A DNA stretch of 37,759 nucleotides from Saprospiraceae bacterium (GTDB lineage Bacteria; Bacteroidota; Bacteroidia; Chitinophagales; Saprospiraceae), in NCBI GenBank assembly GCA_013140975.1, contig JABFRV010000137.1, positions 1-37,759 of the forward strand, in the 5' to 3' direction. The translations under genes and the position numbers were made by a program. This document shows, in pieces, positions 1 through 37,759 of this stretch. The notes beneath the pieces are model-generated. The model saw nothing but the letters and a program-made list of their open reading frames with translations, had not been told where the DNA came from and did not search any database. Within the stretch, counting starts at the first letter, position 1. Each line of letters starts with the position of its first letter.

Positions 1-728
1 ATGAAATACATTGCACGGAGACACTTCGGGAAAAATTGCGATTGTATTGTCCATCGGTAGAGATCTTGTCAGTATATAATGACCCTGTTGCTGCCAGTCA
101 TGACTTAAAAACGATTTCAGCTGATGTTCTATTTCTTGATATCGAAATGCCAAAGATGAATGGAATCCAGATGTTGGAAAATCTGGGAAAATATCCGGCA
201 GATGTCGTATTTACAACGGCTTATGACCAATACGCATTACAAGCCTTCAAGCTAAGTGCATTTGCATATTTATTAAAACCCATAGACAAAGAAGAGTTGA
301 TCCAATGCGTTGAAAGGTTGGAATCAAAACAAACGAACGGCATCAATGACAAACAAATGCAAATTTTAATGCAACATATTCAAAAACAAAATTCTATTGA
401 ACTCGCCAAAATAGCGCTTCCAAGCATGGAGTCCCTTGAATTTGTTTACATAAAAGAAATTGTCAGAATTGAAGGAAACGGAAATTATAGCAATGTGATC
501 CATAAAGATGGCCACAAAACATTGGTAACAAAAATGCTAAAGGATTTTGAAGAAATGCTAACACCATATCATTTTATTCGTATCCATAATTCGCATATTA
601 TCAATAGTCAATACATTAAAAAATATATTCGTAGTGATGGAGGTCAAATTGAAATGGAAAATGGAGATATACTCGATGTTAGCAGGAGAATGAAAACTGA
701 TTTTTTAAAGAATTTAGGCTTTAAGTGA
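1..728 (+). CDS. LytTR-family response regulator, 5' end cut by window edge
   Basis: Cytoplasmic two-component response regulator with a CheY-like receiver and a C-terminal LytTR DNA-binding domain. The frame is open to the left edge: bases 1-2 are the tail of a codon and base 3 starts EIHCTETLREKL, which fits the residues just after the acidic pair of a receiver. A TTG at 36 is therefore not the true start. The visible 241 residues include the phosphoacceptor in LFLDIEMPKMNG (Asp codon 138-140), the TTAYDQYALQAF and AYLLKPI receiver motifs, and a LytTR domain from about residue 140 (GNGNYSNVIHKDGHKT, FIRIHNSHIIN, RRMK). It ends in TGA, 8 bases before the oppositely oriented sensor kinase ends, and is its obvious partner. 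Family assignment is firm; target genes are unknown. Confidence 0.95.
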   Translation, partial: EIHCTETLREKLRLYCPSVEILSVYNDPVAASHDLKTISADVLFLDIEMPKMNGIQMLENLGKYPADVVFTTAYDQYALQAFKLSAFAYLLKPIDKEELIQCVERLESKQTNGINDKQMQILMQHIQKQNSIELAKIALPSMESLEFVYIKEIVRIEGNGNYSNVIHKDGHKTLVTKMLKDFEEMLTPYHFIRIHNSHIINSQYIKKYIRSDGGQIEMENGDILDVSRRMKTDFLKNLGFK

Positions 729-736
729 AGAGGTAA

Positions 737-3700
737 TTATAATGGAATAATGACTTCTACTCTTGTACCAGTTGGCTTTCCTCTCTCATCATACAAATCT
801 GTTATTGTTACTGAAGAATTCATCGCATATTTCTGATTATACAAATCCAATCTATTTTGTGTAATTTCTGTTCCAAAACTCTTGTGTGTTTTTTCATTCT
901 TACTTTTCAATAAGCCAGCTTGCCTACGACCTACCCCATTGTCTTCAACTTTATATAATACTTTATCAAATCCGATTTGCTCCAACTTTATTTTAATCCA
1001 TCCTTTACCTTTTTCTTTATTTCGGAGTCCATGAATGATTGCGTTTTCCACATAGGGTTGCATAAGCATGGGAGGAATATCAGGATCATGGTTGATCAAT
1101 AATTGATCAACGTCAATTTCAAAACTGAATGCATTGTTCATTCTCAATTGCTCTAATTGCAGATAAATTTTAAGTGTTTCCAATTCTTGACTCAAAGGAA
1201 CCAATGACTGTTTGCTATTATTAAGAATTGCTCTAATTAATTTTGAAAACTTGCCTAGATATTCTGATGCTTTTAGTGGATCATTTTTTAAAATAAAATT
1301 ATCTATACTATTCAGACAGTTAAAAATAAAATGAGGATTCATTTGAGCACGCATTGCCTCCAATTTTGTTTCCGCCATCTGATGTTTATACTGAGCATTT
1401 CGCTGCAGGGTTTTTAATCTCAATCTATAAATCATCATTATCCCTACACTAATGAAAACCAATAAAAATAACTGAAACCAATTACTGCTATACCAAATGG
1501 GATCAATTACTATGCTGATTTGATCCCAGTTTACAATTTTATCTTTGCTAACACCGGATGCAACACTTATCAGGTAATGACCGGATCTAAGATTAAATAA
1601 TTCTACGAAATTTTCAGAAAGGGGCTGCCAGGATAATTGAGATCCCTCCAGTTTATAAAAATATCTGATATTATTGAACCGGAAATATCCATCATTCAAA
1701 AAATAAATTTTGAAGTCCCGCAATTTATAAGAAGTGTGAATAGATTTGATTCCATTTTCATTTTCATTCCATAAAACGAGGCTATCTCCACTTTTGACCT
1801 GATAGATATTGGTTTTAAATTCATCGTTTGAGCTTAGCGCTTCCTTCACGTTTAATACACTTACATGATTAACATCTGTTACGATTACAGAACCATTATT
1901 AGCGTAAATGACATTTTCAACAATCTTTAAAGGAAGGCCATTCACTTTGGTAAATATTCTTATTTTTCTTTGGCTTGTATCATATGCACAGAGTCCATCT
2001 AAATTATTAAACCACAAATTTCCCAACTCGTCAAAAGCTAATTTCATAGCCAGGTTGACTGTATAATCTTCAATCGAATTATACATTTTATAACTTCTGG
2101 TATCCATATTATAACAAACGAGCCCTCTACCTGAAGTTAGCCATAAATCCGAATGACTTCCTTTTGAAATACTTTTTATATCATTTAAGTTTGCTGTATT
2201 TTTTAAATCCTGGGAATCTACGAGTTTAATTCTATTGAAATGATCGGTTAAAGAGTCGTAATACATTAACCCTGAAATTGATCCAATCCAGAGGGTTCCT
2301 TTATGATCTACATTTAAAGCATTAATTCTGGATTCAAAAAGCGAATGCTGATCTTGTTCATTTTGCTTATACTTTTTAAATCTCTTATTGTTTTTGTCAA
2401 ATAATACCAAGCCTCTGGCCGTGATAATCCATAGTTTATCTTTGCCATAAGGAAGTATATCTCTCAATGAATTGAAATTAATGCTGCCCAAAGGGTTTTC
2501 AGGTTCAGGTAAATACCGGGATAGGATATTCTTATTCCAATGAAATAAACCATTGGTTGTAGAAATCCATAAACTTCCATCCGTGTCTTTATAAAATTTG
2601 CGCGGGTTGGCTGTAGTCAGTGGATTAACGCCTGTTTTTGTTGAAATTTTTCTAAGCACATGAAAATTCTCGTCCACTTCATAAAAAGAATTGGTCGCAT
2701 CATGTGATAACCAATAATGCGAATTATCCTTCAGTATACCTTGAATATGCCTAAACAAAGTATCACGATCTTTCATCAGATAATTCTTACATATAGCAGG
2801 ATGTCCATCAGAATAATATATACCCATTAATGTAACTAACCAAAGTATTTGATGTTTGTCAACATACAAATTTCGAAACATGCTTCTTTGAAAGAGAGAG
2901 TCATTCTCATCTGTTTTATATTCAGGATAATATAACGAGGTATCTCCGGATTCGATAAGAGCGATCTTAGCCCTATTCATATCCCAGGAAACGAAATAAG
3001 ATTGATTATTGTCAGGAAACCAGCTATTCAAATTTTTGAGAAATACATTTGAATTCATTTTGCCAAATGTCAATCCGTTAAATTTGGTGTGATATAAACC
3101 ACGATCAGTGCTTATCTGGAAATTTCCACAGATATCTTGGTTAACTGAGTATGGCTCTCCAATTATCAGATTATCTTTACTCGCAACAACTTTGGTAGCT
3201 GTATTAATAAACAATGATTTGAAATTTGTAATTACGACCAAACCATCCTTGCTAACTTTTAAGAATCTTGCATTCTTAATTTCCTTCTTGCTAAAAGAAT
3301 CTGATTTTAATATCTGCTTATTTTTTTTATCGATATAATAAAGTCCTATTGCAGTGCATATCCATGGAGTCCCATAAGAATCCAATTCCATAGTTAAGAA
3401 GTGTATTTTTTCATTAGAAAGATAATTCAATTCTGGAGAGGTATAATTAAAAAAGGATTCCGACTTGATATTAAAAAAGCTTATTCCATTTTGATTTGTA
3501 ATCCATAGATTGCCGTCTGGATCCTCGCATATTTGATAATTGAATCCGGTATGAAATGGATTGGTGTTGCTTACTAATTTATTATAAACCTTAAAGTTTT
3601 TACCATCGTATCTATATAATCCGTTTTCAGCAGCAATCCACAATAAGCCTCTGTTATCCTTATATACACAATATGGATATTGCCCCGTAAATCCAAGCTC

Positions 3701-3799
3701 AATACCAAAGGGTCTAAACTCAATTTCCCTTATGGGTTGTGCTTTCAAATACGATAGCTGAAATACCAATAAAATTACACAGATAAATTTCATTACCAA
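737..3799 (-). CDS. Propeller-sensor histidine kinase (Reg_prop, Y_Y_Y, His_kinase)
   Basis: Membrane sensor kinase of 1020 residues that should phosphorylate the adjacent LytTR regulator. A signal peptide starts at MKFICVILLVFQ (second ATG, 3793, is an equally good start). Residues about 25-670 hold repeated two-component-propeller blades of the type DNRGLLWIAAENGLYRYDG, DPDGNLWITNQNGI, HKGTLWIGSISGL. A Y_Y_Y domain follows (about 690-770, FYKLEGSQLSWQPLS), then one membrane helix near 780 (WFQLFLLVFISVGIMMIY) and a cytoplasmic LytS-type kinase. The kinase has AQMNPHFIFNCLNS with the phosphorylated His near residue 823, N-box QPYVENAIIHGL, and VEDNGVGRR. In Bacteroidota such periplasmic propellers sense carbohydrates or other external ligands; the ligand here cannot be read. 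The gene is complete and ends in TAA. Confidence 0.95.
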   Translation of the reverse strand: MVMKFICVILLVFQLSYLKAQPIREIEFRPFGIELGFTGQYPYCVYKDNRGLLWIAAENGLYRYDGKNFKVYNKLVSNTNPFHTGFNYQICEDPDGNLWITNQNGISFFNIKSESFFNYTSPELNYLSNEKIHFLTMELDSYGTPWICTAIGLYYIDKKNKQILKSDSFSKKEIKNARFLKVSKDGLVVITNFKSLFINTATKVVASKDNLIIGEPYSVNQDICGNFQISTDRGLYHTKFNGLTFGKMNSNVFLKNLNSWFPDNNQSYFVSWDMNRAKIALIESGDTSLYYPEYKTDENDSLFQRSMFRNLYVDKHQILWLVTLMGIYYSDGHPAICKNYLMKDRDTLFRHIQGILKDNSHYWLSHDATNSFYEVDENFHVLRKISTKTGVNPLTTANPRKFYKDTDGSLWISTTNGLFHWNKNILSRYLPEPENPLGSINFNSLRDILPYGKDKLWIITARGLVLFDKNNKRFKKYKQNEQDQHSLFESRINALNVDHKGTLWIGSISGLMYYDSLTDHFNRIKLVDSQDLKNTANLNDIKSISKGSHSDLWLTSGRGLVCYNMDTRSYKMYNSIEDYTVNLAMKLAFDELGNLWFNNLDGLCAYDTSQRKIRIFTKVNGLPLKIVENVIYANNGSVIVTDVNHVSVLNVKEALSSNDEFKTNIYQVKSGDSLVLWNENENGIKSIHTSYKLRDFKIYFLNDGYFRFNNIRYFYKLEGSQLSWQPLSENFVELFNLRSGHYLISVASGVSKDKIVNWDQISIVIDPIWYSSNWFQLFLLVFISVGIMMIYRLRLKTLQRNAQYKHQMAETKLEAMRAQMNPHFIFNCLNSIDNFILKNDPLKASEYLGKFSKLIRAILNNSKQSLVPLSQELETLKIYLQLEQLRMNNAFSFEIDVDQLLINHDPDIPPMLMQPYVENAIIHGLRNKEKGKGWIKIKLEQIGFDKVLYKVEDNGVGRRQAGLLKSKNEKTHKSFGTEITQNRLDLYNQKYAMNSSVTITDLYDERGKPTGTRVEVIIPL

Positions 3800-4089
3800 T
3801 CTATAAAATTAGGCATATATTCCTCATTCCTGTTATCAAATTGAGGCGGATAATAAATTTGATGATGAGCTCACTTTTCAGGATTGAATTATCTCAACTC
3901 ATAAAAGTTAAATACCCGAGGAAATTACTTATGGTATTTAAACACTTCGTGATGAAGAAAGTCGAACCTTCTGGGCATCCTTTTATGTACGTTCAAGTCT
4001 TTACAATAAGTGAAAAAAAACCGCTGGTTATGACAAATTTAGGTTCAATTTTGCATTACCAATCCATACTACTAACACGAAGTCTTCCT
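3800..4089. other. Spacer upstream of the sensor kinase
   Basis: No gene supported. A plus-strand open stretch (3841-4158) matches nothing I know and runs into the next gene. One plus frame gives protein-like pieces (for example SRTFWASFYVRSSL at 3960-4001) between stops at 3885, 3909, 3939 and 4011, which may be a very decayed gene. No good promoter for the kinase is evident. Confidence 0.3.
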
Positions 4090-4458
4090 TTATTTTGCAC
4101 TTGGGTCATTTTGATAAATTCCGTGTATGTTTCCATCCGGATCTGTAAAATACGCTAACCAGCCAACTGCCGGAATTGGCATTTTGGGAACAACAATCTT
4201 ACCTCCTGCCTTTTCAATGTCTGTTACAGCCTTGTCAAGATCCGCAACGTCTATCGAATTAGAAACAGGCTGTTTCGGATCTTTCCTTTTCATTAGTCCG
4301 CCATTGATGCCTGGTGATTTTTCGTCGCCTGTGATTACTACCCAGTATTGTTCTGGTACAAATTGTTGAAAAGTCCACCCGAAAACTTCTTTAAAGAAGT
4401 CCATTGTTTTTTCGGGGTTGTCGCATGGAATTTCGAAGTGTACTACTCTATTACTCAT
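4090..4458 (-). CDS. VOC (glyoxalase/bleomycin-resistance fold) family protein
   Basis: Small cytoplasmic protein of 122 residues with the vicinal-oxygen-chelate fold. It starts SNRVVHFEIPCDNPEKTMDFF and continues with FGW, INGGLMKR, VADLDKAVTDIEKAGGKI and AVGWLAYFTDPDGNIHGIYQ, the two beta-alpha-beta-beta-beta units of the family. The His near the start and a Glu or His near the end would be metal ligands in enzymes; this subfamily is often annotated as a glyoxalase-like or antibiotic-resistance-like protein without known substrate. It is a single-gene unit with its own spacers on both sides. It belongs to the same family as the gene at 5179-5547, but the sequences differ, so this is not a recent duplication. 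Substrate unknown. Confidence 0.9.
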   Translation of the reverse strand: MSNRVVHFEIPCDNPEKTMDFFKEVFGWTFQQFVPEQYWVVITGDEKSPGINGGLMKRKDPKQPVSNSIDVADLDKAVTDIEKAGGKIVVPKMPIPAVGWLAYFTDPDGNIHGIYQNDPSAK

Positions 4459-4840
4459 TTTATTTGGTTTTTAATAACTCAATTAGGATAACTAGTAGGA
4501 TTAAAAATCAATTTTAAAAGAATGCTATACTAGCGATATGTTATTAAGCCTCAATCCGTTCTGGCCTCCAACCTAAAAACCTATTCAACAATATCTGAAG
4601 TATTAAAATGAAGTTTTTCATGAGGAAGGCTTTTTTATGAAAAATCAATCATAAAATTATTGCCAAAGCTTTCAGCATATCGCATTCTGTGAATTAAGAG
4701 AACATCTACTAGGTAAAAATACAATAATTTTATTGAATTCCAAATGCCGAAATTGATACTCAACTACCAGTCTTCTTATAAATTTTACCAATTAGCTTTC
4801 TTTCTGAAATTTACGTGATAGTTTCGGTTCTCACATATTT
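4459..4840. other. Spacer between VOC and cupin genes
   Basis: No gene seen on either strand. It holds CTAGCG...TATGTTATTA at 4530-4546, a motif shared with the spacer at 6078-6099, and a short inverted repeat (tttttcat / atgaaaaa) near 4613-4644 that could be a weak terminator of the upstream cupin or simply AT-rich chance. Confidence 0.35.
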
Positions 4841-5182
4841 TCAGTTTTTCAAAAAGTCACCGTCTATGATAAGAAGTTTAACCCCATTTTCACAAATCGA
4901 GCGATGAGAGCTTAGTTCATCTGACACAATATACGATTCACCTTTTGTAAGTTTAATTTCTTCGCCCGTTTTTAGTTCACTAATGAATTCACCCTCTAAA
5001 CAGTGTACTATATGTCCCTTTTGACACCAATGATCCGCTGAATATCCATTCGAGTATTCTACGATTCTTATTCTAAGTCCAGTAAATTGTATTGTCTGCC
5101 AAAACGCTACTCCTGTTTCACCCTTGTATACAATTTTTTCGATTGAATTCCAATCTATTTTTTGAAATAGTATGTTATTCAT
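4841..5182 (-). CDS. DHCW-motif cupin-fold protein
   Basis: Single-domain cupin of 113 residues. The family signature is visible as YKGETGVAFWQTIQF, then YSADHWCQKGHIVHCLEGEF and the C-terminal barrel KLTKGESYIVSDELSSHRS. The His residues in DHWCQKGH and the late SSHRS are candidate metal ligands. These proteins are known from genome annotation as DHCW motif cupin fold proteins; no reaction is established. The start overlaps the stop of the upstream VOC gene by four bases (ATGA), so the two are translationally coupled. The pair shares one promoter and sits opposite an HxlR-type regulator, which suggests redox- or aldehyde-responsive control. Ends in TGA. Confidence 0.88.
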   Translation of the reverse strand: MNNILFQKIDWNSIEKIVYKGETGVAFWQTIQFTGLRIRIVEYSNGYSADHWCQKGHIVHCLEGEFISELKTGEEIKLTKGESYIVSDELSSHRSICENGVKLLIIDGDFLKN

Positions 5183-5547
5183 TTCATTGAATGCAATGCT
5201 ATTTTATTTCCTTCAGTATCTAAGAAATGTGCCATAAATCCATTAGGACCAATTGAAGTTTTCGGCATTACAATTTTTCCACCAGCTGCTTCTACCCTTG
5301 ATAAAGGTGTAGCCAAATCATCACCTCCATTTAAGTAGATTAATACCCCGGTTGAACTTGGTGTAAAGCCCTCTCCTTGTACAATACCACCAGTAACACC
5401 ATTTTGCATATCACCTGGTAATATTCCGTACTTAAACATTGAGTGAGGCATTTCTTGTATTTCGGTAGCGAACAATGCTCCATAAAAATTTTTTGCTCTT
5501 GCGAAATCAGATACAGGGATTTCAAACCAATTAATTGAATTTCTCAT
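5179..5547 (-). CDS. VOC family protein, first gene of VOC-cupin operon
   Basis: Protein of 122 residues with a vicinal-oxygen-chelate fold: NSINWFEIPVSDFARAKNFY at the N-terminus, MQNGVTGGIVQGEG in the middle, then VEAAGGKIVMPKTSIGPNG and FMAHFLDTEGNKIALHS. This matches the common VOC subfamily found beside HxlR or AraC regulators; its substrate is not known. It is the promoter-proximal gene of a two-gene unit with the cupin (ATGA overlap). It is divergent from the HxlR regulator, with 84 bases between the two starts that contain a well-formed Bacteroidota promoter reading into this gene. Confidence 0.92.
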   Translation of the reverse strand: MRNSINWFEIPVSDFARAKNFYGALFATEIQEMPHSMFKYGILPGDMQNGVTGGIVQGEGFTPSSTGVLIYLNGGDDLATPLSRVEAAGGKIVMPKTSIGPNGFMAHFLDTEGNKIALHSMK

Positions 5548-5572
5548 ATATTTATTTTTTAAATGTGAACTG

Positions 5573-5604
5573 CAAAGATAAGCATACTACTTTAATTTTG
5601 CAAG
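5573..5604 (-). promoter_or_regulatory. Bacteroidota-type promoter of the VOC-cupin operon
   Basis: On the minus strand the sequence reads CTTG, 20 bases, TATCTTTG (the -7 box is the complement of 5573-5580, the -33 box the complement of 5601-5604). The -7 box matches TAnnTTTG exactly and is 25 bases upstream of the VOC start. A 9-base inverted repeat (atatttatt 5548-5556 / aataaatat 5611-5619) brackets it and could be an HxlR operator, although it is all A/T. Confidence 0.6.
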
Positions 5605-5631
5605 TGGTTTAATAAATATTATTTTTACCCC

Positions 5632-6054
5632 ATGAAAGTAATTAAAAGAAAGTCTGATTGTCCTATCCACTTTGGCTTGGAGTTGTTTGGCGATAGATGG
5701 ACCTTGCTTATTATTAGGGACTTAATGTTCAAAGGCAAGCATCATTTTGGGGACTTTGTGAACTCTGAAGAAAAGATTGCAACCAATTTACTTACTGTTA
5801 GGTTGAATATGTTGGAAAAAGAAGGAATTATTGCAAAGTTCAAAGATGAGACCCACAAACAAAAGATTATCTATAAACTCACACCAAAGGGTATTGATTT
5901 AATACCTGTATTAGTTGAAATTATTATGTGGTCTGCGAAATATGATAAAGAAAGTGGAGTAGAAAAAGAATTTGTAAAGAGTTATAAGAAGGATAGGGAG
6001 GCTTTAATAAGTAAAATTTCAAATCGTCTTATTAATGAGTTGGGCACTACGTAG
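5632..6054 (+). CDS. HxlR-family winged-helix transcriptional regulator
   Basis: DNA-binding regulator of 140 residues. The HxlR domain fills about residues 8-100: SDCPIHFGLELFGDRWTLLI with the conserved N-terminal Cys, IIRDLMFKGKHHFGDF, the recognition region IATNLLTVRLNMLEKEGII and wing YKLTPKGIDLIPVL. The family includes regulators that sense aldehydes or oxidants through that Cys. A charged tail of 40 residues (KEFVKSYKKDREAL) follows. It is divergently transcribed from the VOC-cupin pair and most likely controls that pair and itself. It is the only plus-strand gene between the left edge and 37 kb. It ends in TAG. Confidence 0.95.
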   Translation: MKVIKRKSDCPIHFGLELFGDRWTLLIIRDLMFKGKHHFGDFVNSEEKIATNLLTVRLNMLEKEGIIAKFKDETHKQKIIYKLTPKGIDLIPVLVEIIMWSAKYDKESGVEKEFVKSYKKDREALISKISNRLINELGTT

Positions 6055-6139
6055 ACTATCATAATAAAAACCCTCTGCTAGCGGTTCGTTATGTTATTAT
6101 TCATAATTTTCAGAAATTACACTTCGTAATTGTCTGCAA

Positions 6140-6439
6140 TCAGGTTATATTATGGACCTTCGATTTTTTTCTATTAAATAACTTGTCTGTTAAGTATACT
6201 AGCAAGATCGAAAAAATGAGATTCGAAACAATAACCGCCCAAGGAGTTTCATAAACCTCTACACCAAGCTTCAAGTAATGCGAAAGTCCTGAAGCAATAG
6301 CGACAGGTGTTGCCAATAAAGCTGTAATCGCCCTTAACGGTTTTGGAAATGTCTCATGCGCATAATAAAACCAGGACAAAAGAGTTGTCAGTAAAACTAC
6401 AATTGAAATAACTTTTATTGATCTGGTTGTAATTTCCAT
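6140..6439 (-). CDS. Small predicted membrane protein, unknown function
   Basis: Protein of 99 residues that I do not recognise. Three hydrophobic segments are visible: SIKVISIVVLLTTLLSWFYY (about 8-27), ITALLATPVAIASGLSHY (about 38-55) and WAVIVSNLIFSILLVYLTD (about 67-85). A basic tail (KLFNRKKSKVHN) would lie in the cytoplasm. It stands alone, with 133 bases between it and the next gene upstream. It resembles the many short hydrophobic genes found in cassette-type regions. Confidence 0.6.
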   Translation of the reverse strand: MEITTRSIKVISIVVLLTTLLSWFYYAHETFPKPLRAITALLATPVAIASGLSHYLKLGVEVYETPWAVIVSNLIFSILLVYLTDKLFNRKKSKVHNIT

Positions 6440-6572
6440 TTATTATTGCATCAATGTTCTTGTCCGATTCGTATTTTTCAATGAATGATAAAGATTCTTA
6501 GCCTGTTTGCTTATTCAATTGCAAGTTAGAAAATTCGCCATAACAGAACCAAGTTCTAGTTGGAATTTTCAT

Positions 6573-7079
6573 TTAAAGAATATCCTGCGCAAATTGATTG
6601 AGGTTATGTTTTACTTCCTCGGGTATTTCTTCACCCTCGAGCCAGCAATGAACATTACCAACATACTTCATTTTAAGATAATTTGCGCTTTCAATAAACG
6701 GCATATAAAATCCATTTTTTAATTCATCGTCCGAACCACAACTTAAAACTGCCATTTGTTTTCCTTTTAATTTTCTTCCAGTTTCTTTTTCGATTTTAAT
6801 GCAATCAGAAATTCTGTCAAAAAAAATCTTCATTGTTCCACTCATTGCATACCAATAAACAGGTGTTGCGAAAACAATAATATCATATTTGTCTACGATT
6901 TCTTTCATTAATGGAAGAAAATCGTCATTTCCGTTTTTAAACTCATAGTCAAATGGGCCAATATTTTTTGATTTTAAATCAATGATTTGATAATTCGTTT
7001 TCTCAGACAGATACTTCGATACTTTAAAAGTTTCTCCATTACTGCTTGAACTTCCCAAAAGTATTATTCCCTTTTTCAT
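6573..7079 (-). CDS. Flavodoxin-fold NAD(P)H-dependent oxidoreductase
   Basis: FMN reductase-like protein of 168 residues. The N-terminal phosphate loop GIILLGSSSSNGETFKVS binds the FMN phosphate, and ATPVYWYAMSGTMKIFFDRI is the classic flavin-ring and dimer-contact motif of this family. AVLSCGSDDELKNGF follows near residue 112. Members pass electrons from NAD(P)H to flavins, quinones or nitro compounds; the natural acceptor is not predictable. The gene is preceded by a spacer with CGCTAACG at 7116-7123 and has no partner within its transcription unit. Length is normal for the family. Confidence 0.88.
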   Translation of the reverse strand: MKKGIILLGSSSSNGETFKVSKYLSEKTNYQIIDLKSKNIGPFDYEFKNGNDDFLPLMKEIVDKYDIIVFATPVYWYAMSGTMKIFFDRISDCIKIEKETGRKLKGKQMAVLSCGSDDELKNGFYMPFIESANYLKMKYVGNVHCWLEGEEIPEEVKHNLNQFAQDIL

Positions 7080-7246
7080 GTAAATTATCAGATTTCTTTA
7101 GAAGAAGTTAATGATCGCTAACGATGACAATACTGCAAATAAATGATTGCGAACAATTTAGTTTTAATTCAATTCAAAAGCAAAGCGGACTAAAGCTCTT
7201 CACTAACGACTAAAACACTTATTGCATATATCGTGTGACGCAATAG

Positions 7247-9343
7247 TTATCCCTTCATTAGTTTTATAGTTTTTGAAGAAGCTCCATTGTTATATACCAA
7301 TAAGTAAATACCGCTTTTCGGCAAATCGCTATCCCAGAATAAAACATTTTTACCTGTAACTAAATTAGATATGTCAAATTGATGAATCAATTTGCCTGTA
7401 ATATTGTAAATAGCCAATTTATTAACACTTCTTGGATTGGCACAAATCAACTCAATTGTGAGTTTTTCCTTAAAAGGATTTGGATAAATAATAATAGAAT
7501 CCTGACCTATTACATTATCATCTGCATTTACAAGCCTTGACTCATCCAGACAGCTGTTACAAATCATATTGGTATCTTCCAAACAAAGAAAAGAAGTGTA
7601 TAATGATAAAACCCTTTCGTTTATACTATTGTAAATAATTTCATTTATGATTGTATTGCTCTGCGGTCCAGATTCTAAGTCTTTAATGTATTGGCCTGTC
7701 CAGATTATTTTGGATACACTATCATTAATGGCTGCATCTTTTTCCAGGATTGCAATCTCTTGTGAGAACACCTCATTATTATATTCGCCCGAAATTTCGA
7801 CCATAAACGGGAATGCCCCCTTAAATTTACCAATCTGTATTATTGGGTCATTTAAGTAGGCAATATTATCATCACCGTTTATATTGTATCGGCTGTGGCA
7901 TATTCCTGATTGCATTCTGGTATGCAGATCAAATGAAGTAATCGCTCCTCCTATATACCTGAATGATCCATCAATAACTTCGGCTACAGAAAGTCCATTT
8001 CTAACCCTATGGAATGATCCTGAAGTAATTCGGGAAAGATTGGTGTATAAGTAATCATTTCCATAGTAATAAAAATTATTTATATAATAAGATGGAAAGC
8101 TTATAGATTGATAATCGGATATATGTATTTGAATTTTTGGATTCATCAAGGCAAGCAAGTCATCTATTAATTTATTGCCGACTTGAAAATCTCCATAATT
8201 ATCAGAATTTGATATAAAAATTATCTTACCATCATTACCATTTTTCTTTATAAAATCAATCCCACTTCCCAGCAAAGCCGGCAAATTACTGTAAGTCGAC
8301 AATGGATTGGATAAACTGTTAAAAGCATTTTCAATATTGGCTTTAGATGCATTTACCCATTTTTCACTATATTTTGAAATGGAAAGGTTCGAAAATATCA
8401 AATTGAATGAATCCTTTTCATTTAGCTTATTTAACATTTCTAATTTCACTGTATTTAATAATTCCTTGGTTGTAATACTTGTATTGGAAATGTCATAATC
8501 TATAAGAATGGCTGTTTTTGTAAGATTTCTTGTATCTAGAATCACACTTGGAAACATCGCAAACTGATATACACCTTCATTATCTTTTTGAAATTTTGAA
8601 AAATAGTACCCTTTACTCATCGGATTATTAAATCCCATTTTCAGATTACTGTTATATTTGGATGATTCGATAATCGCTCTTTTAAAGTCTCCAAAAATAG
8701 AATCTGTTTCCTGTGTAAACTGTATCACATCGTCATTCACAATATCAGGAGTCGTCCAAGTAGTATCAGTAAAAGCAAAGATGCTAAAGAAGGAAGGTGC
8801 GTACAAGGATGTATTTAAGATTGCCATAGGCAAGCCTGCCGAAATATTCGTTTTACCCCACGTGGCCGGCATCAAATATGTAATTTTTACTTTTCGCGTT
8901 TCGTTTCCAACCATTGGAAATACCCTTAATTCGTATTGGGTAGCCGTTTGCTTAAATAATATGGAGGGATCTTTTCTTCTATTTACAATTCCTTCATAAA
9001 TGGAAGAAGCTGTCCACTTATCCAGAATATTTGCTCTAACAATATCTTTTCCTATCCATAGCCACGAATCGTGTACAATAGCACCATCAGGTAAATCAAA
9101 ATTTAAAACAACTTCTAAAGTATCCCGGGACGTATTCACATTCGTGCCACGTGCAGAAAAAGTTAAATATAAACCATATTCCAAATAAATACCTTTGGGA
9201 CGAACAGATAATGAAGCTTCTTCAATAGTCCCCTGATAAGTCGCCCAACTTTTTTTGGGATCTCCTACCCTTAAATAGTTACTACCAAATAAATCAACAA
9301 AAGTTAAGGAGAATAGAATGCTTCTTAAAATGGTTTTTTTCAT
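7247..9343 (-). CDS. Secreted VIT-domain and vWA-like protein with T9SS sorting domain
   Basis: Large secreted protein, 698 residues from the start chosen here. An in-frame ATG at 9406 would add 21 residues before the signal peptide MKKTILRSILFSLTFVDLFG; the -7 promoter box at 9378-9385 lies inside that extension, so 9343 is preferred. Residues about 40-170 form a VIT domain (ARGTNVNTSRDTLEVVLNF, ANILDKWTASSIYEGI, YELRVFPMVGNETRKVKITY). A degenerate vWA-like domain follows, with DISNTS in place of DxSxS and VGNKLIDDLLALMNPKIQIH near its end. The last 80 residues are a Por-secretion sorting domain (IIYPNPFKEKLTIEL, GIYLLVYNNGASSKTIKLMKG). Secretion through the type IX system is well supported; the surface function is not known. 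Confidence 0.88.
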   Translation of the reverse strand: MKKTILRSILFSLTFVDLFGSNYLRVGDPKKSWATYQGTIEEASLSVRPKGIYLEYGLYLTFSARGTNVNTSRDTLEVVLNFDLPDGAIVHDSWLWIGKDIVRANILDKWTASSIYEGIVNRRKDPSILFKQTATQYELRVFPMVGNETRKVKITYLMPATWGKTNISAGLPMAILNTSLYAPSFFSIFAFTDTTWTTPDIVNDDVIQFTQETDSIFGDFKRAIIESSKYNSNLKMGFNNPMSKGYYFSKFQKDNEGVYQFAMFPSVILDTRNLTKTAILIDYDISNTSITTKELLNTVKLEMLNKLNEKDSFNLIFSNLSISKYSEKWVNASKANIENAFNSLSNPLSTYSNLPALLGSGIDFIKKNGNDGKIIFISNSDNYGDFQVGNKLIDDLLALMNPKIQIHISDYQSISFPSYYINNFYYYGNDYLYTNLSRITSGSFHRVRNGLSVAEVIDGSFRYIGGAITSFDLHTRMQSGICHSRYNINGDDNIAYLNDPIIQIGKFKGAFPFMVEISGEYNNEVFSQEIAILEKDAAINDSVSKIIWTGQYIKDLESGPQSNTIINEIIYNSINERVLSLYTSFLCLEDTNMICNSCLDESRLVNADDNVIGQDSIIIYPNPFKEKLTIELICANPRSVNKLAIYNITGKLIHQFDISNLVTGKNVLFWDSDLPKSGIYLLVYNNGASSKTIKLMKG

Positions 9344-9377
9344 AATCTTTTTATTAAATATTAAATAAATAATTGTA

Positions 9378-9385
9378 CAAATGTA
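9378..9385 (-). promoter_or_regulatory. -7 promoter box for the VIT-domain gene
   Basis: The minus strand reads TACATTTG, an exact TAnnTTTG box, 35 bases upstream of the ATG at 9343. The -33 region is poor (only GTTG at 9401-9404, too close). It helps decide the start codon. Confidence 0.4.
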
Positions 9386-9812
9386 ACGAATAATTACTTC
9401 CAACATCCCGCATTGGGCATAGTCCCTCTTTATTAGAACGTTTCAAGCTCTTAAATAATTAAAAAGAATGCATATTTATTCTTTTTAATTTTACTCATTG
9501 CGAAATAAATCACTTGGTTGAGTATATCCGTCTTCGATTATTGATTGTTTTAGTAATTCCATTTCTGGTGGCGCTCATTGACATTGACGTTCGCTGTCTT
9601 TTCCAGATAGGGACTTGATCACCTATTCATTATGATCAGAAGTTGAAGCTAAAACTAAAAAGACAATATTTAGAACTAATTCCCGGCAGAGTTACGAACT
9701 CTCACTAAAAAAAGAAACTTGGTCATGCTCTGTAGGCAAATGCTTCAAAATCATTACATTATGACACAAAATTTCTTATTCACTTCTCTTCTAAAAGCAT
9801 CAAGTATTTTCA
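9386..9812. other. Spacer between DUF3667 and VIT-domain genes
   Basis: No gene recognised on either strand. The one clear structure is the perfect inverted repeat at 9457-9490, listed separately. Confidence 0.4.
9457..9490. repeat. Perfect inverted repeat, 13-base arms
   Basis: Arms aattaaaaagaat (9457-9469) and attctttttaatt (9478-9490) pair perfectly around an 8-base loop. The arms are A/T with one G-C pair. It could end the DUF3667 transcript from either strand or be an operator for the VIT-domain gene; position favours a terminator, but it lies over 300 bases past that stop. Confidence 0.4.
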
Positions 9813-10808
9813 TTAGATAAACCAGGCTGCATTTAACAACAACAGGAGCCAATGGTAAAAGGTGTCAATAATAAAGACAGGAAGCCATCTTACAATTGCA
9901 CTTGCCCAATTATACCCAAATGCTTTCTTTATTGATAATAAGAAATAGACAGCATTGATAATAGGTACTGATAAGAAGATAGAAGAAGGAAAATTCAAAA
10001 TACCAATCATAAACCCCAATACCCAAAACCATATAGCCTGAAAAAGCGGAATCCAGGTACTAACATGCAATGTAAAAATCATTGAATCATAGTAGAGTAA
10101 TTTTTTTCTATAAAGTAAAGGAAAAAGTAATAATGCATTGAGGGGTAGCAACAATACAAAAAGAATATTATTCCCTGCTGTCAATTTCTTTGTGAAAGCA
10201 GATAAGCTAAGTGAACTATTGATTTGCACCCTAAAGGCTTTTACCAATTGAATATGAAAATAATCGGTCGGGTACTTTTGCTCCTGAAGCCAGTTTTTAA
10301 TTTCATTATTGGGGATATTTTTTAAAACTCTCAAGCTGCTTATAGGCGCAGAAGGAAGTGTAGGCCAAAACCTATTTGCGATAATACTTACTGTTGTGCT
10401 TGATGAATCTGGCATTTCATCAAAACGCTGACTCAATGATTTACTTGATTCAGAGGCGGGTTCAGAATATTGAACAATCTTGTCTGTAAAAAGCCAAAAG
10501 CTAAACATAAAAAATGCGGTGCACCAGATATACATCCTTACGGGAGGAGAATACCGGCTCCGTTTATCTTCAATAAAATCTTTTGTAATCTGACCCGGAC
10601 GAACAAACAAGGTCTTGATAGTTAACCATGTTTTATTGTCAAGATGAAAGATGCCTTCTATCAACTCGTACAGGTAGTGAAAGAAAGGCCTTCTGGGACT
10701 ATGATTTTCCTGTCCGCAATTAGGGCAGTACTTCATATTCGGCAGATCAATCCTGAAATCGTAATTACAATTTTTGCAATGCTCAGTCCGTATTTTTTTT
10801 CGTAGCAT
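9813..10808 (-). CDS. DUF3667 family membrane protein with zinc ribbon
   Basis: Protein of 331 residues. The N-terminus has a four-Cys zinc ribbon (HCKNCNYDFRID and YCPNCGQENHS, residues about 10-36). The DUF3667 signature follows: RRPFFHYLYELIEGIFHLDN, TLFVRPGQITKDFIEDKRSR and YSPPVRMYIWCTAFFMFSFW. The rest has about five membrane helices (FMFSFWLF, ILFVLLLPLNALLLFPLLY, FQAIWFWVLGFMIGIL, FLSVPIINAVYFLLS, WLLLLLNAAWFI) with a soluble loop at about 125-195. The family is common in Bacteroidota and has no known function. It is a lone gene. Confidence 0.9.
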   Translation of the reverse strand: MLRKKIRTEHCKNCNYDFRIDLPNMKYCPNCGQENHSPRRPFFHYLYELIEGIFHLDNKTWLTIKTLFVRPGQITKDFIEDKRSRYSPPVRMYIWCTAFFMFSFWLFTDKIVQYSEPASESSKSLSQRFDEMPDSSSTTVSIIANRFWPTLPSAPISSLRVLKNIPNNEIKNWLQEQKYPTDYFHIQLVKAFRVQINSSLSLSAFTKKLTAGNNILFVLLLPLNALLLFPLLYRKKLLYYDSMIFTLHVSTWIPLFQAIWFWVLGFMIGILNFPSSIFLSVPIINAVYFLLSIKKAFGYNWASAIVRWLPVFIIDTFYHWLLLLLNAAWFI

Positions 10809-10976
10809 ATCTTTATTTAATTCTTATTTTGAACAAGATACGGTTTTAGATTGGGTCGCAAACAACTTCTGTATTCATGCACTTTCCGTAAAAAGCTGTA
10901 CCCGTTTGAAATTACTTCGCTTTGCCATCCCGATAAATATAAGGATACAATCCTATTGTTGCCGGATTAACTAATT

Positions 10977-11405
10977 TTACGTTATTAAGTTGATTTCAAA
11001 TAAACAACAGTTTGGTTCATCCTGATAATGCTTAGGCAAGTTTGCAGTATCTGTCAATTTAAACATTCCTATAAATGTAAATCCTGCCGATGTGTAATGC
11101 TCAATTAATTTCGTATTTTCCCCTAATGTGTCTAAACGAACAAATTTCTTTCCCAATTGCTTTGAATATATTTTTGCCCATTCAACAATTTTTTCGATAT
11201 ACCTATTTCCACGAAAGTTTGGATTCGTACATATACGATGAATATAAATAGAATCGTTTTGGTCTTTATCACCCCAAATTTCTTTGTCTTGAAATGTTAT
11301 AGCCCAATTACAAGCGATTGCATTATCCATACTAATTTTCCATTGTCGCGCTTCATTTATTTCTTTTTCCACAATAGATTTTTCGAAATACGGCCACACA
11401 ACCAT
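10977..11405 (-). CDS. GNAT N-acetyltransferase, N-terminally interrupted
   Basis: GCN5-type acetyltransferase fold in the 142 residues after the only usable ATG. Visible family parts are INEARQWKISMDNAIACNW, WGDKDQNDSIYIHRICTNPN, the acetyl-CoA loop PNFRGNRYIEKIVEWA, KKFVRLDTLGENTKLIEHYT and SAGFTFIGMFKL. The subfamily normally begins about 30 residues earlier, and exactly those residues lie upstream in the same frame behind a TAA at 11412-11414 (see next entry). The product from 11405 would lack the first strand and helix of the fold, so this is probably a pseudogene, or the stop is an assembly error. The substrate is unknown. Confidence 0.8.
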   Translation of the reverse strand: MVVWPYFEKSIVEKEINEARQWKISMDNAIACNWAITFQDKEIWGDKDQNDSIYIHRICTNPNFRGNRYIEKIVEWAKIYSKQLGKKFVRLDTLGENTKLIEHYTSAGFTFIGMFKLTDTANLPKHYQDEPNCCLFEINLIT

Positions 11406-11411
11406 CTTGCT

Positions 11412-11492
11412 TTAAATTTGCAGATTTCTCGCAGCTTCGTAAAGCGATAAAATCTCATTCGCATCAGAAGGTATACAATTTTTGATTTCCAT
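11412..11492 (-). pseudogene. Severed N-terminus of the GNAT gene with in-frame TAA
   Basis: From ATG at 11490-11492 the minus strand reads MEIKNCIPSDANEILSLYEA, then ARNLQI, then TAA (11412-11414). It continues in the same frame as SKMVVWPYFEKS of the downstream open frame. IPSDANEILSLYEAARN is the expected first strand and helix of a GNAT, and the VVWPYF that follows matches the family. The full gene would span 10977-11492 and code for about 170 residues. One substitution would restore it. Confidence 0.75.
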
Positions 11493-11655
11493 ATTTAAGA
11501 ACGCATGATTTAAGTGGTATAAAACTGATTTATTTCAGCCATATAAAAACCTTGAATCTTTCTAATCTTTGGAGCTTACGAATTGGTGAATTAGAGTATC
11601 CGCTCAATTTTTCAAATTCGTCTTACTAAATGCTAGCTGTTCTTAGTATTTATTA

Positions 11656-12276
11656 CTAATTTGAATACGGCATTTTTTTACTAGCATGTCGCATCAAGTT
11701 ATCTACTAATTGGGCTGGAGTACTTCCAACACTTCCGGATACTTTGTGATTATAGTTCCACAGTAATTTCTTCGTTTCTTTATCGTGAATTTCAAGAGTT
11801 ACTGTTGTATTATTTGTTGTTCCCCATACACCAACAAAAACCCCTAAAGCAACTGCAGCGCCTTCTGACATTGGCTTTGTCAAAGAATAATTTGAGGTAA
11901 TTACACCATCAACTCCTAACGCTTCACAGATTTCATTCGGCGACATTGGGTTATCACCAAAATACCCTGCCTTTTTTAACTTGGCATTGGTCGTTTCAAC
12001 ATCTAGGATTTCAACCTGGATTCGGTTTTGCCTTTTTCTTTTTAACAGCCAACTATACATTTCATTCTGAAAATTTGTTGATTCTGTTCTTTGATGCTCC
12101 TTAATGGCTTCTGCATCAACATTTTTACTTGCAGCAATGGAAACTTTTGGTGGTGCAATTGCAATTACTTGATGGCTACTTGCTCTCGCTTTCGCTTCTG
12201 GGCTATAATATATTTTTGCACAACTACCCATAATCAAAGCAATTGTGACGAATAGAACTGTTGAATATTTATTCAT
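11656..12276 (-). CDS. Predicted lipoprotein, possibly CsgG/GNA1162-like fold
   Basis: Envelope lipoprotein of 206 residues. The signal ends in a lipobox (LIMGSCAKIYYSPEAK) with Cys near residue 19. The mature part is a mixed alpha/beta domain: VIAIAPPKVSIAA, NFQNEMYSWLLKRKRQNRIQ, VEILDVETTNAKLKKAGYFG, the region EICEALGVDGVITSNYSLTK, then TVTLEIHDKETKKLLWNYNH and a C-terminal helix. The pattern of a name-like strand, a resistance to degradation region and the ALGVDGVI stretch recalls CsgG/LpoB/GNA1162 periplasmic proteins, but I cannot confirm it. It is a lone gene flanked by spacers; GCTAGC at 11632-11637 follows its stop. Confidence 0.7.
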   Translation of the reverse strand: MNKYSTVLFVTIALIMGSCAKIYYSPEAKARASSHQVIAIAPPKVSIAASKNVDAEAIKEHQRTESTNFQNEMYSWLLKRKRQNRIQVEILDVETTNAKLKKAGYFGDNPMSPNEICEALGVDGVITSNYSLTKPMSEGAAVALGVFVGVWGTTNNTTVTLEIHDKETKKLLWNYNHKVSGSVGSTPAQLVDNLMRHASKKMPYSN

Positions 12277-12495
12277 ATGTTTAATTAAAATTGTTTACGT
12301 TTACTTTGCAGATGATCACCAAAGGATTTGAACACACATGGTTCCGCCGCTCAAAGTTAATGCTTTTTTCTTATTTGTCAAGCGGCCAAGAGTGAATAAT
12401 TTGGTCATGGTCAGAGGGATCTGGTATTCACATTGCTAAATATAATCAATAGTCGGATGTAGAAAAATTCATCAAAGTAGTGTCGTCTTTTACAA

Positions 12496-12807
12496 TTATC
12501 TCAACACTTTTATTAAGCGAACCCCATTCGTATAATATCCATTTGAATGGAGAATCGTCTTATTATCAGAATTTCTATATTCAATAGTATATGCACCATC
12601 AATTCTATTCCTCCACATATTTAAATGACCTGCCTTTTTTGCACCACTTTTAATTGAACCCAGGTTCAATACTTTCACTTTTTCTGACGTGTAAAACTTC
12701 ACATTAAAAATTTCATTCTCACTATCATTCTTTACAGAAAAATAAATACCATTATTACAGGAACTTAATATAAGAACAATTACGAAAAGAATGAATTGAT
12801 TCATCAT
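12496..12807 (-). CDS. Small predicted lipoprotein
   Basis: Protein of 103 residues that I do not recognise. A lipoprotein signal is clear: MNQFILFVIVLILSSCNNG, with the lipidated Cys near residue 17 and Asn after it. The mature 86 residues look like a beta-rich domain (IYFSVKNDSENEIFNVKFYT, VLNLGSIKSGAKKAGHLNM, YTIEYRNSDNKTILHSNGYY). The second ATG at 12804 is an equal start. The spacer upstream and downstream holds no partner gene. Confidence 0.65.
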   Translation of the reverse strand: MMNQFILFVIVLILSSCNNGIYFSVKNDSENEIFNVKFYTSEKVKVLNLGSIKSGAKKAGHLNMWRNRIDGAYTIEYRNSDNKTILHSNGYYTNGVRLIKVLR

Positions 12808-12927
12808 ATTGGCGAATCTGACAATTTTTAACTCTACTCATCCTTCTGAAGCGAAGAATTTTAAGACGATTAAATAATTTGAAAATTTAATTGCATTACG
12901 TACAACGATTCTCGGCCTTATCGCTAG

Positions 12928-13452
12928 TTACTTAGTCTTATTATGGAATCCCGCCTCGTCTTCAACAGTTCTTTTGAATCTGCGAATCACATTCATTGTC
13001 TCCATATGCTTGTAACTTGAATAAAGTTTATAAATGACAATCAAAAAACAAAGAATTTGAAAACCCAGAGAAATGAGCACAGCGTTCAATCCTGAGAAGT
13101 TTTGCGCAATGAGAAGAAAAACGATAACGCATTGAATTGCAATCCAAAGGACAATCGCAAATACAAATAGAATCACCGACAAAAATACCATGTATCCGGT
13201 CCTTTGCATGTCATGTTTAATTGCATTCGTAATTTCAATTTTGAAAAACTTGATGAAAAAAAGAAATGGAGCCTTTATGGCACCTAGCAAATAGTGCCAG
13301 AAGCTTGTATTTTCCTGATGAATAGTTGTACCCCTTTCTTCATCCCTGGAAATCGTTTTATTTTTTTCCTCAATATTTTCAGATGCACCTACTTTAGCCT
13401 TTTCGGCTGCAATAAGAGCTTCCAGCTGTCGAATAATTTCTGTTGTATTCAT
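12928..13452 (-). CDS. Predicted membrane protein, holin-X-like topology
   Basis: Protein of 174 residues. A polar N-terminal half with a coiled-coil-like helix (EIIRQLEALIAAEKAK) and a charged linker is followed by FWHYLLGAIKAPFLFFIKFF, then two strong membrane helices (YMVFLSVILFVFAIVLWIAI and VLISLGFQILCFLIVIYKLY) and a basic tail (VIRRFKRTVEDE). Two helices joined by a short loop after an amphipathic segment recall the putative holin / phage-holin superfamily proteins of chromosomes, usually of unknown role. No phage genes lie nearby, so a phage origin is not supported. Confidence 0.65.
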   Translation of the reverse strand: MNTTEIIRQLEALIAAEKAKVGASENIEEKNKTISRDEERGTTIHQENTSFWHYLLGAIKAPFLFFIKFFKIEITNAIKHDMQRTGYMVFLSVILFVFAIVLWIAIQCVIVFLLIAQNFSGLNAVLISLGFQILCFLIVIYKLYSSYKHMETMNVIRRFKRTVEDEAGFHNKTK

Positions 13453-13548
13453 ATGAGTTTATTTTAATTCACTTGTTTTTGTTTTCTGTTTTTTGGTTTT
13501 TATTCTTGTCCGGACCTACGTGTAAGATGTTTAATCGTCTATTATATT

Positions 13549-13570
13549 CAACATCGAAATGCTGATGTTG
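13549..13570 (-). terminator. Hairpin after the porin gene
   Basis: Arms caacatc (13549-13555) and gatgttg (13564-13570) with an 8-base loop lie 17 bases past the porin stop. There is no strong U run after it, so a terminator role is likely only by position. Confidence 0.35.
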
Positions 13571-13586
13571 GTTGCAATTCTTCTAT

Positions 13587-14651
13587 TTATCTAAGCTTAA
13601 TCGTCAGGTTCGTCGTTATCGAATAATTATCGTTACTTGTATTATTTGAAAATATCTTATCTTTTGAATTATACATTTTTCCCTCTATTCTGCATTTTAG
13701 TCTGTCGTTTACTTCAAAGTCAAAATTCGTAGAAAGCCCAAAGGTCTGAAATCCATTTGCTGTTCCTGAGGCAATTATCAACTCATTTCTGTCAGAATAA
13801 TATTCTGCCCTGAATGCTACTACTGTATTTTTACTTGTTCTTTGTCTGAGAATAATAACAGGAGTATACCAACTATCAAATTTATTGCTCAATATTTTTT
13901 CAGATCCGATGTCAAATCCTGCTATAATTCCAAATCTATCAGATGGTTCATATTGCAAATAAAAATTATGAAAATGTCTAAATGATTCCAAACTGTCCGG
14001 CTTGTCTGAACCTATAAAATTACTGTAATTTAGAGTTAGTCTTGAACTTGGCCTGTAGCTTGCTTGCATTCCAAAAGAAGGCTCCTGGACAAAGTCAGGC
14101 TTGCGAACTCGTTGCCAACCATTTAAAAACAAGGCTGATAAAAGTAATTTTTCGTTTGCAGATGCATAGGAGATCTTAAGTCCTGCCTCATAGTATGGTG
14201 AATTTTCTGCCAGCAAGCTTCTTGTCAATGTCCAGCAGTCAGCACTAATAGCACTTTCAAATCCTATATGAGAAGGCATAATTCCCGCATCTATCCAAAT
14301 ATTCCTTCGTTCAGATAATTTAAGTCCGATATTCGCTTCATAAATAAATTGAGCCCAGGAGGGTTCTGAGATTAAATTGTATTTTGCATAATTACCTGCC
14401 ATCAAACCAAGATTGGCTCTGTATTTTTTATCTACATAGTTGGCTTTTACAATAAGTAAGTTGACATTTAATTCATTATGCCTTTTGTGATTGTAAAGAA
14501 AATTTGATTTTTTATGGTTTGATGGATTAGAAAAGTCATAACTATAATAGATTTCGCCATAAGCTGAATATGTCAGTTTTTTCACACTGTCTGTCTGAGC
14601 AAAAATGTTGCTTATAAGAGATACTGCTAAAATGAATAATCCAAATTTCAC
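13587..14651 (-). CDS. Outer-membrane beta-barrel protein, OmpL-like porin (bbp2 type)
   Basis: Outer-membrane protein of 354 residues with a signal peptide (MKFGLFILAVSLISNIFAQ). Beta-strands alternate throughout: YSAYGEIYYSYDFS, ELNVNLLIVKANYVDKKYRA, NLGLMAGNYAKYN, IWIDAGIMPSHIGFES, YYEAGLKISYASANEKLLL, NGWQRV, GIIAGFDIGSEK, VVAFRAEYYSD, and the last strand YSITTNLTIKLR. The combination of GEIYYSYDF near the start, the SHIGFESAISADCWTLTRSL segment and FLNGWQRV is typical of the putative beta-barrel porin-2 family in Bacteroidota. The last strand lacks the usual terminal Phe. The solute is unknown, and no transporter partner is adjacent. Confidence 0.82.
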   Translation of the reverse strand: MKFGLFILAVSLISNIFAQTDSVKKLTYSAYGEIYYSYDFSNPSNHKKSNFLYNHKRHNELNVNLLIVKANYVDKKYRANLGLMAGNYAKYNLISEPSWAQFIYEANIGLKLSERRNIWIDAGIMPSHIGFESAISADCWTLTRSLLAENSPYYEAGLKISYASANEKLLLSALFLNGWQRVRKPDFVQEPSFGMQASYRPSSRLTLNYSNFIGSDKPDSLESFRHFHNFYLQYEPSDRFGIIAGFDIGSEKILSNKFDSWYTPVIILRQRTSKNTVVAFRAEYYSDRNELIIASGTANGFQTFGLSTNFDFEVNDRLKCRIEGKMYNSKDKIFSNNTSNDNYSITTNLTIKLR

Positions 14652-14755
14652 TTATTACTATTTAAAATATTGAACTCCTTTAAAATTACAAATAACGGAT
14701 TAGTTTATGCCGAACGCAGAGTTTTTCAACCCTTCTTCCACCATACTTGAATTGA

Positions 14756-15400
14756 TTATCTCTTCAAGAGCTTGAAGGCATGAGACCATTGATTATTAGT
14801 AAAACCGATGATACACCAAAGCATACACAAAGGCTCGATGGCTCTTGCAGATTCTACCATTCCGAAATCAGATGCTTCCCAACCAAAAGTGTCAATGATT
14901 ATAGATACTTCCTTTTTAGCATTTTCATTATTTCCGCAAATAAACATAGTCGGCTTACTTTCATAAGAAGGATTAACCATAGATCCGCTTCCTACACTGT
15001 TAAATGCTTTTACAAAATTTGCAGAGGGAACAGTTTCCTGCAATTCTTCCATTAATGATCTATCAAGAGTCGTGAAGAATTTCAATACGCCATTCGTGGG
15101 CGGAGCATCAGAAATAGGATTTGAAGCGTCTATTACCGTTTTGTTGCTAATGTTATCATGCCCCATTAAATTAAGTGCATTTTTAGCTACAGATCCTTTT
15201 ACTGCGAGAACAATAATTTCACCAAAACTTGCGGCATCAGCAAATGAACCGACAAGTGCATTTGCACCTGGGCCATTTTGCCATTCAGCTAGCTTTGACG
15301 CATCCCTTGTGCCAAGCATTACCTGATAACCATGTTTTAAAAATCCAGCTCCCAATGTCTGGGCAACTATTCCCGATCCGATAATTCCGATTTTTTTCAT
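14756..15400 (-). CDS. NADP-binding oxidoreductase, F420-type (NADPH-dependent)
   Basis: Cytoplasmic protein of 214 residues with an N-terminal Rossmann fold of the F420-oxidoreductase family: KKIGIIGSGIVAQTLGAGFL, GTRDASKLAEWQ (the basic residue suggests NADP), ASFGEIIVLAVKG, KTVIDASNPIS, then VPSANFVKAFNSVGSG and TMFICGNNENAKKEV. Members reduce F420 or unknown small substrates; Bacteroidota lack F420, so another acceptor is likely. The C-terminus (ESARAIEPLCMLWCIIGF) is normal for the family. It is monocistronic, with 104 bases to the next gene downstream. Confidence 0.88.
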   Translation of the reverse strand: MKKIGIIGSGIVAQTLGAGFLKHGYQVMLGTRDASKLAEWQNGPGANALVGSFADAASFGEIIVLAVKGSVAKNALNLMGHDNISNKTVIDASNPISDAPPTNGVLKFFTTLDRSLMEELQETVPSANFVKAFNSVGSGSMVNPSYESKPTMFICGNNENAKKEVSIIIDTFGWEASDFGMVESARAIEPLCMLWCIIGFTNNQWSHAFKLLKR

Positions 15401-15445
15401 ACTATTTCTTTTTAATTCGTTACAAATAATTATTTAAAATGCCTT

Positions 15446-15850
15446 TTATGCCCTGTTGTGGGTTTGTCGTTTTTCTTTTTTAAGAATGATCCAAAGTAAA
15501 ATTGACGAAGCCAAAGTTAGTACACTAAAGAATTTTTCAAAATTGCTGATGGCGAAAAGATTACCAATAGTATTTAATGCAAATAAAGCTAAAAAAATCC
15601 ATAAAATTATATCCACTACTCTATTAGGAATAATCTTACTTATATATCCCCCTTTTATCATTAGAATTAAAAATAGAATAAGGTTGATAATGAATGAAAT
15701 ACTTTCAAAAATATACATTTCAGAAACCCTTTTTAATCTTCCTCCCCAGGTAATCTCATAAGGGATGATTCTCAATAGTATGCTCAAATGAAATAGCATT
15801 ACAATGGCGAGTAACCAGAGCATGATCTTTATTGCGGTTATTTTATTCAT
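15446..15850 (-). CDS. Predicted four-helix membrane protein, unknown
   Basis: Protein of 134 residues that I do not recognise. Four hydrophobic helices are clear: IKIMLWLLAIVMLFHLSILL (8-27), FESISFIINLILFLILMIKG (48-67), VVDIILWIFLALFALNTIG (78-97) and FFSVLTLASSILLWIILKK (107-126). A WGGRLK loop follows helix one, and the tail is basic (KKEKRQTHNRA). Its stop is 46 bases before the NADP-binding gene start, so the two might be cotranscribed. Confidence 0.65.
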   Translation of the reverse strand: MNKITAIKIMLWLLAIVMLFHLSILLRIIPYEITWGGRLKRVSEMYIFESISFIINLILFLILMIKGGYISKIIPNRVVDIILWIFLALFALNTIGNLFAISNFEKFFSVLTLASSILLWIILKKEKRQTHNRA

Positions 15851-15989
15851 TTATTTTATAGAATTCAGATATAAAACAAAAGTTTAGGGTTTTTTGTTTG
15901 GGAGGTCTATTAACACAGGTCAAAATCATAATGCTCCAATCTGATCTTGCGATTTAATGAATCTAACTATCATTGAAGCAACATCAATG

Positions 15990-16499
15990 TTACTTTAGTT
16001 TTATAAACGTCTCTTTTAAGCCAAGTTTTTGCAAATGCTTTAAAAGCTTTTCAGCATCTTTTCCGCCCTTCTCCGCGTGGTGCAATAATGTAAATCCATG
16101 TGGACCCTGCGAGTTCAAAAGACCTGGATATGCTTTCAGTAAAGCTTTTACAATATCTGTTTTTCCAAGCATTGTCAATACAAAAATGTCCGTTCTTGCA
16201 CCGAGTGAAATGAGAAAGTTTGCCATATCTTTCAGACCCATATGGCCTGCTGCGCCAAGCGCTGTTTCAAAATCACCGCCTCCCCAATCCCATGAAGCAT
16301 TTAAAAGCAATGGCTGCTCTTTTAGCATTTCTTTTACTTTGTCGAAATCTGAATGAGCAACTTTTACAAACTCCTTTACAATTTTCGGATCAATTTGTGC
16401 CGGCTTTTCCGTGTTCTGTGAAAAAACCAAGCTTGGAACTACACTAATTCCTGCTGAAAAAAGAAGTCCCTTTTTTAAAAAGTCCTTTCTTGAAGTCAT
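15990..16499 (-). CDS. Ankyrin-repeat protein with Tat-like signal
   Basis: Exported protein of 169 residues. The N-terminus SRKDFLKKGLLFSAGISVVP resembles a Bacteroidota Tat signal but has Arg-Lys instead of Arg-Arg, followed by a cleavage region (SLVFSQ). Residues about 45-160 form ankyrin repeats: FDKVKEMLKEQPLLLNAS, WDWGGGDFETALGAAGHMG, DMANFLISLGARTDIFVLTM, KTDIVKALLKAYPGLLNS and GFTLLHHAEKGGKDAEKLLK. It should bind a protein partner in the periplasm. The ASWDWGGGDFETALGAA segment is a feature of this subfamily as I recall it. It is a lone gene. Confidence 0.8.
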   Translation of the reverse strand: MTSRKDFLKKGLLFSAGISVVPSLVFSQNTEKPAQIDPKIVKEFVKVAHSDFDKVKEMLKEQPLLLNASWDWGGGDFETALGAAGHMGLKDMANFLISLGARTDIFVLTMLGKTDIVKALLKAYPGLLNSQGPHGFTLLHHAEKGGKDAEKLLKHLQKLGLKETFIKLK

Positions 16500-16643
16500 C
16501 TGTTTATTTTATTTAAAATACAAGTTGTTTATTTTGTTGGAATTACTTGATATAATGAACGATCACATGTATTAAAAATTGTCAACAGATGCTAGGTATG
16601 GAACAGACAAAATGTAATTGCTGGATTTTATTGCCTTTACTTA

Positions 16644-17591
16644 TCACACTTCCCACGACATAGCAACCTTTCCTCTTGTCCTCATTGATTCTATGTATCC
16701 AATGGCTTCGGGAATTTGAGAATAAGGATATATTTTTTCAATATGCGGCTTAAGCTTGCCCTCTTGAATAAGCTTGGCAAGAGTATTTAAATCTTCGGTA
16801 TTGGCTTTAGCAGTAAATAGTGTAAAAGGGAACTTGCTAAATGTATTTTTTACGACTACAGATATCATATGACCCAAAGTAGTAAAACCAATCATAACAG
16901 CACGTTTTCCGATTCGTTTATAATCATCATAATCTAGATTACCAATTGTATCAACCACTAAATCATGTAATTCATTATAGTGGTGCATATCCTCCTTATC
17001 ATATGCAATAACTTTGTCAGCACCCATCGATTTTACAAAATCTACGTTTTTACCGGAACAAACAGCTGTTACATGAGCCCCGTATGCTTTAGCAATTTGT
17101 AGAGCAAAATGACCAACACCTCCCGACGAACCATTAATCAGAACTGTTTCTCCTTCTTTTAGTTTTCCATAAGTAATTAATGACTGCAAGGCTGTTAATC
17201 CTGCTATTGGCATGCATGCCATTTCAGTATAACCTGCTCCATCAGGCATTAGTCCGCAAACATCTTCATGAGCACAGGCGTACTCTGCAAAAGCTGCTCC
17301 TAAAATCTCTCCAAATACTCGATCACCCACCTTAAATTTTGTAACACCCTGCCCTACTTCTTCAACAATGCCCGCAAAGTCAGCTCCAAGTATTGGATCT
17401 TTAGGCTTGAATAATCCGAAAGCGAATCTCGCCAAAAAAGGTTTTCCTCTTAGTATATGCCAATCTGCAGGGTTAACAGAATTTGCTTTGACTTTAACCA
17501 GCACATGCTTCTCTTTCAGAGTAGGCTTATCAACTTCTTCTAATCTGAGTACTTCAGGTCCACCGTATTTATGTTTTGTAATTGCTTTCAT
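16644..17591 (-). CDS. Zinc-free MDR oxidoreductase (quinone-reductase-like)
   Basis: NAD(P)H-dependent medium-chain dehydrogenase/reductase of 315 residues. The GroES-like domain opens with MKAITKHKYGGPEVLRLEEV and contains VKANSVNPADWHILRGK and PILGADFAGIVEEVGQGVT. The nucleotide-binding fold shows LINGSSGGVGHFALQIAKAY, AVCSGKNVDFVKSMGADKVI and KLKPHIEKIYPYSQIPEAIG. The Cys/His zinc ligands of alcohol dehydrogenases are absent, which places it with the quinone oxidoreductase/enoyl-reductase branch. The true substrate is unknown. It is monocistronic and of normal length. Confidence 0.92.
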   Translation of the reverse strand: MKAITKHKYGGPEVLRLEEVDKPTLKEKHVLVKVKANSVNPADWHILRGKPFLARFAFGLFKPKDPILGADFAGIVEEVGQGVTKFKVGDRVFGEILGAAFAEYACAHEDVCGLMPDGAGYTEMACMPIAGLTALQSLITYGKLKEGETVLINGSSGGVGHFALQIAKAYGAHVTAVCSGKNVDFVKSMGADKVIAYDKEDMHHYNELHDLVVDTIGNLDYDDYKRIGKRAVMIGFTTLGHMISVVVKNTFSKFPFTLFTAKANTEDLNTLAKLIQEGKLKPHIEKIYPYSQIPEAIGYIESMRTRGKVAMSWEV

Positions 17592-17923
17592 AATTTGATC
17601 TTTGTCTGTATGGATATTAGCTATAAAACGTTCCGTAAATAAAACATTGATATTATCAGATTTATTTGAATTTATTTGCTTCGTGAAATTTCATTAAGAA
17701 ATGATTTAATAATCAGAGATGAACAAATGTAAACAAATTACTGCCATTCAACTTATAATAAAGTTTTAATTCTAACGCAGAACAGATTGGCACAGGAAAT
17801 ACAATAAAAGTTGATGCAAGATAGAATATTGAACTAACCACTTCACCTGCCAGTGTTCCAATTTTCGAGAGTTCTCCAGCGTAGCTAACACTTCATTTTT
17901 TATGTCGCTACTTCATTCATTAT
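17592..17923. other. Spacer before the MDR gene
   Basis: No gene is visible. It holds GTAGCTAACA at 17881-17890, one of the recurrent CTAAC/CTAGC spacer motifs. No promoter box of good quality is seen for the MDR gene. Confidence 0.35.
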
Positions 17924-18043
17924 TTAAGGTTTCAATTTCCAAATTTTGTCTGAAAAATTTATGTATTCAGGAAGTGCTGCCGATCCATACCATGTAAATA
18001 CCTCATAGTCTAATATTCCGTTTCTTATGGCAAGGTCGGTTTT
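17924..18043 (-). pseudogene. Severed C-terminus of the DUF6265-YCII gene
   Basis: After the TAA at 18044-18046 the same minus-strand frame continues KTDLAIRNGILDYEVFTWYG, SAALPEYINFSDKIWKLKP and then stops (17924-17926). DYEVFTWYGSAALPEYI is the usual last strand of YCII-domain proteins of this subfamily, so the upstream gene lost it through one in-frame stop. Confidence 0.85.
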
Positions 18044-18787
18044 TTATAATTCCTTCGCTTCCTCAACTGATTTTAAATTGTTCAATATAAAAATTCCTCT
18101 ATAACTGTTTTCATTTTTACTTAGAGGTCCGGCTACGATTAGCTTACCTTCTTTAACCAAGCGGTTAATATTGTCCATATGCCCCCTAAAGCTTGAATTT
18201 ATTAAATCTTTATCGGTGGTATTGTTTGATCCTGTTTTAAGAATCACTAAAAAGTAACTCTTCATACCATAATCATCCCCTCCTAATTTGTTGGCTAATG
18301 ATTTGTTATAGTTTGGATTTACAATCTTGGAATCCTTTTGCTCTATATCATGAAACTGTTTTTGCATCTTATATGCAAACCCTTTTTGTTTTCCGTCTGA
18401 AACTTGTACAAATATTTCTGCGTCATTCAATTTTTGATACACAATTTTTTTAGGAAAATAATGCTTAGGGTTTTCAAAAATAAAAGTGCTATCAGTTTTC
18501 GTTAACTTAAAGCTTACTCCCTTTCCGCTATTCTGCTTAAGGACAGTTGCTGTATATATTACTTCATTCTTGGCTATTGTGATATCCAGGTATTCAGAAA
18601 TGAGCATTTGTGCGTCTTTCAATGTATAAGAAAATCCTTTCAATGCACTTTCATTGAGCTTATCCCAATGCTCATAAACTTCCTGGTTCTCCATTTTCCA
18701 CGTCCCTTGTAAAAATTCCGGATAACGTGTTTGCGCAAAAGCTAATTCCAGAATAAATAAAATCGATACAGTCAAAATATATTTCAT
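18044..18787 (-). CDS. DUF6265 plus YCII-domain secreted protein, C-terminally truncated
   Basis: Exported protein of 247 residues with signal peptide MKYILTVSILFILELAFAQ. Residues about 22-135 match DUF6265 (FLQGTWKMENQEVYEHWDK, ESALKGFSYTLKDAQML, a lipocalin-like barrel). Residues about 160-247 are a YCII domain (SYFLVILKTGSNNTTDKDLI, FRGHMDNINRLVKEGKLIVA, GPLSKNENSYRGIFILNNLK). The YCII His in FRGHM is present. The frame ends SVEEAKEL then TAA, in the middle of the domain; 39 family-typical residues follow in frame. The gene is therefore a recent pseudogene, or makes a shortened product. Fusion of the two domains is seen in Bacteroidota; function is unknown. Confidence 0.85.
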   Translation of the reverse strand: MKYILTVSILFILELAFAQTRYPEFLQGTWKMENQEVYEHWDKLNESALKGFSYTLKDAQMLISEYLDITIAKNEVIYTATVLKQNSGKGVSFKLTKTDSTFIFENPKHYFPKKIVYQKLNDAEIFVQVSDGKQKGFAYKMQKQFHDIEQKDSKIVNPNYNKSLANKLGGDDYGMKSYFLVILKTGSNNTTDKDLINSSFRGHMDNINRLVKEGKLIVAGPLSKNENSYRGIFILNNLKSVEEAKEL

Positions 18788-18885
18788 AATTTTTTCTTTT
18801 CGATAAGTGCAACAGTTTAATTTTCTTTCATTTCATCGTTATCGAGTCATTTAGAATGAACTACTTTGGTTTAAGTTACTTGAAG

Positions 18886-18933
18886 GGCAGGACTATTACA
18901 ATAAACTGTTTATTTATTATAAGTAGCCCCGCC
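18886..18933 (-). repeat. Long imperfect hairpin with G-U pairs and a bulge
   Basis: Arms 18886-18905 and 18913-18933 around a 7-base loop. On the minus-strand RNA 20 pairs form (GGCGGGGCUA against UAGUCCUGCC at the base), with three G-U wobbles and one bulged C. It lies 77 bases past the stop of the Cys-rich outer-membrane gene. No U run follows. It may be a terminator, an mRNA-end stabiliser, or a relic recombination site. Confidence 0.5.
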
Positions 18934-19009
18934 TTATCAGGAAAAGTTTTATAAATTCAATTCAGCCACCACACAACGAATCCGATTTTATAGCCAATGG
19001 TTATTTGAA

Positions 19010-19960
19010 TTAGAACGATTTTATAATCCCTAATCGGAGTCTAAATCCTGGGTCATTTTGTCTTCCGTTTAAATGATGTAAAATTGGTAATGAAAAGGTT
19101 AAAGGGAAACTCCAATTCTTGTATGAAAGGTTTGTTCCCAATGTTGCAAAACCCAAATAATAACCAGAATTTTCATCAACCTCATTTTCTTCTTTAATTT
19201 TGTCTAACCATTCTCCGTAGTATCCACCGAATATATGCCATCTAAAATTTGTCCTAGTCATTTGAGTAGTTGTGTCTATACTGCAAAAGTTATTAGCTCC
19301 ATTTATGCTGTACGAAAGTGATAGATTCTGAACGGAAATACTACCGTAATAATTATTCTCAAAACCAGTTGTGGTATGTTTGTAAAATCCACTTCCCTGT
19401 AAAGCCAAATTGTCCCAAAGTTTAGAAAAAGCAATTCCCGCTATTGGGTCAACCGAACCTGAACCAAGAACTACAGTAGTATTGTCAAAGTTAGAACCTT
19501 TTTGAATTCCTGTCGGGAGCTCAACACCCGCCTGCAAAGCCAAATTGAAATTATTATTACTAAACACATTAAATGTACTTAAAAGAATTAAGTCACCCAT
19601 CCCATTGTCGTTACCATTGTCTGTGTGCAGGAATGTATAAGGAAGGAATGCTGAAACAGTGACTTTGTCAGTAATACCATACCGAAGTCCCAAAGAACTA
19701 ATAAACATACTACTTAATAAAGTTTCTTCATTCGTTGTGTCTGCAGGTTCGTTATGTCCATGATGTCCGGCACCCTCTTTTATAGTACGGTAGTCGCCAT
19801 AGGCTTCTAATACCCACTGTTTTCTTTGCAAGGTTAGAATACCATTATTATAGTCGGCATTTGATGAAACTGCTCCAGCACCAGCGCAGCAGGCACATTG
19901 AGAATAAGCTTGAGTCGTTGCTACTATAGCAACAACCAATAATGAAAATATTTTTGTCAT
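19010..19960 (-). CDS. Outer-membrane protein with Cys/His-rich N-terminus
   Basis: Envelope protein of 316 residues. After signal peptide MTKIFSLLVVAIVATTQAYS the mature N-terminus is QCACCAGAGAVSS, and a His patch (AGHHGHNEPAD) lies near residue 63, both able to bind soft metals. The rest is a beta-barrel: LGLRYGITDKVTVSAFLPYT, GMGDLILLSTFNVF, LALQAGVELPTGIQKG, SVDPIAGIAFSKLWDNLALQ, ending in a Phe (RLRLGIIKSF), typical of outer-membrane barrels. The pattern resembles the transporter/phenol-degradation MetA-like barrel class. Paired with the Cys-containing gene 70 bases upstream; a role in copper or other metal handling is inference. Confidence 0.78.
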   Translation of the reverse strand: MTKIFSLLVVAIVATTQAYSQCACCAGAGAVSSNADYNNGILTLQRKQWVLEAYGDYRTIKEGAGHHGHNEPADTTNEETLLSSMFISSLGLRYGITDKVTVSAFLPYTFLHTDNGNDNGMGDLILLSTFNVFSNNNFNLALQAGVELPTGIQKGSNFDNTTVVLGSGSVDPIAGIAFSKLWDNLALQGSGFYKHTTTGFENNYYGSISVQNLSLSYSINGANNFCSIDTTTQMTRTNFRWHIFGGYYGEWLDKIKEENEVDENSGYYLGFATLGTNLSYKNWSFPLTFSLPILHHLNGRQNDPGFRLRLGIIKSF

Positions 19961-20030
19961 TTTTGTTTACATTTATTTTGAACATAAAAAATTTAGCCCT
20001 CCGAAATATCGGATAGCTATTAAATAGGTT

Positions 20031-20423
20031 TTATATGTCAAATAAATTTGGTGGTCTGAAGAGTGCATTTTTATATCCCGTTAAAAGATTCAGAACATTA
20101 TAAATTGGAGTTAACTTATCTTCTACAACCATATAGTTTGCAAAACTCCAATTGTAATTTTGCAGCACAAAAAGGTCAACTGATTTCAATTTAAATATAG
20201 CGAGAGGGATGCTCCTATTGCCCTTATGCGCCTCATCTGCTGCTTTAAGTTTTTTGTATAAGTAACACTTACCGTTACAGCGCTTTTGAGGTTTGTCCTT
20301 GTTTTCGCAATATGTGTTTGTAATGTAACTTTGGTTTGCTTTCCAATAAATAACAAACACTGTCTTGAATATTGTCTGCCAAGTCAGAAGGAATAACACC
20401 AATATGGAAATCAACTGTCTCAA
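20031..20423 (-). CDS. Small membrane-anchored protein with CxGKC motif
   Basis: Protein of 130 residues. One N-terminal helix (MRQLISILVLFLLTWQTIFK) anchors it, followed by the conserved segment YCENKDKPQKRCNGKCYLYK (Cys at about 38, 48 and 52) and KKLKAADEAHKG. The short family with CENK...CNGKCYL is widespread in Bacteroidota, usually beside metal-related outer-membrane genes as far as I recall, and has no proven function. It is first in a two-gene unit with the Cys-rich barrel at 19010. A -7 box lies only 9 bases upstream of the ATG, so the mRNA may have a very short leader. Confidence 0.75.
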   Translation of the reverse strand: MRQLISILVLFLLTWQTIFKTVFVIYWKANQSYITNTYCENKDKPQKRCNGKCYLYKKLKAADEAHKGNRSIPLAIFKLKSVDLFVLQNYNWSFANYMVVEDKLTPIYNVLNLLTGYKNALFRPPNLFDI

Positions 20424-20431
20424 ACTGCCTG

Positions 20432-20439
20432 CAAAGTTA
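20432..20439 (-). promoter_or_regulatory. -7 box upstream of the CxGKC gene
   Basis: The minus strand reads TAACTTTG, an exact TAnnTTTG match, 9 bases before the ATG at 20423. No clear TTTG lies at the -33 position, so strength is uncertain. Confidence 0.4.
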
Positions 20440-20529
20440 ATAATTTATCGGATATTTTTAACATTGGCGAGAAAGGTTGACAGATTTACCATCGTATAAA
20501 TGAGGCATAATTGCAGATATGTAAATTTA

Positions 20530-20664
20530 TCAGTTCTTAATAGTTAATGATTCTAAGAATAGCTCAATTATTTCTTTATCTTCCTTAAAATGATCGTTTA
20601 ACAACATTGTCACAATGATTATGCCCTCATCTTTTTCACCGTAAGTAGCAACCGTATATACTTG
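20530..20664 (-). pseudogene. Severed C-terminus of the secreted protein at 20665
   Basis: After TAA at 20665-20667 the same frame continues QVYTVATYGEKDEGIIIVTM, LLNDHFKEDKEIIELFLESL, TIKN and stops in TGA (20530-20532). A beta-strand pair followed by an amphipathic helix ending the protein is what the truncated gene lacks. One base change would join the two into 205 residues. Confidence 0.8.
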
Positions 20665-21147
20665 TTATTCGTCTTTATATGTTAAGGTGGCCTGAATACC
20701 TTCAATTACTTGACCACTTTTTAGTTTTTTCTTGAACTCCTTCTCAGATTTCGAATAACCATAATTCATACTTTCTTTTGTAATCTCCTTCAACATTAAT
20801 TCTGTCAAGCTACTTGGGTTCATAGTCTTATTTTTTTGAATCAAAAAACCAGTCCCAGTAGATTTTAAAATCACACATTGTTCAATCCCCTTTTCAATTT
20901 TTGTGTTTGAAACACTTAGCGACTTTTCATAGCTAAAAGAAATCAAATCATCTGAATAGGTTAAAACATCAGGCTGTATAATACTCATTTTCAACTCTTC
21001 ACCTGAACTCGTCTTGTAGTTAAACTCCATATTAAGGTTAACTTGAATGGAATCATTATTTATTACTAAAATAAAATTTCCTTGATTTTGGGCAAAAATT
21101 AATGAGTTAACAAACATTAGTATTGCGGTCAAAATTGATTTTATCAT
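20665..21147 (-). CDS. Small secreted protein, truncated by in-frame TAA
   Basis: Exported protein of 160 residues as it stands, with signal peptide MIKSILTAILMFVNSLIFAQ. The mature part looks like a single alpha/beta domain (FILVINNDSIQVNLNMEFNY, LKMSIIQPDVLTYSDDLISF, IEKGIEQCVILKSTGTGFLI, SLTELMLKEITKESMNYGYS, VIEGIQATLTYKDE). The stop falls inside an antiparallel beta pattern and 44 more plausible residues follow in frame, giving a protein that recalls PsbP/DUF1795-like folds (inference). Treat as a likely pseudogene. It is a lone gene. Confidence 0.7.
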   Translation of the reverse strand: MIKSILTAILMFVNSLIFAQNQGNFILVINNDSIQVNLNMEFNYKTSSGEELKMSIIQPDVLTYSDDLISFSYEKSLSVSNTKIEKGIEQCVILKSTGTGFLIQKNKTMNPSSLTELMLKEITKESMNYGYSKSEKEFKKKLKSGQVIEGIQATLTYKDE

Positions 21148-21302
21148 TTATCTGTTTTTTATATTTTGTATAACAGTTTACAGGTATGCTTCTTAGCAGC
21201 TTAAGATCACTAAGTTGTCAATAGTCGCCAAGGTCTATTAAATGCACCATCATTAATATTCACACATACCCTTCCATAACACAAAGATGTTGTTATCTCC
21301 GA

Positions 21303-22103
21303 TTATTCTTTCACCACTTTAATTGCCTTTATTAATTGCTCATTTTTGTCTGCAAGTAAAAGGAAGTACATACTTGATGCCTGGCTTGAAATGTCAATAG
21401 TATTTGTGTTTAGCTTTTTAGTGATTACTCTACCATTCAAGTCAGTTAAACTAACATTATAATCTATTGAAAGAAATATTATACCTGGCGTTGGGTTAGG
21501 ATATGCTCTTACATCTGATTTACTATCAACAATCACCTTCTCAATGTTCAACAATTCAACATCCAGTTTAAATAGTTGTCGATCGCCTTCTGTTTTTATT
21601 GCAGAAAAATAGATATTTGATGTTTGCGGATCTTTTGTAAAGTCCTGCATATAACTTGACGAAAAACCTGTTCTTATGTCTTCCAACAATGTGAGCTCTC
21701 CGTTATTCGTATTAAAAAGGTAAGGCTCTCGTCCATGTTCACCATCGTTAATACTTAATAAATGATAATTATCTTTCAATTTTTGTACAAAATTACCTAT
21801 GGAACTATTTATCTGGGATTGCATTTCGTTCATTACCTCAAACTCATCTGTAGGATATGTATATTTTTCGAATATTAATTTGCTCATTACATCTTTATAA
21901 ATAAGAACACTGAACTCATCTTCTTCCATCACTCCAATAAGTTGTTCAACTCTTCCACTTGGTGTAATTTTTTTTGGTTCTACATCAAACGAAAAGATAT
22001 AAGTATCATATAAAGATGCATTTCTAACTTCTACAAATGATATCCTATCAGATTTGTACCAGAAGAAGTTTTGGTAATACAAAAGGCCATTATCAAGAAT
22101 CAA
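21303..22103 (-). CDS. T9SS-sorted ELW-repeat-like protein, 5' end degraded
   Basis: Open frame of 266 residues with no ATG; TTG at 22103 is the first possible start and leaves no signal peptide. Residues about 115-180 resemble ELWxxDGT-type repeats (LLSINDGEHGREPYLFNT, TLLEDIRTGFSSSYMQDF). The C-terminal 75 residues are a clear Por-secretion sorting domain (SDVRAYPNPTPGIIFLSIDY, VSLTDLNGRVITKK, ASSMYFLLLADKNEQLIKAI). A protein with this C-terminus needs an export signal, and one can be seen in pieces upstream (next entry), so the gene is probably dead or misassembled. The function of the intact form is unknown. Confidence 0.7.
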   Translation of the reverse strand: MILDNGLLYYQNFFWYKSDRISFVEVRNASLYDTYIFSFDVEPKKITPSGRVEQLIGVMEEDEFSVLIYKDVMSKLIFEKYTYPTDEFEVMNEMQSQINSSIGNFVQKLKDNYHLLSINDGEHGREPYLFNTNNGELTLLEDIRTGFSSSYMQDFTKDPQTSNIYFSAIKTEGDRQLFKLDVELLNIEKVIVDSKSDVRAYPNPTPGIIFLSIDYNVSLTDLNGRVITKKLNTNTIDISSQASSMYFLLLADKNEQLIKAIKVVKE

Positions 22104-22179
22104 TTTTTTCTTTAGGCATTTTTTTTTGCTACAAGCTTACTACGAACAAAGAAGGGAATAAAGAAGTGAATTTATTTAT
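22104..22179 (-). pseudogene. Broken export signal of the T9SS gene at 21303
   Basis: Directly upstream the minus strand gives ACSKKKCLKKK in the frame of the gene, closed by TAA at 22137-22139. In the next frame it gives ATA-NKFTSLFPSLFVVSL from 22179. Joined, these make a lipoprotein-style signal (NKFTSLFPSLFVVSL / ACSKKK), so the start seems to have mutated from ATG to ATA and one indel separates the frames. Confidence 0.5.
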
Positions 22180-22451
22180 GGGGTTGAATAGCGATTGGCC
22201 ATCTTTAACCACAACTGTTAGTTAATTGCACTCACTTTCATATTGTGATCAATACCCAAAAATATTAATTTCTTTTAATTTTACTGGTATACCTACGTGT
22301 TTTTTACCAACTATTCAATATGGAATTATCTCGACAATCTTCGGGATTGAGTTTATTACAGTCAGTCCCACTATTGCCAATAAAATGCTAGCGGATGTCT
22401 TTCTGTCCACTGTATGTCGCGATGTTTACTTATAATCGTTGTCGCTTTTTA
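22180..22451. other. Spacer with CTAGCGG motif
   Basis: No supportable gene; short open frames on both strands match nothing known. GCTAGCGG is at 22387-22394, followed by CGCGATG and ATAATCGTTGTCGC, similar to other spacers in this window. Confidence 0.3.
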
Positions 22452-23414
22452 TTATTTAAATGTCTTCGGAACACTTGGGTCTGCGACAATAATGTAGTCC
22501 CCAAGATGTTTATGTTTGCTCCAATCAATATTTGGAAATGAATCATCTGTTAATGCTGAAATGATGAGTGATTTCGTTTCCGGACGATACTTCTTTAGCT
22601 GTGTTGCAATGGCAAATCCTTCGTCACTATGAAATCGTCCATTAACCTGCATCACTTTTTTCTGCCTATTTTCTTTCAAATACTCTGAAATAGAATATGC
22701 CATAGTTGCATCCCAAAGAGATTGACCTAATATTAAATTAAATCCCCCCATAGGCATAATTGCAGGCATTTTTTTTACAGATGTATCAGAAACCGAAGAT
22801 GCATCGTGCGAAGTGAGCGCCATAAGTTTTTCATAATATCTTCCTGAAGCAGTATCATAAGGCAATGGAGCAAAATATTTTTTTGATTCATCAGATAATT
22901 CCATTAATGCGTTTTGTCCTTTCCTGCCTGCAAGATTAGTGTATCGGGTAGGTGCATTGGCACAAATTATATTCAAATTGTTGCTCTTTGCAAATTCAAC
23001 CATAGATTTATAATCTTTATAGTTACTCCAAATACGCGCATCTTTAGTAAAATGTTTGTCCCGAATATATCCTTTAAGATATTCATTCATTACTGGCTGC
23101 ACATCTCTGTCAAACATTTCCATTGAAAGTGCAATGTCGTTGGAAAATTTCTGGTACATTATTTCAAACATTTTGTTTTCAAGATAATGTGCTACAGAGT
23201 CATTATGCTCTTCACCAAAGAAAAGAACATCATAATTCTTCATATCCTCAGAAATGTCGTTAAGGCTTACTTCTTTGTCTGTTTTTACTGAGTATATTTT
23301 ATAGTTCTTTTCTGTAACCTGTCCAACCGATTGAAAGCAGATAATTAAAAAAGGACAGATTAAAAAAATTCTGATAAAATTGACTATGCTTGATTTAATG
23401 AGTTGAAATGTCAT
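22452..23414 (-). CDS. ChaN-family (haem-binding uptake / Tiki-like) protein
   Basis: Exported protein of 320 residues with an N-terminal hydrophobic signal (IRIFLICPFLIICFQSVGQ). The ChaN domain fills residues about 40-310: DVLFFGEEHNDSVAHYLENK with the GExH active/ligand motif, ALSMEMFDRDVQPVMNEYLK, RIWSNYKDYKSMVEFAKSNN, IICANAPTRYTNLAGRKG, and the second motif VMQVNGRFHSDEGFAIATQL. The family was linked to haem binding in Campylobacter and is related in fold to EreA/TIKI proteins, so a metal-dependent hydrolase is also possible. Short insertion with SHDASSVSDT near 203. A lone gene of usual length. Confidence 0.9.
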   Translation of the reverse strand: MTFQLIKSSIVNFIRIFLICPFLIICFQSVGQVTEKNYKIYSVKTDKEVSLNDISEDMKNYDVLFFGEEHNDSVAHYLENKMFEIMYQKFSNDIALSMEMFDRDVQPVMNEYLKGYIRDKHFTKDARIWSNYKDYKSMVEFAKSNNLNIICANAPTRYTNLAGRKGQNALMELSDESKKYFAPLPYDTASGRYYEKLMALTSHDASSVSDTSVKKMPAIMPMGGFNLILGQSLWDATMAYSISEYLKENRQKKVMQVNGRFHSDEGFAIATQLKKYRPETKSLIISALTDDSFPNIDWSKHKHLGDYIIVADPSVPKTFK

Positions 23415-23697
23415 ATTTATTATTTTGATTGGTTTATAATACTATGTCGTCTTAAGGGTTTTAGATAACGTTTTTCAGCATCCCTAAGCAGGCTACTTCT
23501 GGCACTGCTTTTCAATATTTCACTGAACTTTCTTCAATCACAAATCTACAACAATCTAATGAACCACCAAATAATGATAGATCCTGTCGGCACTCAGTCA
23601 GACTGCTTGATTTAATTGGCAATATGAGCAGCATAGTCGCAATTCTTTGTCTGATAGTCTAGTATTAAAAATCCGGTAAAGCCTTACGTAAGTTCTA

Positions 23698-24303
23698 TTA
23701 AGCGTCTATTATTTGAGAAATAACTTCTGATGATTGATAACCAAATAATGACTTTTTCATCTCTTTGTTATTGTCGAACACAACAAATGAAGGCGTACCT
23801 TGGAGTTGATTTAATGTAAATGTTTTTCCAAAAAATTCAAACGAAGTGTAATAGTGTATAACTTTTTCTTGCAGCGCTTTCTTTTCCCATTCAGGCCAAA
23901 TATCATAGTTAGGATTGCTTTTACAAATAAGCTCTATGTTTTCTTTAGTTAAATAAGCCTTTGGAGTCATAATTTCATCAAATGCTACTGAGAAATTTAC
24001 AGGATGTGGGTAGTTGTAAACTCCATTCGAGGCAAAATATTTTTTCGTCTCACCGACCATTTCTTTTTGTTGCAATAGTTTTAAGGTATTTTCTGAAGTG
24101 TTTTTATCAAAGTCTTCAAAACAAGTTGAAATTCCTATAAAACCAATTTTTTCTCCATACTTCTCAACCAATTCATTCATTACCGGAATTCCATACATAA
24201 AACAGCCGGGGCAGTTTACTTGAAAAACAAAAGCTACATTAATTTCTTTTAGCTCGAAATCACCTTGCAGCATTTGCCCAATATGAGCATGAAATACTTG
24301 CAT
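23698..24303 (-). CDS. Thioredoxin-like (TlpA/AhpC fold) protein
   Basis: Redox protein of 201 residues with no signal peptide. The thioredoxin fold shows NVAFVFQVNCPGCFMYGIPV with a CPGC active site at about residues 34-37, then IGFIGISTCFEDFDKNTSEN and a cis-Pro region LQGTPSFVVFDNNKEMKKSL. An insertion of about 90 residues between the two halves is rich in aromatic and charged residues (YNYPHPVNFSVAFDEIMTPK, YDIWPEWEKKALQEK). It overlaps the preceding DUF2024 gene by one base (TAATG), so the two are cotranscribed. A cytoplasmic thiol reductase or peroxiredoxin-like role is likely; the partner is unknown. Confidence 0.85.
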   Translation of the reverse strand: MQVFHAHIGQMLQGDFELKEINVAFVFQVNCPGCFMYGIPVMNELVEKYGEKIGFIGISTCFEDFDKNTSENTLKLLQQKEMVGETKKYFASNGVYNYPHPVNFSVAFDEIMTPKAYLTKENIELICKSNPNYDIWPEWEKKALQEKVIHYYTSFEFFGKTFTLNQLQGTPSFVVFDNNKEMKKSLFGYQSSEVISQIIDA

Positions 24304-24692
24304 TATAGGGATTGAATAATTTGTAAAAGTTCAGAATCGGCAATATCCTTAAATTTAGCAAAACGGTATTTTTTATAATGGGCACGCAAATGCAAAATCA
24401 TAGCTCTGCGATTGGGACTTTGTGGCAGTTCCTTAGGTATATCTTCTAAACGAATAATTGAAAATCCTTGCGTATTTATATCATCTACCATTTGCTCAGT
24501 CGGTTCCTCAACATGGCAATATTGACAATAATCAGCATCAATCTCCCCTGTTTCACTAATACTCTTTAAATACGTTTTACCATATTCGTAAATAGCAGCT
24601 TCATTCTTCACTTCTTCAGGAATAACAATGTCAATATGAATAACTAAGCCACTCGCTGTCGTTATATACGTATCCCAAATTGCAACTTTCAT
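24303..24692 (-). CDS. DUF2024 family protein with C-terminal extension
   Basis: Cytoplasmic protein of 129 residues. The DUF2024 core fills residues 1-86: MKVAIWDTYITTASGLVIHI, DIVIPEEVKNEAAIYEYGK, DADYCQYCHVEEPTEQMVDD (a CxxC-H pair) and GFSIIRLED. The remaining 43 residues (SPNRRAMILHLRAHYKKYRF, AKFKDIADSELLQIIQSL) are an extra helical module not in the usual DUF2024, which is about 90 residues. It is the first gene of a translationally coupled pair with the thioredoxin-like protein, which suggests a thiol or metal-linked role. Confidence 0.85.
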   Translation of the reverse strand: MKVAIWDTYITTASGLVIHIDIVIPEEVKNEAAIYEYGKTYLKSISETGEIDADYCQYCHVEEPTEQMVDDINTQGFSIIRLEDIPKELPQSPNRRAMILHLRAHYKKYRFAKFKDIADSELLQIIQSL

Positions 24693-24885
24693 ACTTATAT
24701 ATTTTTCCTTATGTTTTTTACTTCCATTTCACCAAAGGTTAAACCACTTGGCTAAATACGGATTTCGAAACAAGCAACAATAAATTCAATAGAAATGTTG
24801 ATATTAGACAGGATGATAATTTAACCAATGAACTTCTTTTTTTGCAAAACGGTTATTAAAGTCAATGCTACTTTCATTCACGAGA

Positions 24886-25341
24886 TTATGTCTTTCCAGA
24901 TTTATTAGTAAAATTCCATGCAAGACCTAGTCTGGTTCTTAGATTGCCACCATCAATATCCTGGTTAATATAGGGTGATATTTCAAACACAACTTGAAGA
25001 TTATATAGTTTTTCAAATGGTTTAGCTCTTATGCCGAAATCAATGAAGTATCCGTTGATAATTGGCAGGTCTGAATATGAATTCACAGGGTTCACGCTAA
25101 TACCTATTCCAGTATAATAATTTATACGTTCTAATCTTTTTATATTGACTTTCGCTGAAATTTCTGTATTGAAATTGGAAATAAAATTATTCGTTTCTAG
25201 CTTTAAATCTGCAAACAAGCGTTTATCAGTATTTGTAGAAATAGATAAAATGGATTGAAACGGATAATAACCAATCGCTACCTGAGCAATGAGTACTTCT
25301 TGAGATATCAGACACATGAGTATGACCAATATTCTTTTCAT
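24886..25341 (-). CDS. Small outer-membrane beta-barrel-like protein
   Basis: Exported protein of 151 residues from ATG at 25341; an in-frame ATG at 25362 would add seven residues but lies inside the xylanase gene. Signal peptide MKRILVILMCLISQEVLIAQ. Alternating strands follow: VAIGYYPFQSILSISTN, ADLKLETNNFISNFNTEISA, INYYTGIGISVNPVNS, GYFIDFGIRAKPFEKLYNL, VVFEISPYIN and LRTRLGLAWNF, ending near an aromatic residue as in small barrels. I do not recognise the family. The ATG overlaps the TGA of the GH10 gene (ATGA), so it is translationally coupled to it. Confidence 0.7.
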   Translation of the reverse strand: MKRILVILMCLISQEVLIAQVAIGYYPFQSILSISTNTDKRLFADLKLETNNFISNFNTEISAKVNIKRLERINYYTGIGISVNPVNSYSDLPIINGYFIDFGIRAKPFEKLYNLQVVFEISPYINQDIDGGNLRTRLGLAWNFTNKSGKT

Positions 25342-26387
25342 AAGGTTTTCATTAATGTGCAATAACAGGGTTTTGGCAAATAATTGTCATCATACAATAA
25401 GGGATAATCCTCTCTATTGTAAAAACTTCGGATCCAACTATTTTTGTCACTGATACCCCAAAATGTTATTCCATGTTGATATTGTTTGGGAATCTGATTA
25501 TAATTTAAAACAAGGCTTCCAAGCAAATTTGCCTGTTTATTAAAAAGTGTTTCGCTCGGATCAATATCTTTACCAAGTGGATTTACTGAAATATCTAATT
25601 CTGATACGTGCACCTTGTAATTATCAGCAACAATTTTGTGGAAAGCATTCGCGATTTGTATAGGATCCGGATAATATATATTAATGTGCATTTGAACACC
25701 AATTCCGTCTACTTTCACGCCTCTATTCCTAAGATTATTTAGTAAGGACAAAACACTGTTTAACTTGTTTGGGTTGGATTCAAGATTGAAATCATTATAA
25801 AACAATAAAACGTTTGGGTCTGCTTCTCTTGCAAATAAAAAAGCTTTTTCAATATAAGCTGTTCCGATTTTTTGTTTCCAAATGGTATTTCTTAATGTTC
25901 CATCTTCATTAAAAGCTTCATTCACCACATCCCAGGCGCTTACCTTATCTTTAAAATGCGCTATGATTGTATGAATATGGTCCTTCATCAACTGCTCCCA
26001 ATCAGAAGGACTTCCTTGAAAATCTAAAATCCACTGCGGTAACTGTTGATGCCATATCAAGGTGTGTCCGTGTAATCGTTTGTTGTTATTCTGACAAAAA
26101 GAGGCCAAGCTATCTGCTTCAGTCCAATTATAAATTAATGGTTGAGGATGTATAGATTCAGCCTTGAAAATATTCTCAGGTGTAATACTATTGAACTGAA
26201 CAAGAGCCTTAGATTTATATAAAGAGTCAGTTACTAATTTATTAAAGTCAATTGCAGTTCCAATTGGATAACTCGAAAAATTATATAATCCTATTCTATC
26301 ATTACAGGTATTAATTTCTTCTCTTTGACACCCTGGAATAATAGACAATAGAAGTAAGAACTTTATTGTATTTTTTATATTTAGCAT
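25338..26387 (-). CDS. GH10 endo-1,4-beta-xylanase lipoprotein
   Basis: Glycoside hydrolase family 10 of 349 residues, cutting beta-1,4-xylan. A lipoprotein signal (FLLLLSIIPGC, Cys 20) places it on the envelope. The (beta/alpha)8 barrel shows ITPENIFKAESIHP, GHTLIWHQQLPQW, the acid/base Glu in WDVVNEAFNEDG (about 157), VDGIGVQMHI, the nucleophile Glu in HVSELDISV (about 263) and ITFWGISDKNSWI. All catalytic parts are present and the length is normal without extra binding modules. It overlaps the following barrel gene by four bases. No SusC/SusD or other xylan genes lie nearby, so it is not in a typical polysaccharide locus. Confidence 0.95.
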   Translation of the reverse strand: MLNIKNTIKFLLLLSIIPGCQREEINTCNDRIGLYNFSSYPIGTAIDFNKLVTDSLYKSKALVQFNSITPENIFKAESIHPQPLIYNWTEADSLASFCQNNNKRLHGHTLIWHQQLPQWILDFQGSPSDWEQLMKDHIHTIIAHFKDKVSAWDVVNEAFNEDGTLRNTIWKQKIGTAYIEKAFLFAREADPNVLLFYNDFNLESNPNKLNSVLSLLNNLRNRGVKVDGIGVQMHINIYYPDPIQIANAFHKIVADNYKVHVSELDISVNPLGKDIDPSETLFNKQANLLGSLVLNYNQIPKQYQHGITFWGISDKNSWIRSFYNREDYPLLYDDNYLPKPCYCTLMKTL

Positions 26388-26537
26388 TGGTTGTAACGGA
26401 TTACAGTTACAAGAAGTTGAAAATTTCGAATATAAAAAAGTCTGCCACCACTAAATTTTATTTTAAGCCAAATGTTCAATAAACTCGTAAACAGCCAATT
26501 TCTTAAACTCGTATTCAGAAGTAACTCTTTTGTACTT

Positions 26538-26794
26538 CTATAACTTAAATTTTTCACACGTATTTCCATTGAATTAAATGCTCCGTTTTTTTGTGTGCCA
26601 AGCCATAACTCACCATTATTGTCCTTGTAAATATAAAGCACAGTAATGTCTTTGCCATCATATTTTACAGAGCAATGCATAATCTATTTACCGTGATTTC
26701 GCCAGAACCCTTTGTTGTATGTTGCCATCCGAAAGTCATCATTATCTATTTCCATAGAAATAACGGTTACTAATTCTCTGTCTTTAGCTCCATC
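26538..26794 (-). pseudogene. Remnant of a two-component-propeller protein
   Basis: The minus strand, starting right after the stop of the T9SS hydrolase and in its frame, reads DGAKDRELVTVISMEIDNDD, FRMATYNKGFWRNHGK, then TAG (26684-26686). It continues IMHCSVKYDGKDITVLYIYK and DNNGELWLGTQKNGAF, a standard propeller blade. Near 26575 one base is missing (TTTAATTC for TTTAAATTC), after which the next frame gives FNGNTCEKFKL and TAG at 26538. It carries no start of its own. It is a decayed fragment related to the sensor domain at 737-3799. Confidence 0.72.
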
Positions 26795-27967
26795 TTATCT
26801 ACCAATTCCTTTTTTTATTATTTTTTTCATTATTATTTGTTCTCTATATTTGAATTTGACGAGCAATAATCCATTTGGCGTGCCCGATAAATCTATTTTT
26901 TGATTTAAAACCAAAGACTCTTTTAATATTCGGCCATCGGTTGTACATATTTCGTATTCAAGTCCGTTCATTGAAGTGTTGTCAATCCATACTACATCGT
27001 CTGCGGGATTTGGATAAAGATTAAATATGATTTTCTTATCAAGTTTCTTTTCAACAAGTCCGGTGCTGATGCTAAACTGCCTAAGCCAATGCTCTATAAT
27101 ATTGAATACATACTCACTATTTAAATCTTGCATAAGAATATGGCTATTTCCAAAAACTAAAGAATCTTCCGGAAGTGAAACCACATCTGCTACACCGCCC
27201 GCTTTCTGAAAAAGAACTGCGGCTGCTTCAGTTGCTAGCTTTCTGCTTGTTTGATTTCTAGAAGTTATATAATCCCCATACATGCCCAACATATGTAATC
27301 CATTTAAATCTGGAAAGTCTCCTGTATCAGGCGGGCCTGCAGGTTCTATCAATATTAAACCTTTAACTTGATCTTTCTTTTGTCGGGCTGCAGTTACAGC
27401 TCTGCTTGATCCGGCACTATGAGCAAGAAGCCATACATCGCTTTTTGTTGAATCAATAACAGCTTGTATAGCATCTGTGTAACTCTCGTTGGATGTACCT
27501 AAATACGGATAATTTCTTGCAAATAATTCAAAAGAATCTGTAGGGAAAAGTGCATTAGGATAGGGGTTCCCTTGTGAAGATCCAAATCCCCACCGGCTCC
27601 ATATGTCATTTTGCCACCCTTGTTGTGAACCAGGTGTTGCTTTTTTTCCATCGGCTGGAACCGTATATGGCTTTACAAATCCACCCGTTGCAAAATCATA
27701 CCTTGGATCATTTACCATATATACATCGTACCCTTTGTCTGCAAATAAATCAGCCCAACCTTTTCTACCATCAGGAGTCGTGACATATAAATAGGTTGAT
27801 AAGTTTGCACCGGGTACCATAACTATTACTTCATTTTTTATTCGGTTTTTTGACAGGATATAGTTAATGAAAGCATCATGGGTGTAAAAACTTCCATAGG
27901 TATGTTGTGACACGCCATTACCAGCAAAAAGCAAGCTTATAATTAGAAAAATAATTCGCTCAATCAT
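26795..27967 (-). CDS. Secreted alpha/beta hydrolase with T9SS sorting domain
   Basis: Esterase-like protein of 390 residues. A signal peptide (MIERIIFLIISLLFAGNGVS) precedes an alpha/beta-hydrolase domain with VIVMVPGANLSTYLYVT (oxyanion region), GWADLFADKGYDVYMVNDPR, and nucleophile elbow DVWLLAHSAGSSRA (Ser about 184). Asp and His candidates lie near GMYGD and GNSHILM. The C-terminal 80 residues form a Por-secretion sorting domain (FNLYPNPADDVVWIDNT, IDLSGTPNGLLLVKFKYR, IIMKKIIKK). The last residues GIGR run into the sequence of a dead propeller gene, so the original stop was probably just after KKIIKK. The ester substrate is unknown. Confidence 0.88.
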   Translation of the reverse strand: MIERIIFLIISLLFAGNGVSQHTYGSFYTHDAFINYILSKNRIKNEVIVMVPGANLSTYLYVTTPDGRKGWADLFADKGYDVYMVNDPRYDFATGGFVKPYTVPADGKKATPGSQQGWQNDIWSRWGFGSSQGNPYPNALFPTDSFELFARNYPYLGTSNESYTDAIQAVIDSTKSDVWLLAHSAGSSRAVTAARQKKDQVKGLILIEPAGPPDTGDFPDLNGLHMLGMYGDYITSRNQTSRKLATEAAAVLFQKAGGVADVVSLPEDSLVFGNSHILMQDLNSEYVFNIIEHWLRQFSISTGLVEKKLDKKIIFNLYPNPADDVVWIDNTSMNGLEYEICTTDGRILKESLVLNQKIDLSGTPNGLLLVKFKYREQIIMKKIIKKGIGR

Positions 27968-28074
27968 AAATTTTTATTTTTAATAAATAGGTATAGAAGG
28001 TAATATAATTTTTTTGCAAATTAGAATGCTCATGATTTTTTGGATTGGGTTTTTATTGATCTCATGTAAGTAGT

Positions 28075-28096
28075 ATTGTCAACTACAATTGACAAT
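28075..28096 (-). terminator. Hairpin after the DUF1501 gene
   Basis: Arms attgtcaa (28075-28082) and ttgacaat (28089-28096) pair perfectly around a 6-base loop, 35 bases past the DUF1501 stop and 107 bases before the hydrolase start. No U run follows, so it may be an operator of the hydrolase instead. Confidence 0.35.
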
Positions 28097-28131
28097 GAAC
28101 ATCATACACATTGTTACAATCAGTCTTCTTA

Positions 28132-29709
28132 TTATAATTTGACAAACTTTTTCGTTTTAAAGATCACTCGATTGCTTATGTGAATAAAGTATGAACCTGT
28201 GGGGTAATTTGAGATATCCAAATTGATATTTTGATTTCGGGATGAATTACTTTCAAACTTAAAAGAATCAATAACTCCTCCCTTTCCATCAAAAACGCTA
28301 ATCTTTGTTTGCCCCTCGACTCCGGAAAGATTTATTCTTAAAATATGGTCAGCCGGATTGGGAGACAATTTTATTTGAAATTCATTCGCTTGATCTAATT
28401 CATCTAAAGCAGTTGTTATTATGCAACCTGACTTAAACAATGGCAATATTTGAACATTAGGATGAATGACATCATTGACTTCGTTCGACTTCAAGCCAAG
28501 CCAATCTTTTAGTATGGTTCCATAAATATCTCTAAAATCATATTGCATCTGCACACCTTCATCAATTCCAACTTGAGTGTCAATTTCAGGATGATTACCT
28601 AATATTTGATTTTTTATACAAGAGCCAAATAAAAACAATGGTGCAGCTGTACCATGATCAGTTCCTAATGCCGCATTTGAACGAATCCTTCTACCGAATT
28701 CTGAATAGGTCATTCCTACAACTCTGTCATTTACTTTTAATAAATTAAGGTCATCTTGAAATGCACAGATTGCATCTGAAAGTTCTTTCAGTAAATCATT
28801 ATGAATACCAGTCGCAGTAGCGCCACCAATAACCTGATTGTCATGAGTATCAAAGCCACCAATTTGTACGACATAAATTTTTGTTTGTAATCCCCCGGAA
28901 ATTAAACGGGCAACATTTTTTAATTTTTTGGAAAGCTCTGTTGTTAGATTACTCCACTTTGGAGATAAATTATTACCTTTATTTGCAGCAGCACTAATGA
29001 CAGATGCAAATGCGTTCGTCTGTGAAACTGTTTCATTTACAAATGACAAAGCATCACCAAAACAATTTTTGGGAATATTACCTTCTGCGCTAACCAATGC
29101 AGTACCAGGATTAAAGGGATCTAATAATGACAAACTATAATTGGCATTAATTCCCTGGCATGTTTCGGATACAATTTTACCCATTGTCAATGCGAATGGA
29201 TGAGGACAATCAGAATTTGGATAACCATTAGGATAGTCAGAATGATTCAAGTCATAGAATCTTCCAATCCAACCAGTACTATCAAACTCTTCTGCACTTG
29301 AAGCCGAATTCCAAATATCAGTTGATCTAAAGTGTGAACGATTTTGATTTGGATAACCTACGTTTTGCACGATTCCTAAATTACCCATTTGCCAAACATC
29401 TTTCATTCCTTGCATTGCAGAATGAAAACCATAATCATTGTGGAAATTTAAAATGGCACTTTCGGGTAAAATGATGTTTCCCCGAACAGCTTGCAAATTA
29501 TCATATTGTCCTGCATGAAAAATCGTAGATAATCCATCATTGCCACCTTGCAATTGAACCAACACTAATATCTTATCATTGTCACCACCAGTAAATGCAG
29601 TATTGATTCTACTGATTCCAAATAATGGAAACCCACTTAATGTAAGTGGAATAGACGCAAATACAGAGTTTCTGATAAAATCTCTTCTTTTCATCGTAGT
29701 CTTTTTCAT
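28132..29709 (-). CDS. DUF1501 family protein with Tat-like signal and T9SS domain
   Basis: Secreted protein of 525 residues. The N-terminus MKRRDFIRNSVFASIPLTLS is a Tat-type signal (second ATG, 29694, is the likelier start). DUF1501 covers residues about 40-430: ILVLVQLQGGNDGLSTIFHA, YGFHSAMQGMKDVWQMGNLG, NRSHFRSTDIWNSA, VVQIGGFDTHDNQ, VVGMTYSEFGRRIRSNAALG and TDHGTAAPLFLFG. These are alkaline-phosphatase/sulfatase-like metal-site motifs. A Por-secretion sorting domain ends it (IKLSPNPADHILRINLSG, NYPTGSYFIHISNRV). It follows DUF1800 by two bases. The pair is conserved across many phyla and has no proven function; the Tat signal suggests a metal-loaded protein folded before export. Confidence 0.93.
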   Translation of the reverse strand: MKKTTMKRRDFIRNSVFASIPLTLSGFPLFGISRINTAFTGGDNDKILVLVQLQGGNDGLSTIFHAGQYDNLQAVRGNIILPESAILNFHNDYGFHSAMQGMKDVWQMGNLGIVQNVGYPNQNRSHFRSTDIWNSASSAEEFDSTGWIGRFYDLNHSDYPNGYPNSDCPHPFALTMGKIVSETCQGINANYSLSLLDPFNPGTALVSAEGNIPKNCFGDALSFVNETVSQTNAFASVISAAANKGNNLSPKWSNLTTELSKKLKNVARLISGGLQTKIYVVQIGGFDTHDNQVIGGATATGIHNDLLKELSDAICAFQDDLNLLKVNDRVVGMTYSEFGRRIRSNAALGTDHGTAAPLFLFGSCIKNQILGNHPEIDTQVGIDEGVQMQYDFRDIYGTILKDWLGLKSNEVNDVIHPNVQILPLFKSGCIITTALDELDQANEFQIKLSPNPADHILRINLSGVEGQTKISVFDGKGGVIDSFKFESNSSRNQNINLDISNYPTGSYFIHISNRVIFKTKKFVKL

Positions 29710-29711
29710 AT

Positions 29712-31337
29712 TTACATTATTTGAAATTCTGACATTCTTACCATAACTGAAAATAAGCTTCTTAATTTTTTTTCAACGGAATCCGCAAGAGCCTTATTGG
29801 ACGAATCGGCAAGGTATTCCAAGTATTCAATCGTCCACTCAAAATCAGGCAAGCCAGGGATAAGTACATCTTTTAAACCGGTCAATTGGTTGGCAGTTAT
29901 AGGATAATTGAACATTAATTCTGCTAATGAATTTATAAGAATATTTGGGTCATTAGCATCCGTAATTCTTTTCACAATATCTAATACCGGAACCAACGTG
30001 GTAACAGTGTAATTTACGTCATTGTAGCTGAATCTTCCACCCTCTACCATGAGTCTGCAAAATTCATGACGCTTAGGAAGAAGTAAATTATTGATCCATA
30101 ATTTATCAAACTGTGGCTCTTGATAATATGCTTTCCAACCTGCTACATTTGGATGAAAAAAAAGTGCTTGCTCTAAATCAGCACTCATAATATAATGATG
30201 ATAAGCATGGTCGTATTCATCTTCTACTTCTCCTTTTGGCGGAGTTATTCCTAAACCCCTTGAGACGGACATCATTAAATCAATCGGACTCTTTATCATA
30301 CAAGCTGTTGATTCATAAAAGTGTTCCGATTTTAATAAAACTTTTAAAGCAGGCGCTATTTCGTAATCATTGTTTCTCAAAATAGTTGCAAGGGGTTCAA
30401 TAACATTCTTTTCTATCTCCGCTGTAATGTCATAATGAACAAACCAGCGATATAATTTTCTCATAATGAAGCGAGAACATTCACTTTGTTTGAAAATTAC
30501 ATCTATTAAATCTCTGTATTCCTGTTTACCGTTTTCTGAAATTACAGAATTATTAAAGCGCGAAGACAATTGCTTGTTACCCAATGTATGTCTATTTGCA
30601 GTAAACTGTCCGATCAACGCATTGGCATTGGAAATAGGAGGAACTTGCCAACCTGTAAGTACTTTTGCCATTGCCACGACGTCTGCCTCTGTATAATTGG
30701 TATAATCTCCCGGTCCTGCTAATTTCCCTTTTCCAATTGTGAATAATTCTAAAAGTTCTCTTGAATAATTTTCATTTGGTGCAACGTTTGTATTTTCAGC
30801 TCCGCTTAAATACAACAGCATACCGGAATCTATAGTTATTTCTTTTGTAAGCTCTTTAAAATTGCCAGTAGAAAAACTTCGTAATCGGTTATAATATAAA
30901 AATTCCCTGTGAGGAATTGTAACATCTCCAATTACAAAATGATTATGCCAAAACAAAGCCAATTTCTCTCTGATTGAGATTTCAGTGTAATGCATTTGTA
31001 ATACAGTCCAAGAATAAAGTGATTTGCTTCTGGAACGAAGTATCCGATTACGGTACATGGGAGGGTTAACATTCGGAAAAGGGGCTGCATTTACCCAAGT
31101 TGTGCCATACACCGCACTCGGATCATCGAGTTGATTGCTTCCTGTTCCGTCTGGAATGGATTTTAATGGAGGAGAAGGCATGGGCAATGGGGCAAATAGT
31201 TGATCAATGGTACCTTTAATTCCTAAATTGATGGCAGTATTTACCATTTGTATAGAAGGCCCAAAGGTGGTTCGCCTCAATAAATGTCTGGCTTGAGATG
31301 AGGTCCACTTTCCAGAATATTCATCTAAGTATGGCAT
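29712..31337 (-). CDS. DUF1800 family protein
   Basis: Protein of 541 residues, first gene of the DUF1800-DUF1501 operon. Family motifs are WTSSQARHLLRRTTFGPS at the start, KLALFWHNHFVIGDVTIPHR, YYNRLRSFSTGNFKELTKEI, MLLYLSGAENTNVAPNENYS (with the substituent NENYSRELLELFTIG), TEADVVAMAKVLTGWQVPP, and SRFIMRKLYRWFVHYDI. The C-terminal helical half (AYHHYIMSADLEQALFFHPN, NVAGWKAYYQEP) is complete. There is no signal peptide, which is usual for this family's N-terminus in Bacteroidota. It is always found beside DUF1501; function unknown. Confidence 0.93.
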   Translation of the reverse strand: MPYLDEYSGKWTSSQARHLLRRTTFGPSIQMVNTAINLGIKGTIDQLFAPLPMPSPPLKSIPDGTGSNQLDDPSAVYGTTWVNAAPFPNVNPPMYRNRILRSRSKSLYSWTVLQMHYTEISIREKLALFWHNHFVIGDVTIPHREFLYYNRLRSFSTGNFKELTKEITIDSGMLLYLSGAENTNVAPNENYSRELLELFTIGKGKLAGPGDYTNYTEADVVAMAKVLTGWQVPPISNANALIGQFTANRHTLGNKQLSSRFNNSVISENGKQEYRDLIDVIFKQSECSRFIMRKLYRWFVHYDITAEIEKNVIEPLATILRNNDYEIAPALKVLLKSEHFYESTACMIKSPIDLMMSVSRGLGITPPKGEVEDEYDHAYHHYIMSADLEQALFFHPNVAGWKAYYQEPQFDKLWINNLLLPKRHEFCRLMVEGGRFSYNDVNYTVTTLVPVLDIVKRITDANDPNILINSLAELMFNYPITANQLTGLKDVLIPGLPDFEWTIEYLEYLADSSNKALADSVEKKLRSLFSVMVRMSEFQIM

Positions 31338-31387
31338 AATAATATATTATTCTTTAAGGTCAGTTAAATCGTTTTTTTTAAACAAAT

Positions 31388-31421
31388 CAAAGCTATTACT
31401 AAAAGTCACAGATCGAGCAAA
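31388..31421 (-). promoter_or_regulatory. Promoter of the DUF1800-DUF1501 operon
   Basis: The minus strand reads TTTG (31418-31421), 22 bases, TAGCTTTG (31388-31395), the latter an exact TAnnTTTG box 51 bases upstream of the ATG. A second exact box, TACATTTG, overlaps the -33 element (31418-31425), so two tandem promoters are possible. Confidence 0.5.
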
Positions 31422-31425
31422 TGTA

Positions 31426-31678
31426 CTATTCACATTTTAGGTTTTTTTATGATTTATAAATAAAATTATGGCAAACCTGCTGTCTTAGAAACGGGGGGAT
31501 CTTATAATTAGAATAACGGCTTACTGCCATTGGCCAACAATATATTATTTCACGACATTTATTTCGCAGATCCAAACTTCAAATGTATCAATTTCTATTA
31601 AAAAGACTGATAACTTGTTCCGACTTGGCGTGAAATCCTTTGCATGCTTGCAGGAGCTGTTAGTGTAGTTTTTTATTG
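31426..31678. other. Spacer between the broken small membrane gene and DUF1800
   Basis: No gene or clear hairpin seen; together with the promoter and leader to 31337 this is a 340-base gap. Confidence 0.3.
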
Positions 31679-31864
31679 TTACGTTCGTTTTTTATAGTCT
31701 TTAAAAATCAAGTATATAGATATTATAAATGCAATTCCATAAATTGTATCTAATACTGGTTCTTTAAATGTAAAATTGTTAAAGTCAATATTCTTATACA
31801 ATGTCAAACCAAATATAAATGCAAACTATACAAATATTATGTTTATTCCTTTTTTACTTTCCAT
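31679..31864 (-). pseudogene. Small membrane protein gene with in-frame TAG
   Basis: From ATG at 31862-31864 the minus strand reads MESKKGINIIFV, TAG (31826-31828), then in the same frame FAFIFGLTLYKNIDFNNFTF, KEPVLDTIYGIAFIISIYLI and FKDYKKRT, ending in TAA. Without the TAG it is a 61-residue protein with two membrane helices (INIIFV-FAFIFGLTLY and IYGIAFIISIYLIF) and a basic tail, a common Bacteroidota hypothetical-protein pattern. A short upstream frame ending at 31895 (VYSQFAIQAVINTDDIANKL) may be a remnant of a partner. It is too short to appear as a normal gene. Confidence 0.7.
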
Positions 31865-32026
31865 TTTTCTAATTTTTTTAATATTCAGTCAAAGTTAATA
31901 CAGTTCGTTTAATTTATTAGCTATATCGTCTGTGTTTATAACTGCTTGTATTGCAAACTGACTGTAAACAGCTTGGTTATAATTGGAATTATGAAGTAAA
32001 ATGATTCATTGCATTGTTGGGTGTTT

Positions 32027-32722
32027 TTAATCTTTTGTTGTAAAATCTAAAATTAGTTTCGCCAATTTATCCATTGGAATCAATTCTAAAGGATGTTTAA
32101 ATCCTTCAAGAATCCTTAATTTTGCATTCTGCAACAGATCTGAAACATTCTTTGATTCTTCAACTGTTACCATATTATCAAGCTCCCCTACCCCAATTAA
32201 TGTAGGAATTGATATTTGCTTGAGATTGTCATCACTTAATTTGTTCCCATTGCCCAAATCTATCATCATCCTGGATGTCTTATTCATTATTTCTTTCCAA
32301 TCACATGGATAATGTAAGTTCTCCAATTGCTTTGCGAAAGAAGGAACTTTCTCTTCTACCTTGATCGGATCCAACATTCTAATTTCTTTTTCAGCTACTT
32401 CCTTATTCCAATTAAATTTTGTTCCTAACGTTATTATTCGTTCAATAAAATCTGAGTTCTCGCTTGCCAATTTGAGAGCAACATAACCCCCCATACTATA
32501 TCCAAAAATATTTGTCCGTTCCAAGCCAATTTCCTGAATATATTCTAATGTGTTTTTTGCAAACAAATCTATTGAAAATTCTTTATCGCTTAATCTTCCT
32601 CCATGACCTTCAAAATTCAGATCATAAATATTAAATTCATTAGCCAGTAATTCTTTTAAAGACTCAAACTGTTTTTTACAGCCTAAGGCGCCATGAAGCA
32701 ATAATAAATTCTTTTTATTCAT
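32027..32722 (-). CDS. Alpha/beta hydrolase (fold family)
   Basis: Cytoplasmic alpha/beta hydrolase of 231 residues. The oxyanion HGALGC lies in LLLLHGALGCKKQFESL, the nucleophile elbow in TNIFGYSMGGYVALKLASEN (GYSMGG, Ser about 95), the Asp in ISIPTLIGVGELDNMVTVEE and the catalytic His in LEGFKHPLELIPMD. The catalytic triad is complete and a short cap is present. A substrate cannot be named; it resembles MenH/BioH-size carboxylesterases. It stands alone, 303 bases downstream of phoU on the same strand. Confidence 0.9.
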   Translation of the reverse strand: MNKKNLLLLHGALGCKKQFESLKELLANEFNIYDLNFEGHGGRLSDKEFSIDLFAKNTLEYIQEIGLERTNIFGYSMGGYVALKLASENSDFIERIITLGTKFNWNKEVAEKEIRMLDPIKVEEKVPSFAKQLENLHYPCDWKEIMNKTSRMMIDLGNGNKLSDDNLKQISIPTLIGVGELDNMVTVEESKNVSDLLQNAKLRILEGFKHPLELIPMDKLAKLILDFTTKD

Positions 32723-33025
32723 AAAATATAATGCAAGTTAATCATATCGAATAATTCTTTGATCATCTGGCTTAATCAATAATAACACACCAGGGGTTAG
32801 CGTATTGGCGATACCAACGTTATGGCGTTCGTTACTTTTCGTCTTTAACCCAGATTTTTTAATATGATTTCAAAGTGGTCATCCGAAGATGCATAAGTGG
32901 TAGGAACTGGAATGTCAAAAGTCTTTATTAAACTCCCGGTTGAGAACGAAGCTAAACTAAATGGTTCTTATAATTTAGTCTTCTTCCAAAAAAAATTGAA
33001 GCAATTTTTAAATATGCAGTTCTTT
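32723..33025. other. Spacer between phoU and the hydrolase
   Basis: No gene seen. An imperfect palindrome CGTATTGG...CCAACG (32801-32819) is flanked by GTTAGCG (32796-32802) and CGTTATGGCGTTCGTTAC (32818-32835), the best example of the recurrent spacer motif. The GC-rich pst operon ends here. A plus-strand open stretch from 32897 is the antisense of phoU. Confidence 0.4.
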
Positions 33026-33700
33026 CTACTCTTTCTTCTTTTTCTTATGTTTAATGACTTTGGCATCAAGGTAGAAGATGATTTCTTCAGCTATGTTTTT
33101 ACTCTGGTCTCCTATGCGTTCGATCTTTCGAATGATCGACAATACATGAAGAGTATGCTTGCGCTGATCGGGAAAGCGATCAAGGCAATCCATAGCGAGA
33201 TTGCTGGCCTTATCGTTGATGGAATCCAGTACCTTATCTCTTTTAAAAATGGTTCTTGCTAATGCGGTGTTCTCATGTTGATGGGCCTCTTTGAGATCTT
33301 TGACCATCTCAACACTTAAGGACAACATGTGAAGCGCGGACATGTGCTCGAGAATATCGGGATTGAATCCTGTGTCCACGTCGCTGATGAATTCTGCAAT
33401 TCCGCAAGCGATGTCAGCGATTCGCTCCAGATTATTGTTGATTTTAAGTGTCGATAGTACAAACCTCAGATCCGTGGCAACCGGTTGATAGAGAGCAATG
33501 AAGTCTTCACAGGCTTTGTCTATATTGATTTCTATGGCATTGACTCGTTTTTCATGTTCCTGCACTTCGAGAGCGAGATCCTTATCAAATGCGGTGAGAG
33601 ACTGAACGGTCTTATCCAGTTGGCTATTGACAAGTTCCCACATATAGCCGAGTTCGTTTTTGAGTGTGGTGATTTCAGAATCCAGATGAGTCATATTCAA
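33026..33700 (-). CDS. phoU: Phosphate-signalling protein PhoU
   Basis: PhoU of 224 residues, two three-helix bundles with the metal-binding motifs EIEVNIDKACEDFIALYQPV-like (here VNAIEINIDKACEDFIALYQ) and IRKIERIGDQSKNIAEEIIF. Also LRFVLSTLKINNNLERIADI, the first-bundle equivalent. PhoU represses phosphate uptake by acting between PstB and the phosphate sensor kinase when phosphate is plentiful. No kinase/regulator pair is visible in this window. It starts 15 bases after pstB and closes the operon; the C-terminus is very basic (HKKKKKE) and ends in TAG. The second ATG at 33694 is an alternative start. Confidence 0.96.
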   Translation of the reverse strand: MNMTHLDSEITTLKNELGYMWELVNSQLDKTVQSLTAFDKDLALEVQEHEKRVNAIEINIDKACEDFIALYQPVATDLRFVLSTLKINNNLERIADIACGIAEFISDVDTGFNPDILEHMSALHMLSLSVEMVKDLKEAHQHENTALARTIFKRDKVLDSINDKASNLAMDCLDRFPDQRKHTLHVLSIIRKIERIGDQSKNIAEEIIFYLDAKVIKHKKKKKE

Positions 33701-33715
33701 AAATTTTAAATGGTA

Positions 33716-34474
33716 TTATCCAAACCTACCAGTAATGTAACTTTCGGTTTTGGAATTTTTTGGATTGGTAAAGATCATTTTTGTTTCATTAAATTCAATC
33801 AGTTCTCCGTTGAGAAAAAAACCGGTGTAGTCGCTAACACGGGCAGCCTGTTGCATGTTGTGCGTTACGATTAGAATAGTATAATCTTTTTTGAGATCGA
33901 AGATCAGTTCTTCGATTTTGGCAGTCGAGATGGGATCGAGCGCTGAAGCGGGTTCATCCATAAGAATGATATCGGGTTCAACGGCCAATGCTCTAGCAAT
34001 ACAAAGTCTTTGTTGTTGACCACCGGAAAGCTCGAAAGCAGATTTTTTCAACTTGTCCTTGACTTCTTCCCAAAGTGCAGCATTTTTCAAAGATCGTTCG
34101 ACCTGATTGGCTATGAGTTGGCTATCGTTGATACCATTGACACGAAGACCGTATGCCACATTTTCGAAAATACTCTTTGGAAAAGGGTTGGGTTTTTGAA
34201 ATACCATGCCCACCTTTCTGCGGAGATTATCAATTTCTGAACTACGGATCTTGTAAATACTCCGATCGTCGATGAGGATCTCTCCACTGATCTTTACCTT
34301 ATCTATCAGATCGTTCATGCGGTTGAACAATCGAAGAAAAGTTGATTTTCCACAACCCGAAGGTCCGATCAAAGCGGTGACAGATTTTTCAGGAATTTCA
34401 ATGGATACATTTTTCAATGCCTGAAAACTGCTATAGTATAAGTCAACGTTTCTGGTTATAATTTTGGGAACCAT
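33716..34474 (-). CDS. pstB: Phosphate ABC transporter ATP-binding protein
   Basis: ATPase of 252 residues driving phosphate import through PstCA. Walker A is GPSGCGKST (33-41), the Q-loop lies in [17 protein letters not shown], the signature is [15 protein letters not shown], Walker B is [13 protein letters not shown] and the H-loop is [11 protein letters not shown]. These, with the PNPFPKS segment, are specific for PstB. The ATG overlaps the pstA stop by one base (TAATG). Length and all motifs are normal. Confidence 0.98.
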
Positions 34475-35355
34475 TATTTCATTTTTACTTTCCTTGCAAA
34501 ATAATTTCTCAACAGTCCTGCGAGTCCGTTAACCAACAAAACAATCATGACAAGAACCAGCGCAGTGCCATATGCCATTGGTCGGGCTTTGTCAAGATCA
34601 GTACCACTCGTGGATATCACGTAAAGATGGTATGGCAAAGCCATACACTGATCAGTGAGGGATTGTGGTAAACGGGGCAGAAAGTATGCTGCAGCCGTAA
34701 AGAGGATAGGCGCGGTTTCTCCAGAGACTCTTCCGATACTAAGGATCAAACCAGTGATAATATTGGGGAAGGCTATCGGCAATACAACTTTACGAATGGT
34801 GTATAATTTAGATGCACCCAATCCATAGCTTGCATGTCGAAAAGTATTATCAACTGCTTTCAAACTTTCTTCTGTAGTTCTAATGATCAGGGGAAGACTG
34901 AGAAGCGCTAGAGTGAGCGATCCAGCGATTATGGATGCTCCGAAATTCAGGTAATTGACGAACAGAGCCATTCCAAATAATCCAAACACAATTGAAGGAA
35001 TTCCCGATAGATTGTTTGTCATAATTTGTATGATTCTTTTGGCAATTCCATTGCGAGCATATTCATTGACATAAATTCCTGCCAACACTCCGATTGGAAA
35101 AGCAATAATCATACTTCCGATAATCAGATAAAGTGTTCCGATGATTGCGGGAAAAATTCCTCCTGCGTTCATTCCATCTTTTGGATTTTCAGTAAGAAAA
35201 TCCCAACTGATGACTTCAAATCCTTTAGACGTAATGAAATAGAGAATAGTAATTAGAACGAGAATGACTCCAAAAGAAAGAATTCTGGCCGTCCAGAAGA
35301 AGACGATCTGGGTCCATTTTTTTTTCAAGTCTGCATTTTCCGGAAACGTTATCAT
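34474..35355 (-). CDS. pstA: Phosphate ABC transporter permease PstA
   Basis: Inner-membrane permease of 293 residues with six helices ([38 protein letters not shown] on the coupling loop). The ABC-permease EAA-like loop reads [20 protein letters not shown], followed by [20 protein letters not shown], the PstA signature. It pairs with PstC to form the channel. It begins 4 bases after the pstC stop and ends overlapping pstB. The region [20 protein letters not shown] fits PstA well. Normal length. Confidence 0.97.
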
Positions 35356-35359
35356 AAGA

Positions 35360-36550
35360 CTATTTTAATTTCCGTTTTCTCGAAATGGAGTCCACGATAT
35401 AATTAGTGATAAAAGTGATTAAAAATAAAATACATCCTAAGGCGAAAAGGGCTTTAAAATGCAATCCACCATAAGGAGCTTCTCCGAGCTCAGCAGCAAT
35501 TGTTGCAGGAATCGTCCGTACCGGATGTGCAAGACCGTGCGGAATTACTGCTGCATTACCGGTTACCATGAGCACAGCCATCGTCTCTCCCATGGCTCTT
35601 CCGATACCGAGTATGACAGCAGCTCCAATTCCAGAAGCTGCATAGGGAATTAATACTCTGACAATAGTCTGCCATTGCGAGGCGCCTAATGCGAGACTCG
35701 CTTGTCTTACATCTGAAGGAATGGTTCTGATAGAATCTTCGGATACTGTGATAATTGTAGGCAAGGCCATGATCGCTAAAACGATGCTTCCTGCCAGTGC
35801 TGATTCACCAACGGGCAATCCAAGTGTTTTCTGAATCCACGGAACAATAACAACCAGTCCAAAAAATCCATACACTACAGATGGTATTCCAGAGAGCAAT
35901 TCGATCAGGGGCTTCAAAATATTACGAATCTTTTGATCGGCAATTTCAGCAAGGTAAATCGCGCCCGCCATACCAAATGGAAGTGCGATGAGAATAGCCA
36001 TCAGACTCACAAGGAGTGTGCCCAGAAATAGGGGCAGCGAACCAAAGAGTCCCGCAGGCTTTGCGGTGGGAAACCATTCTTTGCCACTTAGAAATTCCGT
36101 AAGATCAATTTTATCTGTATGAACCTTATGCAATCCATCTTCTGATGCAATCGCGGCTTTGGGAATCAATATCAAGCTTCCAGGAATGCTGTCGGTTAAT
36201 TTTCTGACACAGCTAGCACCGTTTTCAAAATTTTTTTCCAATTCAGATTCTGAAAAAATGGATTTAAGATCATCAAGCTCATATCTGCGAATGCTGTCTG
36301 TTGATCCACCGAGCTCTGACCATAAGAGGATCTTCTGATCAAAAATGTCTTTGATCTGTGTGGCAGTAACTTTTTGAACGGGATTGGATTTGGATGTATA
36401 TAAAGCGTAGCCTTCTTCGATGGGTTCGGAACCAAGAAAGGAAATTCCTTCCCGGAATAGAAATAGAACTATCAGTAATACGATCAGAGAGGTAAAATAC
36501 CCACTAGCCTTAATGATGGCTTCTATTCCTTTTTCAACAATTCCGGCCAT
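35360..36550 (-). CDS. pstC: Phosphate ABC transporter permease PstC with PstS-like insertion
   Basis: Permease of 396 residues, longer than the usual 300-320. Residues 15-40 form helix one (FTSLIVLLIVLFLFREGISF) and the permease core runs from about 165 (PLFLGTLLVSLMAILIALPF) with LLSGIPSVVYGFFGLVVIVP, the EAA loop ASLALGASQWQTIVRVLIPY and AAVILGIGRAMGETMAVLMV. Between them about 105 periplasmic residues (about 43-148) resemble PstS: TATQIKDIFDQKILLWSELG matches TREQLEGIFTGVIKNWSELG of the adjacent PstS, and SIPGSLILIPKAAIASE matches TKGAIGYIGMAYITPE. The PstS phosphate-contact motif SGT is missing in the insert, so it may not bind phosphate. It starts 9 bases after the pstS stop. Confidence 0.96.
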   Translation of the reverse strand: MAGIVEKGIEAIIKASGYFTSLIVLLIVLFLFREGISFLGSEPIEEGYALYTSKSNPVQKVTATQIKDIFDQKILLWSELGGSTDSIRRYELDDLKSIFSESELEKNFENGASCVRKLTDSIPGSLILIPKAAIASEDGLHKVHTDKIDLTEFLSGKEWFPTAKPAGLFGSLPLFLGTLLVSLMAILIALPFGMAGAIYLAEIADQKIRNILKPLIELLSGIPSVVYGFFGLVVIVPWIQKTLGLPVGESALAGSIVLAIMALPTIITVSEDSIRTIPSDVRQASLALGASQWQTIVRVLIPYAASGIGAAVILGIGRAMGETMAVLMVTGNAAVIPHGLAHPVRTIPATIAAELGEAPYGGLHFKALFALGCILFLITFITNYIVDSISRKRKLK

Positions 36551-36559
36551 CCAAATAAA

Positions 36560-37396
36560 TTATTGAACTGGTAGAAAACCGATTTCCTTCACGATCTTCT
36601 GCCCTTCTGGAGACACGCAAAAATCTAGATAAGCCTTTAGGCTTGCTGACGGATTTTCTTTATAAATATAAAACAGAGGTCGGGAAATGGGATAGCTCTT
36701 GTTCATTGCATTTTCAAAATTGGGTGCAAAGAACTGCTTTCCACCATCATAGGAAACCTGAATTGTTTTAACTTCAGGTGTGATATATGCCATACCAATA
36801 TAACCGATGGCACCTTTGGTTTGACTTACAGATTGAACAATAGCTCCAGTTGCAGGCATGTTCAATACTGTAGCACTATAGTTTTTCTTATCCATTACGT
36901 GTTCTTTAAAAAATTCATACGTGCCAGAACTGTTTTCTCTTGAATAGCAGACAATCTCCATATTATCTCCACCAAGCTCAGACCAATTTTTAATGACACC
37001 AGTAAAAATTCCTTCCAGTTGCTCTCTGGTAAGTTTTTCGACCTTGTTTTCTTTGTGAACAATCACTGCCAAAGCATCTACTCCGATGATGGCTGATTGG
37101 TGATTGATTCCTTTGGTTTTCAATTTTAAAACTTCTTCAGATTTCAGATCTCGGGAAGACATTGCGATATCCGTGTTGCCGTCCATAAGTGCAGTAATTC
37201 CGGTACCACTTCCACCGCCAACTACTGTTATAGAAGCACCGGCTGATGCCTTCATAAATTGCTCAGCAGTCTTTTGAGCTATGGGTAAAACTGTGTCGCT
37301 ACCTTTGATGGTCAAAGATTTGTTTTCTTTAGACGGACCGCCACAGGATACCAGGATTATGATGCAGAAAAAAGAAAGAGTTACAAATGATTTCAT
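36560..37396 (-). CDS. pstS: Phosphate-binding lipoprotein PstS
   Basis: Substrate-binding lipoprotein of 278 residues. Start chosen at 37396 (MKSFVTLSFFCIIILVSCGG, lipobox LVSC, Cys 18); an open frame runs 75 codons further upstream but has no signal and crosses the promoter. Phosphate contacts are SDTVLP near 33, VVGGGSGTGI (58-67), SRENSSGTYEFF (152-163), and MPATGAIVQSVSQTKGAIGY. It captures phosphate and delivers it to PstC/PstA. It is the first gene of the operon. The Cys-anchored form is expected in the periplasm or the outer face of the inner membrane. Confidence 0.96.
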   Translation of the reverse strand: MKSFVTLSFFCIIILVSCGGPSKENKSLTIKGSDTVLPIAQKTAEQFMKASAGASITVVGGGSGTGITALMDGNTDIAMSSRDLKSEEVLKLKTKGINHQSAIIGVDALAVIVHKENKVEKLTREQLEGIFTGVIKNWSELGGDNMEIVCYSRENSSGTYEFFKEHVMDKKNYSATVLNMPATGAIVQSVSQTKGAIGYIGMAYITPEVKTIQVSYDGGKQFFAPNFENAMNKSYPISRPLFYIYKENPSASLKAYLDFCVSPEGQKIVKEIGFLPVQ

Positions 37397-37430
37397 ATGA
37401 TTTATTTCAATTTTGATTGATTTTAGACAC

Positions 37431-37460
37431 CAAAATAATCGGTGACTATTGTCCCTCAAA
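37431..37460 (-). promoter_or_regulatory. Promoter of the pst operon
   Basis: The minus strand reads TTTG (37457-37460), 18 bases, TTATTTTG (37431-37438). The spacing is right for the Bacteroidota consensus; the -7 box differs from TAnnTTTG by one base. It ends 35 bases before the pstS ATG. A Pho-type operator cannot be identified. Confidence 0.45.
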
Positions 37461-37759
37461 AGTACAAGTTCGCTTACTGGCATGAGGGTTTCCAATATTA
37501 CCAAATTATTAATTCTATCTAAAATCAAATGAAGCGTTAATGCTTTGGAGAGGCAAAAAGTCAGCGAACTGCAGTCATAGAAAGATCTTGGATACAAATT
37601 GTATGTTCTTCCACCAATCACGACAGTTACAAGTTTTCTACAGATAACTTATTTACTCTTAAAACTTAATGTGCACAGCAAATACATCAACAATTTATTA
37701 TCTAGATAGAACTGATTCTATTCTGTTGGATTCTCGAAGAAAATAAGTCAATCCGTAAT
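37461..37759. other. Region upstream of the pst operon, to window edge
   Basis: No gene or structure supported. An in-frame upstream extension of pstS to 37621 is noncoding by composition and lacks a signal. Confidence 0.4.

Follow-up and report, generated by a model that had tools for sequence, protein, structure and literature searches.

Bacterial pseudogenes that arise by nonsense mutation or truncation have been described (Pseudofinder, PMC9336565). Like the locus analysed here, they show in-frame stops, frame changes and truncation when set against intact homologs, and the genes affected are dispensable; the sole difference that we saw is the local grouping of five such genes in about 21 kb. 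Assembly error is documented as an origin of false pseudogenes (PMC11017572). These artefactual pseudogenes, like our locus, show internal stops that stand alone in a draft assembly, whereas the locus also holds two truncated remnants and one fusion, and the other 499 kb sampled yielded no confirmed internal stop. In stop-codon reassignment or suppression, in-frame TAA or TAG is likewise followed by conserved sequence; here, however, no matching tRNA was found, and the same stops end most of the sampled genes.

The window, meaning the whole stretch of DNA that was analysed, is one complete contig of 37,759 bases from a 3.97 Mb draft genome in 196 contigs. Its positions 10977-31864, apparently an accessory part of a Bacteroidota chromosome, quite probably record the ordinary loss of dispensable genes, with three nonsense truncations and two C-terminal remnants. 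Three small genes (one GNAT-type, one YCII-like and already fused to DUF6265, and one family-less) would each have acquired an in-frame TAA, and two other genes would have been reduced to C-terminal remnants via deletion, one of them also by a frame change. Weak selection on these genes would let the inactivating mutations persist. Gene decay of this kind looks already known, with no new reading of stop codons. Five gene calls on the contig merit marks as pseudogenes or remnants, and the locus has little import beyond annotation.

Gene Content of the Stretch

The window is AT-rich, with 32-37% G+C in 17 of its 18 two-kilobase blocks and 41% in the last. ATG-started ORFs of at least about 90 aa lie on the minus strand in 36 of 38 cases across the window, and in 22 of 22 within the stretch at 10977-31864. 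The coding density of this 21-kb stretch is 0.773, which is low yet not extreme: four of 29 other stretches of the same genome are lower. The lowest density among the 29 was 0.577 (L106, G000:C130:1-20000; ATG-started ORFs of at least about 90 aa). Gene labels (GNAT, T9SS sorting domain, YCII) were taken from matches to Pfam and NCBIfam profiles. No Pfam match to a transposase or integrase exceeded the cut-off among 30 window ORFs and pieces, a subset of the ORFs. Scans of the window with Rfam and ARAGORN gave zero matches and zero tRNAs, respectively.

Among ORFs of at least about 120 aa, a homolog was present in two relatives (1.77 Mb) for 4 of 20 in the stretch, compared with 166 of the 325 outside it (Fisher p = 0.0097). 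The flanks of the window are also poor in shared ORFs (2/8 and 1/6), and four other stretches of the genome lie at 0.17-0.20 shared, so the genome has quite a few regions of this gene-poor sharing. With the same references, broken homologous clusters numbered one of five in the stretch and none of 199 elsewhere (499 kb, after inspection; Fisher p = 0.025). The genes compared here are conserved ones, a single broken cluster makes the difference, and the fused ORF described below supplies two of the five clusters. References fetched for matching the window were left out of this count of broken clusters and entered the site-by-site tests only. Other accessory regions of the genome may hold breaks just as densely as this stretch.

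Three Genes Interrupted by In-Frame TAA Codons

The first gene encodes a GNAT-type acetyltransferase.

10977-11411, minus strand: part of the GNAT-type acetyltransferase beyond the in-frame stop (PF00583, 25.9 bits, over cut-off)
11412-11414, minus strand: in-frame TAA within the GNAT gene, where 11 of 11 fetched homologs read on
11415-11492, minus strand: N-terminal piece of the GNAT gene, starting with ATG, 26 codons, matching homolog N-termini

A family search with the ORF at 10977-11411 matched 32 of 150 genomes, its own genome counted, and the ORF is 45-64% identical to 11 fetched homologs. In all 11 fetched foreign loci, one continuous frame spans the position of the TAA, and the alignments cross it with 26-27 columns ahead of the stop and 139-143 behind. 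When the piece at 11415-11492 was the sole query, five homolog N-termini were matched in a set of six homolog frames (E 1e-9 to 0.04). An ATG lies only two codons past the TAA, so a shortened GNAT protein may still be produced.

The second gene lies in an ORF that joins two families.

18044-18787, minus strand: fused DUF6265 and YCII-like ORF ending at TAA 18044-18046 (PF19780, 30.9 bits, over cut-off)
17927-18043, minus strand: YCII-like tail beyond the TAA, 39 codons, matching the C-termini of genus homologs

Genus homologs of the YCII-like gene aligned across the TAA in 4 of 4 cases, and the 39-codon tail showed 39-59% identity to the C-termini of all four. In six of six further homologs of the family, the frame runs 40-42 residues past the point of the TAA, as judged by length only with the tails unaligned. 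The YCII name follows from two homologs, one scoring 28.1 bits against a cut-off of 24 and the other 18.6 bits, short of it, together with a match between the window ORF and the YciI-like profile that stays below threshold (19.9 bits).

The fused ORF matched 87 of 150 genomes (own counted). Among the matches listed, no foreign one covered most of both halves; the widest spanned residues 12-180 and 123-262 of 262. In the genus relatives that have both halves (G002, G004 and G008), DUF6265 and the YCII-like gene lie on different contigs, and the YCII-like half of the fused ORF is without the N-terminal leader present in its homologs. The fusion therefore appears unusual and was not seen in the sampled relatives; the join, near 18.3 kb, might mark a deletion or else a gene fusion of recent date. 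By this comparison, the YCII-like gene seems to bear a second lesion besides the TAA.

The third gene belongs to no named family, and Pfam gave nothing over the cut-off on its ORF at 20665-21147.

20665-21147, minus strand: 160-aa start of the family-less protein, ending at TAA 20665-20667, matched by the frames of two relatives
20533-20664, minus strand: 44-codon tail past the TAA, matching the C-termini of the two relatives

Only two foreign genomes among 150 matched the ORF, with 33-36% identity to frames of 226 and 228 aa. The tail is 33-39% identical to the C-termini of both (E 4e-4 and 2.8e-7, small set).

In each gene the frame is interrupted where homologs are continuous, as in described pseudogenes: in 11/11 homologs at 11412, in 10/10 at 18044 (4 by alignment across the stop, 6 from the length of the frame) and in 2/2 at 20665. 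The sequence-only reading had proposed breaks at these three places and a comparison with the closest relatives as a check. The fetched homologs continue there and do not end, which bears out all three, the third on the thin evidence of two homologs. Since even the best-matching homologs of the GNAT, YCII-like and family-less genes are just 64%, 66% and 38% identical, respectively, inactivation of these genes is a step beyond what was observed; we infer that the stops arose by genuine mutation, inactivate the genes and are kept under weak selection.

Two C-Terminal Remnants and an Open Piece

Two further loci have lost most of a gene, and a third holds a short open piece after a TAG.

21303-22136, minus strand: C-terminal remnant of a large secreted protein, T9SS-sorted and ELWxxDGT-like, with about 70% lost (Por_Secre_tail, 37 bits)
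26541-26794, minus strand: C-terminal remnant of a two-component-regulator propeller protein (Reg_prop, 20.5 bits, cut-off 20.4)
31682-31828, minus strand: open piece of 48 codons after TAG 31826-31828, status unproven (one relative)

The ORF at 21303-22136 corresponds to the C-terminal 277 aa of a protein whose best relatives span about 960-1030 aa; the four foreign frames that match it best have 959-1028 aa and come from three genomes. The ELWxxDGT profile scored 25.2 bits, below the cut-off. A search with this ORF matched 100 of 150 genomes, most through the shared sorting domain alone. Queries without about the first 200 residues of the relatives' proteins gave only chance-level matches to the missing upstream part in 22000-22460.

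Within the propeller remnant lie TAG 26684-26686 and, near 26575, a change of frame. In tblastn, five relatives (frames of 348-378 aa within the loci) aligned through the TAG at 41-46% identity, and one continued in a second frame. Intact propeller proteins have about 350-390 aa, and roughly the last quarter of the gene remains. A second propeller match in the same genome is an open 372-aa frame on contig C160. A weak Mu-transposase row from Pfam on the remnant was below the cut-off. The remnant adjoins a T9SS hydrolase gene at 26795-27967. The last codons of the hydrolase (26795-26815) fall inside the relatives' alignment with the remnant, and the present end of the hydrolase may derive from the propeller gene.

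Both loci are older remnants, neither single-base breaks nor fresh. The gene damage proposed at 22139 is real, though misdescribed, and at 26684 with 26575 the TAG and the frame change are present; a single-base break fits neither a 5'-truncated remnant whose four best relatives reach 959-1028 aa nor a gene of which about the last quarter is left.

The 48-aa piece after TAG 31826 had one match at E 3.8e-7 with 39% identity, and weak others up to E 0.1. The good match (L058 ~450-930, G061) has its upstream continuation in another frame, as judged by eye. By the same inspection, this relative looks as if it were itself broken.

Pattern of the Breaks

At least six same-strand genes, broken freshly by single bases and never by TGA, had been read from the sequence alone. 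Three stop-interrupted genes stand, two of the sites are the older remnants and do not fit single-base damage, and the break at 31826 is unproven. The shared strand is true but trivial, since all 22 longer ORFs of the stretch lie on the minus strand. The absence of TGA fails as a signal: single-base nonsense changes in the stretch's 22 ORFs are expected to give TAA in 46%, TAG in 27% and TGA in 27%, and with this TGA share, zero TGA among four or five stops has p = 0.28 or 0.20.

Freshness holds best at 18044 and 20665, and not at 22139 or 26684. Per homolog, identity before versus after the stop was 48-62% versus 39-59% for the YCII-like gene and 31-39% versus 39-50% for the family-less one. 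This like identity on both sides makes the two stops look young relative to the divergence from the relatives. At 11412, the short N-terminal piece is less similar to the homologs than the part past the stop (27-58% versus 44-63%). At least two of the three nonsense truncations thus look recent by sequence comparison.

Of 346 ORFs from other parts of the genome, 10.4% had at least 39 open codons after the stop, against 2 of 22 in the stretch. Open extensions are common in these controls, so the case for a break rests on homology alone and not on the open frame. Reference-free detection of breaks by dicodon usage was tried and rejected: the signal (0.16 nats per codon in frame versus -0.22 off frame) is too weak for tails of 39-44 codons. 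Same-strand, no-TGA and open-frame-past-stop patterns come easily in an AT-rich, one-strand run of genes and call for caution.

Stop Codon Usage and tRNA Genes

Sampled long ORFs (301) end in TAA in 218 cases, TAG in 46 and TGA in 37. None of 35 tRNA genes identified by the Rfam model and ARAGORN reads TAA or TAG; 150 of 336 first-look candidates were scored, and a very odd tRNA among the unscored ones could have been missed. Global recoding had been judged unlikely, and this assessment holds, as TAA and TAG end most sampled ORFs and all 35 tRNA genes have sense anticodons. The same anticodons leave partial suppression of TAA and TAG, which had been listed as a candidate, unsupported. Given the tRNA genes found and the way the stops are used, recoding or suppression of these codons was rejected. 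Codons for Q, R and W are those that a C-to-T or G-to-A change turns into stops. In none of 19 homolog rows, which represent 17 places because two occur twice, does one of these residues stand opposite the stop, and the C-to-T damage that had also been suggested is accordingly not indicated.

Origin of the Breaks

Relaxed selection on an accessory region, one of the origins offered beforehand, fits best: few genes are shared with the two relatives (4/20 versus 166/325), and the remnants are truncated or carry several lesions, beyond what single-base sequencing error would make. The chief competitor is an error of consensus or assembly in the draft that created at least one of the three TAA codons, the gene being intact in the organism. 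Each of the three breaks is a lone codon beyond which the sequence is conserved, the window is an entire contig of a 196-contig assembly, and assembly error is a source of many internal stops in public genomes (PMC11017572). Against this, zero true internal stops were seen in 199 homologous clusters from 499 kb of the same assembly, two neighbouring loci are truncated or multi-lesion, and the YCII-like gene is also fused. We regard an error as unlikely. It is far less probable still that the breaks are a reading artefact, that is, open extensions past normal gene ends in an AT-rich genome. The control frequency of such extensions given above is in keeping with this, and 31826 may belong among them; homology, however, crosses the stop at three of the sites and reaches partial remnants at two others, and it refutes an artefact at 11412, 18044 and 20665.

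Equally hard to credit is partial readthrough of TAA and TAG that yields C-terminally extended forms. The distal parts are about as conserved as the proximal ones at 18044 and 20665, a pattern that recent decay would match too. No anticodon among the 35 tRNA genes reads TAA or TAG, these two codons close 218 and 46 of the 301 sampled long ORFs, the fetched relatives have a sense codon and no conserved stop at the three TAA sites, and readthrough could not rescue the two remnant loci. A mixed reading, with the three TAA codons as recent, tolerated truncations, the distal parts made at a low level by readthrough and the genes in mid-transition from full-length to shortened forms, appears exceedingly improbable.

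Candidates Elsewhere in the Genome

Inspection of the clusters outside the stretch led us to reject the flags on two contigs. At L103, one 133-aa reference hit three minus-strand places inside long plus-strand ORFs. At L118, a single ORF of a reference genome has its counterpart in two intact genes that are separate. A reverse scan of the relatives G002 and G008 covered 305 clusters and gave one flagged row (L151, E 6e-7, 32% identity). The ORF behind the L118 flag (G002, L213:17161-17916) has 251 aa and unites what in the genome of the window are two open genes, apart from each other, at L118:18420-19198; these two look like YbeY and an Ogt-type methyltransferase.
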